In this document: positions 1 through 64,000 of the stretch, one piece after another | Numbering within the stretch: the stretch's first letter is position 1 | Layout: each line of letters starts with the position of its first letter | Assembly: GCA_024516035.1 (NCBI GenBank) | Contig: CM044961.1 | Location: 7,354,428-7,418,427, forward strand | Direction of reading: 5' to 3' | From: Bactericera cockerelli | Taxonomy: Eukaryota; Arthropoda; Insecta; Hemiptera; Triozidae | DNA: 64,000 nt | Notes under the pieces: generated by a model | The model's input: only the letters and a program-made list of their open reading frames with translations | Told to the model about the DNA's origin: nothing | The model's database searches: none | Made by a program: the position numbers and the translations under genes

Positions 1-82
1 AGGGTAAGGTGGTAGAAAATGCTTTAGGCATTAACCTCGCCTGCTGGTTACCTTCCACTGACGAGTATTATTATTATTATAA
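1..82 (+). mobile_element. SINE C 3' tail (truncated by window start)
   Basis: Ends GGTGGTAGAAAATGC..., AACCTCGCCTGCTGGTTACC and TTCCACT followed by a TTA microsatellite. Family C has a tRNA-like head (GTCAAGTGGTTAACGCGC, GGTTCGAATCCCACCCAG) and this hairpin tail. Confidence 0.75.
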
Positions 83-452
83 ACTAGATCACTAGATCTT
101 CCATGCTGTATTGTGACATACTGGTAAGTGCTAGGTAAGTAATCCAGCATCTATCAGGTATATATCTTTGATTGTAACATCCAAGACCTGTTTCTGTCGC
201 ATACCTGTCATAATTCCGCAGCCTATTCGGATTTACATACTTACTTATGGAAATTCGATACATATCTGGATTATCTCGCTACGGATACAAATATGTAGCT
301 ATGAAAACAAATATTTAGCGATGAAACAAGTATCTTGCTAATGTAAATATAATGATTGGCAGTATTGACACTGACCTACCACAGTAATATGGAAACAGGT
401 AGTAATAATAAAAATACTTAATTAACTAATTAATATAGAAAGTAATATAGTG

Positions 453-535
453 TGTCCCGGTAGCTCTGTGGTAAAGGCGGCACTCTGTGAATCCAAAGGT
501 TCCAGGGGTCGTTAGTTCGAAATCCAACCACCAAC
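453..535 (+). mobile_element. SINE A fragment (tRNA-like head)
   Basis: TGTCCCGGTAGCTCTGTGGT followed by a decayed B-box (GTTAGTTCGAAATCC). Family A elsewhere is about 200 bp: tRNA-like head, then a body ending in GGGCAGTATAAATAAGGCG and a TTA microsatellite. Confidence 0.75.
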
Positions 536-540
536 CGTGC

Positions 541-2430
541 CTGGCGAACACTTTTTTCTACCAAAACAGGTCAGGCTACCGACCGACTAGTCACTGCTGA
601 AGCAATCGCTCATCACAGCTGGTTTTCGCAATACACCAAAGTTGCGAAAAACTTGTGCAATTATTTGCATGCTCGAGAATTCCACACGTGAGAGAACACC
701 TGAGAGAGATTATCTTTTGCTCTGTGCAAATATACTGTTGGGGATTTTTTTTTTCCGTTTTATACCTCCATCATCACGTGTGACAGGAATCTTCAGTGGT
801 CTCTCTCCTAAGGGTCCATTTCGCCAGCACCACCACCTTTAAAATGTAATGTTTTTTTTACATGGGTAAATTTTGTGCTAAATTTGTAAAAAAAAGTATA
901 TTAAATTAAATTAAAACAAAAACTACTTTATTTCTCCTGGTTTCTTGTTCAGGGTTGTTCGAATACATATTCCACGCCCTCTGACAAGACGACATTGTTC
1001 TTTTTTTTTTTCTTCTTTTTTTTCTCTTTTTTTTGATCTTCTACATTTCCTTGTTCGCCGTTTCTTGACTGTCCTTCGGCCCTTCCCTTGCCACTGAAAA
1101 CTGTGTATTCGAGAATTGTACGCAGATGACCCCGCTATAAATAATTTACATTCTCGTATAGTATATTTTTTTACAATGGTATTACATAATCGGAAGTTTT
1201 TATTATACGATGAATAATTAAACATATGTTATATAATAATACACTTTTTGTAAATCTTCTAAAATGCCAATCAAGCTTGCCGCAAATGCCGCATTACCCC
1301 TCCGAATTTCAATCGCGATTCTTAATAATAATTAATCTTCAATTATTATTCACCTCTATTAATGGAAACATCTGCTGCAATCAGCCCTCACAGGTCGAAA
1401 GTCTCGTGGAGACAGACACAAAGCCAAAGTTGCTCAGGTTATGAAGCGTCCAGAAATAGGAAAAAAATTGAAATCAGTGTACCTACCTATAGATGTATGT
1501 AAAAAAAAATTGAGCAAAAGAATTTTTTTCTTAATTTTTACTTCCTGATTTGGTTTTAAACGTCCTGATATAGTTTTAACGCCCGAACACAATAATACTT
1601 CCGATTTCTAATATCAGAAATTTCTCGGAAGTAAAAAGTATTAAGTGAAAAAAATACATTATTTTTTAGGTGAGGTGTTATTATATTACGCAATGGTATA
1701 TTTTATTATTTTTATTAAAAGTTATTATATTTGTGTTAATCACTTTCGTGATATCACAACTACTCTAAATCGCTTTACTAAATCTACGCTGAAACCGGGA
1801 CTTGAACCACCGACCTCCAAGTTACAAGTCCGCCGCCTTATCGATCAAGCTACTGAGGTTGGTATGATTTTCATTATTTATTTAATTACAATTTTTTCTA
1901 TGACCTGATAAATGTCTGACTTGAATTCAAATAGATCGGTCAGGAGTAGCTCTTTTTTGCTCAAAGTTCTAGGTCTAAACCTAGGTCAGTAATGTTATTT
2001 TTTTAATGGATTATGTTCATTCATTGACTCGATGGAACCCTACACCTTACAATTTTTTACTCTAGCAGGAAAATTAACTCTAATTCCGTTATTTTCCTCT
2101 GTAGGTCAAAAATATCTTGGTTTTTCCTTGTGGCCGGCGTAAACGTGGAGTATCAAAACAAAATGAATTTTTACTACAGTTACACCATTTGCCATTATGA
2201 TATTCAACATCGGTCATAATATGCCGACCGTTTGACCCAATTTTCGACAACTTTTTCAAACAAGTCTACTAATATTCCATAGATTTTGTATTCCACACCA
2301 AACGGTCAGTTTCTTGTTAGATTAATGGTTTCTCATGAAGTCATGTGACTAATCAATAGCCTAGAGGCGATAACAAGGTCATTAAGCTTTCATGAACAAC
2401 ATCGCTGAAGATGATCTTTTGATGAAACAT
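541..2430. other. No gene seen; short repeat pieces
   Basis: T-rich and A-rich DNA. It holds a palindromic ACTTCCGA...TCGGAAGT motif at 1596-1636 and a family P SINE at 1733-1865. No coding signal is convincing. Confidence 0.6.
1733..1865 (-). mobile_element. SINE P, tRNA-like
   Basis: On - it reads AGTAGCTTGATCGATAAGGC and a B-box-like GGTTCAAGTCCC, then a short body ending GATATCACGAAAGTGATTAAC. The same unit recurs at 5411, 16275, 24892, 46185 and 51160. Confidence 0.75.
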
Positions 2431-2632
2431 TAATTTTTTTTTTTTTTTTTTAAGGTAGTTGTGCCCCGGAACCGCTTTCGCATTAGTACTCCAGGGCACT
2501 TTACCTTTACATCCATGCCATTCCGGAAACGGAAAATTTCGGTCAGAAATTTCCGCTCCGGCTGGGATTCGAACTCGGAACCTCCGAGCTAGTAACCAAT
2601 GCTCTTAACCACTGAGCCACGGAGGTCGGCGA
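2431..2632 (-). mobile_element. SINE D, tRNA-like
   Basis: On -: GCCGACCTCCGTGGCTCAGT, GGTTCGAATCCC-like B-box, then TTCCGTTTCCGGAATGGCAT and an A-rich tail. Other copies at 10423, 40195, 40612, 48015. Confidence 0.85.
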
Positions 2633-2872
2633 AACTTGGAATTTGAATTTGGAGGGAGCTGCGAATTAAAATTTAGTTAGTAAATTTTGACAATTGTGCT
2701 CGCTCGTGTACCATGACGGAATGGCATACTTGAATGAACAAAATGAAAAGCAAATTTATTCAAATTAATGCATGGGGTTCGTTCACATTGACAAAACAAA
2801 ATGAGGCGTTCCTATTGAAAGATCCTTTAGATACATGCACACATACATATGTCCTAACAAAAGGGCGGAGTT

Positions 2873-3085
2873 ATAATAATAATATTACTCTTAAGTGGAA
2901 GGTAACCACCAGGCGAAGTTAATACTCAAAGCATTTTCTACCACCTATCCCTCAGAGTCTTATTACTATGTGGTCACAAACTCAAATGAATGAGGAAAAA
3001 TTCATGCACTGGGTGGGATTCGAACCAACGGATCCCTACGCTTCCTGGATTACCAGACTAATAGCACTTGAATACCAATGTACGG
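2873..3085 (-). mobile_element. SINE C, near full length
   Basis: Head TGGTATTCAAGTGCTATTAG...GGTTCGAATCCCACCCAG on -, then TTTTTCCTCATTCATTTGAG and the hairpin tail before an ATT microsatellite. Confidence 0.85.
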
Positions 3086-3270
3086 CTAAGGGAGTTATTG
3101 CCTATAGCAATCTCTTCCACCCATAATCCTTCAATCTCAATCGTGATGTCACATTGTCACAATTACCTAGCTTTACTATATTTTTACAGTACAGGGGATT
3201 TGAACCACTGATCTCCCGGCTGCAAATCCGTCGTCTTATTGATTGAGCTCCTGATGAGGTCGGTTATGTC

Positions 3271-3462
3271 TGTCCCGGTAGCTCAGTGGTAAAGGCGGCA
3301 CTCTCTGAATCCAGAGATTCCAGGGGTGGCGGGTTCGAAACCCAGCCGGGGACATGACAAGTTTTCTTCCCATTTGGGATTTTTACCACATAATAATACG
3401 TCTTGGCCTTACTGCTAAAATAATGGGGCTTAATAGTCATAATTGCGCAGTATAAATAAGGC
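3271..3462 (+). mobile_element. SINE A, near full length
   Basis: TGTCCCGGTAGCTCAGTGGT head with A- and B-box sequence, CCAGCCGGGGACATG, then the family body to CAGTATAAATAAGGC. Preceded by a decayed SINE P piece at 3170-3262. Confidence 0.9.
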
Positions 3463-3489
3463 TTTTTATTGACTTTTTGAAGTTGTGTC

Positions 3490-3812
3490 TTTCGCAGCCT
3501 TTTTTTATTTCGTAATTATGAAACAGCAGCTACTGTAGACACTTCTGGTCTGTGTTGTAACCTGTCCATCCCGTAGTATACCTCCCCTCTCATGGGCGAG
3601 AAGTGACACAATACTTCCCATTTGGGTGCTGGATCAGCACGAGCGCATTGGAAGGTCCCGGGTTCGAACCCCGCGCCCCACAAAAAAATGTACTCTTAAT
3701 ATGGTTAAAATTGTTTGTAAGGGACACCTTCCGGTGCGCTCGTGTTGACCCAGCACCTAAATGGGAAGTTTTCTTCTCGCCCATCAGAGGGGAGGCGCTA
3801 GCGGATAAATAA
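3490..3812. mobile_element. SINE E copies in inverted arrangement
   Basis: 3490-3680 is family E on - (CCCGTAGTATACCTCCCCTC, GGGTTCGAACCCC); 3715-3812 is another E piece on + (CACCTTCCGGTGCGCTCGTG). Together they form an imperfect inverted repeat. Confidence 0.7.
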
Positions 3813-3817
3813 TTAGC

Positions 3818-4002
3818 GGGTTGCCGCCCGCTTTGCGGGCCGAGGCATGGCCCGCACAGCAAAAAATCCTTTTTCGCCAATGGCAGGTGTTGTAGTGGGA
3901 ATTTCGAAAATCTAGACTATAAGACAAAGCTACCTACCAAATTTCAGCTTCCTAGGACTTACCAGTTCGGACAAACAGTGATGAATCAGTGAGTCAGTCA
4001 GT
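3818..4002 (-). mobile_element. Helitron-like 3' end (element runs into the gap)
   Basis: Read on -, the terminus is a GC hairpin (GGCCCGCAAAGCGGGC) followed by GGCAACCCGCTAAT, fitting the Helitron rule of a hairpin then CTRRT. The inner part matches the copy at 19158-19405. The 5' end is lost in the assembly gap. Confidence 0.65.
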
Positions 4003-4102
4003 NNNNNNNNNNNNNNNNNNNNNNNNNNNNNNNNNNNNNNNNNNNNNNNNNNNNNNNNNNNNNNNNNNNNNNNNNNNNNNNNNNNNNNNNNNNNNNNNNN
4101 NN
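4003..4102. other. Assembly gap, 100 N
   Basis: Exactly 100 undetermined bases, probably a scaffold placeholder. It lies between a Helitron-like end and a truncated 5S-derived SINE. Confidence 0.99.
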
Positions 4103-4290
4103 GACCCTTCCAATTTGAATTCTCGTGATGCTTGCTATTCCCAGCCCCAATCAGGCTGGGCGAGGTTAATTTGAGAAGCTGGTTTGTAAGTTTCCAGCGA
4201 CTGGAGGGTAAAACCCCCGTCGTGATTATGGCCAAGCAAATCCCTAATGTTGTAGGTGATTGCTTGATCCGTGCCCCTGGCACTTGTAGC
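4103..4290 (+). mobile_element. SINE F (5S rRNA-derived), body only
   Basis: Starts inside the family at the gap edge: AATTCTCGTGATGCTTGCTA, CCAATCAGGCTGGGCGAGGT, ending near CCGTCGTGATTATGGCC. The 5S-like head is missing. The family is described at 45343. Confidence 0.75.
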
Positions 4291-4310
4291 GCCAAAGAAT
4301 TATTGTTCTG

Positions 4311-4585
4311 TAGTCACCGTGGCCGAGTGAGTTAGCGCACCAAGCATTGCACGCACGGTGACCTATGGGTTCGATCCCCAGCGGAGCAGGAATTTTTTGC
4401 TCTGTACTTGGGTGTTCGGGGTCCACTCATACCTCGTGAGGAAAAATGAGCAGCTGCTTTAATGTTAGCAGCGACCAGTTTCGGAATTATAGGCACAAAT
4501 AAGATATTGGGATATTAAAGATATAGAAAAGTGGTAGAATTCTGCTCTACCCACTAAAATTGTGATATAATAACACAAAGAAAAT
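4311..4585 (+). mobile_element. SINE B, near full length
   Basis: CACCGTGGCCGAGTGAGTTA, GGGTTCGATCCCCAGCGG, CTGTACTTGGGTGTTCGGGG and GACCAGTTTCGG. Family B has a tRNA-like head and a body ending about CACAAAGAAAATTA. Confidence 0.85.
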
Positions 4586-4755
4586 TATTTATTTATATTA
4601 CTTATAAAGAATTCTTGTTCTAGAGAATTTCCATAAGAATTCAACGCGGCAATGTACTGTGTATGCTTGGGATATTGTCTACCACAGTATACATGTCATG
4701 GTACCGACCAAGTCTATACCGCACAACTTTTGTGTTGGAGAACTTAGTATTAGCC

Positions 4756-4956
4756 TGTCCCGGTAGCTAAGTGGTCAAGGTGTCCAACTGGTAATGTAGA
4801 GGTCGCGGGTTCAAAACCCAGCCGGGACATGAGAAGTCACCCTCCCATTTGATATTTTGACCACATAATAATGCGTCTTGGGATTACTTCTGCAATAAAG
4901 GGACTCATTAGTACTAATCGGACAGTAAAAATAAGGCGATATTATTATTATTATAT
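4756..4956 (+). mobile_element. SINE A, near full length
   Basis: TGTCCCGGTAGCTAAGTGGT head with GGGTTCAAAACCCAGCCGGG, the full family body and an ATT microsatellite tail. A SINE B2 begins right after it. Confidence 0.88.
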
Positions 4957-4964
4957 TATCATAG

Positions 4965-5248
4965 TAGTCACTTGGCCTAGCGGTAGCATGCTCGGCTTGC
5001 ACTTCAGGTGACGCGGGTTCGAATCTCGGCGGGGTCGGAATTTTTTCGGCTCTGTACTTTGGATGTCGGGGCCTATCGTAGCCTCGTGAGGACAATTGGG
5101 GCAGTTGTAGAATGGACAACGACCAGTGGTGGCATTACGAGATTGATCTTGGAATATGACAGTTGGTTGGAGATTGTATGATGCATAAGCATTAGTTTTC
5201 GTAATGTTGATGCTACGCACTAAATATTGTGACATAATAACACAAATA
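4965..5248 (+). mobile_element. SINE B2 (variant of family B)
   Basis: CACTTGGCCTAGCGGTAGCA, GCGGGTTCGAATCTCGGCGG, then CTGTACTTTGGATGTCGGGG and ATTGTGACATAATAACAC. It shares its body with family B but has a different tRNA-like head. Confidence 0.82.
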
Positions 5249-5410
5249 TCTAGCTCTTTACTATAGGTAAGTATAGGATTTTCAAATAGTTAACAATCTT
5301 TCTCATTGTCAAGGTCAGCTGATGTTGGATTCCGATTCAGGACAAATTTTCCTCATTATGAAGAGTGTCGATATGAATAATTCCTACTGATTGAGTAAGT
5401 TATCATAATT

Positions 5411-5540
5411 GTGTTAATCACAATGTGATATCACAATTACTCAAACTCGCTTTGCTAAATCTTTGCTGAACTTGGGACTCGAACCACCGACCTCCGATTT
5501 CGAGTTCGCCGCCTTATCGATTGAGCTACTGAAGTCGGTC
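5411..5540 (-). mobile_element. SINE P
   Basis: Same unit as 1733-1865: on - AGTAGCTCAATCGATAAGGC and TGGTTCGAGTCCC, ending near GTGATTAACACAA. Confidence 0.75.
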
Positions 5541-5607
5541 TATTCAGTCCAGATACCACCCACGCAGTTATGGTTTAATCGAAGATGGAGCAGGGGTACC
5601 TTTTTAA

Positions 5608-5702
5608 CCCGCAATCAGTACGGTTGTGAGAGATTTCTCTCACAACCGTATAAGTTACCGTGTACTGGATACGTTACAAAACTGAACCGTACTGATCCCG
5701 GG
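5608..5702. mobile_element. 95-bp piggyBac-like MITE with TTAA flanks
   Basis: TTAA lies at both edges (5604-5607, 5703-5706). The ends CCCGCAATCAGTACGGTT and AACCGTACTGATCCCGGG are inverted repeats, and a second perfect hairpin (TACGGTTGTGAGAGA, loop TT) sits inside. TTAA plus C-rich ends is the piggyBac pattern. Confidence 0.75.
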
Positions 5703-6074
5703 TTAAAATATTATTACATGTTTTATTAATTTTATTAATGTTTGAAAATAAAAAGTTGTTACAGAACGCCACTGCTCGGGTGTTTAAGGGAAAAAAATTC
5801 AGTCCATTAATTGAGAACTGAATAGGTAGGTAGTACTCAATGCACAATCCTCATTTTGGCCCTATCTGGCCATGAAAGTATAACGTGACAAAGGTTGTAA
5901 TTTTTGTCCAAACAAGCTGAAATTTTCAGGGTATTTTCGATACATTCTAAAAATTAGCTGTATACTAAGCAACGTCAAACTGATCTCAGAAATGTGCCAC
6001 ATTGAGAAAATGTCCGTTTTAGACCAGTTTTTACTAAAAGACCCCGAATCAGGTTATTTTGCTCTCTCTTTTTC

Positions 6075-6295
6075 ACTTTCAACCACATAGTCATTATCAC
6101 AAGGAGGGTTTACCCTCCATTCACTGGAAACTCACGAACTAACTACTCAAATTAACCCCACCAGCTTGAGTGGGACCGATAATAGCCATCAGCATCACGA
6201 GGGTTCAAATTTGAATGGTCACCCATCCAAGTCCTAACCTCGCTGGACGGTGTCTAACTTGCCATCGACGCTGACAGCTCTCAATTTAAGATCTG
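6075..6295 (-). mobile_element. SINE F (5S rRNA-derived)
   Basis: On - it runs from the end of the 5S-like head (ACTTGGATGGGTGACC) through the family body to CCTCCTTGTGATAATGACTA. The head is decayed. Confidence 0.8.
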
Positions 6296-6477
6296 ATATC
6301 GGTAGACCAGCGGTTCCCAACCGGTGGGCCGCGGGCAGCTCGCTACTGGGTCGCGGATGCTGGCCGAAACTCAAGAAATAATATTAATAGTGCAAAAGCA
6401 ATCGAGGCGGGCCGCAAAATTGTTTTAAAAATATTATTGGGCCCCCAAACTAAAAAGGTTGGGAAGCACTGCGGTAG
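6296..6477. mobile_element. Possible hAT-like MITE relic
   Basis: CAGCGGTTCCCAACCGGTGG near 6309 and GGTTGGGAAGCACTGCGG near 6460 form inverted ends, much like the 'CAGCGGTCGGCAACC' ends of the hAT MITEs elsewhere here. The flanks AGAC and GTAGAC hint at a duplication (GGTAGAC) on both sides. Confidence 0.55.
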
Positions 6478-6690
6478 ACCGTGCATTGTTAGTCGAGTGG
6501 TCAACGTGCTAGTCTGGTAATCCAGGTAGCGTAGTAATCTGTGGGTTCGAATCCCACCCAGTGCATGAATTTTTCCTCATTGATTTCAGTTTGTGACCAC
6601 ATAATAATAAGACTCTGAGGTGAGGGTTAGGTAGTATAAAATGCCTTGAGCATTAACCTCGCCTGCTTGTTACCTTCCACTAAAGAGTGT
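6478..6690 (+). mobile_element. SINE C, full length
   Basis: GTCGAGTGGTCAACGTGCTA head, GGGTTCGAATCCCACCCAG B-box, TTTTTCCTCATTG, and the hairpin tail AAAATGCCTTGAGCATTAAC. Confidence 0.88.
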
Positions 6691-6699
6691 TAGGCTGGT

Positions 6700-8040
6700 A
6701 TGTAGAGTCCTCACTGTAGGGATGCCTGGGTCATTTGTCCCTTCAGCTGAAGATGTTATGCAGAGACGTTTGTTTGAAAAGCCTGTGCGTATGCGCATTC
6801 AGATGTCTCTTGAGACAATAATTGTCAAGGTCGAAGTTTTCCTTATAGCAAGTTCGGGACCACCCTACAGTGAACCTTATAGGGATAAAAAAAAAAAAGT
6901 CTGTGCATACCAGCCTTATTATTATAGACAGAGTTTTTTCCTCAGAATTAACTCTGAATTAAGCTCCACATTAGTTTGATCAACTATGTAGTTTATTATA
7001 ATATCAGTGAAGAGTTCAATTTAATAGCAGTTTTCATACAAACAGCCAAGTCATGCGATATCAAACATGCAAACCGGTTGCATTTTGAACTGCCAAAGAT
7101 TGGTTCAATTTAAAAAATTTGCCAGAAACGTGTAGCCACTCTATTAATTAGGAAAACAGTAATTTGACATGCGCAAACTAGCGACATGACTTCCGCATTT
7201 TCATAACTTTACTTGCACTTTTTACTTTCTATTACCCAGAAGTTTAGAAAGTATTGTTTTCGGTGGGTTTTTTTTCGAAATTGATATGATACCATTTCTG
7301 TATGAATCTATGAATTAAATTTCAAATAAACTGGTGTGAAAAACACACGACTTTCTATTACAATTGATAAAGTTTAGTACCAATATGGATGAGGTGTTTT
7401 AATTGAGTAAGTTTTATTTAAAAAAAAAATTGTAAAAAATAATTGTAAATTTTTTTCTGTATTATCTAATAATTTATCTGGTACTAGCAGACCTCTGGAA
7501 AACAGCTTTTTACTCGCATGTACATCATTGTTCTAAATTTCCCATGATATAAATTTATATAACCTGTAGGTATACATTGCCAGTCAGGTCAAAAGTCTGC
7601 TATAGACTTCCGATGGCTCTGGCAGTAGGTAACTAATTATCACCTGTACTCGAGTAGTCTAATCCAAATCTATCCAAGTGAGAATTCGACCACATAATAA
7701 TGACTAATGAAACAGGAACGCGCTATCGGGCGGACCCCAATTCCTCCGATTTCATACCAATTGCTCCGATGTTGAAATTGGAAATGTATACGCTAATTCC
7801 TCCTCTAAAAAATTAGAACACTCTTTTCATTTTTTATTAAAAATTCTTGTTTTTATTTTTATTCATAAATGAAAATGAAATTATTGTCTATTGGAATTTG
7901 ATGCGTAAGTGAATTTTTTGTTAGAGGAATTATGTAGTTAGATAGGGTTGGGTAAAGTTAACAAGGTGAGATTGCACGATAGATCACTGACAGTTCGTCG
8001 GGTAGGATGGTTGGGTGAGGGGCTTAGGTTAGGTTGAAAT
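6700..8040. other. No gene seen
   Basis: AT-rich, low coding potential. A CTGGTGTGAAAAACACACGA motif at 7331 also begins repeats at 10775 and 15270. TCCTCCGATTT-type phrases around 7740 recur at 8237 and 8330 as short scattered repeats. Confidence 0.55.
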
Positions 8041-8047
8041 TAGCGCA

Positions 8048-8088
8048 GGCGGTTAGGCCGGGTCGCGCAGCAACCCGGTCTAACCGCC
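8048..8088. repeat. GC-rich hairpin, 16-bp arms
   Basis: GGCGGTTAGGCCGGGT pairs with ACCCGGTCTAACCGCC across a 9-base loop, with one G-T pair. It stands out in AT-rich surroundings. Confidence 0.85.
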
Positions 8089-8509
8089 TCACCCAAGCTA
8101 TCCTAGCCGGCTAACGAAACACAACATTTAGTCTGACAACCGTTTGTCTGACAAGGAGTCTCCTCAAATAAAATAAATCTATCTATGATGAGAGAAGGAA
8201 TTCACATGAAAAAGTTTATCTACCTGACCACAGTAATCGGAGGAATTGACCATACACTCCTCGTGTACCCAAAATCAACCGAGGAAGAATTAGAGTCCGG
8301 AGCAATTAGAGAGTCATTAAATCGGAGGAAATCACATACGTCCGCGCTACCGACTGTATAAAACAATACTTCCGATATCTCGGAAGTATAATATCTCCCT
8401 TGCCTTTATCCCACATGAGCTTATGTTGCTATTGGGGTCGGCATTGTTCAACCTTATGGTTGAGGTTGGTAGGGTGGAGCACGTTTATTACCTACGGCTA
8501 TTAGATGCC

Positions 8510-8690
8510 CTTCCTAACGCCAAAGATTCTATTTATAGTTTTAACGTCCTAATCAAGACGGCGGTGTTACCATCCATTCGCTGGAAGTCGTACCAGCTAT
8601 TTACCTCACCCAGCCTGGGTAGGGCCGGAAAGGCCAGCCTCACGTGTTTGGATGGAATAGAATTTTCTTCTAAAAGTCTGCCGCTGCCCC
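8510..8690 (-). mobile_element. SINE F fragment
   Basis: The central family block CACCCAGCCTGGGTAGGGCC with CCATTCGCTGGAAG; both ends are lost. Confidence 0.65.
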
Positions 8691-8879
8691 GATATCTCGG
8701 AAGTAATAACAATAAATCTTATTAAGTAGATAAGTCAAACAAGTGATTAGCTAGAATAAAAAGTATCTACGACAACTGGTTTGCTAATTTTGTATTGTGC
8801 ATTTGTGTTAGTGCGTATGTGGACTAAGTTGACACTGTGAATAGGATAGCGGTTCCCAATAGGGGTATTTTTCTTTTTG

Positions 8880-9354
8880 ATAAAAAGAAAATTTCCAGAT
8901 TCGATATTTCCAAATATTTCCATTTTATTCCAAGGTCAACATCACCACATTCGTGAAAGAAAAATGCGTTTCGGTAGTTTTAAAGATAAACAATGGACTT
9001 AACCTATAAAAGAACTGGAAACAAGAATTTTCTACTTCTATTTTGGTTAACCAAACTGGAAGGTCTGGAAGAAGGAAGAGGAAAAATTTCCTCTTCCAAA
9101 AGAAAAATGAATTGCTTCCAGTTTTGTTCATTTTATTCCAGTTTGGTTAACTTTAGTTAGAAAGAAAAAAATCCGATTAGGCCCAAAAATGACAGTCAAG
9201 TTTAAGGAAAATATTCCTTTGAAATTTTGAAAAGAAAGTCTTTGCATAGCCTAATTCGGCCCAGTTACGTTTTTTCTCATAATCCGATTAGACCCAAAAA
9301 TGACAGTCAAGTTCAAGGAAAATATCCCTTTGAAATTTTGAAAAGAAAATCTTT
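8880..9354. repeat. Foldback piece and 112-bp-spaced direct repeat
   Basis: GGTTAACCAAACTGGAA at 9045 and TTCCAGTTTGGTTAAC at 9135 are inverted; GAAGAGGAAAAATTTCCTCTTC at 9076 is itself nearly palindromic. A 75-bp phrase (AATCCGATTAGGCCCAAAAA and on) occurs at 9168 and 9280. No coding frame is recognised. Confidence 0.7.
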
Positions 9355-9519
9355 CAGTTCATTTCACCAAAATATCCCTATCAAATAATTCATCATAATA
9401 TCCTCATATCATAGAATTAAGAATTTGACCACAAAATAAAAGGACTACAAGTACTGCTGGATTTATTTTAGTTGGTCTTGGCACATCTACTTCTTAACTT
9501 CCCCATTTTAACCTTGAAA

Positions 9520-9635
9520 TTCTAGCTGTTTCCCGCCCAACCCAGGCTGGGTGAGGTTAAGTTGGGTAGCTGTATGGTAAATTTCCTTTAAATGGAGGGC
9601 AAAACGTCCGTCTCGATAGCAGTTGAAAGGTCCCT
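9520..9635 (+). mobile_element. SINE F fragment
   Basis: CCAACCCAGGCTGGGTGAGG followed by a family-like tail to GCAGTTGAAAGG. Confidence 0.7.
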
Positions 9636-9919
9636 AAGCCCAAAATATAAAAAAGATAGAAAATTACCGGTTTAGAACCCATTAAAAAGGTAAAAATCCG
9701 TTCCGGGACTTTTTGTTCACGCTGTATACCCGAATTGGAACAAAATTTTCGTTCATATTTCCGGGTCTGTGACATTCTTCGCCTAATAGTCAATGAACTT
9801 TTCCCGTCATCAGTAGGTACATTTTAAAATCTAGTCCAAATGCATAATTTTAAATTTGCATAATGGATATTATTGTTTAATGCATTTTGCGCAATGATGA
9901 CTATTTTCTCAATTAGAGA

Positions 9920-10135
9920 GCAGTTGATTCCCCGGTCGCTGAATTAGACAGATTTTGGTGGAATTCAGTATTGCTTGCTAAACATAACTCTGCCAGGCAT
10001 TCCGCCCAACCCAGGCAGGGTGAGATTAATGTGGGTAGCAGGTTTCTGAATATTCTGCGAATGGAAGGTAACAACCCCGTCGTGTATGACCATGCAGTTG
10101 AAAGCGACGTTAAACCATTATCGTGACGACGTACG
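9920..10135 (+). mobile_element. SINE F
   Basis: Body with CCAACCCAGGCAGGGTGAGA, TGTGGGTAGCAGGTTTCTGA and the tail CATGCAGTTGAAAGCGACGT. The 5S-like head is replaced or decayed. Confidence 0.75.
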
Positions 10136-10422
10136 ATCTCCTTGGTTTTACCGACTCTACTCAGGCTGGGTATCCTCGTCATAATATAACCATCTATACT
10201 CGTATAATTAGTAATTAAAGAGTGCCAGATTTCCATCGGAGCGAAGTTTGCAAAATCAAGTTCAAAAACTGCATAAGTGTGGATCAGAGTTACCCTCTCA
10301 AAAAAAAGATTAAGATTTTTCGTTAGCCTTTGGGGCAACGATGATAAATTATGTCAAATATTGCGTGGATTACAAAACATTTACAAGATGTACAAAACTT
10401 TCAAGATAACCACCTTTCAAGA

Positions 10423-10625
10423 GCCGACCTCCGTGGCTCAGTGGTTAAGAGCATTGATTACTGATCCGGAGGTTGCGGGTTCGAATCCCGGCCGAAGCGG
10501 AAATTTCTGACTGAATTTTTCCGTTTCCGGAATGGCATGGATGTAAAGGTAAAGCGCCCTGAAGTTATGCGAAAGCGGTTCCGGAGGTCACATACCTTTT
10601 TTTTTAAAAAAAAAAAAAAAAAAAA
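10423..10625 (+). mobile_element. SINE D, full length with A tail
   Basis: GACCTCCGTGGCTCAGTGGT, GCGGGTTCGAATCCCGGCCG, CCGTTTCCGGAATGGCATGG, then a T run and an A run. Confidence 0.88.
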
Positions 10626-10767
10626 AAACACCATTATACATGATAACCTCTTCATGCCCAAGGTCAGGACAATAGGTATAGTCCTAAATGCCCAGGCTAA
10701 AAAAATTATACTACCAAGTAGTTTCTCCTCGGGCGAGGACACCGGTCACTTTGTACTACAAAACAAA

Positions 10768-11175
10768 AAAAAATCTGGTGTGAACATCACACGACTTTCC
10801 TTATCCCCCAAAAATATTTGCGACCCTGCGGCCGTAGAATGCGGCCGATTTCAATCAAAAGTTTCGTGGTTTGTCTGGTGTATAAAATTAATTTGTGTAC
10901 CAAATTTCAAGTCTCTAGCTTTACCGTTCTTGAGATATCCTGTTCACACACAGACAGACAGACAGACGCACGGACCAATGGCTGAAAACAACTTTTTTGG
11001 TATCCTGAGGCCATGATTCGTCCAGAAATGTGAAAAACTGAATAGGTCAAATTTTCGACGAATACAATACTTTCCTTATTATAAGATAAGGAAAGTAATT
11101 ATTTTGGGCGCGGAGAGGATAAGTAGAAAAATACAATACCTACTTTCCTTATTATAGGATAAGGAAAGTAAAAAA
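10768..11175 (+). mobile_element. Dispersed element M (copy 1)
   Basis: Begins TCTGGTGTGAACATCACACG, contains GACAGACAGACAGACG and TTTTTTGGTATCCTGAGG, and ends in two copies of the palindrome CTTTCCTTATTATAAG...ATAAGGAAAG (11071, 11143). A reverse copy is at 14636-15300. Its class is unknown. Confidence 0.6.
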
Positions 11176-11715
11176 GTCATTGCACTGAAACTAAGGGTAC
11201 CTCTGATTTTAAGTCGGTACTGCAAAAGAAATACTAACATTGTTCCAGGAAATACTGAAGAAGAACGGGGGGGTTTTTTAGCGAGTGAGCCGACAGAATT
11301 GGTGCCCTTCAAGAGGGGCGACATACCATACCCTGCCGGCAAGTCCAGCGTATCCTTCAGCACTAGAGCTTTGCTGAAGGAATCTTATAAGATTTTCCCC
11401 CTCAAAAAAAACTACAAAATGGTGGTTATCCTAGAAACCACGTGAGATTGACCTGCGAGTATATGTATGAGAACGTTTTTTGTTGGAAATGGAAAAAAAT
11501 ATTAGAACCAAGTTGTATAGGTATTACGTTCGTACGTACTCACAGGACTAGGCAAGCATATCAGATATGAATATTACATTTAAAGGTAGCAAATGGCATC
11601 CATTTTTTCTTCTGCTGGTAATGCTGCTATTATACTTGCAGCATCACCAGCTGCATTATGGTAAATATGTAATTGGTAGGCCGTTATCCCTGTGTGTCGG
11701 GACCATCCTGTATGA
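11176..11715. other. No assignable gene
   Basis: A 94-codon open frame on - (11079-11363, PLLKGTNSVGSLAKKPP in the middle) has no family I recognise and may be part of a transposon. The rest is noncoding in appearance. Confidence 0.4.
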
Positions 11716-11717
11716 AT

Positions 11718-12022
11718 GTGGTCACCTTGGCCTAGCAGCATGCTTGCACTCCAGCTGACTTGGGTTCGATGCACTCCAGGTGACCGGGGGTCGAATTCTC
11801 GCGGGGTAGGAATTTTTCCGGTTCTGTACTTTGGATGATGGGGCCTACCCTATCCTCGTGAGGACAATTTGGGTAGTTATAGAGTGGACAACAACCTGCA
11901 GTGGCAGCGTTACGAGATAGATATTGGAATATATGATGATGATAGGTTGGAGATTTGATACATTGGTTCTTGTAATGTCGATGCCAGACACTAAAAATTG
12001 TGACATTATAACACAAATAACA
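11718..12022 (+). mobile_element. SINE B2 with an internally duplicated head
   Basis: TCACCTTGGCCTAGCAGCAT head; the stretch GGGTTCGATGCACTCCAGGT repeats the anticodon-side segment before the B-box-like GGGGTCGAATTCTCGCGG, a short tandem duplication within the tRNA-like part. The body ends TATAACACAAATAAC. Confidence 0.75.
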
Positions 12023-12065
12023 AAAATTGTCATAAACTTATGTGTTTAACGAGTTGCCACATCTG

Positions 12066-12069
<4 letters not shown>

Positions 12070-12103
<34 letters not shown>
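12070..12103. repeat. Poly-T run, 34 bases
   Basis: An uninterrupted T run, probably the tail of an old retroposon on - or a polymerase-slippage site. Confidence 0.95.
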
Positions 12104-12106
<3 letters not shown>

Positions 12107-12647
12107 TTTGCAAAGAAGTATAATTTTTTTATGAGTATAAGTGTTTGTTGATAATATTCAGGGTGTCTTTCATAATCACTTGGGTCAGATCAGTCAATTT
12201 TTTTTATATTGATGTTATGATTGGCAAAAAACTTCACAAGAAATAGGGAAGCTGTTCCACGTAAGCCAAACCACAGAGCAAACACTTCTTCCCCACGTGG
12301 TATTTTATAATTTTCAATGAAAAAAAGAACAGTAGGAAGATATATCTCTTGTTTTTCTTAATTTATTATGATGTCTTGGTCTTCTAAATTTGTTTCCCGT
12401 CGAAGAGTAGGATCTAGAATTACACCTTTGCCTTTTTTCCTATCAATGCAACAATGTCTGCTCGTCTGTTTTGTTTTCTGCCATCGTTCGTTATAATTTA
12501 GCTTCACAGGGCACCTCTTCATAGAGTTATGTTCGTAAGTCAGACTGTATTTATGCATAGTATGTTAGATACATACATTACATACCTACATACATAGACA
12601 AATAGCTAGATGTTAGATACATATACCGGAGGGAGGCGCGCGATTAC
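12104..12647. other. No gene seen
   Basis: AT-rich; one phrase ((ACATAC)n-like around 12560-12600) is a short microsatellite. Confidence 0.5.
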
Positions 12648-12845
12648 ACTTGTTTGTAAGGGATACCTTCCGGTGCGCTCGTGTTAACCCAGCACCTAAA
12701 TGGGAAATATTGTGTCACTTCTCGCCCATCAGAGAGGAGGCATACTACGGTATGGGTAGGCTACAACACAGACCACAAGCTTCTACAGTAGCTCCTGTTT
12801 CATGACTACGAAAATAAAGGCCGCAAAACACTCATAAAAATAAAA
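12648..12845 (+). mobile_element. SINE E
   Basis: ACCTTCCGGTGCGCTCGTGT, AAATGGGAAATATTGTGTCA, CGCCCATCAGAGAGGAGGCA, then CTACAACACAGACCACAAGC and an A-rich end. Confidence 0.82.
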
Positions 12846-12859
12846 AAAAAAAAACGAAT

Positions 12860-12905
12860 ACGATACTTCCGATTTCTATTATTAGAAATTCATCGGAAGT
12901 ACGAG
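12860..12905. repeat. Short palindromic motif G
   Basis: ACTTCCGATTTCT...AGAAATTCATCGGAAGT. The same near-palindrome recurs at about 1596, 16620, 20876, 28266 and 45170, always with a central TAT-TA core. Confidence 0.7.
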
Positions 12906-12909
12906 TTTA

Positions 12910-13585
12910 CTTGGTCTGACTTTAGTTATACATAGATATATGTCAGATCTTACAATCATACACATAGTCGTTTTATATACGTGCATGTTTACAATACATA
13001 CGTCATGTGTCATTTCCATTTACATCACTTCTGCTATGAGTAATTAATCTGGTGTGATTTCCAGATGTGATTCCACACTCCGCGCGTCTTGGGCAGAACA
13101 TCAGACGAACTTTCAAAGATCAGTTCCATGCATTTCCTGTGGTAAATTTACAAGAGCATCTTTTTTTACAGTCTCTAATGCGTTAGTTACAAACACGGAA
13201 ATTCAAATTATTTTATCTATTTGAAGAAGGATTTAAATGTGTTTGTCTTGGTGATTCTTTTCGATTTATTGCATTTCAATAAAGTTTCACTGTTTTTCTA
13301 CGGTTTTGGGTGCTGTTTTTTACTGTTTCTTTACCTAAGTAGCAGTTTACGATCGCAATTAAAAAGCTTTCCGGAGAGTCGATTAGTGGTTTTATTGTGT
13401 TGACCTGAGGTCGATTGTGATGCGGATTGGATTTTGAGCTAAGTAAATAGAGGTAAGTACATCATTTTTTTACTCCTTGGAGCTGGGCATTCATACAGGA
13501 TGTTTTTAAAACACTGGCCACCCGTAAAAACTCGATAACCATTTGAAATTCAGAAAAATACGCAAATTAGTATCCATTTTTTTGG
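12910..13585. other. No gene seen
   Basis: AT-rich; no repeat family recognised apart from a TCTGGTGTGA phrase at 13048. Confidence 0.5.
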
Positions 13586-13587
13586 AA

Positions 13588-13708
13588 AGAGTAAGGGTGG
13601 AATTATTAGACGTTTTTGTAATACCTCTGGGGCTCTAAGTCACGGATTGCGTACTGTGTAAGGTAAGTGACTTGTTATATAAAATTTGTCTATTAATTTC
13701 GCCCTAAG
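13588..13708. mobile_element. MITE H, copy 1
   Basis: Ends AGGGTGGAATTATTAGAC and GTCTATTAATTTCGCCCTA are imperfect inverted repeats; the inside shares ACGTTTTTGTAATACCTCTG and AGTCACGGATTGCGTA with the copy at 24302. Confidence 0.75.
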
Positions 13709-13734
13709 TCTTTGCAAAAAAAATTCTAAAGTGG

Positions 13735-14375
13735 TCCAGTCAAGCTGGGCACGGACCAACTTTAAAATCTTAAATGGAATGGTGTATCGTGGAGGTATCT
13801 TTTTTTTTTAAAGCCCTATTGAGAGAAGTTTTTTTGCAACAAGCTTCAATGAGATACGACTTACGGTTCACAAGATACAGTGTAGAACGTGTGAAAATGG
13901 ACTATTCTGGAGTGTCCGTATCGCGAAAAAAGGAAAGGAATTAATTTTTTTAATTAAAAAATAGCTCAACTATTTGTGTGCCATCCTAAAGTGAAAATTT
14001 TACTAAAAAATCAGGAGATCTGGGGGAGTTATTCTAATGGAATTCCTCTGCCAATGTCTCGAAAAGCACGCAGTGTTACTTACCAGAGTAAATATTTTTA
14101 AACTTGTAAAAGGTGAAATACAATTACTTGAGCTATATTTAAGGTTAAAAATTTCATCTTACCGTATGTTCGCGCTTTGAGGAACACCCCAGAGGACTTC
14201 ATTGTCATAATTTCCAACCTATATCTCTAGAACCATAAGTCGTAGCACACTGAAATTTGTTGCGATGAACTTCTATCAATAAGACCTTTTAAACAATATG
14301 CCACACGATATACCATTCTTTTTAAGATTATACCTTAAGTTGGTCTGTGCCCAACACTTGCCCAGCCTGACTGGG
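13735..14375. mobile_element. Foldback element with long imperfect inverted ends
   Basis: The left end (GCTGGGCACGGACCAACTTT, GGAATGGTGTATCGTG) and right end (CACACGATATACCATTC, AGTTGGTCTGTGCCCAA) are inverted over about 150 bp, around a spacer of about 330 bp. No ORF. Confidence 0.7.
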
Positions 14376-14635
14376 CACTATTGGCTAGTTTTTTTTTTCA
14401 AAAACTTAATCCCTCCAAAAATAAAGGGATAAGAAATTTTGTGTTCTTCTCTATTCCAAACGGTTCTCGATGTGGCAATATTATTTTTTTAAAACTTGCC
14501 AAAAAATTTTAATTTTGTTTTTTAAACACCATGTATAATCATTCCACACAGTGAGGTTCCTGTGTCTATCTTATGGACACGGACTTATTAATCGAACACA
14601 GTGAGGGAGCGAAGCGAAGCGACCTCACTAAGTGA
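14376..14635. other. No gene seen; short inverted pieces
   Basis: CACAGTGAGGTTCCTGTG and CACAGTGAGGGAGCGAAG recur 45 bp apart, and GTGAGGGAGCGAAGCGAAG...CCTCAC can fold. Probably the edge of a mobile element. Confidence 0.45.
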
Positions 14636-15300
14636 GGTCCTGTTTTATTTTGCATACTGGACGATTTGGCTTTCGTTTGTCTGTTTGTCTGTCTGACCTA
14701 CCCAGTTTTTCACATTTCTGGACGAATCATAACTTCAGGATACCAAAAAAATTGTTTCCGGCCATTGGCCCGAGCGTCTGTCCGTCCGTCTGTCTGTGAA
14801 CAGGATATCTCGACAACGATAAGAGCTAGAGACTTGAAATTTGGTATGGAAGTTGATTCTATGTACTCGTATACTTAGTATACACCACACAAACTAACTT
14901 TTGGTTGAAGTTGGTCCCAATCTGCGGCCGCAGGGCCGGAAAAAAAGGCCGCAAGGGCCGTTTCTTTGGATTGATTAAAGATACAAAAAAAAATAAGTTC
15001 GAGAACAACTTTTTCTTGAAATAAAAAATAATAGGGGTTTACCCAGATTATTTTTTTGATATCTTGAACTTTTTGGAACCCGACCAAAATTTACCGGTAT
15101 TTTGGGGGGACTCGCTTGGACTAACTCTTTTATTATTCACCCTAGATGGGGGTTGTGACATATCAAATCCAATGAGTTTGATGTGCTGATTACGAATTTG
15201 AGATCGATTTTAGCTAAATGTTAGCGTTGAGTCACCAATGGTGGAATTTGACTTCTTTTCGAATTATAAGGAAAGTCGTGTGGTGTCCCACCAGATTTTT
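14636..15300 (-). mobile_element. Dispersed element M (copy 2, reversed)
   Basis: Shares CAGTTTTTCACATTTCTGGA, GGATACCAAAAAAATTG, a GTCTGTC cluster, GAACAGGATATCTCGA and CACCAGATTTTT with the copy at 10768-11175, in the opposite orientation. Confidence 0.65.
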
Positions 15301-15395
15301 TAGCAGTATGACCAAGACGTATGTTATGACGTGGTCAAAATCCCATCAGGTCGGAAAATAACTTGTTATGCTCCGGCTGGCTTTCGGGCATAATA
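15301..15395 (-). mobile_element. SINE A fragment
   Basis: On -, CCGAAAGCCAGCCGGAGCAT is followed by AACAAGTTATTTTCCG and part of the family body (CACGTCATAACATACGTCTT). Confidence 0.55.
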
Positions 15396-16270
15396 ATAGA
15401 TTATCATTTACACGTCATTCTGTACATAACTCCAAGTTCTAGATTCTCAAGCACAGTGATATTACCTTCAGACTACAATAAACAGGGACTCTATAATAAG
15501 TATGTAGCTTCTGGCAGTTCAGGTTAACTATCTACTGTTTGTTTATCAATTTGGTGTAGTCCTCAGGTGATGGCATGCGATGTTTTGTTGTTATACACCA
15601 AATTTCCATCTAGTTCCTACCTAGCTCTGAACAAACCATCACTACATCAGGTACTATATCTTTAACAACATATATTTTTACCAGTGCTATGGAATCTTTT
15701 AACTGTCTTACCACTTAATGTCTGGGGTTCAAATCAGTTCATGATCAACTGTTAAGGTCTTCAGGACTTCTGAAAAAGTTCCGTGAGTGCAAGAGATAAA
15801 TGATTTTGGCAGTTGCGTCCGTTTGATTTGTTGTTGATTATTTTTTATCAAGTTTTAGTTTGCTTATTTCTGAATTAAAGTTTTTGTTTAGTTTGGTGGA
15901 TACTTTTAAAAGTGTTTTGATTACAGTTTGAATTACCAATTTTTACTGTGAGGCTTTTGCAACGGTAAGTAACTTTTGTATGTAAGGTGACTACTGTATA
16001 TAATATATATATTTATTTGCTTCATTTTCTTACAACTTTATAATAAATAATACCGCTAACTCAAAATTCAAGGGTCAGAATTGTCATTCCAAGTTATCGA
16101 GATTTCGAATAAGGAGCTAATTTCAACAGGGGTAGAATTGTTTCGAAGCTATTTTTGACTTACCGGTATTTAGAGTTGGAGATTCTACTGTAGTTTATCC
16201 TTATCAGTTCCGAGTATACAATAATTATACAAATATAATTATACAAATTTCAATAGGACGCTGTTCAAAA
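15396..16270. other. No gene seen
   Basis: AT-rich; no open frame or repeat of note. Confidence 0.5.
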
Positions 16271-16274
16271 CCCA

Positions 16275-16412
16275 TATTGTGTTCATTACTTTGGTGATGT
16301 CACAATATTACTCAAACCCACACTGCTAAAAAATTTCACGAACATTGAACTTGAACCACCGACCTCCAGGTTACAAGTCCGCCGCCCTATCGATCTAGCT
16401 ACTGAGGTCACC
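16275..16412 (-). mobile_element. SINE P
   Basis: On - AGTAGCTAGATCGATAGGGC, TGGTTCAAGTTCAATG, and an end near ATATTGTGACATCACC. Confidence 0.72.
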
Positions 16413-16899
16413 AGACGCTGTTTCGTCGTTTATTTATTGACTTGAAATGGACCCAACAACGAAAGGAAAACCAGTCTATAAAAATGAAGGCGTATTGGAA
16501 AAGAAGGAAAGATAGAGGGGGTCAAGCACATCGTGGTTTATAGTTAGCTAAAACGAAAGCAAAAAAAATGAAATCGGAGCAAAAATATTTTTTTTTGCAA
16601 AAACACAATCGGAAGTATCACAATACTTCCTTCCGATCTCTAATATTAGAAATTTCTCGGAAGTAAAAACTCGACGAGGCTTCTTATTTATTGAATGTAG
16701 GTACTTATTTGAAACTGGTATGTACACTCGGACTGGTATTCAAGACATTCAAGTGTACAATAACTTATTACATATTATGATGAAAACAGACAATCCACTA
16801 GTATCAGTAGTATCTAAAGGGATCTCAAGGCAATCTTGGAATTCCAAAATTCCAGACAAGTTCGAAAAAAAAAACAAACAAAAAAAGAAGAAGCTAATA

Positions 16900-17200
16900 T
16901 AGTGGGCACCATTGTATACAGTGACAAGGCGGAATGATGAGATGCGTCACTTGATGGGCGAACTCTGTGAAAGTGCTTGGGGAAATGCTGTCAAGGAGCC
17001 AATCATTTCAGAGGAAGGCCCGAAGGCGAGGAATTACGAGGCGAGGGATCCCCAATTTCAAGCATTTATCATTACGCTAACTGAAAGGCTAGCTGATAAA
17101 TGGAAGAAAGGCTATGCAATCCTCTTAGGATGGGTACGAGCCAAAATTTCCATTGCTGCGCAGCGTGCAGCGAGTATGTGCAATTGTGCATAAGAAGAGC
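16900..17200 (+). pseudogene. Decayed retroelement C-terminal ORF fragment (tentative)
   Basis: One frame reads KEPIISEEGPKARNYEARDP then LTERLADKWKKGYAILLGWVRAKISIAAQRAAS. The 'xLAxKWxKxYxxxxGWVRAxxSxAxxRAA' pattern resembles the tail of retroelement-associated ORFs common in invertebrate genomes, where it usually ends LCIRGSR. Frame changes occur and no start or domain is complete. Confidence is low. Confidence 0.35.
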
Positions 17201-17642
17201 TAGGAGAAGATGGAGGAGTGGAGAGTCGTTATTGGGGTATGAAGAAGGGGTATGGCCGGTATGGGGTATTGATCATTGTAAAAGAGAGTAGTGACTGTGA
17301 AGGAAATATTTAAATTGAACGTTTCCAATATATTATCATGTGCACATTTTTAAAAAATAAAGGGGGAATTGTAAAACTATAGAATTGTCTAATATATTTT
17401 TGAAAATCATTAGTTCAGATTTTCAGAGCCGTGTCCCTTACGAAAAAAAACAAACAAAACAAAACTGATCGATTTTTTGACCACCTGGTATTGTACAAGT
17501 CCAATGTCTAGGCAATGATTTTTTTTCTATTAAGCGCTTTAACTCTGTCATTAGACATGTCGTTCGCGCCGATTCTACTGGTATATTGTACGGTGTGTAC
17601 AGTTTTATTATTTGTGGACAGTGTTATTATTTTTTTTTTTTT

Positions 17643-17855
17643 GGGTTTAACGTCGCTTTCAACTGCATGGTCATATCACGACGGGGGTGTTACCCTCCAT
17701 TCGCAGGAAACTCACAAACCTGCTACCCACATTAACCTCACCCAGCCTGGGTTGGGCCGGAATGCCAGCATCACGAAGTCTTCACCTCGCTGGACGTTGC
17801 TTAACTTCGGTGATCCAACGAGAAGCATTCAACGCGCCATCGACGCTGGCGTTAT
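17643..17855 (-). mobile_element. SINE F, near full length
   Basis: On - it starts GCCAGCGTCGATGGCGCGTT, passes GATCACCGAAGTTAAGCAAC (5S-like), CCCAACCCAGGCTGGGTGAG, and ends GCAGTTGAAAGCGACGTTAA. Confidence 0.88.
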
Positions 17856-18084
17856 TATTTTTAGATAACTGAGAAGGGAATAAGCGCTCTCGACAGAGTC
17901 TGACAGAGCTGGAGGAACAGGCAGGGAGGCTCTTGTTTGCGCACGGAGATGACAGTTTAATTTGTGGTTTACGGAAAAAATTTCGCCAAAGCGGCAGTTT
18001 GGTGGAGGAGTGCGCCTTGATTAGAAAGCTGTGGATGCATCGCGAATGGCCTATCCTCATATGACACAGTACCATATGAGGATA

Positions 18085-18203
18085 GGCTATATGGGGTTCG
18101 GTGGAAGAGAAAGCATATTCTATTGTGTTCTTTTTTTTCATATTATATTTTGTTGAATGTATCATGTAGTTGACCAATAAAGTGTTAAATAATAATAATA
18201 ATA
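18085..18203 (+). mobile_element. Retroposon tail L
   Basis: TATGGGGTTCGGTGGAAGAG, then AATGTATCATGTAGTTGACC, AATAAAGTGTTAAAT and a TAA microsatellite. The hairpin seen in other L copies is mostly deleted here. Confidence 0.75.
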
Positions 18204-19157
18204 CCACCTCTTCAAGCACCACAGTGCCTGTCGCTTGTGAGATATAGGCGGATATTAGGGAGCTCCAGTGAGATATAGGGGTTGATGGAGTTGTTTGTTG
18301 GAGTTGGGAATATTATTCCAAGTGAGTTGCCATTTTTCCTTGATAGTTTTTGCTAAATGTATGTTTTAAAATCATCAGAGGAACAGAGCTGTATAGGGGG
18401 TATACTCTCTTGAATTCAATGATTTTAATGAGGTGATTAAATGTATTTTTTCGCAATAGTATAATTGCATCGTTTTCTCATACATAAGTACATACATATA
18501 CATATGAATTATTTTACACTATTTATGTAGGTATTTATACTATTTATGAATTATTAAATTAATTCATTTAGTTTTTTATGAAAAATTCTCAGAATTCATT
18601 AATAAAAGTAATCTGGATTTGTAAGTCTGTCAAACCTACTTTTCCTATAGTAACTACTCTTTGTTTTCTTTCAAATGAAGTACCTATGCTATTTTACGTA
18701 GGTAGAAAAAACCTGTTGGCGCTGTTCTCGGAAAATTAAAGTTCACATTTTCATAAAATCATATTATTTATGAAGCACTAATCAATTTAAAAATTATTGT
18801 TAAGTAAAAAAAAATTGTGAAATTAATTAGTGTTTCTCTTTTCATTGCTGCTTGAAGAGAAGAAATTTTCCGAAATATTTTATTTATAATACTATTGTTT
18901 TAATAAACATAAATATCTTGATTTTCTGTATAAGAGGAACCTGTATATGTATTTTAGTGTTCTGAAATAATCATAAATCTTTTAGAGTCGATAAACTTTC
19001 AAGTTAACACTGACTAAACTCTCCTTTCGCAAATACTCGTAAATTTTCCAGCGATTGTGTGCATCTGAAAAAAATTCATACCCATCTTCCTAAAGTGTGC
19101 GGTATATGGGGCTCGAACTACCGACTTCCAAGTTATGAGGTCTGTCTTGTGAGAGCA
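18204..19157. other. No gene seen
   Basis: AT-rich. A decayed tRNA-like trace (GGGCTCGAACTACCGACTTC) lies at 19110-19140. Confidence 0.5.
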
Positions 19158-19405
19158 TTGGTAATCTTAATATATAAATGTCAAAGTCACTGACTGACCC
19201 ACTGACTGACTGATCATCGCTCTACAGCCCAAACCGTAAGTCCTAGGAAGCTGAAATTTGGTAGGTAGCTTTGTCTTATAGTCTAGATAAGCAATAAGAC
19301 GGGATATTTCGAAATTCCCACTACAACACCTGCCATTGGCGAAAAAGGATTTTTTGCTTTCACGGCCATGCCTCGGCCCGCAAAGCGGGTGACAGCCCGC
19401 TAGTA
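19158..19405 (+). mobile_element. Short nonautonomous Helitron-like element
   Basis: Begins in AT-rich DNA with CACTGACTGACC repeats and ends with the hairpin GGCCCGCAAAGCGGGT, then GACAGCCCG and CTAGT. A 3' hairpin plus CTRRT and no inverted ends is the Helitron pattern. The same end, in reverse, is at 3818. Confidence 0.65.
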
Positions 19406-19456
19406 TACTATACAGAAGATTTGGTACCAAATTATAAAACAGGATTAAATTAAACA

Positions 19457-19642
19457 TAATAATAACACTCTTGAATGGAAGGTTAATACTCCAGACGAGG
19501 TTAATGCTAAAACATTTTCTACCACCTAACCCTCAGAGTCTTATTATTATGTGGTCACAAACCCAAAATCAATGTGGAAAAATTCATGCACAGGTTGGGA
19601 TTCGAACCAACAGATCCCTAAGCTACCTGGATTATAAACCAC
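19457..19642 (-). mobile_element. SINE C
   Basis: Hairpin tail (GAGGTTAATGCTAAAACATT on +) and CAGGTTGGGATTCGAACCAA; the tRNA-like 5' end is lost. Confidence 0.8.
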
Positions 19643-20185
19643 ATTAAAGGTATATTAGATAACCTTATGGCTACCATGACCACTTAGTCCGAAAATTGAC
19701 ATTAGGTTTCTTAAAATTATCAATTAAAAAATATGATTATTAGATAATGGATCTAAAATCCCTCCAGGCCTAGGGTCTAGGCCCTAGACCCTAGAGGAGT
19801 CACGTGACACATTACGCAACACATTGGTGAAAACACGAATTTCTTAGTCATCATTAAAATTCCGGACCACAATTTTCCATGAATTAATTCCATGAAAAAA
19901 AAAACACAGATCCATGAAATCCGGATCACATAATTAGTGGAAGATTACCTAACATACTGTCTTGCTTTACGGGTTTCTGACACTTTTTGTCACATAATTA
20001 TACGTCATAGTATGACATAATTATGAGATAACTAATGGAATTATACCTACTACATACTTCCTAATCTGAGTTTCGGAGAGAAAGTTATTATAATAATAAC
20101 TTTCGTGTTGAAAAATATTAAATTAAACATTAACTTGACTATTTCTTTTTGATAAATGCCTGTTTCACTGTTGAAATAAATAAAT
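19643..20185. other. No gene seen; one palindrome
   Basis: CTAGGGTCTAGG and CCCTAGACCCTAG around 19772-19796 are inverted. Otherwise featureless. Confidence 0.55.
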
Positions 20186-20352
20186 AATAATAATAACACT
20201 CTTTAGTGGAAGGTAAGCACCAGGCGAGATTAATGCTCAAAGCATTTTTTGCCACCTAACCCTCAGACCTCAGAGTCTTATTATTACTGATCTCTACGCT
20301 ATCTGGATTACCAGACTAGCGCGTTAACCACTTGACTAACAGTGCACGGTAA
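20186..20352 (-). mobile_element. SINE C with internal deletion
   Basis: Tail and head present (AGTGGAAGGTAAGCACC, AGCGCGTTAACCACTTGACT), but the TTTTTCCTCAT and B-box part is missing. Confidence 0.78.
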
Positions 20353-21404
20353 ACTTACCTATAGCTACTAAAAAAACACACCCTAAGAAACATAGTTTAC
20401 TTAATACGTAGGTACATCTGGTACATACTATGTAACATATTTCCATTTATGAGAACCAATTGTTAAGTCATTTCCTAGGTCAAAATTACCCGGATGTCAC
20501 TCTTAATTACTAGGTACCATCAAAAATTAATAATACATATAAACATAAGTTACTATTTACCTATCTATAATGTGCATAAGGATAGATACAAAATGTGCTG
20601 CTATAACTTGGTCGGTAGGTACGCATTAACCATAGTAAAAATTACCTACAAATTACAATACACGCACCAAAATACACGATTAGATTGGTGTGGGTTTGTA
20701 TCTCAAATACAACACGCGTGCCAAAACATACCTATTACCTACCTAACCTAAAGATTTTCCTTCCACTTCTTCCTGGAATTAAAATTTTAATGAGTATAAA
20801 TTGATACAATAATTATTAATTATGGTCAATTAACAATGAGGTCGATTCGAGTAATTCGTCCACGCAAACATTTTACTTCCGACAAATTTCCAATATTAGA
20901 GATCGGTATTTTTACGTGTGGCTACACATTTTTTTTTATCTTGTAAGAATGAATATATCTACTATGAATTACTGTTACAACAGCGTTCTTCTGAGAACTT
21001 ATTATTTCCCGGTCGCTCAGTGGTCAAAGTTCGAACCCACAACCTCTGGTAAGCCAGAGGTTGTGGGTTCGAAACCCAGCTGATACAAGATATCCTCCAA
21101 TTTCCTTACTAGCAATCAGCGACTGGAAAAATTTCTTCGATGGGACGTTAAAATACAGCAGTTCTCGTTCTGTCTGTCTGTTACTAAAGTTTTCGGTACA
21201 TATGTACGTGTACTTAGGTAGGTATACTCGTATTAGGTACCAATGACTTATGAGTGACTCATGAATTTCAAGTTCGGCTTAGCGGGGTTTACCGTAACTT
21301 TCAACTGCTCTATAACGTCATCTCAAGATCGGGTTTTACCCATTACTTGTTGAAAGTTGAGCGACAAGTTTACACTCGATGACCTGGATTGGAATGCAAA
21401 TTTT
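20353..21404. other. No gene seen
   Basis: AT-rich with TAGGTACC-like words. A tRNA-like inverted pair (ACCTCTGGTAAGCCAGAGGT) at 21040-21070 is probably a rearranged SINE head. A decayed SINE F trace may lie at 21280-21400. Confidence 0.45.
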
Positions 21405-21815
21405 TTTTTTAACTTTTTTTTTGACAAAAGATGGTTGTGCCCTGGAAACGATTTCGCGTTACTTCAGTCACTGTGGCAGAGTGAGTTAGCGCGCTAGGCA
21501 TTGCACGCATGGTGACGTGGGTTCGATCCCCAGCGGGGCAGGAATTTTTCTGCTCTGTACTTGGATGTTCGGGGTCCACTAGTACCTCGTGAGAAAAAAT
21601 GAGTTGTTACTTGTATGAGTAACGACCAGTGGCGGCATTACCAGAGTAAAAAGAAATGAATGTAATAGAATTCGAAATGTGAAGGAGAGGCTTTTACTGT
21701 CTTCGTAATGCTGCGCTATACACAAAAATTGTGAAGAGGCCTTGTGCTTCACCACAAATAAAATCATACATAGGTACCTTTACATCTATGCCATTCTGGG
21801 AACGGCCATTCTTTA
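21405..21815. mobile_element. SINE B inserted in a SINE D
   Basis: SINE D on - is split: GTTGTGCCCTGGAAACGATT...TTACTTCAG on the left and CCTTTACATCTATGCCATTC on the right. Between them (21464-21770) lies a full SINE B on + (CACTGTGGCAGAGTGAGTTA, GGGTTCGATCCCCAGCGG). Confidence 0.8.
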
Positions 21816-22169
21816 TGTTGCCATTCTTTGTGTTGTTTAGAGCGTACGTTTATTTTAATTGTTTACATATTTCTTTATCTTACTCAATCAAATTTCTTAT
21901 CAGTGACAGGATGACAAGATGATTTTTTTTAAGATGAGTTTTTCACAGCCTTTTTTATTTCGTAGCTGTCTAGATAGGTATTATGTACTAGATTGCATAG
22001 ATAGGTAAGTGTTTCGTGATCGGTAGGTAATTCGGATTTTCAAGGTCACCAAACCCAAGCTTTTCTATCTACATAGCTTCTAGCCACCCGGGGTTGCATT
22101 GACAGTGAAGCTCTTGAACTTTTGAGTTAATATTCGATTTTAGCAGTGAAATTTTATGATCTAGTTATG
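21816..22169. other. No gene seen upstream of FAR exon 1
   Basis: Contains a trace of a SINE E end (TCACAGCCTTTTTTATTTCG at 21951). A promoter or TATA box for FAR could not be placed. Confidence 0.45.
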
Positions 22170-22436
22170 CTAAGAAGGCTAGAATAATCATTTCTGTATT
22201 TTTCTTTCAGGCATTAACCCTAGAATGACCATCTCTATATTTTTCCTTCCGTAATTAACCCTATAATAAGCATCTCTATATTTCTCTTTCAAGAATCAAC
22301 CCTAGAATGACCACATCTATATTTTTTTTCTCAGTAATTAACTCTAGAATGACCACCTCTATATATTTCTTCCAGGAATTAACCCTGCAATGACCACCTT
22401 TATAATTTCCTTTCAGGAATTAACCCTAGAATGAGC
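22170..22436 (+). repeat. 41-bp tandem array over the FAR exon 1 acceptor and start codon
   Basis: Six or seven copies of a unit made of a pyrimidine tract, CAG, GAATTAACCCTAGA, ATG and about 15 more bases. Acceptor-like AGs fall at 22210, 22293, 22334, 22375 and 22416; the copy at 22251 has lost its AG. The last copy is the one joined to the open reading frame. Most upstream copies keep an ATG followed by ACCACCTCTATAT. Confidence 0.85.
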
Positions 22437-22652
22437 GCCTCTATATCCGCCATGGAGCATTTTAGGAGCCTAGATGAGTTCTACGACGGCGCAGAGATCT
22501 TGCTGACGGGAGGTACAGGATTCATGGGAAAAATTCTCATTGAGAAGCTACTGCGCAGCTTTCCGCGCATTAAGAACATCTATATGCTTGTCAGAGAAAA
22601 AAAAGGACAGAGTGCGTCGCAGCGGATCGATAAGATGTTCGAAACTTCAGTG
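22431..22652 (+). CDS. FAR coding exon 1
   Basis: Encodes residues 1-74 with the NADPH-binding motif TGGTGFMG. It ends in phase 0 at the donor GTGAGT, just before a T-rich run. The acceptor AG is at 22415-22416, leaving a 14-nt untranslated leader in this exon; upstream noncoding exons are not identified. Confidence 0.9.
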
Positions 22653-25600
22653 GTGAGTTTTTTTTACGTTTTTTTTTTTTTTTTTTTTTGTTTCATGGGT
22701 GCATGGTAAGACCATGGGGGGTGTCCACAGGAAACTCACAAACCTGCTACCCACATTAACCTTACCGAGCCTGGGTTGGGCCGGACTGCCAGCATCACAA
22801 AGTCTTCACCTCGCTGGACGTTACTTAATTTCGGTGATCCTACTGGTGCATTCATCGCGCCATCGACGCTGGCTTTACATCTCTTTGGCAGCCATTCTAG
22901 ACGGTTTTGTTTTAAATTAAATTTGCTGGATAACTTAAATATTTAGGGCGGAATTAATGTACGTTTTTGTAATACCTTTATGTAACTAAGTCTAAGATTT
23001 CACGTAGTGTCATAGATGGGGAAAACTAATGCTAGGTCATTACTTGAGATCTCGATTTTGTCTATAGATTTCAGTTTTGTTTAAATCTTACGAAACTTAA
23101 TTCACAATACCAAATGAGTCTCGCCCAATTTTTCAAGTCGTTGGTGCCCAATTTTCTTTTTGATTTACCTACAGTTCTCACTTATCTTGACTTAAGATTA
23201 TGTCATGACTAGAGATTTATTTATTTTTTATTTATAAACAATTGGACCAAGCTTTATTTACATTTTTTTTTATATACAATGAACATAATAACATGGTGAA
23301 ATAAATATAAACAAAGCCTGATCAAGGGTGGTGATAATGCCTTCGGCATTCTCTTCCACACCACCCTTGATTACAGGAAACAAAAACAGTTGGAAAAATA
23401 CATAAAAAAATATTTACAATATTAAAATATATAAACAATTAAAATTTGGGGGAAAAAAGGGAAGGGGGGGGGGGCGGAATTAGCAACTTATAATAATAAT
23501 AATAAAAAAGAGATCTCGATTTTGTTTATTGATTTCACCTGTGTCTAAATTTTAGGAAACTATTCACAATAAAAAATGAATCTCACCCATTTTTCAAGTT
23601 GTTGGTGCTCACTAATCTTCAAAATTATCCAAATAAAACAATTCGTTTGGTTGATATAAGAGTATGTCGATTGTTTTTTCCTATTATTACCTCCCATCTT
23701 CTCATTCTAACCTCCTCAGATATTCGAGAAGCTACAAGAGGAGATTCCCCACTTCAAGCTCAAAATCAAAGTCCTCAACGGTCAGCTGGAGGCTCCTCAT
23801 CTAGGCTTGAGGTCAGAAGACCGGAAGCTCCTCATGTCCAAGGTCAACATCGTTTTCCACGTTGCTGCCACCTTGCGGTTTGATGAGGAACTAAAGACTG
23901 CCATCTCAACGAACATTGGCTGCACGCAGAAGATGCTGGAGCTGGCGAAAAAGTGTCCGAATTTGAGGGTGAGGCGACCACGTAGGGTTAATTTTAAAAC
24001 GGCGCGATAAATTGAGCATGAGAGACTGCGTGGGGTTAAAATTCCATAACAAATTATAATTACCTAATTTATACTATCGGCTAAAATTAGAGAAAGTTCT
24101 ACTCGGTATACGAACAATCTCATATTACTTTTCTCTGGAAGGTTCTATACCTCAAAAAAAGGTAAAAAAATTATATCTGCATAATTTTTTATATGGGCAT
24201 GACAAAAAACCAAAATAAAGGATTTACAAATCTAAATGCCAACAAACCCCGGAAGTAATGTCACACTCTAGGGGTGAATTATACATATGTATAATAGGAT
24301 TAAGGGCGGAATTAATAGACGTTTTTGTAATACCTCTGTGGCGTTAAGTCACGGATTGCGTAGGATAGGGAAAATCGACGCTCAGCAATGACTTGTGATT
24401 TATAATTTGTCTATTAATTACGCCCTAAATTTAAGATAAGCCAGACTCTCCCTCAAGTTGGTCCACCATAGGTAGTAAAAAATGCTTTCAGCATTAACCT
24501 CGCCTGGTGTTTACCTTCCTCTAAAGCAGCGGTCGGCAACCTTTTGAACTACGCGGACCCCTAGCATATCTCAATTTTTTTAAAGGGACCCCCACATTAC
24601 AAAAGGGGGGGGGGGGGGGTATGAAAGAAAAGTAGTTAGGGGGAAGTGGGGTACCTCGGACTATTTATGATTCGAGTTCATGAGCTATTTTTATTATTCT
24701 TTTTTTAAATCCTGAAATGGCTTCGCGGACCCCCAATTTAGCTCTCGCGGACCCCCGGGGGTCCGCGGACCCCAGGTTACCGACCGCTGCTCTAAAGAGT
24801 AATATTATACAAAGAGCGCTGTGATTGGTTGAAACTTCGCTTTGAGAGGTTCTGGCTGATCTTGAATCTAATCCTATTTTATAAAGCACCGACCCCAGTA
24901 GCTTGATCGAAAAGCAGCAGACTTGTAATCAGGAGGTCGGTGGTTCAAGTCGCGTTTTCATCGTAATTTTAGTAAAGCTAGTTTGAGTAGTTATATCTCG
25001 AAAGTGATTAACACAAATATGATAACTATTTTATAAAGCGGCCCATCCATCCCTTCTTCCTCAGATGTTCACCTACGTGTCGACAGCCTTCTCCAACGCC
25101 TACCTGAAAGACATAGAAGAAATCATTTATAAGCCGCGTACACACTATTCAGAACTGCTGAAGATCTCCCAGTTGGATCTAGAGAATCCTAAGTATCAGC
25201 AAAGTCGCAAGAGGTAAGTATTCTTTTTCGGAGAGGAGGTAAATTTTATGTAAATGCGGAGGAGATAATTATACGTCTTGGGCTTACTCATTAATAGTCC
25301 TAATCGGGCAGTATAAATAAGGCGATATATTATTATTTTTTCTATTATTAATAGAGTAGCTGCTGTTTCATGGCTACAAATTAACCCATTGCCTACCAAG
25401 CCATTTTTATGAAACTTGCCCTGGGGACCAAGGGTATTTTCCTCAAAATCACCTGTCTAGCATATGTGCAACACGCGGTCCCCCAGACAAAAAACCCATA
25501 TTTCCTTGTCACTAGGGAACGTGTATAGCATATGTGCTAGACAAATTGTCTTGCATATATGCTATACATGGTGCCCAAGAAGGTTCAAACGTGTCTAGCA

Positions 25601-28600
25601 TATATGCAACCCCGGATCCCCAGGCAATACCAGTGTCTTGCAAATGTGCTACCCATGGTAGGCAATGGGTTAAAAAGAGCTGTGAAACACTCATCTTTTC
25701 AAAAGAATAATAAGTACTGTATCTCTCGATGTTTATTTTTCAGACTTGCTGAGGAAAACGTGAACACGTACACCTTGACCAAAGCCGCCGCAGAACAGCT
25801 GCTACGAGAGGAGGCTCAATACTTCCCCGTCTGTATTTTCCGTCCAAGTATAGGTGAGCACAGGGACTAGAAGGGGTTTGTTAAATATAGCTCTGTTTTT
25901 ATGAACGCCTCGAAATGTTGTAGATATGCAATGTGCAACAAACCAATATTTTATTTTTCTTCTTTAAATGTACCTATATAATTTCTTTTTTCTTTCTTTT
26001 CGTCTACTAATTTATAGAATAATAACTGCCTTCTTTTTTTTCTCTCTTCTATTTTTTTTTATCAAGGGTGGTCCGGAGAAGAATGCCGCTGGCATTAGCA
26101 ACACCCTCGATCAAATTTTGTTTCTATAATTGTAAATATTCCTTGTATGTATATAATCTTACTGTAAATAAAACTTGATCGAATTGGTGTAGTAATAATA
26201 AATAAAGCAATGCTCAATACTTTTCCGTTTGTATTTTCCGTCCCAGTTGAAAGAGGATTAAATTTAAGATAAGCCAGACATGCCCTCAAGTCGTAGTTTT
26301 AACCAATCACCGAGTTGAGGAACAGTCTGGTTTACCTTAACTTTAATCCTATTTCATAATTTGGTCCCAAAAGAGTTTTGGTAAATCTAGCTGTTTCTAT
26401 GAACGCCTTGAAATGTTTCAGATATGTAATGTGCAATAAAGACGCATGCTCAATACTTCTCCTTTAGTAGATTATAGGAGGGGAACAATGGTTTGCTATA
26501 CCAAAAACCCTTTTTTATGAGTGGCTCGTAACATTATAGATTTGATAAGCTCAAGAGTTCAATACTTACCCTAGTGTAAGCCGGGGACTACTATATTTAT
26601 TTTGTATTAAGATCACCTTTTTATAGACGCCTTTGAATATGTAGATATGCGATGTGCAATAAATTAACAAGACCTTTAAGCATGATGAGATTCCTTATTA
26701 CTTTACCTTTTCCTTCCACATCATTCTATTTTGAACCTCCTGTGTGTGTGTGTGTGTTTTTTTTTTTTTTTTCTTAATTAATTTTTTAATTAATAAATTT
26801 TTATTAATTAATATTAATTATTATAATTCCCTTTCGTTCCCAGTGGTATCCACCTGGAAGGACCCTATCCCTGGCTGGATAGACAACCTGTACGGGCCCA
26901 CCGGTATATTAATTATTATAATTCCCTTTCGTTCCCAGTGGTGTCCACCTGGAAGGACCCCATCCCTGGCTGGATAGACAACCTGTACGGGCCCACCCCC
27001 ACCGGTATATTAATTATTATAATTCCCTTTCGTTCCCAGTGGTTTCCACCTGGAAGGACCCCATCCCTGGCTGGATAGACAACCTGTACGGGCCCACCGC
27101 TATATTAATTATTATAATTCCCTTTCGTTCCCAGTGGTATCCACCTGGAAGGACCCTATCCCTGGCTGGATAGACAACCTGTACGGGCCCACCGGTATAT
27201 TAATTATTATAATTCCCTTTCGTTCCCAGTGGTGTCCACCTGGAAGGACCCTATCCCTGGCTGGATAGACAACCTGTACGGGCCCACCGGTATATTAATT
27301 ATTATAATTCCCTTTCGTTCCCAGTGGTGTCCACCTGGAAGGACCCCATCCCTGGCTGGATAGACAACCTGTACGGACCCACCGGTATAGTGACGGGCGC
27401 ACAGGCCGGTGTCGTGAGGAGCATTCTGGCGGACCCCCAGGTGAAAGCAGACATGGTGCCGGTGGATTACGCCACCAATGCGCTTATCTGTGCACCGTGG
27501 AACGGCTTGCAACAGTGAGTAGCCTCATCATAGGGTGGCATCATCGTGAACGATGGTAGCCAGACAGTGAAGGAATGACTCAGCACCTCTACCACTGTCT
27601 ATACAAGGAGGCTAATAATTGACAAGGGCCCCCAGAACCAAGTCAATGCTGGTCTACTCCCTGTCTATAGTCCCCCCAGCCAGACTAAGTAGCCTAGTGG
27701 AACTTTTTTTTTTCAGATGATTTTTTTTCTTCAAAATTTCAAAGTAACTCACAATTTTTTTAAGCACCCTGCAACAGTGAGTAATGCGAATATCCTTGTA
27801 AGACCTTTTTTTCAGATCAATTTTTTTTCTTCAATTTTTCAAATTAACACATATATTTTTTAAATGCCCTGCAACAGTGAGTAATGTGAGTATCCTTGTA
27901 TGACATTTTTTTTATCAATTTTTTTTTTCAATTTTTCAAAGTAACACATAGATTTTTTATTGAAAAATACAAAGTATATAATAATTATTTCATAAATTAA
28001 AAAAATACAGAAGAATCACAATCACAATTGATGATCAAAAGCTAACCTCTTAGGACCGAATTATGAAACAAAAATAGATTAAGAGGACACTATCACTTAA
28101 CTCAGGCTACAGTGCGCTGTGATTGGTTTTCGTGAATTCCCGCTAGAGCTTAATTTCCACTTAGATTAATCGAATCCTGTTTCATAATTCGGCCCTTAAC
28201 CCTAAACATTGGCATCCTCGGTCTCAATACAGCTACTACCTAACCATAGATTGTACTTATTACATATTACTTCCGATAAATTTCTAATTTTAGAAATCGG
28301 AAGTAATGTGTTTGTTTTTGTAAAAAAACAAACAAACCAACTTCGGTTTTTTTTATTATTTTTTCAGATTCCAACACGATAATTCCTCGTTACCGATCTA
28401 CAACTATGTGAGCTCCAAAGATAACCCAATCACGTGGCAAGAATTCACCAAAAAAAGCTTCGATATTGGAATTGGCTTTCCTGCCTCTCAGGTAGGAACA
28501 AGTTAGAACTTACAAATAAATACAGGTTCATAAGTTTAAACTTATATGTGATGTTGTTGTTGTAACCAGAATTGATCAACTATAATGTTGTTGTTGTTGT

Positions 28601-31588
28601 TGTTGTTGTAGCCAGCTTGGCTACAGCTGGAGGGGTGAGTGATGGTCTCCAGCTAACTATATTTCAAATTTTAATAGGAATACATGTTCCCGTCAATTCT
28701 TGTAAAAAAAAAAAAACGTATTTACCCCCAAAACCAATTCATTGATATTGTTTCTCTCTCAGGCTCTCTGGACGTATATGATCTATGTCACCAAAAACAA
28801 AACGCTCCACTACCTACAAACATTAGTTCTGCACTATCTCTTCGGCTACATCTTCGATCTCATTGCCATGTGCAGCGGAAACAAGTTCAGGTAAATATTT
28901 GTAAATTTATGTAATCATATTTCTAAATTTAAAGTAAGCCAAAAAAAACGAACATGAAATTTCTCTGAAGTAAAAAAATGATCACCCAGACACATTAGGC
29001 AGGCAACATTGAAATTGAAAGTTTCCTGAATTTTTAAATACGTAAATATAAGATATATTTTTACCATTATCAATTTGAAGTGCATAATTAAACACACTAC
29101 ACAATTACACAACACTGGACATGGAACAGAGCCCTCAACACTGGTTCTGGGCGTCCAAAGGGTTCAATACCCGTATCAATCCTTCCACCACCATGATATT
29201 ACACATGCATGGACACGGAAAATAAAGTAAGTATAGAAAAACAAACAACCGAGTAGCCAGCGTCGATCGCGCATTGAATACATCGGTTCTCGTAGGATCA
29301 CTGAAGTTAAGCAAAGTCCAGTGAGGTGAAGACTTCGTGATGCTGGAATTCCGGCCCAAACCAGGCTGGGTGAGTTTAATGTAGGTAGCAGGTTTGTAGA
29401 TAGCAGGGATCGTGTATAGCATAATATATGTGCTAGACAAATTGTCTTGCATATATGGTATACATGGTACCCAAGAAGGTTCAAACGTGTCTAGCATATA
29501 TGCAACCCTGGTACCCCAGGTAATAACAGTGTCTTGCATGGTAGGCAATGGGTTAAAGATGGTTTTCCTTCTCAGATTGATTCCGATCTACCGAAAAATG
29601 GACAAGGTGGTGTCCGCTCTGGAGCCGTTCAGCACACGAGAGTGGAACTTCGACAACCGCCACGTGCGCGCCATGTGGGCGGGGCTTAGTCCGGCCGAGC
29701 GCATGCGCTTTCCATTCAACATCGAGAGTCTGGACTGGGACGACTATCTGGACAAATATGTGAAGGGCTGTCTGGTGCACCACATGAAGGACAAGATGGA
29801 CGCCGCCACCAGACAGAAAGCGATGAGGCGGTACAAGAGGTGAGATAATAATAATAACGGAAGAATTGAATTGAATTGAATTGAAAATGTGGCAAATTTA
29901 TTTACATCAAGATAATATACATATTAGATCACCTCCTAAGCTAAACTTAACTTTTTGGGAAGAGAATGCCCTTGGCATTAGAGACAGAAAGCGATGAGGA
30001 GGTATAAGAGGTGAGATAATAATAATAACGGAAGAATTGAATTGAATTGAATTGAAAATGTGGCAAATTTATTTACATCAAGATAATATTATACATATTA
30101 GATCACCTCCTAAGCTAAACTTAACTTTTTGGGAAGAGAATGCCCTTGGCATTAGAGACAGAAAGCGATGAGGCGGTATAAGAGGTGAGATAATAATAAT
30201 AACGGAAGAGAATGCCCTTGGCATTAGAGACAGAAAGCGATGAGGAGGTACAAGAGGTGAGATAATAATAACGGAAGAGAATGCCGTTGGCAATAGAGAC
30301 AGAAAGCGATGAGGAGGTATAAGAGGTGAGATAATAATAATAATAATAATAACGGAAGAGAATGCCCTTGGCATTAGAGACAGAAAGCGATGAGGAGGTA
30401 CAAGAGGTGAGACTGCGAATTTTGAGCTTCTTTAATTTTGACCTTCTTTACGTCTGTCGGTCTGTTAAAAATATTCCTTGTAACGCGCAAATCTCGGAAA
30501 CTACTCGACGGATTTTGATAAAATTTTGCACACTTATAGGAGACGTTCTGTAGATAGTCCCATTTGTAATTAATCAAATTCGTACTAGCGGTTCTGGGTG
30601 AAAGAGTCCATGCGTCTGACCACTAACTTTTTACTTAAACGCTTATATCTCGTGAACGGTACACCCGATTTTTGATGAAATTTTGTATGTATATGCACAT
30701 CATTGTTTTACATAGGCTATTTATATTTATTTTTTAATTAATTATAATTTAACTCTGATATTTAGGAAAATCCGAAATTTTTGAAAAAAAGTCAAAAAAT
30801 AAGGTTCACCACTTGCCGATACAGAATTTTTTGTAGAATCTAGAATGTAGGAAAAATAATATACTACCATATAAAATAAATTTGAAGAAAATCGGTTCAG
30901 CGGTTTTGGAGATACAAGTGATTTAGTATAAAATCTCAAAATTGGCACGTGTACTTGTATACTATGTGAAACAATCACGAGGAAATTTTGTGTCCATAAT
31001 TGGCAGTGTTTTTTTAGATACCACCAAATACATACATAATTAAATAATTATGTCCTCATATATTTGAGAATTTGACCACTAAAAATTGCATCAAACCAAC
31101 TATAACATTTTTCTTACTTTTTTTCTAACTTAGACGTCTGTCCCGGTAGCTCAGTGGTAAAGGCGGCACTCTCTGAATTAATTGATTCCAGAGGTCGCGG
31201 GTTCGAAACCCATCCGGGACATGACAAGTTATCCTCTCATTTGGGATTTTTACCACATAATGATACGTCTTGGGCTTACAGCTGGAAAGATGTAACTTAA
31301 TAGTCCTAATCGGGCAGTATTCTTTTTCATTTTTATCGTATATATTGTTTCCAATTTTTTCATTGTTAAAATAATTATTTGTATTGTACAATCTGTACAT
31401 ATGTCCATTTATATCTAATAAATTGTGGAATAATAATAATAAAAAGGCGATATTATCATATTATATTATTATTTATGATTTTTCTTTGTTTCAGGCTCAC
31501 CATCGCCCATCAGTGTGTGAAAGGTCTCCTGTGTGTTGTCCTGGCTCTCTTCCTGTGGACTCTGATGAAATATCATACAGGATGTTGA
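22431..31588 (+). CDS. Fatty acyl-CoA reductase, nine coding exons, 509 aa
   Basis: Reduces fatty acyl-CoA to fatty alcohol with NADPH, for wax, hydrocarbon or pheromone precursors; FARs are usually ER or peroxisome membrane enzymes. Coding exons: 22431-22652, 23720-23968, 25065-25213, 25744-25853, 27325-27514, 28368-28491, 28763-28890, 29576-29839, 31495-31588. All junctions are GT-AG, phases agree, and the sum is 1530 nt. Seen in the product: Rossmann motif TGGTGFMG at 26-33, VNIVFHVAATLRFDE at 116-130, VSTAFSN at 162-168, the YxxxK active-site signature YTLTK at 216-220, PGWIDNLYGPTG in exon 5, PIYNYVSS in exon 6, the C-terminal FAR domain over exons 7-9, and a final hydrophobic stretch (GLLCVVLALFLWTL). 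About 510 residues is normal for insect FARs. The start is the first ATG after the exon 1 acceptor; a second in-frame ATG is codon 8. Four of its exon edges carry tandem arrays. Which FAR paralogue this is cannot be told here. Confidence 0.93.
22725..22872 (-). mobile_element. SINE F in FAR intron 1
   Basis: GCCAGCGTCGATGGCGCGAT on -, GGATCACCGAAATTAAGTAA (5S-like), CCCAACCCAGGCTCGGTAAG; truncated at the tail. Confidence 0.82.
22945..23080. mobile_element. MITE H, diverged copy in FAR intron 1
   Basis: AGGGCGGAATTAATGTACGT and TTTTTGTAATACC match the copy at 24302; the right end is decayed. Confidence 0.55.
23216..23385 (-). mobile_element. Retroposon tail L in FAR intron 1
   Basis: On -: ATCAAGGGTGGTG, TGGAAGAG, AATGCCGAAGGCATT, CACCACCCTTGAT, then a T-rich tail with AATAAAGC. 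The two nested stems are perfect in this copy. Confidence 0.8.
23720..23968 (+). CDS. FAR coding exon 2
   Basis: Begins after CCTCCTCAG and ends before GTGAGG, phase 0 to 0, 83 codons. It carries VNIVFHVAATLRFDE, a strongly conserved FAR segment of the Rossmann domain. Confidence 0.92.
24302..24428. mobile_element. MITE H, best copy, in FAR intron 2
   Basis: TAAGGGCGGAATTAATAGAC and GTCTATTAATTACGCCCTAA are near-perfect 20-bp inverted ends around about 88 bases. No ORF. Confidence 0.82.
24464..24815 (+). mobile_element. SINE C tail split by a hAT MITE
   Basis: AAAAAATGCTTTCAGCATTA and CCTCGCCTGGTGTTTACC lead to TTCCTCTAAAG; after the MITE, CTCTAAAGAGTAATATTA completes the SINE tail. Confidence 0.85.
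24527..24789. mobile_element. 263-bp hAT-type MITE with 8-bp target duplication
   Basis: Ends CAGCGGTCGGCAACCTTTTG and CCAGGTTACCGACCGCTG are inverted. CTCTAAAG lies on both sides (24519-24526, 24790-24797). An 8-bp duplication and CAGCGG ends fit hAT. A second copy is at 50433. Confidence 0.92.
24892..25032 (+). mobile_element. SINE P in FAR intron 2
   Basis: CAGTAGCTTGATCGAAAAGC, GGTGGTTCAAGTCGCG, body ending GATTAACACAAATATGATAA; reverse of the other copies. Confidence 0.75.
25065..25213 (+). CDS. FAR coding exon 3
   Basis: Begins after CTTCCTCAG and ends before GTAAGT, phase 0 to 2. It encodes FTYVSTAFSNAYLKDIEE, the FAR strand that carries the conserved serine-threonine segment of the extended SDR active site. 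Confidence 0.92.
25256..25700 (+). mobile_element. SINE A tail, then SINE E end split by a piggyBac-like MITE
   Basis: 25256-25345 is a SINE A tail (GGGCAGTATAAATAAGGCG). 25350-25384 (GCTGTTTCATGGCTACAAAT) and 25670-25700 (AGAGCTGTGAAACACTCATC) are the two halves of a SINE E end. Confidence 0.78.
25385..25669. mobile_element. 285-bp piggyBac-like MITE with TTAA flanks
   Basis: TTAA at 25381-25384 and 25670-25673; ends CCCATTGCCTACC and GGTAGGCAATGGG are perfect inverted repeats. Inside, AGCATATGTGC and GCATATATGC words recur. It lies in FAR intron 3. Confidence 0.9.
25744..25853 (+). CDS. FAR coding exon 4 (active-site YxxxK)
   Basis: Begins after ATTTTTCAG and ends before GTGAGC, phase 2 to 1. 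It carries NTYTLTKAAAEQLL with the catalytic Tyr216 and Lys220, then VCIFRPSI. A TTAA-flanked MITE ends about 70 bases upstream of the acceptor. Confidence 0.92.
26061..26205 (+). mobile_element. Retroposon tail L in FAR intron 4
   Basis: ATCAAGGGTGGT, AATGCCGCTGGCATT, AACACCCTCGAT, then TGTAAATAAAACTTGATCG and a TAA tail. Confidence 0.8.
26743..26770. repeat. (TG)n then poly-T before the exon 5 acceptor array
   Basis: About eight TG units followed by 15 T; simple-sequence DNA next to the 95-bp array. Confidence 0.9.
26814..27388 (+). repeat. 95-bp tandem array over the FAR exon 5 acceptor
   Basis: Six copies, each with about 30 bases of intron end (TTCCCTTTCGTTCCCAG) plus 65 bases of exon. 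Exon starts are at 26844, 26939, 27040, 27135, 27230 and 27325; one unit is 101 bp through an extra CCCACC. Differences between copies in the exon part are few and almost all at third codon positions. Confidence 0.92.
27325..27514 (+). CDS. FAR coding exon 5 (sixth copy of a repeated acceptor)
   Basis: Only the last of six near-identical copies of this exon's 5' part continues into the rest of the exon and its donor (GTGAGT). It encodes VSTWKDPIPGWIDNLYGPTG, then VTGAQAGVVRSILADP and MVPVDYATNALI, phase 1 to 2. Splicing to any of the first five copies would read into the 30-nt intron piece and frameshift, because each copy shifts the frame by two. Confidence 0.9.
28266..28306. repeat. Short palindromic motif G in FAR intron 5
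   Basis: ACTTCCGATAAATTTCT and AGAAATCGGAAGT around TAATTT; the cleanest copy of this motif. Confidence 0.75.
28368..28491 (+). CDS. FAR coding exon 6
   Basis: Begins after TTTTTTCAG and ends before GTAGGA, phase 2 to 0. It encodes LPIYNYVSSKDNPITWQEF, a typical conserved FAR block just before the C-terminal domain. Confidence 0.92.
28553..28660 (-). mobile_element. LINE 3' end with TTG microsatellite
   Basis: (GTT)n followed by GTAGCCAGCTTGGCTACAGC. On - this is a 3' terminus ending in (CAA)n. Similar ends at 36060, 42365 (reverse) and 60232. Confidence 0.6.
28763..28890 (+). CDS. FAR coding exon 7
   Basis: Begins after TTTCTCTCTCAG and ends before GTAAAT, phase 0 to 2. It encodes the hydrophobic HYLQTLVLHYLFGYIFDLIA segment that opens the C-terminal FAR domain. 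Confidence 0.9.
29258..29400 (+). mobile_element. SINE F in FAR intron 7
   Basis: GCCAGCGTCGATCGCGCATT, GGATCACTGAAGTTAAGCAA (5S-like), CCCAAACCAGGCTGGGTGAG; 3' part replaced by the TTAA MITE fragment. Confidence 0.85.
29403..29552. mobile_element. piggyBac-like MITE, left-truncated
   Basis: Matches the right part of the element at 25385 (TGTGCTAGACAAATTGTCTT, GGTAGGCAATGGG, then TTAA). It ends about 20 bases before the exon 8 acceptor, so its right flank has become part of the splice-site context. Confidence 0.85.
29576..29839 (+). CDS. FAR coding exon 8
   Basis: Begins after TTTCCTTCTCAG and ends before GTGAGA, phase 2 to 2. It encodes the C-terminal FAR domain (REWNFDNRHVRAMW, FNIESLDWDDYLDKYVKG). 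Its last 24 or so bases and the donor are repeated five more times downstream. The acceptor lies about 20 bases after the right end of a TTAA-type MITE fragment. Confidence 0.92.
29815..30412 (+). repeat. Tandem copies of the FAR exon 8 donor
   Basis: The segment AGACAGAAAGCGATGAGG...AAGAG plus GTGAGATAAT recurs with donors after 29839, 30010, 30184, 30256, 30325 and 30406. The spacings (171, 174, 72, 69, 81) are all multiples of three. Units also contain a retroposon hairpin piece (AATGCCCTTGGCATT) joined to exon sequence at the shared bases AGACAG. Confidence 0.9.
30413..31010. other. Dispersed noncoding repeat in FAR intron 8
   Basis: Phrases such as ACGTCTGTCGGTCTG, GATTTTGATAAAATTTTGCA and ATATCTCGTGAACGG are of the type found in noncoding parts of invertebrate mobile elements; no frame is open for long. 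Confidence 0.45.
31139..31470 (+). mobile_element. SINE A split by a retroposon tail
   Basis: SINE A head TGTCCCGGTAGCTCAGTGGT to CGGGCAGTAT at 31320, then an L-type tail (TTTTTCATTTTTATCGTATA to CTAATAAATTGTGGAATAA), then the SINE A end AAAGGCGATATTATCATATT. Ends 25 bases before the FAR exon 9 acceptor. Confidence 0.82.
31495..31588 (+). CDS. FAR terminal coding exon 9
   Basis: Begins after TTTGTTTCAG. It encodes a hydrophobic C-terminal helix (GLLCVVLALFLWTLMKYHTG) and stops at TGA 31586-31588. The last 31 coding bases, including the stop, are the first unit of a 42-bp satellite, so the 3' UTR is satellite DNA. Confidence 0.85.
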
Positions 31589-33023
31589 AGTATTTTTTAT
31601 ACTCTGATGAAATATCATACAGGGTGTTGAAGTATTTTTTATACTCTGATGAAATATCATACAGGATGTTGAAGTATTTTTTATACTCTGATGAAATATC
31701 ATACAGGGTGTTGAAGTATTTTTTATACTCTGATGAAATATCATACAGGATGTTGAAGTATTTTTTATACTCTGATGAAATATCATACAGGGTGTTGAAG
31801 TATTTTTTATACTCTGATGAAATATCATACAGGGTGTTGAAGTATTTTTTATACTCTGATCAAATATCATACAGGGTGTTGAAGTATTTTTTATACTCTG
31901 ATGAAATATCATACAGGGTGTTGAAGTATTTTTTATACTCTGATGAAATATCATACAGGGTGTTGAAGTATTTTTTATACTCTGATGAAATATCATACAG
32001 GGTGTTGAAGTATTTTTTATACTCTGATGAAATATCATACAGGGTGTTGAAGTATTTTTTATACTCTGATGAAATATCATACAGGGTGTTGAAGTATTTT
32101 TTATACTCTGATGAAATATCATACAGGGTGTTGAAGTATTTTTTATACTCTGATCAAATATCATACAGGGTGTTGAAGTATTTTTTATACTCTGATGAAA
32201 TATCATACAGGGTGTTGAAGTATTTTTTTATACTCTGATGAAATATCATACAGGGTGTTGAAGTATTTTTTATACTCTGATGAAATATCATACAGGGTGT
32301 TGAAGTATTTTTTATACTCTGATCAAATATCATACAGGGTGTTGAAGTATCTTTTATACTCTGATGAAATATCATACAGGGTGTTGAAGTATCTTTTATA
32401 CTCTGATCAAATATCATACAGGGTGTTGAAGTATCTTTTATACTCTGATCAAATATCATACAGGGTGTTGAAGTATCTTTTATACTCTGATCGAATATCA
32501 TACAGAGTGTTGAAGTATCTTTTATACTCTGATCGAATATCATACAGGGTGTTGAAGTATCTTTTATACTCTGATCAAATATCATACAGGGTGTTGAAGT
32601 ATCTTTTATACTCTGATCGAATATCATACAGGGTGTTGAAGTATCTTTTATACTCTGATCAAATATCATACAGGGTGTTGAAGTATCTTTTATACTCTGA
32701 TCAAATATCATACAGGGTGTTGAAGTATCTTTTATACTCTGATCGAATATCATACAGGGTGTTGAAGTATCTTTTATACTCTGATCGAATATCATACAGG
32801 GTGTTGAAGTATCTTTTATACTCTGATCAAATATCATACAGGGTGTTGAAGTATCTTTTATACTCTGATCGAATATCATACAGGGTGTTGAAGTATCTTT
32901 TATACTCTGATCAAATATCATACAGGGTGTTGAAGTATCTTTTATACTCTGATCAAATATCATACAGGGTGTTGAAGTATCTTTTATACTCTGATCAAAT
33001 ATCATACAGGGTGTTGAAGTTTT
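31557..33023 (+). repeat. 42-bp satellite, about 35 units, arising in the FAR stop-codon exon
   Basis: The unit is ACTCTGATGAAATATCATAC followed by AGGGTGTTGAAGTATTTTTTAT. The first unit is the coding end of FAR. Units before about 32340 have TATTTTTTAT; later ones have TATCTTTTAT and GATCAAAT or GATCGAAT, so there are at least two blocks. One 43-bp unit near 32221 shifts the frame. Because 42 is a multiple of three with no stops in some frames, long ORFs appear on both strands; they are by-products. Confidence 0.95.
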
Positions 33024-33057
33024 TTTTTATACAGAAAAATCCAGAATCTTTTCTTTT

Positions 33058-33170
33058 GCCAGCCTCCGTGGCGTGACGGTTGAGACTACTGCCCGTAGTT
33101 CAGAGATCCCGAGTTCGATGCCTGCTCGGCTTGATGATCTTGCTCCAGGATGCGGCCCCCCCCAGACATT
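33058..33170 (+). mobile_element. tRNA-like SINE K fragment
   Basis: GCCAGCCTCCGTGGCGTGAC, ACTACTGCCCGTAGTTCAGA, CCGAGTTCGATGCCTGCTCG. The same head occurs at 51660, where it is split by a SINE B. Confidence 0.7.
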
Positions 33171-33219
33171 ACCCATCACATCAGTCGTGCCTACGCAGGC
33201 GCTGTAAAACCCTCACCTT

Positions 33220-33480
33220 TAACACGTTGGACGCCGCGTGACCCAAATAAGGGTCACAGTGCCTTGAAGTCTGGTACCATGTGACCCCTATAAGGATCAC
33301 AGGAGTATGTTGTAATTCTGTTCATGTGACCCCTATTGAATTGGTATAAGGAGTTTTTGACGTGCTACGATTGTACAGAGAATTACATAGGGAACTTTTG
33401 ACGTGCTACGATTGTACAGAGAATTACATAGGGAACTTTTGACGTGCTACGATTGTACAGAGAATTACATAGGGAACGAC
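33220..33480. repeat. Short tandem repeats next to a GTGACC-rich segment
   Basis: Three copies of a 41-bp unit (TTTTGACGTGCTACGATTGT, ACAGAGAATTACATAGGGAA) lie at about 33354-33476. Before them, GTGACCC and GGGTCAC words alternate as imperfect palindromes. Confidence 0.85.
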
Positions 33481-33584
33481 TGCCATGCCATCACTCGTCT
33501 CACAACCCGAACATCATCGCATGGTAAACATTGTGGTTAAGTTCAAACCTTACACTCTGCCGGGCTGTCTCTTTCTTTGTATAG

Positions 33585-33722
33585 GCGTTCTTTACACCTC
33601 GGCCGAGGTGTTTGATCTGTTCTGCTTATACTACACCATACCCGTGTCCCCCACGGAAGTAAACCGCATTCTCATGAGTCCGTGTTGGGGATATTCTATT
33701 TTTTATAATGAAGAGCATTATT
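33585..33722 (+). other. Open stretch of unknown nature
   Basis: After TTTCTTTGTATAG a frame reads GVLYTSAEVFDLFCLYYTIP then VSPTEVNRILMSPCWGYSIF to a stop. I do not recognise a family. It includes the 18-bp perfect palindrome ACACCTCGGCCGAGGTGT at 33595. Confidence 0.3.
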
Positions 33723-33944
33723 AGAAAGAGGTGCCCGGACCCGATTTCGTTCTGGGGAAAGTCTATTAGGTTATGAAGTATTAACACCGAGCACGAATGT
33801 ACTTATTTTAAATATAATTGTCATCTTCTTGAAGATATTGATGAGGAGATTGTAGAGGAACTGCTGGCATCAGCAGATCTCTAATGTTTTAAAATGTTGT
33901 CAAAATAAATAAATCAAAAATCTGTGTCATCTTCTTGTTTATTA

Positions 33945-34348
33945 GAAATTTCACAGTGAATATCAACCTTGTCAAAACTCGTCGAAAAATTGTTTGCCAG
34001 ACTGCCAGGAAAATCTTTGCAATGATTTCGTCTCAGAATCGGACATTCCTGACAAGATTGAGGTCAATCTTCACAGTGAATATCAACCTTGTCAAAAAAT
34101 TGGTTGCCAGACTGCCTCTATTGGCACAGGAAAATCTTTGCAATGATTTCGTCTCAGAATCGGACATTCCTGACAAGATTGAGGTCAAGACCAGCCTCGT
34201 GTGCAGGCAATCCCCGCCTCCGGCTATGAATTCCATGAGCGATGTGGCCTCCCTGTGGCAGACCGTGAAAAAGACGTTCCACAATGCGATAGGTGAAGTA
34301 CTGGACTGGCTGAGAGACAAGTCCAGTGCTCGTGGGCCGCTTCATTAA
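33945..34348 (+). pseudogene. Unidentified Cys-rich ORF fragment with an internal duplication
   Basis: A frame from 33947 reads EYQPCQNSSKNCLPDCQENL then NDFVSESDIPDKIEV; a near copy (CLPLL...QENLCNDFVSESDIPDKIEV) follows about 120 bp later, shifted in frame, and runs on to VASLWQTVKKTFHNAIGEV and a stop at 34346. The CLPDC-type cysteines faintly recall DEG/ENaC channels, but this is weak. It is more likely a decayed gene or mobile-element piece than a working exon. Confidence 0.35.
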
Positions 34349-34523
34349 GAATTGCTGTCGAAATCATGATTTTTAGTAGAAATGTAATCACATCAATTTT
34401 ATTTCTGATTTTATTTCTGGTCCAGGTATGTTCTGATTTTCATGTACATCTAGTACAACTTCTCATTTTTCTGTTGATACTGATTATAGTGTCAGATACT
34501 AGGCAACCGATCACATGATATAA

Positions 34524-34735
34524 AGAAGGGCTGGGTGGAAGAAATTGCCGCAGGCAATAACCCCGCCCTTTAGTTAGGGCATTAGCTTCATTCTCTTTTT
34601 TGTTCTTGTTTCTTTGCTCAATCTATTTATTTTTCTTTATAATTTCAATGTATTTTAGTGTATATATTTTTGTCTTACCTAAGAAAGTATACTATAATAA
34701 TATTAATTTGTAAATTTTGACTATCAGGCCAAAAA
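34524..34735 (+). mobile_element. Retroposon tail L
   Basis: AAGGGCTGGG, TGGAAGAA, ATTGCCGCAGGCAAT, CCCCGCCCTT, then a long T-rich and A-rich tail. Confidence 0.8.
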
Positions 34736-34924
34736 AATAAAAAAAAATATAATTTCAGCTCTTTGCAAATTTAATATGTACTTAGCATTATCTTTGCAAA
34801 TACTTTGCACTGTGTGAAATACTCGTATAATTGGTATTCTCTTTGGCAAAGACTTCGCATTATGTGTAAAATTCTGTGGAGAAAAAAGTGTTTCGATAGG
34901 AATAGAATAGTTAAATAGTTCGTA

Positions 34925-35137
34925 TTGTAGTCAAGTGGTTAACGCGCTAGTCTGGTAATCCAGGTAGCGTAGGTATCCGTAGGTTCGAATCCCATCCAGT
35001 GAATGAATTTTTCCTCATTAATTTGAGTTTGTGACCACATGATAATAAGACTCAGAGGGTTAGGTGGTAGAAAATGCTTTGAGCATTCACCCCGGTTGGT
35101 GGTTACCTTCCACTATAAAGAGTATTATTATAATAAG
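34925..35137 (+). mobile_element. SINE C, full length
   Basis: GTAGTCAAGTGGTTAACGCG, GGTTCGAATCCCATCCAG, TTTTTCCTCATTAATTTGAG, then AATGCTTTGAGCATT and TTCCACTATAAAGAGT. Confidence 0.9.
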
Positions 35138-35790
35138 GTAGGTACCCAATTGTAAATAATATTTTCAATTTTTAAAAAGTTATTTGGAAACAATCGCCGA
35201 AATGGTGAATTAAAAGAGGAAGAATTTATGGAAAAGTAGGTATTCCTTTGAAACTATAAATATCTGTCGATAGTTCATGTCTTATATTGACTTTGAGAAA
35301 GTTGATTTATAAGAATATTTATTTTTATTATTGTTTTATTATTTTCTCTCGCAACTTTCCATAGCCAAATAAATTTTTAGACATTTGTTTTTGATTATTA
35401 AAAACGTAGTTAAAATTTAAGTCTTTTTATTTTGTAAATTGTAAAAATTATCTTAATAAAGAGGTGCTTTATGAAACTGTTGGCATTGGTAGAGTAGGTA
35501 CCAAATGGAACTTAATTCTTCTCTTGAGCCGACAGTGTAAATAAAGCACTATTAATTATAATATATTTATAGAATCAGAATTTATTATTTCTACTTGTCA
35601 AGGTCAAAGGGTGAATATAGCGAAAATTTTGAGAGTCAAAAAATTAAAACGATCAAATGTTGTCAAGAAACTATGAGAACAAAAAGTGTTTTAAAAAATG
35701 TGGACACACTATGAACAAGGACTCTTAATTGCTTTACTTTTGCTTAAAAGTACGCGTTTATTTACCTATTTACTTACCTACGCCCATGTC
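35138..35790. other. No gene seen
   Basis: AT-rich, featureless. Confidence 0.5.
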
Positions 35791-36000
35791 TGCCCCGGTA
35801 GCTCAGTGGTAAAGGCGGCACTGTGTGAATCCAGAGATTCCAGAGGTCGCGGGTTCGAATCCCAGCCGGGGTATGATCCAAGTTATCCTCCCATTTGGCA
35901 TTTCTAACACATAATAACTGTATTGGGCTTACTGCTGGAAAAATGGGACAATAGTCCTACTCGGGCAGTATAAATAAGGCGATATTATTATTAATAATAT
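35791..36000 (+). mobile_element. SINE A, full length
   Basis: TGCCCCGGTAGCTCAGTGGT, GCGGGTTCGAATCCCAGCCG, body and ATT tail all present. Confidence 0.92.
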
Positions 36001-36054
36001 AATTAAGTAAAATTAACTTATGCGTAACCTTATTCGTGTTTTTAGTTACCTATC

Positions 36055-36057
36055 TTC

Positions 36058-36093
<36 letters not shown>

Positions 36094-36150
36094 AATCAGC
36101 AAGGCTACAGCTGGGGGAGTGATGGTCTGCAGCCAACTTAAATTGAACAG
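36055..36150 (-). mobile_element. LINE 3' end with (TTG)n
   Basis: (TTG)12 followed by AGCAAGGCTACAGCTGGGGG, matching the end at 28600. Confidence 0.6.
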
Positions 36151-36263
36151 TTGGCTCGTCCAGAACCACATATTTTTATGTGAAATCAACTACATTTGGT
36201 TGATTTCAGTTTGGTATCATTTCTCCACAGTCTAACTTTCAGAAAGGAGGGGTTTTTTATAAT

Positions 36264-36488
36264 AATAATAATAATAATAACAGGTAACTCTTTAGTGGAA
36301 GGTAACCACCAAGCGAGGTTAATCCTCAAAGCATTTTCCACCACCTAACCCTCAGAGTCCGATTATTATGTGCTCACAAAGTCAAATTAATGGGGAAAAA
36401 TTCATAAACTGGGTGGAATTCGAACCAACGGATTCCTACGCTAAGTGGATAACAGACTAACGCGTTAACCACTTGACTACCAGTGCAC
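36264..36488 (-). mobile_element. SINE C
   Basis: ATAATAATAACAGG tail, CAAGCGAGGTTAATCCTCAA, and head AACGCGTTAACCACTTGACT on +. Confidence 0.88.
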
Positions 36489-36489
36489 A

Positions 36490-37310
36490 TTTTTATGATT
36501 ATTATACTCGTATAAATAAGAGCTAAATATAGGACCTCAGAAAATAAAAACACCTTGATTGAAAACTCCTTGCCAAAAACCTTGTGTGACATTTTTAATG
36601 CATACATGGTTTTATTTTCATCACATTTGCTCAAAACAATTATTAATTATTATTCCCACACCCGTAATATTGAGAGATTCAATTACCTATCTATATTTTA
36701 TATATAAAAAATTATCAGAAAAAAAATATACATAAATTCAACCGACAGGGAGAGAGAAATTTTAATTATAAGTCTAAAATAACTATACTAAAAAACTAAA
36801 ATGGAATAAATAAAGGAATTTATCAAGATTAAATTAAGAAATGTTCTAACAACAACAAAAACTACATATATTTAAGAACTCTAGGTGAAATATTAGTCCA
36901 GCCAATGAATGCCCTAATGCTTGCACTCTTAAACTATAAAAAAAAAACAAAATAAGAAACGAACACAATTCTTTTTATATGTATAGATAAATAAATAATA
37001 ACCTCTAACTAGTTAATTAAGTATCAAATATTTCCTTTGCCAATCAACTTAGGTAGTTAATTGGTTATCTATCTCATTGACAAATATTATTTAAACATAA
37101 AATAGACTTTCGATAAAAATTTACGAACTAAAAAATAAAAATGTGAGTATCACAGTTCAAACAAAATTATGTTCAGACTTGGGAAAATGTATCACTCGAT
37201 GTTGAAGTTAAGTTAAGAGAGATTTAAGGTTTTGCCATTTGACATTTAGGCAACTAAACGAAAAAAATTCAGCTAGCGAGGCAAAGATGGGCGAGCTATT
37301 TACGCAAAAA
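36490..37310. other. No gene seen
   Basis: Very AT-rich; no frame or repeat recognised. Confidence 0.5.
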
Positions 37311-37317
37311 TTATGTT

Positions 37318-38085
37318 CGCAACATATGATCGCAACGGAACCCTTACAAACAACTGTAACAAAATTTTCAATAAATTTTTTTGTAGGCTCTGGGATTCGA
37401 ACCCGGGACCTTCCACATGTGAAGCGAGTACTTTACCACTGAGCTAACGGTGTGCTCAAAGTATGCCTGGCAAAGTTTAGTAAGGGATACTTTCCGGTGC
37501 GCTCGTGTTGACCCAGCACCTAATTGGGAAGTATTGTGTCACTTCTCGCCCATCAGAGGGGAGGCATACTACGGGATGGGTAGGCTACAACACAGACCAC
37601 AAGCGTCTACAGTAGCTCCTGTATCATGGCTACGAAATAAAAACGGCTGTGAAACACTCATCTTTAAAAATAAAAAAACACTTAAGCAGGTGAGCTTACG
37701 GAGCGCCAACATATGAGCGCAACGGAACCCTTACAAACAACTGTAACAAAATTTTCGATAAATTTTTTTGTTGGCTCTGGGATTCGAACCCGGGACCTTC
37801 CACATGTGAAGCGAGTACTTTACCACTGAGCTAACGGTGTGCTCAAAGTATGCCTGGCAAAGTTTAGTAAGGGATACTTTCCGGTGCGCTCGTGTTGACC
37901 CAGCACCTAATTGGGAAGTATTGTGTCACTTCTCGCCCATCAGAGGGGAGGCATACTACGGGATGGGTAGGCTACAACACAGACCACAAGCGTCTACAGT
38001 AGCTCCTGTATCATGGCTACGAAATAAAAACGGCTGTGAAACACTCATCTTTAAAAATAAAAAACACTTAAGCAGGTGAGCTTTT
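37318..38085. repeat. 387-bp tandem duplication of a SINE E composite
   Basis: Two copies (37318-37704 and 37705-38085) each holding a reversed tRNA-like head (GGGATTCGAACCCGGGACCT, TACTTTACCACTGAGCTAAC), then CGGTGCGCTCGTGTTGACCC, CGCCCATCAGAGGGGAGGCA and AAACACTCATCTTT. They differ at few bases. Confidence 0.92.
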
Positions 38086-38224
38086 TGCACAAACACCAAG
38101 CTCGCAACCATCAGTTATCATTATGATGAAAGATCGTGAATATTGAACATTTGTTGGTCACAAGCACATCAGCAAAAGAGCTTCGATGCTCGCACGAGCA
38201 GATTTCAAAGAGAAACAAACTTTT

Positions 38225-38464
38225 TATGCACAACAAATTTGGACACAACTAGCCCCCTTATACACAACAACTTTGGACACAACTAGCCCCCTTATACACA
38301 ACAACTTTGGACACAACTAGCCCCCTTATACACAACAAATTTGGACACAACTAGCCCCCTTATACCCAACAACTTTGGACACAACTAGCCCCCTTATACA
38401 CAACAAATTTGGACACAACCAGCCCCCTTATACACAACAAATTTGGACACAACTAGCCCCCTAA
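38225..38464. repeat. 34-bp tandem repeat, about seven units
   Basis: The unit is GGACACAACTAGCCCCCTTA followed by TACACAACAAMTTT. Copies differ mainly at one A/C position. Confidence 0.93.
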
Positions 38465-38544
38465 CAGGAGATGTGCTCTACGAACATCAGTGTTTGCGCA
38501 AACAGCTTGGTCCTGCATGCCCCTTTAAAGAGAACGAAACTTGA

Positions 38545-38720
38545 GTAAACGTAAAGGCTGGGTGATGTTAATGCGGGTAAATAGATTCCCAGCGAATGGA
38601 GAGTAAAACTCCCGTCTTAATCAGGACGTTAAATCAAATAGAATCCTTGGCGTTAGGAAGGGCATCCGGCTATAAAAATGTGCCACAACCAACGAACCCA
38701 CAATGCCGACCCTAAGTAGA
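38545..38720 (+). mobile_element. SINE F fragment
   Basis: GGCTGGGTGATGTTAATGCG, CCCAGCGAATGGAGAGTAAA, CCGTCTTAATCAGGACGTTA; head lost. Confidence 0.7.
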
Positions 38721-38734
38721 TTTGGGAAAAGGCA

Positions 38735-38905
38735 AAGTGAAAGAAGCTATTGCCACAGGCAATAACCCCGCCCTTTAGGTAGGACATTTCTCTTTTTTTT
38801 TTTTTTTCTTGTATATTTGTTTAATCTTTTTGTTTTTCTTTATATTTCATTGTATTCTACTGTAGGTATATATTTTTTGTTCTACCTAATAAGGCTTTAA
38901 AAAAA
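38735..38905 (+). mobile_element. Retroposon tail L
   Basis: CTATTGCCACAGGCAATA, CCCCGCCCTTTAGGTAGGAC, then T-rich DNA and an A run. Confidence 0.75.
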
Positions 38906-39154
38906 AAAGAAGTAACTTGACCACTTACTGACGAATATAGCTATAGTGTCCCGACCACAATAGCTCGATTGCTAAGGCAGTGGGGACTCGTAAATTATCC
39001 TAGTTTAACACCCGTATTTATGAACAGCGAATTTTGTCTGAGCAATGTCTCAAGCAGGGTATTGGCCAATAATATTAAAGTATATCATGCTTCAGACCAT
39101 GCTCAAATGGCTTTTTCTGTTCATAAATACGGCTGTAAGTCTTGAAAAAATTCT

Positions 39155-39250
39155 GTTCAAATTTGAATAGTCCCCCTTCCAAGTCCTAACCTCGCTGGAT
39201 GTTACTCAACTTCAGTGACAGAACGACGTGTATTCAACGTGCTTGTGCCT
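39155..39250 (-). mobile_element. SINE F 5S-like head fragment
   Basis: On -, CTGAAGTTGAGTAACATCCA and GAGGTTAGGACTTGGAAGGG. It ends beside the thiamin pyrophosphokinase stop. Confidence 0.65.
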
Positions 39251-39391
39251 GGATTTGTTCAGTCTTTTTTATCAGTTCTTCCTAACTACTCGACGGGCTC
39301 ACAGACGGTTGAAAGGGAGATTTGAAGATTACGAGAGTGGAGAGTGTTTCTGGAACGAGCTACAGATCTCCCTCTCACAGACTCCACTCTC

Positions 39392-39555
39392 TCACACTCG
39401 ATTCTTATCCTCTTCACTACTCTCGGACACCAAAGGCAGCTGCATGATCCAGAACACGTCTCCCTCTTTCATCCTCACACTCACAGCCTCCACACTCTCA
39501 CTCTCATAGGTGTTGGAGCTGCTCACGAGACCTCCGAACGACAGGGTTGCATTGT
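39392..39555 (-). CDS. Thiamin pyrophosphokinase terminal coding exon
   Basis: Encodes LSFGGLVSSSNTYESESV, the conserved thiamin-site S-T/S-S-N-T-Y block, then MKEGDVFWIMQLPL and an acidic tail before the stop at 39392-39394. Acceptor TTTCTTCCAG. The 2.7-kb intron before it is full of SINEs. Confidence 0.9.
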
Positions 39556-42500
39556 CTGGAAGAAAAATAGAAAAATAAAATTAAACAGAATAAATAATTA
39601 AAGTCAAGTTAAAGTTATCATATGTGTGTTAATCACCTTCGTGATATCGCTACTCCAATTAGCTTTGGATACCTCGCCACTATCTCTAATGTGTCTCGCC
39701 AAATAGGGAAGCTAAAATATTTTGTCCCGACAGGATTTCGAATCCGTGACCTCTGGATCAACAGACAGACCACTGAGAAACTCATAAACCAGCTACCCAT
39801 TTTAAAATCCCTAGCCTAGGTTGAGCGGGGAGTTGCGAAGGTTCTAACTTAAATGGTCACCCATCCAAGTCCTATCCTCGCTGGACTTTGCTGAACTTCA
39901 GTGCCAGAACAAAACCTGGTATATTCAACGTACCAACGACGCTGGCTGCATGAAACTATTAAATATGTCTTGTTGGTCGAGTGGTTAAAGCGCTAGTCTG
40001 GTGTTTCAGGTATTGTGAGGATCCGTTGGTTCGAATCCCACCCGTGACCCTTTGCATAAATTTAACATCATTTACTTGAGACAGACGTATTTACTGGAAA
40101 ATACTGAGGTTTTTTAGTCCTAATCGAGCAGTATAAATAAATGTTTTTTTTTATTTCTTTATTATTAAACTACCGAACATTAGTAGTTGTCGGTTTTTTT
40201 TTTTAAATTAAAGGTTATTGTGCCCCGGAACCGCTTTCACATTACTTCAGGGCACTTTACCTTTACACCCATGCCATTCCGGAAACGGAAAACTCGGTTA
40301 GAATATTCCGCTCCGGCCAGGATTCGAACCCGTAACCTCCGGGTCAGCAATCAATACTCTTAAACACTGAGCCATGGAGGTCGGCAATTGTTGTGGAGGT
40401 AGTTTTTCCATTACGAAATTTCTAAATCAATGAAGAAAACGAAAAAATAATAATACGTAATAATATCGCCTTAATTCTACTGCCCGATTAGGACTATTGA
40501 GTCACATTATTCCAGCAGTAAGCCCAAGACGTATTATTATGTGATCAAAATCCCAAATGGGAGGGTGATTATTAAACTTTATTATTAAACTACCGAACAT
40601 TAGTAGTTGTCGGTTTTTTTTTTAATTAAAGGTTATTGTGCCCCGGAACCGCTTTCGCATTACTTCAGGGCACTTTACCTTTACATCCATGCCATTCCGG
40701 AAATGGAAAACTCGGTTAGAATATTCCGCTCCGGCCAGGATTCGAACCCGTAACCTCCGGGTCAGCAATACTCTTAAACACTGAGCCATGGAGGTCGGCA
40801 ATTGTTGTGGAGGTAGTTTTTCCATTACGAAATTTCTAAATCAATGAAGAAAACGAAAAAATAATAATACGTAATAATATCGCCTTAATTCTACTGCCCG
40901 ATTAGGACTATTGAGTCACATTATTCCAGCAGTAAGCCCAAGACGTATTATTATGTGATCAAAATCCCAAATGGGAGGGTGACTTGTCATGTCCCGGCTG
41001 GGCTTTGAACCCACGACCTCTGAACAAAACGACCTCTTTGAACCCACACTTACCAGGACAAAAATAAAAATGAAACAGTTCAATCAGATGATCAGAAGGA
41101 GGCAATGTACCCTCTACACAGGCCACATTGCCTCTTCGTTTAATAGGTACACTGTATGGAGAAATTGTTTTTCATTCTAATCACCCAAGGTATACGTGAC
41201 AAGAAATTTAATTATGAAAAGAAATGACAAAGAATTTAATGAAAAGAAATGACAAATAATTTAATACAAAGAAATATCGCAAGTAATTGATGTGATTTTC
41301 TTTTCAATACAAACAGCAATCAAAAAACTGTATATTTATACTCAATCAAACAAAGGTCATTCTTCAAATATTGTGCGTGTTTGATATTGATGAGTTCTGT
41401 TTTATTCTTTTGATTCATTTTAAGAGTCAATAAAAAAAAAATGCACAAATAGAAAGGCTCATTGTTATTTTTTAATATTCTCGTAAATATTCTTATCTCT
41501 TTCTCAAAAAAATAATACACAACGATTTTTTTTGTTCGTTTGTTGTTGACACAAGAAAATGTTCATTAATACACTGTTACATATTGTTACACTGAGCCCC
41601 GGTAGCTCAGTGGTAAAGGCGGCGGTCTGGTAATTCAGAGGTCGCGGGTTCGAAACCCAGCCGGGACATGACATGTTATCCTCCCATTTAGGATTTTTAC
41701 TACATAATAATAAGTCTTGGGCTTACTGCTGGAATATTGGGACTCAGTAATCCTAATCAGGCAGCATAAATAAGGCGATATTATTATCATTGTGGTAAAG
41801 GCGGCGGTCTGGTATTCCAGAGGTCGCGGGTTCGAAACCCAGCCAGGAAATTTCCAGTTATCCTCCCATTTGGGATTTTTACCACATAATAATAAATCTT
41901 GGACTTACTGCTGGAAAAATGGGACTTTTTTTGGCATTGGTTGGCAAGGCCATTCCATACAGCCATAAAATTTTATTTTATTATTTTACATTTTATAATG
42001 GGACTTAATAGTCTTAATCGGGCAGTATAAATAATCGGGCAGAATAAATGGGGTTCGGTGGAAGAGAAAGCCACAGGCTTTCGCTTGGATCACTACATAT
42101 TCTATTGTGTTCTTTTTTTTCATGTCTTATTTTGTTGAATGTATCATGTAGTTGACCAATAAAGTGTTAAATAATAATAATAATAATGAGTATTATCATT
42201 ATTAATTTACTCACCCAGGTTCCACTTGAGTCCTGTGGAGTAGACCCCATGTACAGGGTGTCCCACGGGAATCAGACCCACGGTCTTCTTGCCTCTTGTG
42301 AACCTGGTGACAAAACAGAATAAAATCATAATAAGAAACATTGTCTGGATGGGGGAAGTTAAACCATCATTCCCCGCTCTAGCTGAAGCCAAGCTGGCTA
42401 CAACAACAACAATATAATCAGAAACATTTTTAACTTTGCCTTTTCCCAAACCGACTTAGGGTCAGCATTGTTTAAACTCTTTTAATATGAGTGTTTCACA

Positions 42501-44501
42501 GGTGTTTTTATTTCGTAGCCATGAAATAGGAGCTACTGTAGACGCTTGTGGTTTGTGTTGTAGCCTGCCCATCCCGTAGTATGCCTCCCCTCTGATGGGC
42601 GAGAAGCCGAGAAGTGACACAATACTTCCCGATTAGGTGCTGGGTCAACACAAGCGCACCGAAAGGTATCCCTTACAAGCAATTGTAACCAAATTAAGAA
42701 TACAAATTTTTGTCGGTACGGGGGATCGAACCCGGGACCTTCCGCATGGCAAGCGAGTGCTTAACCACTAAGCTAATCGCGCGCTCGTTATGATAGAATA
42801 ACACAAATAAACCACACATGTAAATACATTGCATACATAAATATTAAATAGAAATGTATATCTTACTCTTGGCTCAGGTGAATAGTGTGTAAACCTCCGG
42901 ATGCTCTCAAAATCCAGCTCACATATTTTTCACTCAGCAGATAGATAGTCAGTGGAGACTTATACAGCGTGTTAATGTTGGACATTAGATGATCCAGTCT
43001 ACCATTTGATTCCACCACAGAAACAATGTGATCAACCTGTGGGTAGTTAAATAGATGCTGAGGTGATAGTGAAAAAAAAAACTTTTAAATGAACTAAAAA
43101 AGAACCATTAGGAATTGTACAGTATAAAGAGAATTAATATTATTGATAATTGAATGGAATATTTTTATTTATTAGTAGGTACAAGAAAATATTACCTACA
43201 ATATGTAAAAATCGGTTCTGGGACTTTTCGTTCACTCTGTCTGTATATCAGGGCGGTAATCCAGTGGTTGTGGGACGAATTTCAGCCAGAAGAGACAAGT
43301 TATCCTCCCATTTGATATTTTTACCACATAATAATAAGTCTTGGACTCATGCTGGAATAATGTTAGTAATCAGTTCTGATTGGACAGTATAAATTTAATA
43401 CTGTGATATTATTATTAAAATATTTTGACTTGGGCAGTAGGTACACAAGAACGAAGATCTTTATTTGTTTTAATATTTTATTTTTTATTTTACCTTCATA
43501 CGACTTATAATATTCTTCACAGCCTTCTGGAAATCAGTGGCGGATTGATCGGGAGTGGGTAGAATCTCCACTCCCATCTCCTGAAACTTCCTGATACCTT
43601 CAGAACTGGCAGAGTCAAAGTCTCCTGTGATGAGGTCTGGTTTGTAGTGGGCGGGGTCTAGCTTATTCTTGCTCAGGAATGATAACCAACGGTCTGAGCC
43701 TTTGTCAACCAAAACACGGATTTCGGCTGAAAACACAAGTGTTTTTTTTAAATTAAAGAATCTTTGGTGGCTTTTTAATTGTTGTTACAAATAATACAAA
43801 CTAAAGTCAGTAAAGTAGAATCTGGGCCAACTCTGCTTTTTTTCTCTGTTGAGTATATATCCAGCATACCAAGCACCTAAATGGGAAGTAGTGTGTCACT
43901 TTTTGCCGATCAGGGGGGAGACATACTACGGGGTGGTCAAGCTACAACACAGACCCCATGTGTCTTCAGTAGCTGCTGCTTAATGGCTACAAAATGAAAA
44001 GGCTGTGAAAAACTCATCTTAAAATTATCATTTTTTTAATCAAATGTTTCTCGTTTATTTTATACTATTTATTTGATTCACAGTGTTCTTAAACCCCACT
44101 TGAACTAAGTTAACAATATTTTGTTTCAGCATTTGCAAAATTGCTTTTACTTTTTACGTAAAAGATAGATATTTCACTTGAGAAAATAAGTAAACAGTAA
44201 TCAAAAAAATAAAATCTTACTAACCATTTTTCCACAGATTTGTGATTATATTTGGAGCCACTTCTATGGGTCGATTCAGAATGAGCATTCCATATGACAA
44301 TTCTTCATTAGGAGAGATTACCACATGTTCTGGAAACCAGTGAGTTTCACCGTTTTGATTTGTGTGTGTTGTAGAATTTGAACTACCCATCCGGTAACCA
44401 TTTGAGTAATTGTTGATTGAAAGCACTGACTGAGCATAACTGGACAGTAGGAGAAGACTGTAGAAGTTAGGCTTAAAATTGTGCAGACTTTGACGCAACA
44501 T
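39392..44501 (-). CDS. Thiamin pyrophosphokinase, five coding exons, 310 aa
   Basis: Transfers pyrophosphate from ATP to thiamin to make thiamin diphosphate in the cytosol. Exons in coding order: 44225-44501, 43494-43726, 42867-43036, 42215-42303, 39392-39555; total 933 nt, phases agree, GT-AG throughout. Seen: MLILNRPIE at 72-80, GDFDS at 127-131, TPDQSATDF at 150-158, GRLDH at 182-186, GLIPVG at 236-241, TGLKWNL at 250-256, SSSNTY at 268-273, all in family order. The family's usual ADGGxNR block reads VDKGSDRW here, keeping the Asp but losing one Gly. The N-terminus is about 45 residues longer than in typical animal enzymes; Met38 is an alternative start. The frame is open upstream of Met1 to the acceptor, so an extra 5' coding exon is possible. 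It lies on the opposite strand to FAR and TMEM94. Confidence 0.92.
39605..39960. mobile_element. SINE P/A-like and SINE F remnants
   Basis: 39605-39780 has GTGTTAATCACCTTCGTGAT and a reversed tRNA-like CCGACAGGATTTCGAATCCG. 39785-39955 is SINE F on - with a long 5S-like stretch (GTCACCCATCCAAGTCCTA reads as the family head). Confidence 0.65.
39967..40145 (+). mobile_element. Chimeric SINE: family C head joined to family A tail
   Basis: Head GTTGGTCGAGTGGTTAAAGC and GGTTCGAATCCCACCCGT (family C), then AGTCCTAATCGAGCAGTATA (family A end) in place of the C tail. Confidence 0.6.
40161..40985. repeat. 420-bp tandem duplication of a SINE D plus SINE A composite
   Basis: Two copies starting at 40161 and 40581. 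Each holds SINE D on - (GCCCCGGAACCGCTTTC, TGAGCCATGGAGGTCGGC), a unique linker, and a SINE A tail on - (ATATCGCCTTAATTCTACTG). The second runs on into the SINE A head at about 41020. Confidence 0.93.
41595..42040 (+). mobile_element. Two SINE A copies in tandem; the second carries a small insertion
   Basis: 41595-41790 is a full copy; 41791-42040 is a second, without its first 10 bases. The second is split at 41930-41995 by a 70-base AT-rich insert flanked by AATGGGACTT on both sides. Confidence 0.85.
42048..42188 (+). mobile_element. Retroposon tail L
   Basis: GGGGTTCGGTGGAAGAG, AAAGCCACAGGCTTT, AATGTATCATGTAGTTGACC, AATAAAGTGTTAAAT and (TAA)n. It ends close to the kinase exon 4 donor. Confidence 0.85.
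42215..42303 (-). CDS. Thiamin pyrophosphokinase coding exon 4
   Basis: Encodes GLIPVGHPVHGVYSTGLKWNL, the thiamin-binding beta domain signature. Acceptor TCACCAG, donor GTGAGT, phase 2 to 1. Confidence 0.93.
42485..42792 (-). mobile_element. SINE E, full length
   Basis: Head on - AGCGCGCGATTAGCTTAGTG and CCGGGTTCGATCCCC, then CGGTGCGCTTGTGTTGACC and the family end. Confidence 0.85.
42867..43036 (-). CDS. Thiamin pyrophosphokinase coding exon 3
   Basis: Encodes SVVESNGRLDHLMSNINTLY, matching the family's G-R-x-D-H/Q block, then a beta-rich stretch. Donor GTAAGA, phase 0 to 2. Confidence 0.92.
43250..43400 (+). mobile_element. SINE A, 5'-truncated, in kinase intron 2
   Basis: TTATCCTCCCATTTGATATT, CACATAATAATAAGTCTTGG and a GGACAGTATAAATTTAATAC end. 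Confidence 0.78.
43494..43726 (-). CDS. Thiamin pyrophosphokinase coding exon 2 (catalytic Asp motifs)
   Basis: Carries VDKGSDRWL, LITGDFDSAS and TPDQSATDF, the acidic motifs that bind metal and pyrophosphate in this family. Acceptor GTTTTCAG, donor GTAAAA, phase 1 to 0. Confidence 0.93.
43862..44020 (+). mobile_element. SINE E, 5'-truncated, in kinase intron 1
   Basis: AGCACCTAAATGGGAAGTAG, GACATACTACGGGGTGGTCA, AAACTCATCTT. Confidence 0.8.
44225..44501 (-). CDS. Thiamin pyrophosphokinase coding exon 1
   Basis: Residues 1-92, with a hydrophobic N-terminal patch (YSLLLLSSYA) and the first family block GMLILNRPIE. The exon itself begins at 44535 after TTTTTCAG. A stretch at 45700-45745 (-) ending in a good donor, GAG before GTAAAG, may be a noncoding first exon. 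Confidence 0.85.
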
Positions 44502-44959
44502 AGCAAGGTCACTTCTCAATAATTTTTGAACACACCTGAAAAAGGTATAGGAATAGAAAAATTATTCCAGTTGTTGTAGTATTATTAGCATAATTTGACT
44601 TGGGTTTCAAGTCAGAAGGTATGTTGTGATTTCATATGATCAAATAGGATCATTTTATGGGCTTAACAAATTTACTTTTAATGTTTCTTATGACCTCAAA
44701 AATAGAGTTAAAATCAAAGTTAACCTTGATATGACTTTGTATGAGCCAACTGGCAAATTTCAAAAGGTCACTAATAAGTATTCACTAGTAAAAAGGTCAC
44801 TAAAATCATAAGTATCCCCAAATGTTAGGAAAACCACCATAAACATAAACTTTCCATCTTTATTGGTTTTCAAGTAATTTGAATGTAATATGACACCCTT
44901 CAAGAAATCCTACTCATTCCTAACAAACAATATCATTGATTGTTAGGAAATAATAAATA

Positions 44960-45070
44960 ATAGATTGCTTTATTCAACTGCCCCATTGGGATTGATGAGT
45001 CCCATTATTCCAGAAGCAAGCCAAAGAAGTATTGTTATGTTGGTAAAATCCCAAATGGAAATCCCTTGTC
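44960..45070 (-). mobile_element. SINE A tail, diverged
   Basis: On +, TTCAACTGCCCCATTGGGAT, TCCCATTATTCCAGAAGCAA and AAATCCCAAATGGAA match the reverse of the family A body. Confidence 0.65.
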
Positions 45071-45342
45071 TTTAATTTGGTCCTATTTTATAATGTATCC
45101 TAATAGACCAAAATTAGCAATATCAAATTTAGCTAGAACTGCACATACAACATGAAATATAATTAGGTACTTCTGATTTCTAATATTAGAACTTCCTCAG
45201 AAGTAGTTAGGTAATTAAGTTATTATACAGTATATTTAAGTAATTATCTCATGGTGCCTCAAAAAAATCCACAGAACACTGTAAAGAAATTGAAAATAAA
45301 TTACAGCCTAATATGAAGGATACTTTTTGACTGAAAATTAGA

Positions 45343-45605
45343 CAGCATTGATGGCATGTTGAATACACCAGTTCTTCTTCTGTCACTGAAGTTAAGCAAA
45401 GTCCAGAAAAGTTAGGACTTGGATGGGTGACAGTTCAAATTTAAACTCTTGTGATGCTGGCTATTCCTGGCCCCACTTAGGCTGGGTGATATTAATTTGT
45501 GTATCTGGTTTGTTATTTTCCTGTAAATAGAGGGTGAATCCCCCTTGTATTTTGACCATGCAGTTGAAAGTGACCATGCCATTGAAAGTGACTTTAATTT
45601 CAAAT
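45343..45605 (+). mobile_element. SINE F with intact 5S rRNA-like head (reference copy)
   Basis: The head reads TGTTGAATACACCAGTTCTT, CACTGAAGTTAAGCAAAGTC and TTAGGACTTGGATGGGTGAC. These match the order of the conserved parts of animal 5S rRNA (tACACCGGTTCTC, GATCACCGAAGTTAAGCA, GTACTTGGATGGGTGACC). Then comes the family body (GGCTGGGTGATATTAATTTG) and tail GCAGTTGAAAGTGAC. This is a SINE3-type element, transcribed from an internal 5S promoter in known cases. Confidence 0.85.
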
Positions 45606-46184
45606 TTAAAAAAAAAAATACCCACCTGAAAATTATTCAAACTTTCTCTTACCAGAATGTACCAAAATTATTAATATTAATTCTAATATATCAGTGACAC
45701 TTTACCTCTATCCTCAGAACTGAACGAAGTGGAGTAATGGACGACATGGATTGAAAATTTGAAAGGAGATAAGGAACACGTGAAACTTCGTGAGATTAGA
45801 CTCACTACAATGATAACTGATAAGATAATACTGATAAGATTTTCTCATTTCATTATCATTACCACAATATGATCAAATTTTCAAATCTCCCGCGTAGAGA
45901 GAAATATTTTGTGAATTTCCAATAATTGAAGGCGTTTTATAGCAAAGACGGCAAGCCTCATTTTAGGGTTTTTATATACAAAAAATGAAAATATTTCAGG
46001 TCATCATTCCAGAAAGCTTTCCCAATTTCATACCAGGTATACATACAATGTTTAAGAGGCAGATTTGGGCATTTTTGAGAGAAAGAGTTTACCGGAATGA
46101 AGCCAAACTCTACTTTTGGCACCGTTAAGGAGAAAGGCATACAAAAAAATAATCTCTTTTCCTTTGTACATTTTTATCATCTTT

Positions 46185-46440
46185 GTGTTGATTACAAAAT
46201 CGTGATATCACTACTACCTAAATGTTTTACTTAATATTTTCTTAACTTGGGACCTGAACCATCGACCTCCTATTACAAGTCCACCACCTTATCGGAGGGG
46301 TTTTTTAGAGGGTAAAAAACCCTTTCGGAGGCTAAACCAACAAACCTCCGTTTGAAAAGCAAATTTTTCCCTTCCTAAAAAAAAAAAAAAAAAAAAAAAA
46401 AACCACCTTATCGATCAAGCTACCGAGGTCAATTTAGTGT
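46185..46440 (-). mobile_element. SINE P split by a poly-A retroposon
   Basis: SINE P on - (CGGTAGCTTGATCGATAAGG) is interrupted at 46295-46401. ACCACCTTATCG lies on both sides (46283-46294 and 46402-46413). Confidence 0.9.
46295..46401 (+). mobile_element. 107-bp poly-A retroposon with 12-bp target duplication
   Basis: About 82 bases of sequence with a GAGGGTAAAAAACCCTTTC hairpin and paired GGAGG/CCTCCG words, then 25 A. A-tail plus a 12-bp duplication is the mark of LINE-driven retroposition of a small RNA. The RNA is not identified. Confidence 0.85.
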
Positions 46441-46517
46441 AACAAAAATGCTTGTCAATATTGAAACCCCATAATTATTCTAGAGACCAATTAAAGGGGG
46501 GTGGGATTTCATTGTGC

Positions 46518-46518
<1 letters not shown>

Positions 46519-46560
<42 letters not shown>

Positions 46561-46572
46561 TGTGTGTGTGTT
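46519..46572. repeat. (GT)n(GA)n(GT)n microsatellite
   Basis: GTGTGTGTGT, then about 15 GA units, then GTGTGTGTGTG. Confidence 0.95.
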
Positions 46573-47097
46573 CTTATACCATGATTCCGTGTTGATTCAT
46601 TTAATTTAGCTCCAATAGGGCTTTTTGTTTTTTAACCCTGATAAATGACGGCAAGATAGGACGGCTATTTTTCTGTTATCTTTGGCAACACTGCAAATTT
46701 GAATTTTTCAAAATTTCAAAAAAGTGATAACAAACATGAAATAAAACTTGAAGAATTTTCTTGAAATTTTCTTATTCCTATGTTAATTACTTAATTCTCA
46801 AAATTATGATTTCATTTACCTAACTTAGTTGTAGAATTATGGTGATGTTTCTAAGAAAATAAACCATAGTTGTCCTTATTTCGTACAACTGCTTTTAATG
46901 GGTGAGAATTACTTCATTCTGTATCCAGTAAATTCCAGACTTTACTAACACTCCTAGAAGATATTTCAAGTTTACTTTTGTTTTGGGGTCACTGGTTCCA
47001 TTTGACAAGACTTTTGCTTTTCAGCTTCAGTTCCCCCATAAAAGGTGAAATTCTTATTGCATGAGTACCTAATTTAAATAACTGTTTTCTTTTGTAG
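46573..47097. other. Upstream of TMEM94; no promoter motif placed
   Basis: AT-rich, no repeat family recognised, no convincing TATA or initiator. It may include the TMEM94 first intron. Confidence 0.4.
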
Positions 47098-47132
47098 AAT
47101 GTAAGATCTTACTGGAGGAGTAACCAATAACA

Positions 47133-47272
47133 ATGGAACAGCCAAAATTTGATCACCTTTACGTGGAAGATGATTTGAAAGTTGAAGGACTTGGAAATGA
47201 TGAAGCCCTCAAGAGGCTCATTGATGACATAGAGGCCTTAGCCCAGGAATATAAAGCCAAGAGAACAACATG
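47133..47272 (+). CDS. TMEM94: TMEM94 coding exon 1
   Basis: Encodes MEQPKFDHLYVEDD and a charged helical stretch. It lies in an exon opening at 47098 after TTTTGTAG, with about 35 bases of leader. Donor GTATGT, phase 2. Confidence 0.8.
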
Positions 47273-50200
47273 GTATGTTCTTATTTCATGCTAGTTTTTT
47301 TTGTTGAAGGCAGGAAAAAATCTTTAGACACCCAGGTCATCCTGACTTGGGTTGTTGGATTTCCACCCACTGAAAACCCACCTTCTCAAAGAGCTAACTG
47401 CACCTGGAACCGAAAAATATCATTACTGGGTTTGATGGCAGAGATTGTCTTTGGCAATATTCACACCCTTTGTCAATATTATTCTTGTCAATAAAGAGTT
47501 ATTATTATTACTTCAATTGCAGCACTGTAGGACCCTACTGATTTTGTTGTAGGGCCCTCCCATCACTCTCTTTTGTTAATTATCATTTCATGATGCTAGT
47601 TAATTTATTTTTAATAGATCTTACAGCAACAACTAAAAAAACTGGTGATAAAATTAAGTTTAAAAAAGAGTGTAATGTTGCTTTCAACAGCATGGTCTGA
47701 TGGCAAAGGGGATTTTATCCTCTATTTGGTAAAAACTCACAAAACAGCTACTCAAATTAACCTCACCCAGCCTTAGTGGAGCTCAGCACAGCCAGCATTA
47801 TGGGGGTTCACATTTGAAGGGTCACCCATCTAATTCCTAGCCTTGCTGGATGTAGCTTAATTTCAGTGACTGAATGAGAACTAGTGTATTCAACATGCCA
47901 TTGATGCTAGCTCTCGGTTATTTTGGTGGTGTGACCTACAGACTTAAACTAGATGGTTTGAGAGGTATCCAACCAGGTTTGCAAGTAAGAGTGTCACTTC
48001 TAGCAAATTAGAGTGAAGCCAACCTCTATGGCTCATTGGTTAAGAGCAGTGGTTACTGACCCGGAGGTTGCGGGTTCAAATCCCGGCCGGAGCAGAAATT
48101 TCTGACCAAAATTTTCCGTTCCCAGAATGGCATGGATGTAAGTTAGCTTGTGGGAAAGTTAGCTGCATTCCAGACAGCCCTAGCTGCATCCAGAAATCAT
48201 CACTTGCATTTCAAATAAGTGACAGATCACAAAAATTTCATGATTCCACACATGTTTGAGGAGTTCAATTTACCAAAATTGATCATCAAATATGTTGGTT
48301 ACAGTGATAAGAGGATCATGTTGTCTAATTTATAATCATTTATACAAACTATTTTAAGTAATAAAAAAAAAAACAGGAATAAATAAGAAGAAACAACATT
48401 GTCACACAATAATCCACCCTTCATCCATCTTTATAATGGTGGTACTGTGTCACTGGCAAACATCTAAAGTATGTCACTTAGTAAGTATAATTTCCTTTTT
48501 TTATAATTCAGGAGTCACCTCAAGGATGTTGGTAGTCTCTTCAACCAGCAGAACTTGTTGAATATGGCCAGTCTAGTGCTCCTGATTCTCTCAGCCTTTG
48601 TTCTGCTCATCAGTGACTTGGCCATGTACTTCTGGCTGTGTCTTGTCCTGTGTGTGGGCACTAGTGCAGGAGTGAGTGTGTGGGATAATTATTGTCACCA
48701 CTTTGAGATATACTACCGTATACAATTTGTACTGTCCCAGTTGAAAGGTAAGCCATTCAGGTTTGTAAATAAATGTATACTATTGTATTATGTAACAAAA
48801 AAGAGGATTTCTAATTAATAATATGAAAGTCATAATGAAAAGTAAAAGAAGTAAAAATTTCACTATTGGATTTACAGGAAAATTTGCCCATTTGATCTTT
48901 TTTTTTGTTGTTGCTAAACCATTTTTTCCTTTAATAAAAAAATTGATTTTCTGGCTAGTATGTAAGCCACAAGATGATATACCTATGTGGAACTAATTCA
49001 AAATAGCATTATTAATAATTGGCAGAGAACGTCTGAGGCATTAACTTCGCCCAGGATTACAAAACTATTGTAAATATTACATAAAATAATTTTGTTCAAT
49101 ATTTTTTGTTTTGTTTTCATTTTAGGTATTGTCTACACCTCTATGCATACTAGCGTATCAAAGTAGCTACACCAACATTATTATGTCACATCTCATTGAT
49201 TTCCTTTCTTTCCAATGACTTTTCTTTATTCTTTCAATGCAAGTGATATAAAGTTTTGAAATATTCACACAAGTTTTTTTTTACTAAAAAGTAAAGTATG
49301 TGTAAATCTGTGTTTGTCATGACTTCTTTTGCTTCTCAGAGTGTGTGAACTACAAATGGAACGAGGCCTCATACCCTCACCTCTACATGCCTTTCTCCCC
49401 CTGCATCAACCTCCAGTGGACATACAGGGCCGGTCATGTGGTGAATGTGCCCTGGTCCCTGCTTGTCAGGGGCGACTTCATTCTACTGAGACCGGGGCAA
49501 CCGGCCCCTGCCTATTGTACTAGATACCAGGTAAGTAGATGATTAACAAGCTGTTCAACATAGCTTTGCTATGGTCAGTAATATTATTTTCTTTACCTGA
49601 AAGTTTGTGAACTTGGCGTTTTCCCTCAAACTGTCGTCCCAGTTGAAATATTTAAAATCCTTCCTTAATGTGGCTCTAAGTCATAAAGAGCACCTACAAA
49701 GGTACCAAATTCTAGCTTTCTAGAACTATACTAGTTTGTTCAAGACAGTATTTCATGGCTTCACATTTCAGTGGTCTCAAAACTATTTTTTTAAATTTAT
49801 TTTTAAGGAACATACTTGATAATTATGAATAATGTCATTAAAATATACAGTATGACATAGAAAAAATACAATTTGTTGACATCTTTTTTCCTCAAATCAG
49901 CTCTTGTTGTGTTATCCCATTTACTATTAAAAAAAATTAATGGGATGCATAAAAATACCACGAATTGATCTGACAAAAAAAGAAATATTTCAACAAACTG
50001 TGCTCATTCCAAGTGACACTGTGTATTTTAAAGGACTCTTGAAAAAAAAAAAAATTCTTTCCTTTTCACTCCAACCCTCTCCTTTCTCTCCATAGCCCAA
50101 AGACAACTGTATAAACGAACTCAAGTTCGGAGACATCTACAATCCCACCCGGAGTTTCAACCCTCGCGTGGCTAAACCCACTGCCCGTAGTCCTGTGCAG

Positions 50201-53200
50201 AATGCCATTTTCGTTCTTCAGAACACACCCTATATCCGAAATCTTGAAGGGGTTTTATTGCAGCACTCACCTTACGGGAGAAACGAAGAGGGAGAGCTAC
50301 AGGGTGTAGGCAAACCTGTGGACTACTATTCTGCCACCCTGTACATGTTGCAAGTCCGGTGTTTGCAACTCATACTGTACCCGCTGCTCTTTGTGAGTGA
50401 ATCTTTGACTTAAAAGCTTGACTTGTCTATATCAGCGGTCGGCAACCTTTTGAACTACGCGGACCCCTAGCTTATCTCGAAAAATTTTAAGGGACCCCCA
50501 CATTACCAAAGGGGGGGTATGAAAGAAAAGTAGTTAGGGGGAAGTAGGGTACTTCGGACTATTTATGATTCGAGTTCATGAGCTATTTTTCTTCTTCTTT
50601 TTTTAAATCCTGAAATGGCTTCGCGGACCCCCAATTTAGCTCTCGCGGACCCCCGGGGGTCCGCGGACCCCAGGTTGCCGACCGCTGGTCTATATCATAG
50701 ACTTTAAAAGATTTCGAGAGCATTCTAAGACTAGTTTCGTCCTTATTTGGACTCATCAGTGCTAACTTCTAAATCTTTTAAAGTCTATGATATAGACAAG
50801 TCAAGCTTTTATCTTGTGACTATGAATTAGTCAAGTCAATCGTGTGACTATGAATTAGTCCAGATGACAATGAATCCTAGTCTCATATTATGAATATAAA
50901 TGCATAATTAGGTTTCATATTGGATGTCAAACAAGTTCAATTTATTACAAATTATGAAACAGGATTAATGTCAAGCTAAGACAGACCCGGAGTTGGAGTT
51001 TCAACCAATCACAGCGCACTATTAGCCCGAGTTGACAAACAGTTTGGCTTAAAATTAACAATTTTTTAACTAATTTTTTTAATTTTCATAAACTGACGTT
51101 TAAAAATGTTTAAATTGTAATACAATACAATTTGAATCAAATTACCTTCTTATACCAACCTTAGTAGATTGATCAATAAGGCGGTGGGCTTGTAGCCTGG
51201 AGGTCGGTGGTTCAAGTCCCAAGTTTAGCAAATATTTAGTAATTTCACAACAACCCACACCAGCATTATGCTGAAAGGGTTGTTAAATGTTTAATTCTTT
51301 TTGATGTTCATTGTTGAAAAAATGTGAATACCTAAATAAATAACGAAAAAAAACAGGAGAAATATGTTGTTAATTTCTTTTAATTCTCCTTTAATTCCCC
51401 AGATGCTCGTCATTCTAGTCACCCTCCTCCGCTCCTCCTCCCAGCCCGAGTGGGTCCCCCCCTCCCCCTGGTACGAGCAATACCTAGTGACCCCCCTCAC
51501 CATCACTCTGCCCCTCCTACCTGTCGTGTTGCCAGCTGCGTGGTTCATGCTCGGTAACTATGGCAACGCTCTGCTCCATACATCTTATCAGCAAGAGGTG
51601 AGTTAGTTATCTTTCTTCTTTTTAGAACATTACTGTTAAGCTTAAACCGTTACGTTACGCCAGCCTCCGTGGCGTAACGGTTGTGACTACTGCCCGTAGT
51701 AAGTAGTCACCGTGGCAGAGTGAGTTAGCGCGCTAGACATTGCACGCAAGGTGACCTGGGTTCGATTCCCAGCGGGGTAGGAATTTTTCTGCTCTGTACT
51801 TGGATGTTGGGGGTCCACTCATACCTCGTGAGGAAAAATGAGTAGTTACTTGTATGAGTTACGACCAGTGGCGGCATTACCAGAGTAAAAAGAAATGAAT
51901 GTAATAGAATTCGAAAAGTACAGGAAGCTCTTAGTAATGCTGCGCTACCCACAAAAATTGTGAAGAGACCTTGTGCTTCACCTCAAATAAAATCATACAT
52001 AGACACATACTGCCCGTAGTCCAGAGATCCTGATCTCGATCCTTGGTTGGAGCAGACTTTTCGAAGAAAATTCTGTTCGTTCCAAACACGTGAGACTGGC
52101 ATTCCGGCCCTACCCAGGCTGGGTGAGTTCAATGTGGGTAGCTGATTATGGCGCTAATCTGATAATCCAGGTAGCGTAGGAACTTTTTTTTCTCAAGTTT
52201 TCTAAATGACTGTTTATAATGATATCATTATTATTATTATTATTATTTAATTCTTTATTGGTGAACTACATACATTCAACAAAATAGGACATGCTAAAAA
52301 AAAAAAAAATTAAAAAAAGAATATGTAGTGAACCAAGGGGCGAGGTTAAAGCCTGTGGCTTTCTCTTCCACTGAACCCCATAGGATATAAAAATAATGAA
52401 AAAAAATATATATAATAATAAATACTTGTAAAAAAGTAGAAGGAAACAAAAGTTAACAAAAAAAAAGAGAAAAGAAAAATTTAAAGGTACAATGAAAAGT
52501 ATAGAAAATAAAGGAGAAGAAAGAGGAGAAGAAGAAGAAGAAGAAGAAGAAGGAGGAGAAGAAGAAAGAGGAGAAGAAGAAGAAGAAGAAATTAGATAGG
52601 AGAAAGGAGGGACATCATATTTCCATGTTTTCCAAATATAACTTGAGATTATGTTTGAATGAATCTTTGTTGATGAGGGATGTAATGTTTGGAGGCAATT
52701 GATTCCATGATCTTGCTGCTTTTACAGAAAATGATTGGGACATGAAAGTAGTGTGATGTAGTGGAATGAGAAGATTGTTGTGTCTTGTATTGTGCTGATG
52801 TGATGAATGAAGTGGATGAAACAATTCATGTAGATTATAACATCTTAGTGGGTTATAATGTTATAGGTTGTTTACAACTGTTTTGTAATACACTTTAAAC
52901 TAATATACGAAATTCAATTCAATTCAATATTCAACGTGCCAATAACACTGGACTTGGTTTTTTTTTTTTTTTTTTTTTTTAATATGAGTGTTTCACAGCC
53001 TCTGTTATTTTCGTAGTCATGAAACAGAAGCTACTGTAGACGCTTGTGGTCTGTGTTGTAGCCTGCCCACCCCGTAGTATGCCACCCATCTGATGGGCGA
53101 GAAGTGACACAATACTTCCCATTTATGTGCTGGGTCAACACGAGCGCAACGGAAGGTATCCCTTACAAACAATATTGTAACCAAATTATATTGTATATAA

Positions 53201-56200
53201 GAAATTGTAAATAAAGCTTGATCCAATTGTTTAAATAAAAAAAATACAATTTTTTGTCGGAATGGTGGATCGAACCCGGGACCTTGCGCATAGTAAGCAA
53301 TAATAATAATATCGCCTTATTTATACTGCCCGATTAAGACTATTAAAGTCCCATTATTCCAGCAGTAAGCCCAAGACATATTATTATGTGGTAAAAATCC
53401 CAAATGGTAGGATAACTTGTCATGTCCCGGATGGGTTTCGAACTCACGACCTCTGGAAACTCTGGATTCACAGAGTGCCGCCTTTACCACTGAGCTACCG
53501 GGACAGACTGCTTAACCTTAACACAGAGCAACTGCTTAACCACTGAGCCAATCGGGCGCTCAGTGTACGAGAATACAGGAAAATGTACTTGAAAATGAAA
53601 CGTTTGTCTCTCTCGCTCAAAAAGCAAGTAATATGAAGGCACCTGTGACGGACGGTTTTGTGGAAGAGATAAGGGTTGGGTGGAAGAGATTGCCATAGGC
53701 AATATCCCCGCCCTTTAGTTAGAACATATGTATATATTTTTTTTCTTGTTTATTTTATCATTATTATCAATTTTTATATTTAATGTTTACCATTATTTGT
53801 CTGTATATATGTTCTACTAATAAAGAGTTTCTAAATAAATAAATATTTTTTTTTTTTTTTTTTTAATTTTCCATTTATTTATTACAATTATAATATGTTA
53901 CAGATTTTATAATGATTTAATGGTATCCTTTCTCAAATTTAAAAAAAAACTGTGTTGAGAAAGGGGAGTTCAGAATTTAAATCGTGGATATATGAAGAAT
54001 AGGAAAAAATAAATAAATAAATAGAAATTATCAAGTTCCAATTTTTTTTTTTTTAAAGTTCATTCTAAACATTCTAAACATTTGTATAAGTAAATATTTT
54101 TGTAAGAAGATGAGCCGACAGAAATAAAAATAAACATAAAAATTGCATCTCATTATATAAATTTAATTTAAAACATTTTTAATGTAACTATATATGTTGG
54201 ATTCTGAAAGTTTTGTAAATAGAATTGTATGTTGTTTCCAGTTCGCCACCAGCAACACCTGTCTGGACATGAAGCAGCTTCTGCACGAGAGACACATTCT
54301 CCCCCTGGGCTCCTGGAGTGTCCTCAGAGACAACGTTCTGTCCTGTGTGAAGGGAGACGGACGCTTTGTCACCCGGACTGCTAACTTGCTGCATGTTCTG
54401 GGAAGTGTTTCGGTGAGTATTGGGTTGGGTGGAAGTGTTTCGGTGAGTTTATTTATTTATTAAATATTTTATTGTACATAAATATTCATGTTTGAATGTA
54501 TACAACGTCATTTTCTTACAAGCTATTGTAAATACCACAAACTATAATTTAATTCATAGAGTATACAATACCCAGACAGCACGGCAGGTGACTTCCAGTC
54601 TGGATTTAAGGTGGAAATATCCAGGTGTATAAAGTCAACTGGACCTCCAGCTGTCCCGACAGCTGGATTTTTCCATTATGGATTAAATCAGTTGACCAGC
54701 CACCTGGATATTTCCAACAAAAATCCATCTAGACTCAGTCACCTGGGCAGTCAGCTGGAAGTATAACGAATCTCTCCAGCTAGGACATAAATAGAATTTA
54801 GTCAGTTGACCAGTCAGCTGGAGATGCTCCACATTTCTCCAGTTCAGTTAAAACGCGCTCTCGGATAGATTCGGGTTTCACACGAACTTTACCGAGAGTG
54901 TTCTTGTTGCATTCGCCATCTTTAATCTTTGAATAATTTTTTAGAGAAATTCCGTTTTTGTGATTCTCGATTATTGTGAGTTGTTTTAATTCTTTTTATA
55001 ATTGGTACCTATTTCAATTAGTTTTTGAACATTTTTATAACTACTGCAAGTGTTAATTCTAACTGAACTTCAAATTTGATTTCGAGAAAGTGTTAATTCT
55101 TACTGAACTCCATATTTGATTTTGAGATGTCACAGAAGGAGTTCTTTGGTTTGTCTAAAATTCTAAATCGTGAATCGTGACAGAAGAAAAGGAAAGGACA
55201 ACAAAAAGTTAAAAATGGATAACATTCTTCATTGGACAATACTCCATGCACTTGGACAATAATGAACTTTCTGCACTCTACTGTTCCTGGACACTGGACA
55301 GTCAAACTAGCACAGGGGTTCAACACCATCAATTCACTTGGAATTGTACCTTAAAAAAGGTCCTGGGTCAAGCAAGGAAACAGCTGAATTATCTGATGTA
55401 TGGTGCTAGATAATGAAAATTTTCATTCTGTGGATTTTATTTAGATATGCAATACATAATATTTTATTATAAAATGAATTTTTCACTCGTACGTGCTTCT
55501 GCCACACTAACAAAACGTTAACGTGACAAACGTGACAACAAAAAGTTAAAAATGGATAACATTCTTCATTGGACAATACTCCATGCACTTGGACAATAAT
55601 GAACTTTCTGCACTCTACTGTTCCTGGACACTGGACAGTCAAACTAGCACAGGGGTTCAACACCATCAATTCACTTGGAATTGTACCTTAAAAAAGGTCC
55701 TGGGTCAAGCAAGGAAACAGCTGAATTATCTGATGTATGGTGCTAGATAATGAAAATTTTCATTCTGTGGATTTTATTTAGATATGCAATACATAATATT
55801 TTATTATAAAATGAATTTTTCACTCGTACGTGCTTCTGCCACACTAAAAAGATGATGTAGTGTATACTTTTTTACATGCTTCCTGATTATTTGACTCAAA
55901 ATTAATTAGCCAATCTTCTGTGCACTGTCTCTAATAATAATATTAACTATTCAGCTTTCTAAACCACCTTATTACTATGAAGCCCCTCAAATTTTGTGTT
56001 CATTTTATATCTATTAAAAAAAAGTGTTCCACACTATTGTGTTTTATAATTTCACTAGTCTTAACAATTAAGTCAATTTTGTTTTAATTTAAGTATAACA
56101 ATGCTTTTTTGGTAATAATTCTCAAAGCAAACAACCCAGCAATTCTAATTAGCCACAGAAGTATGTAAATTGTCATGAAGGATTACAAATACATAATAAC

Positions 56201-59200
56201 ATTCACTAATCCATGTTCCACCACGTTAGACATTGCTTAACTTTGGCTATTTCATAAAAACTGGTGTATTCAATGCCTCATCATCATTTTCTGCTGGCTA
56301 TTAGTTTATTTCTTTGTTATTTTTGGTTTCACTGAAGAAATATATTTTCATTTACATAGTATTTATTATTTTATTGTGATTATGTACATGGTATGAGCAT
56401 ATTTTATAATTGGATATCATTATTTTATTTCTATACTAGCTAAAACCTGGCATTTTGTCACCATTAAGGTTTTTTCTCATGGCCGGTGTCCTAATGAAAA
56501 TAATAATAACATTTTTAATTGGAAGGTAACCACCAGGTCAGGTTATGCTCAAAGCATTTTCTACCACCTAACCCTCAGAGTCTTATTATTATGTGGTCAC
56601 AACCATAATGAGGAAAAATTTGAAACAACGGAACCCTACGCTAAGTGGATTATCTGACTAGCACGTTAACCACTTGATTACCAGTGCACTTGAAAATTGT
56701 ATTACATATTTTTATTTTGATAATTTTCTAGTATGTTGAAGGTGGCTTAGGGGGGGTGAACTCTCAGTGAAAGTACCATTTCGTATTGTAACCCCAAGAG
56801 GACATAGTCAGCCAGACATGCACAACTTTGAGTATTATATATAGTATTATTATACCTACTTAGGAAGTACTTGTGATACATTGGTACAAGGTCTTGTGAC
56901 ATGGTGGAAATTTAATAGTGCATTTTACACTTTTGTGACAATTTTTTTATTAATAATAAACACTCTTATTGTAAAATATAATCATGTTAAAGAGTCTTAT
57001 TTGAATTGTGTTGTTTAAAACAGATTAGTTATTTTCTTTTTCTTTCCAAATTTCTATAAAAAAAAAAAAAAATTATACCCAAATTTGTGTGTGTGTATGT
57101 GTTAAAAAACCTATTTAAAATTTATTACTTTATTTTTATACAAAAAAAATATTCTTCATGAGATTTGAATGTATGGCCTCTAAATTAAATAACTGAAATT
57201 GAATTTATGCCTAATATACATTTGTTTCTAGATTTTTATTACTATTATTATTATTATTATTTGCAAAAAAAATGCATATAATGGGATTCGAACCCACGAC
57301 CTCAAAACCAAGAGCGTAGCATTTGATTATTATGTAGTATAATGTACAGTATAGGTAAATAGGTATGTCAACATTGTGGTAGTGAGTTACTACCCATCCA
57401 CTAGAGAGCGCTATAAGTAGCTGGAAATAAGTGGAACAAATCCAGTTGACTTTGGGCAACTGACTTCCAGTTAAAAGTTGGGTTACTTTCCAGTTCATTT
57501 CCAGTTGATTTCCAGGTGGAGGTCAGGTGGAAGGTGGAAATCTCCAGCTGATTTCCAGGTGGGCAAGTAGACTTTTTCCACCTAACAGTATGGTATACAT
57601 CCAGTTGACTGTGCTGTCTGGGTAGAAAGGGCCTAGACCTGTGAAACATATTAAAGATTTATTTTTAAGGAAAAGTATTGAGTATTCCTGTGCATGTTCT
57701 AGGAAGTGTTTCGGTGAGTATTCCTGTGCATGTTCTGGGAAGTGTTTCGGTGAGTAGTCACTGTGCCATGTTCTAGGAAGTGTTTCGGTGAGTATTCCTG
57801 CAAGGGAAGACAGGAAAATGTACTTGAAAATGAAACTCCTGGAGTGTTCTCAGAGACAACGTCCTGGCCTGTGTGAAGGGGGACGGGCGCCTTGTCACCC
57901 GGACTGCTAACTTGCTGCATGTTCTGGGAAGTGTTTCGGTGAGTATTCCTGTGCATGTTCTGGGAAGTGTTTCGGTGAGTATTCCTGTGCATGTTCTGGG
58001 AAGTGTTTCGGTGAGTATTCCTGTGCATGTTCTGGGAAGTGTTTCGGTGAGTATTCCTGTGCATGTTCTGGGAAGTGTTTCGGTGAGTATTCCTGTGCAT
58101 GTTCTGGGAAGTGTTTCGGTGAGTATTCCTGTGCATGTTCTGGGAAGTGTTTCGGTGAGTATTCCTGCTGCATGTTCTAGGAAGTGTTTCGGTGAGTATT
58201 CCTGTCCATGTTCTGGGAAGTGTTTCGGTGAGTATTCCTGTGACTGCTAACATGCTGCATGTTCTGGAAAGTGTTTCGGTGAGTATTCCTGTGACTGCTA
58301 ACTTGCTGCATGTTCTGGGAAGTGTTTCGGTGAGTATTCCTGTGACTGCTAACTTGCTGCATGTTCTGGGAAGTGTTTCGGTGAGTATTCCTGTGCATGT
58401 TCTAGGAAGTGTTTCGGTGAGCTGTGCATGTCCTGGGAAGTGTTTCGGTGAGTAGTCCTGTGCATGTTCTGGGAAGTGTTTCGGTGAGTAGTCCTGTGCA
58501 TGTTCTGGGAAGTGTTTCGGTGAGTATTGGGTTGGGTGGAAGAGATTGCCACAGGCAATAACCCCGCCCTTTAGTTAGGACATCGGTTTGTCACCCGGAC
58601 TGCTAACTTGCTGCATGTTCTGTGAAGTTTTTGGTGAGTATTCCTGTGCATGTCCTAGGAAGTGTTTCGGTGAGTATTCCTGTGCATGTTCTAGGAAGTG
58701 TTTCGGTGAGTATTCCTGTGCATGTTCTAGGAAGTGTTTCGGTGAGTATTCCTGTACATGTTCTAGGAAGTGTTTCGGTGAGTATTCCTGTGCATGTTCT
58801 AGGAAGTGTTTCGGTGTATTCCTGTGCATGTTCTGGGAAGTGTTTCGGTGAGTCTGCCTGTGCATGTTCTGGGAAGTGTTTCGGTGAGTATTCCTGTGCA
58901 TGTTCTAGGAAGTGTTTCGGTGAGTATTCCTGTGCATGTTCTAGGAAGTGTTTCGGTGTATTCCTGTGCATGTTCTGGGAAGTGTTTCGGTGAGTATTCC
59001 TGTGCATGTTCTGGGAAGTGTTTCGGTGAGTATTCCTGTGCATGTTCTGGGAAGTGTTTCGGGGAGTATTGGGTTGGGTGGAAGAGATTGCCACAGGCAA
59101 TAACCCCGTCCTTTAATTAGGACATATGTTTTTATATATTTTCATTTCTTTTTCATTTTTATTGTATACAGTGTTTCTATTTTTTTCATTGTTAAAATAA

Positions 59201-60221
59201 TTATTTGTATGTACATAATGTCCATTTATATCTAATAAAGTGTTGTATAGTAATAATAATAATAATAGTATTCCTGTAAGGGAATACAGGACAATGTACT
59301 TGAAAATGAAACTTTTTTTACGGCGCGAACGACCTGTTGCAACACAGAGTTAAAGCGCCTAATTAGAAGAAAAAAAATGAAACTTTTGTCTTTCTCGCTC
59401 AAAGACAATAGATATGTTACATTACTTTTAGGTGTTATTTTATATTTGCTGTTTTTTCCTCTAATATGAAGGCACCTGTGATGTAACTTTTTTTATTATT
59501 ATTGAATATAGCTTCAACCGTGGTTGCGAATTGTTATCATAAAAAAAAACGATTTTTTTTAAAATTTGGATTTAACGTCGGGGGTGTTACCCTCCATTCG
59601 CAGGAAACTCACAAACCTTTTACCCACATTAAACACACCCAGCCTGGGTTGGGCCGGAATGCCACCATCACGAAGTCATCACCTCGCTGGACAAGATTCT
59701 ACGAGAACCGGTGCATTCAACGCACCATCGACGCTGGATAAGAATTTTCAATTAAAATAAGAATTTCATTGTACAGTCGAACTTTGATGAACTTACTTTC
59801 CGTGTCCATGAGTGTTGTCATAGTGGTGGAAGGATTGCTGGGGTATTAACCCCTTTGGACGTCCAGAAGCAATTTTCGGGGCTTCTTCCGTGTCCTGTGT
59901 GTGGTGGCGATATTATAATTATTATTTATCAAAAAACTGCTATTCAAAATCTTTTTTTTAAGCATTTTTTTATTTCATTTTACAGATAATATATTTCTGC
60001 CATTTGCAATCCAGAGGGCAAAGTACTCAGAATACTTGAGCAATTTCCTCTCTGGATTCAAAATCGTAAATTAGATGATAATATTGTACAAACCTTTTTG
60101 TATAGACTATTTGCTGTGTGGACAAGAAAGGCATTCTCTCGTGGCCCAACCCAACCGCCGAGAAAGTGTTCTTCCTGAGATCTCCCAACGCGAGTGATGT
60201 TCTGGACGTCCGGGAAGATAG
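47133..60221 (+). CDS. TMEM94: TMEM94-like multi-pass membrane protein, 5' part (partial)
   Basis: Homologue of TMEM94, a P-type-ATPase-like ER membrane protein linked to magnesium handling in vertebrates. Exons: 47133-47272, 48512-48747, 49340-49530, 50096-50392, 51403-51597, 54242-54412, 60106-60221; phases agree and the frame is open. Seen: two membrane segments about 65-103, the family block YPHLYMPFSP...LQWTYRAGHVVNVPWSLLVRGD at 137-171 followed by LLRPGQ (actuator-like region), two more membrane segments about 270-345, and NLLHVLGSVS + CCVDKKGILSWPNPTAEKV across exons 6-7, which corresponds to the phosphorylation-site region where canonical P-type ATPases have DKTGT. Vertebrate TMEM94 is about 1350 residues, so roughly two thirds lies past the window. 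The start is the first ATG after the acceptor at 47097. Intron 6 (5.7 kb) is heavily rearranged. Confidence 0.9.
47675..47915 (-). mobile_element. SINE F in TMEM94 intron 1
   Basis: On - AGCATCAATGGCATGTTGAA, ACTGAAATTAAGCTACATCC, TAGGAATTAGATGGGTGACC (5S-like), then the family body. Confidence 0.82.
48015..48142 (+). mobile_element. SINE D, 3'-truncated, in TMEM94 intron 1
   Basis: CCAACCTCTATGGCTCATTG, GCGGGTTCAAATCCCGGCCG, TCCCAGAATGGCATGGATGT. Confidence 0.8.
48512..48747 (+). CDS. TMEM94: TMEM94 coding exon 2
   Basis: Encodes two membrane segments (SLVLLILSAFVLLIS and FWLCLVLCVGTSAG) and an amphipathic linker. Acceptor TATAATTCAG, donor GTAAGC, phase 2 to 1. Confidence 0.88.
49340..49530 (+). 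CDS. TMEM94: TMEM94 coding exon 3
   Basis: Carries YPHLYMPFSPCINLQWTYR and VNVPWSLLVRGD, then LLRPGQPAPA, the block most diagnostic for TMEM94. Acceptor TGCTTCTCAG, donor GTAAGT, phase 1 to 0. Confidence 0.93.
50096..50392 (+). CDS. TMEM94: TMEM94 coding exon 4
   Basis: Encodes a soluble loop (FGDIYNPTRSFNP, VLQNTPYIRNLEG) and the start of a membrane helix (LQLILYPLLF). Acceptor TCTCCATAG, donor GTGAGT, phase 0 to 0. A hAT-type MITE lies 40 bases into the next intron. Confidence 0.9.
50412..50813. mobile_element. Foldback element split by a hAT MITE
   Basis: AAAAGCTTGACTTGTCTATAT, once the MITE is removed, continues CATAGACTTTAAAAGATTT; the exact inverse runs from 50776 to 50813. So a palindromic element with about 45-bp arms was the target of the MITE. 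Confidence 0.85.
50433..50687. mobile_element. 255-bp hAT-type MITE, second copy, with 8-bp target duplication
   Basis: CAGCGGTCGGCAACCTTTTG and CCAGGTTGCCGACCGCTG ends; GTCTATAT on both sides (50425-50432, 50688-50695). Close match to the copy at 24527. Confidence 0.93.
51160..51245 (+). mobile_element. SINE P fragment in TMEM94 intron 4
   Basis: TTAGTAGATTGATCAATAAG, GGTGGTTCAAGTCCC. Confidence 0.65.
51403..51597 (+). CDS. TMEM94: TMEM94 coding exon 5
   Basis: Encodes MLVILVTLLRSSSQPEW and TITLPLLPVVLPAAWFML, two membrane segments flanking a loop. Acceptor AATTCCCCAG, donor GTGAGT, phase 0 to 0. Confidence 0.9.
51658..52075 (+). mobile_element. SINE K split by a full SINE B with 13-bp target duplication
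   Basis: SINE K head CAGCCTCCGTGGCGTAACGG is cut at TACTGCCCGTAGT (51688-51700); the same 13 bases recur at 52008-52020 before CCAGAGATCC continues SINE K. Between them lies SINE B (CACCGTGGCAGAGTGAGTTA to AAATAAAATCATACATAG). Confidence 0.92.
52250..52920 (-). mobile_element. Longer retroposon 3' region ending in tail L
   Basis: On - an open stretch (PLHSSHQHNTRHNNLLIPLH, SFSVKAARSWNQLPPNI, SFKHNLKLYLENM) at 52615-52824 is the familiar end of a LINE reverse-transcriptase ORF ('AARLWNxLPxxIR...SFKxxLKxYL'). Downstream are a (GAA)n run, AAAGCCACAGGCTTT, AATAAAGAATTAAAT and (TAA)n. It ties the L hairpin tail to a LINE. Confidence 0.7.
52973..53292 (-). mobile_element. SINE E, full length
   Basis: On +, TTCACAGCCTCTGTTATTTT, CACCCCGTAGTATGCCACCC, TGCTGGGTCAACACGAGCGC, then CGAACCCGGGACCTTGCGCA; a short A-rich insert (53180-53245) lies inside. 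Confidence 0.85.
53299..53507 (-). mobile_element. SINE A, full length
   Basis: Reverse copy: ATATCGCCTTATTTATACTG, CATGTCCCGGATGGGTTTCG, TTTACCACTGAGCTACCGGG. Confidence 0.92.
53664..53840 (+). mobile_element. Retroposon tail L
   Basis: AAGGGTTGGG, TGGAAGAG, ATTGCCATAGGCAAT, CCCCGCCCTT, then TAATAAAGAGTTTCTAAATA. Confidence 0.85.
54242..54412 (+). CDS. TMEM94: TMEM94 coding exon 6
   Basis: Encodes FATSNTCLDMKQLLHERH and TRTANLLHVLGSVS, phase 0 to 0. A second, in-frame donor lies after 54442 and would add VSIGLGGSVS. The exon's 3' end is partly copied at 57833-57939 and as a 36-bp array beyond. Confidence 0.88.
55197..55847. repeat. Direct repeat of about 313 bp, two copies
   Basis: Copy 1 at 55197-55510 and copy 2 at 55534-55847, nearly identical, 337 bp apart and separated by about 23 bases, inside the TIR transposon. 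No coding frame is recognised. Confidence 0.9.
56500..56700 (-). mobile_element. SINE C inside the TIR transposon
   Basis: ATTGGAAGGTAACCACCAGG, CTACCACCTAACCCTCAGAG and GCACGTTAACCACTTGATTA on +. Confidence 0.82.
57690..59070 (+). repeat. 36-bp array of the TMEM94 exon 6 donor, about 30 units
   Basis: The unit is TGCATGTTCTGGGAAGTGTT, TCG, then GTGAGTATTCCTG, that is the last coding bases of exon 6 plus its donor. About 32 copies occur in two blocks, each ending in a retroposon tail (TTGGGTTGGGTGGAAGAG). Some units are longer and include GACTGCTAACTTGC, more of the exon. Two copies have lost the GAG of the donor. The unit is 12 codons and open in the TMEM94 frame (VSIPVHVLGSVS). Confidence 0.93.
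57833..57939 (+). pseudogene. Partial duplicate of TMEM94 exon 6
   Basis: Reads SWSVLRDNVLACVKGDGRLV then TRTANLLHVLGSVS, matching the 3' two thirds of exon 6 with a few changes (SC to AC, F to L). It lacks the first 23 or so codons and an acceptor, and a TGA sits in frame just upstream, so it is not an obvious exon. It leads straight into the 36-bp array. A smaller copy lies at 58588-58634. Confidence 0.85.
59068..59270 (+). mobile_element. Retroposon tail L after the 36-bp array
   Basis: TTGGGTTGGGTGGAAGAG, ATTGCCACAGGCAAT, CCCCGTCCTTTAATTAGGAC, AATAAAGTGTTGTATAG, (TAA)n. Its first bases also appear right after the true exon 6 donor at 54420. Confidence 0.85.
59275..59500 (+). repeat. Duplicated intron 6 segment
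   Basis: GGGAATACAGGACAATGTAC, TTGAAAATGAAACTTTT and TTTCTCGCTCAAAGACAA match 53571-53640, and the first part also matches 57803-57835. So a block around exon 6 was copied at least three times. Confidence 0.75.
59570..59745 (-). mobile_element. SINE F in TMEM94 intron 6
   Basis: CCAGCGTCGATGGTGCGTTG, GGTTCTCGTAGAATCTTG, CCAACCCAGGCTGGGTGTGT on -; 5S-like part partly deleted. Confidence 0.8.
60106..60221 (+). CDS. TMEM94: TMEM94 coding exon 7 (last in window)
   Basis: Encodes ICCVDKKGILSWPNPTAEK and VFFLRSPNASDVLDV, matching the vertebrate block CCVDKxGILSWPNP. Acceptor CTTTTTGTATAG, donor GTAAGT, phase 0 to 2. No further TMEM94 exon is seen before 64000. Confidence 0.9.
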
Positions 60222-60244
60222 GTAAGTCTAATGTTGTTGTTGTT

Positions 60245-60770
60245 GTTGTAGTAGTGACAGGGGCTTTCAGCTAGTGATTTCCCAACACCTCCGAGACTGG
60301 TAGTTTGGTAGTTGTAGGAATTGAGCTACCTCCTTGGAGCGTGTCCATAGATCAGTGGGAGACAAGTCAGTTGGATTCGCTGCACAGTTGAAGAGATGTA
60401 TGGTGTCATGTGGTCCTAAGTTGCATTTAGAGCATACATCCGCTAAGTCATTATTGATCCTGTGGTTATAAGAGTTGAGCATTTTGCTGAAGCCAGATCT
60501 GAGTTGTGTCAGGGTGGGACGAGTTTGTCTTGGTAAACGTTTTTCTTCATCTGATATTTCTGGTGGGTGTTCATTTAGTACCCGATTAGTGACATAACTT
60601 GATTTAGCTTGTTCGTAGGGTCTAATAGGAGAGTCTGATTCGTCCAGAAATGTTATTAGCCCAGGCAAATTAGTGCTAAAATGGGGTCTAGCGTCAAAAA
60701 ATTGCTCAATAGCTGGAAATCGTTTTAAACCCTTAAAGGGGTCCTGAATAATGGGTATATGAGTTTGCGA
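60245..60770 (-). pseudogene. Non-LTR retrotransposon (LINE) ORF2 C-terminal fragment
   Basis: On - the frame reads TRPTLTQLRSGFSKMLNSY, then CSKCNLGPHDTIHLFNC and NPTDLSPTDLWTR. This is the zinc-knuckle tail (C-x2-C-x7-H-x4-C) typical of Jockey-type and related arthropod LINE polyproteins. The reverse transcriptase is absent. Downstream on - the element ends in a (CAA)n run at 60232-60250. It sits 10 bases after the TMEM94 exon 7 donor. Confidence 0.8.
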
Positions 60771-61363
60771 CGGATTTTAGGTTGTGCTTCCGAGTTTAGG
60801 GCCTAAATAGTGCAAATTTTTTGCACTTATTTTAAAATTGCGCTTATAACTCAAAATGTATTTATTCTACAGAAAATTTTACTCAGTTCTTATCTAATGA
60901 ACATAAAATTATGCGTCTACTGACGTTTGAATCATTAAAAAAGGTTAAGCCGTTCAGCCACAATCGCTCCTCAAAGATGGGTGATTTTTTCAAACATAGC
61001 TCAAATTTTGAAAATTCTCAACTTTTAACGCCTGTAAGTCAAAAAGGACTGCACCAATTGAAAAATTTAATAGAATCAAACTTGTAGAAAATGTAATTTT
61101 AAGTAAAATACTGTTTGAAATTTGAAATTTGCTCACTCCAGTGCTGAGATATGATTTTTCGTCCCTAGCGCCAAATTTCCGCTAAGGCAGTGCAACGCAA
61201 GAAACTTCATCTGAACTCTAAAATTCTCATATTCTTACAACTTTTCAAGCAAAACTGAACGATCTATTGAATTCAGTCGAATAGGTAATTTAAAATTTTG
61301 AGAAACTTGCACTGAATTTTACTAAGATCTTCACTGAACATGTTGTGATTTCAAGACAGCTGG

Positions 61364-62115
61364 CACACTATGGAGGATGTAACTTGTTTTATATGCGGGA
61401 ACATTGGGCAAGAAGGAATATTAATAATAATATAATAATAAAAATGCATTTTCTTTGTGTTGTTATGTCACAGTTTTAATGGGTAGCGCAGAATCATAGA
61501 ACTTTGCCAGTTTAATTTACAATATCTTGTATTATTTGTGTGCCTATGATTCAGCCACTGGTCGCTGCTTCATATCAAAGCAGCTACTCTTTTTTCCTCA
61601 CGACTCACGAAGTATGAGTGGACCCCGAACATCCAAGTACAGAGCTACAGAGCAGAAAAAATCCCATTCCGCTGGGAATTGAACCCAGGTCACCATGCGT
61701 GCAATGCCTAGCGCGCTAACTCACTCGGCTACAATGACTACAACATATTAAAGGCAAAGATAGAGGAATATTAAAGGAAAAGTCACTTCGAATGTTCATT
61801 GAGGACAGCAGGAGGAGAAATGATGTGCATCACACGTGGTTACAGACTCAAAGATCTGTTATACTTCACGAGAAGTGTCGCGAAGGTGTCTACACGAAGG
61901 AGTCAAACACTGTAAAGGCCGAAAACGAAGCAAGAAACGGAAGCCGTGTGACAAGAGGCCGTGAGGAAATACCAAAATTCAACTTCAAGGAGCTCTGCTT
62001 CTACTGTGGAAAAGATATGGAGGTTCTGGGTACTAACGACTTCTTAGGAGTGAACCACTTTTCATGGCCATCAATGGTATCCATGTTTATATCGGCGTTG
62101 TCATATACGAATTGA
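61364..62115 (+). pseudogene. Unidentified Cys-rich ORF split by a SINE (in the inverted repeat)
   Basis: The frame starts MEDVTCFICGNIGQEGI at 61369, is broken by SINE B, and resumes as LKEKSLRMFIEDSRRRND through VILHEKCREGVYTK to KFNFKELCFYCGKDMEVLG. The C-x2-C, H-x3-C and C-x2-C groups look like a zinc-binding N-terminus. Short ORFs of this sort occur in uncharacterised mobile elements of arthropods, but I cannot name the family. The start of the same ORF is repeated in the right arm on -. Confidence 0.5.
61420..61745 (-). mobile_element. SINE B inside the left arm of the inverted repeat
   Basis: tRNA-like head GCCGAGTGAGTTAGCGCGCT and CTGGGTTCAATTCCCAGCG, then the SINE B body, ending in an ATT-rich tail. 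TAATATTCCT near both ends looks like part of a target-site duplication. It interrupts the zinc-binding ORF. Confidence 0.8.
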
Positions 62116-63025
62116 GTTAATGAATTTTTAGTGATAATAAGGCCATGATACGTTCCATGCTATGGGGGGGTATTCAGTGCTTCACGCCCATCTATGGATC
62201 CTGATGCAGCTCAAGGTATATCTGGACGAGGGGAGTGAATTAATGTAGTAACTGGGGCTTTGAAGACGAAAGACCTAAGTTTCCCAGTTACTGGGGTTTA
62301 ACGAAGAAAAGGCCGCTGGTTCAATAACGCTACTACGAAAGGTGTAGGTGTATTAAAGAGTATTAAATTTACACGGAAAGATAAAAGGAAGAAATAAACT
62401 ACTACTATGAAATGAGATTGGATGATCTTACCTTGAGTACTTGTACCAAGTACTTACGCCTTTAGAAGGGGATCAAAGGTGGTAGATCGAGGAAGGAGAG
62501 AAGACGTACCCTGACCACTGGTTGTTACAATCTGAACGAGGCATCGTCGTTCCCAATCTATCGTACCGAATCTCTGGCTTTCTTTGTAAGATCATATGAT
62601 ATGCCTATCATCTGATATCGAAGTGTTATCTCAAACAGTTAGGGGCGTAGAGATCGAGTGATGTGCGCGGGGTAAGTTTGGAGTCAATTCAAACTGGAGT
62701 CACATGGCGTGAACAGGGAGAGTTCGCTCAAACTGGTCACCAGTGGGATTGATTTCACCTTCAGTATGGAGGTTCTAGGTACTAACGACTTCTTAGGAGT
62801 GAAGCACTGAATACCCCCCCATAGCATGGAACGTATCATGGCCGTATCATCACTTTACAGTGTTTGACTCCTTCGTGTAGACACCTTTGCGACACTTCTC
62901 GTGAAGTATAACAGATCTTTGAGTCTGTAACCACGTGTGATGCACATCATTTCTCCTCCTGCTGTCCTCAATGAACATTCGAAGTGACTTTTCCTTTAAT
63001 ATTCCTCTATCTTTGCCTTTAATAT

Positions 63026-63345
63026 GTTGTAGTCATTGTAGCCGAGTGAGTTAGCGCGCTAGGCATTGCACGCATGGTGACCTGGGTTCAATTCCCAGCG
63101 GGATGGGATTTTTTCTTTTCTGTAGCTCTGTACTTGGATGTTCTGGGTCCACTCATACTTCGTGAGTCGTGAGGAAAAAAGAGTAGCTGCTTTGATATGA
63201 AGCAGCGACCAGTGGCTGAATCATAGGCACACAAATAATACAAGATATTGTAAATTAAACTGGCAAAGTTCTATGATTCTGCGCTACCCATTAAAACTGT
63301 GACATAACAACACAAAGAAAATGCATTTTTATTATTATATTATTA
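63026..63345 (+). mobile_element. SINE B inside the right arm of the inverted repeat
   Basis: Mirror copy of the SINE at 61420-61745, at the matching place in the other arm. The insertion therefore came before the arm duplication. Confidence 0.8.
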
Positions 63346-64000
63346 TTAATATTCCTTCTTGCCCAATGTTCCCGCATATAAAACAAGTTACATCCTCCAT
63401 AGTGTGCCAGCTGTCTTGAAATCACAACATGTTCAGTGAAGATCTTAGTAAAATTCAGTGCAAGTTTCTCAAAATTTTAAATTACCTATTCGACTGAATT
63501 CAATAGATTACGTTCAGTTTTGCTTGAAAAGTTGTAAGAATATGAGAATTTTAGAGTTCAGATGAAGTTTCTTGCGTTGCACTGCCTTAGCGGAAATTTG
63601 GCGCTAGGGACGAAAAATCATATCTCAGCACTGGAGTGAGCAAATTTCAAATTTCAAACAGTATTTTACCTAAAATTACATTTTCTACAAGTTCGATTCT
63701 ATTAAATTTTTCAATTGGTGCAGTCCTTTTTGACTTACAGGCGTTAAAAGTTGAGAATTTTCAAAATTTGAGCTATGTTTGAAAAAATCACCCATCTTTG
63801 AGGAGCGATTGTGGCTGAACGGCTTAACCTTTTTTAATGATTCAAACGTCAGTAGACGCATAATTTTATGTTCCTTAGATAAGAACTGAGTAAAATTTTC
63901 TGTAGAATAAATACATTTTGAGTTATAAGCGCAATTTTAAAATAAGTGCAAAAAATTTGCACTATTTAGGCCCTAAACTCGGAAGCACAACCTAAAATCC

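Follow-up and report, generated by a model that had tools for sequence, protein, structure and literature searches.

A 64,000-nucleotide stretch of the Bactericera cockerelli genome (contig CM044961.1; hereafter the window) contains tandem arrays that lie at or near exon edges of two neighbouring genes, FAR and TMEM94. The first-pass annotation had described five such arrays, each straddling a real exon boundary, and had regarded their placement as apparently non-random. This arrangement raises the question of whether the arrays are indeed associated with exon edges and, if so, how they arose and why they are tolerated.

Genes and tandem arrays

Gene models were built here for FAR (nine exons), TPK1 (five exons) and the first seven exons of TMEM94, and are supported by comparison with relatives. 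The first two are:

22431..31588, plus strand: FAR gene, nine coding exons, 509 amino acids in one open frame
39392..44535, minus strand: TPK1, five coding exons found, gene start unplaced, no copies of its exon edges

The FAR product contains the Pfam domains NAD_binding_4 (1.3e-76) and Sterile (9.6e-27), and its closest relatives are psyllid proteins, namely those of Diaphorina citri (70% identity, the nearest named) and Cyamophila willieti (69%), the genus Cyamophila being classified under Psylloidea. The best match of TPK1 shows 66% identity, followed by Diaphorina citri with 61%. Solved chains of TPK1 are matched by the minus-strand model, and solved chains of TMEM94 by exons 1-7, including the stretch across the exon 6/7 junction. 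The coding exons found account for 6.0% of the window, in agreement with the earlier estimate of less than 10%. The sole run of N in the window (4003-4102) is distant from the arrays. The window additionally contains an inverted repeat (60772-61917 / 62853-64000) with arms of about 1.15 kb and 99% complementarity that reaches the window end, and two tRNA-like stretches (6482-6566 and 53422-53505), one of them with an odd anticodon, which are perhaps SINE heads.

All five arrays were detected by TRF with the unit sizes originally given (41, 95, 69-174, 42 and 36 bp), and four of them cover an edge of a coding exon. Two of them, both in FAR, are located on the acceptor side of an exon:

22179..22446, plus strand: FAR exon 1 array, 41 bp x 6.5 (TRF), 78% matches
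26811..27389, plus strand: FAR exon 5 array, 95 bp x 6.0 (TRF), 95% matches, one unit of 101 bp

The unit of the exon 1 array (~41 bp) combines a likely acceptor with the 5' part of exon 1, including the start codon. In the gene model, the authentic copy is the last unit, with AG at 22415-22416 and ATG at 22431; the acceptor is likely to lie between 22416 and 22417, 14 bases 5' of the start codon. The AG at or beside this junction is kept in five of the six phased units and lost in one. The exon 5 unit consists of the 3' end of intron 4 with the acceptor and the first ~62-65 bp of exon 5, so that acceptor copies are found at 26844, 26939, 27040, 27135, 27230 and 27325 (six copies for 6.0 TRF units). 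Here too the gene model places the authentic copy last (acceptor between 27324 and 27325, exon start at 27325), and the computed frame reaches an early stop codon from each of the five upstream acceptors, if used. The trinucleotide ATA, common to exon and intron at the unit junction, may be a trace of the kind that microhomology repair would leave. An array in FAR intron 5 (27707..27959, plus strand, 100 bp x 2.6) was considered as a sixth case and not counted: each unit shares a stretch of 14 bases with the exon 5 donor, exact at 27770 and 27870, but of 4969 control positions with a four-letter core, 54 have a match of this kind on the same strand, within 1 kb and outside arrays, which is not significant over 42 edges.

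The other two FAR arrays extend downstream from an exon:

29811..30412, plus strand: FAR exon 8 array, units of 69/81/174 bp (TRF)
31559..33032, plus strand: FAR exon 9 array, 42 bp x 35 (TRF), 98% matches

The exon 8 unit comprises the last 29 bp of the exon, the donor and a repeat-derived piece of intron. The site AGAG/GTGAGA is present six times in this array (29840, 30011, 30185, 30257, 30326 and 30407). According to the gene model the authentic copy is the first, with the donor between 29839 and 29840, and use of any of the five downstream donors would lead to an early stop codon in the computed frame. Given that the copies of the exon 5 and exon 8 splice sites were located by motifs containing the site, the count of retained sites in these two arrays is partly circular. 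Two of the exon 8 units carry the same insert of 93-96 bases, flanked by GGAAGA on both sides. These two units are equal at 112 of 112 aligned bases with one 3-base gap, and this identity suggests that the insertion came before the duplication of the unit. A hairpin-like piece, GGAAGAGAWTGCC..GGCAWT, recurs at 23357 (minus strand), 53682, 58538 and 59080 and inside the exon 8 array; it has been incorporated in two exon-edge arrays and is perhaps a retroelement tail. The exon 9 array begins in the final nine codons of FAR, spans the stop codon (ending at 31588) and continues downstream, with the first unit as the authentic copy in the gene model and a gradient of variants along the 42-bp units. 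It was thus correctly placed at the stop codon in the first pass, but here the coding sequence ends, with no splice edge, and the array unit does not span an intron-exon boundary.

The fifth array had been assigned to the donor of TMEM94 exon 6. It was misplaced, lying inside intron 6, although its units do carry the exon end and the donor:

54242..54412, plus strand: TMEM94 exon 6, likely source of the 36-bp unit
54413..54455, plus strand: TMEM94 exon 6 donor and a second copy at 54443, 30 nt on, with an 18-base exact match
54569..57624, no strand assigned: putative TIR element, with 14-bp perfect inverted ends, or TA plus 12 bp
57679..59070, plus strand: TMEM94 intron 6 array, 36 bp (TRF), x 3.3 at 57679-57800 and x 31.9 at 57916-59070

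The open frame of exon 6 joins exon 7, and the residues flanking the junction align with the solved chain 9ywq. The array unit (~36 bp) corresponds to the last ~23 bp of exon 6 plus the donor (best match 30/30 bases), with 28 exact TTTCGGTGAG among 31 GTGTTTCGG, and the first unit is reached 3.27 kb past the exon 6 end. None of 7994 scored candidate proteins resembled the translated array at E <= 0.001. The intervening segment 54569..57624 may be a single element of 3.06 kb that has come to lie between exon 6 and its array; this reading is based on one 14-base inverted pair among the 26 inverted pairs found. Without the element, the array would start about 210 bases past the donor. The segment also holds a 337-base sequence repeated 1.9 times in tandem with 100% identity. 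A 103-base copy of exon 6 that lacks the acceptor is present at 57836-57938; four of its six differences from the exon are synonymous as judged by eye, above the neutral expectation, in a sample of small numbers.

The second exon 6 donor is by itself a weak case, with matches of at least 16 at 122 of 8000 control positions. Its frame is open and its use would add VSIGLGGSVS in frame, such that the two donors 30 nt apart could possibly give rise to an alternative splice form. The frame test covered these two donors only. An in-frame TAA follows the second donor and, on direct reading, the donors of the array would therefore lie beyond a stop.

Origin of the arrays

We consider it likely that these arrays are mirage-type minisatellites, produced by local tandem duplication and tolerated since only the copy joined to the exon is coding. 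A named class thus exists where the first-pass annotation knew of none: according to two papers, the term 'mirages' comes from work on the Adh gene of amphioxus (PMC3087553, PMC3902484).

Under the mirage explanation, each array would have started as a short tandem duplication with one breakpoint in an exon and the other in the adjoining intron, generated via microhomology repair or replication slippage, and the unit would then have multiplied via unequal exchange or slippage. The exon-joined copy, that is, the last one for an acceptor and the first one for a donor, would maintain the reading frame, and the remaining copies would become intron. Because only the exon-joined copy stays linked to the exon, duplications at an edge would be tolerated like intronic ones, and those lying wholly within exons would mostly be removed. 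The FAR exon 9 array would have resulted from a duplication of the same type, at a stop codon instead of a splice site. The outermost copy of an array is probably still functional and the other copies harmless debris; we infer the duplication mechanism, the actual splicing and the neutrality of the copies from the sequence.

The structure of the arrays is largely in line with this scheme. The unit spans the intron-exon boundary in the arrays at FAR exons 5 and 8, and at exon 1 if the acceptor is real; the TMEM94 array belongs here by origin only. In the gene models of FAR exons 1, 5 and 8, the authentic copy is at the exon-joined end and the others are in the intron, and in each of the four FAR arrays the exon-joined copy occupies the expected end. 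The early stop codons that would follow from use of the other exon 5 and exon 8 sites agree with this scheme as well. AG or GT is still present in many copies of the arrays of exons 1, 5 and 8 and of TMEM94. Turnover of the arrays appears to be dynamic, as suggested by the insert shared by two exon 8 units and the variant gradient in the 42-bp array. Counting against the mirage reading are the position of the exon 9 array at a stop codon and that of the TMEM94 array away from its exon.

Association with exon edges and alternative explanations

Tolerance alone predicts no excess of arrays at exon edges, and therefore an excess, if real, needs an additional cause. Five of the 42 coding-exon edges, with FAR exon 1 taken at the start codon, have a second copy in the window at 24 or more of 30 bases, and these are the five array edges. 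In TPK1, none of the 10 edges has a copy in the window at this threshold, as the first reading of the kinase gene had indicated.

For statistical comparison, 44 TRF rows were merged by hand into 31 loci with a period of at least 10, of which 13 score at least 100. Under the founder null, a single founder unit was placed at random; under the footprint null, the whole array was shuffled. We judged the founder null apt, given that a real edge exists only once and that array growth came later. The exon 8 unit was set at 174 in these tests, which raises its chance of edge overlap.

Four of the 13 higher-scoring loci are on an edge, compared with 0.95 expected under the founder null in the whole window (P 0.009) and 1.57 in the 22-61 kb region (P 0.05); for the 10 of these loci that are in gene spans, the expectation is 1.43 (P 0.03). 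With the nine loci of at least 2.5 copies, the four on an edge compare with 0.37-0.38 expected in the window (P 0.0002-0.0003) and 0.61 in the 22-61 kb region (P 0.0014-0.0017), and with the seven such loci in gene spans 0.65 is expected (P 0.0013). All 31 loci give P 0.02-0.07, and arrays of 30-200 bp P 0.0003-0.002. When only splice edges are considered, three loci are on an edge in both sets. For the 13 loci this gives P 0.05 in the window and 0.17 in the 22-61 kb region, and for the nine P 0.003 and 0.014, respectively. When whole footprints are shuffled the excess disappears, with P 0.08-0.70 across all edges and 0.25-0.87 across splice edges. These comparisons are post hoc, the hypothesis having come from the same data, one window with few arrays. 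The non-random placement suggested at the outset is supported by the founder nulls, but not by the footprint shuffles, and is at best borderline in the splice-edge test on 13 loci. Within the window, an association of arrays with exon edges is supported, but the excess is modest and varies with the choice of arrays and edges.

A cause that could account for such an excess is that exon edges are hot spots for tandem duplication, owing to splicing-linked R-loops, to pausing at polypyrimidine tracts or to a composition step at the exon edge. This possibility, which we regard as tentative, is compatible with the mirage explanation, and both can hold. It draws on the four of nine multi-copy arrays found on an edge against 0.37-0.61 expected, on the two genes affected here, on the differing apparent ages of the arrays (78% to 98% matches), which suggest recurrence, and on the same pattern in several amphioxus genes. 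Against it, the evidence is post hoc and comes from one window with small numbers, and P values are 0.009-0.05 with 13 arrays and 0.05-0.17 for splice edges only, with no excess by footprint shuffling. TPK1 has no copies at any of 10 edges, and one of the four edge arrays surrounds a stop codon rather than a site of splicing.

Somewhat less probable still is that duplications occur everywhere and that those bearing exon sequence caught the eye. Nine of the 13 arrays scoring at least 100 overlap no edge, one of the five arrays originally noted was misplaced, and neither the footprint nulls nor the splice-edge test on 13 arrays goes beyond borderline significance, all of which would fit chance. 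The founder nulls for the nine multi-copy arrays (P 0.0002-0.002) and for arrays of 30-200 bp (P 0.0003-0.002) argue otherwise, and so does the displaced TMEM94 array, which is also built from an exon edge.

It had also been suggested that selection keeps the duplicated splice sites, which might then act as decoys or spares that tune splicing. We find this improbable: AG or GT is indeed retained in most copies and the second TMEM94 exon 6 donor is in frame, but the other exon 5 and exon 8 sites lead to early stops, AG has been lost in one of six exon 1 units, and the copies are young or homogenised, so that the retained dinucleotides carry little information. An assembly artefact is the least credible alternative and very unlikely, given that the arrays, although known from one haplotype in a single assembly, show structured differences among copies (78% to 98% matches) and private inserts within units, and that the only N run is far away.

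Relation to known boundary repeats

If the mirage explanation is correct, the kind of array is known, and what looks new is the insect lineage and the number of arrays in neighbouring genes. The two papers on mirages that we found concern amphioxus (PMC3087553, PMC3902484), and we found no insect mirage in the titles and abstract openings of the open-licence papers retrieved. The presence of several arrays in two adjacent insect genes suggests a wider mirage process, which may favour exon edges. It would be a considerable step further, and one that we consider doubtful, to propose that tandem arrays have been recurrently seeded on exon edges throughout the genomes of psyllid-like insects, independently of amphioxus. 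Should this be true, exon-edge seeding would be a living record of edge duplication in which intron growth and origin could be tested. A genome rich in boundary duplications could be used to test whether these feed intron growth or gain, as proposed for the amphioxus globins (PMC3087553).

The closest known system is that of amphioxus. Mirages are reported there in the globin genes BflGb6 and BflGb9 and had previously been identified in Adh3. Their units measure 10-160 bp and affect 5' as well as 3' boundaries, AG or GT persists in many of the copies, array length is unstable, RT-PCR showed regular splicing, and they have been proposed as a source of new introns (PMC3087553); further mirage genes include troponin C and PGBD5 (PMC3902484). 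The arrays described here resemble those in being minisatellite-like tandem duplications across an intron-exon boundary, at donors or acceptors, with units of tens to ~160 bp, AG or GT often kept and the authentic section joined to the exon. They differ in that they come from an insect, several are found in one gene, one is displaced and one is at a stop codon, and in that splicing is predicted from gene models rather than established by RT-PCR. At the protein level, to which the comparison was confined, the exons on either side of the arrays form a single open frame alignable with psyllid FARs.

Two other systems are more distant. Intron gain by tandem duplication (the Rogers model), which has produced novel intron positions in Drosophila cases (PMC2891723), likewise involves copying of splice signals within genes but starts at proto-splice sites inside exons and makes new introns, whereas in the present arrays existing introns seem to have grown longer and a newly made intron is not apparent. 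In human segmental duplications, internal tandem repeats located at exon-intron boundaries (PMC2812944) are also minisatellites that alter gene structure; these may give rise to novel introns, in many cases alongside an alternative transcript in which the repeat stays exonic, whereas the inner copies of the arrays in the psyllid genes appear to be plain intron.
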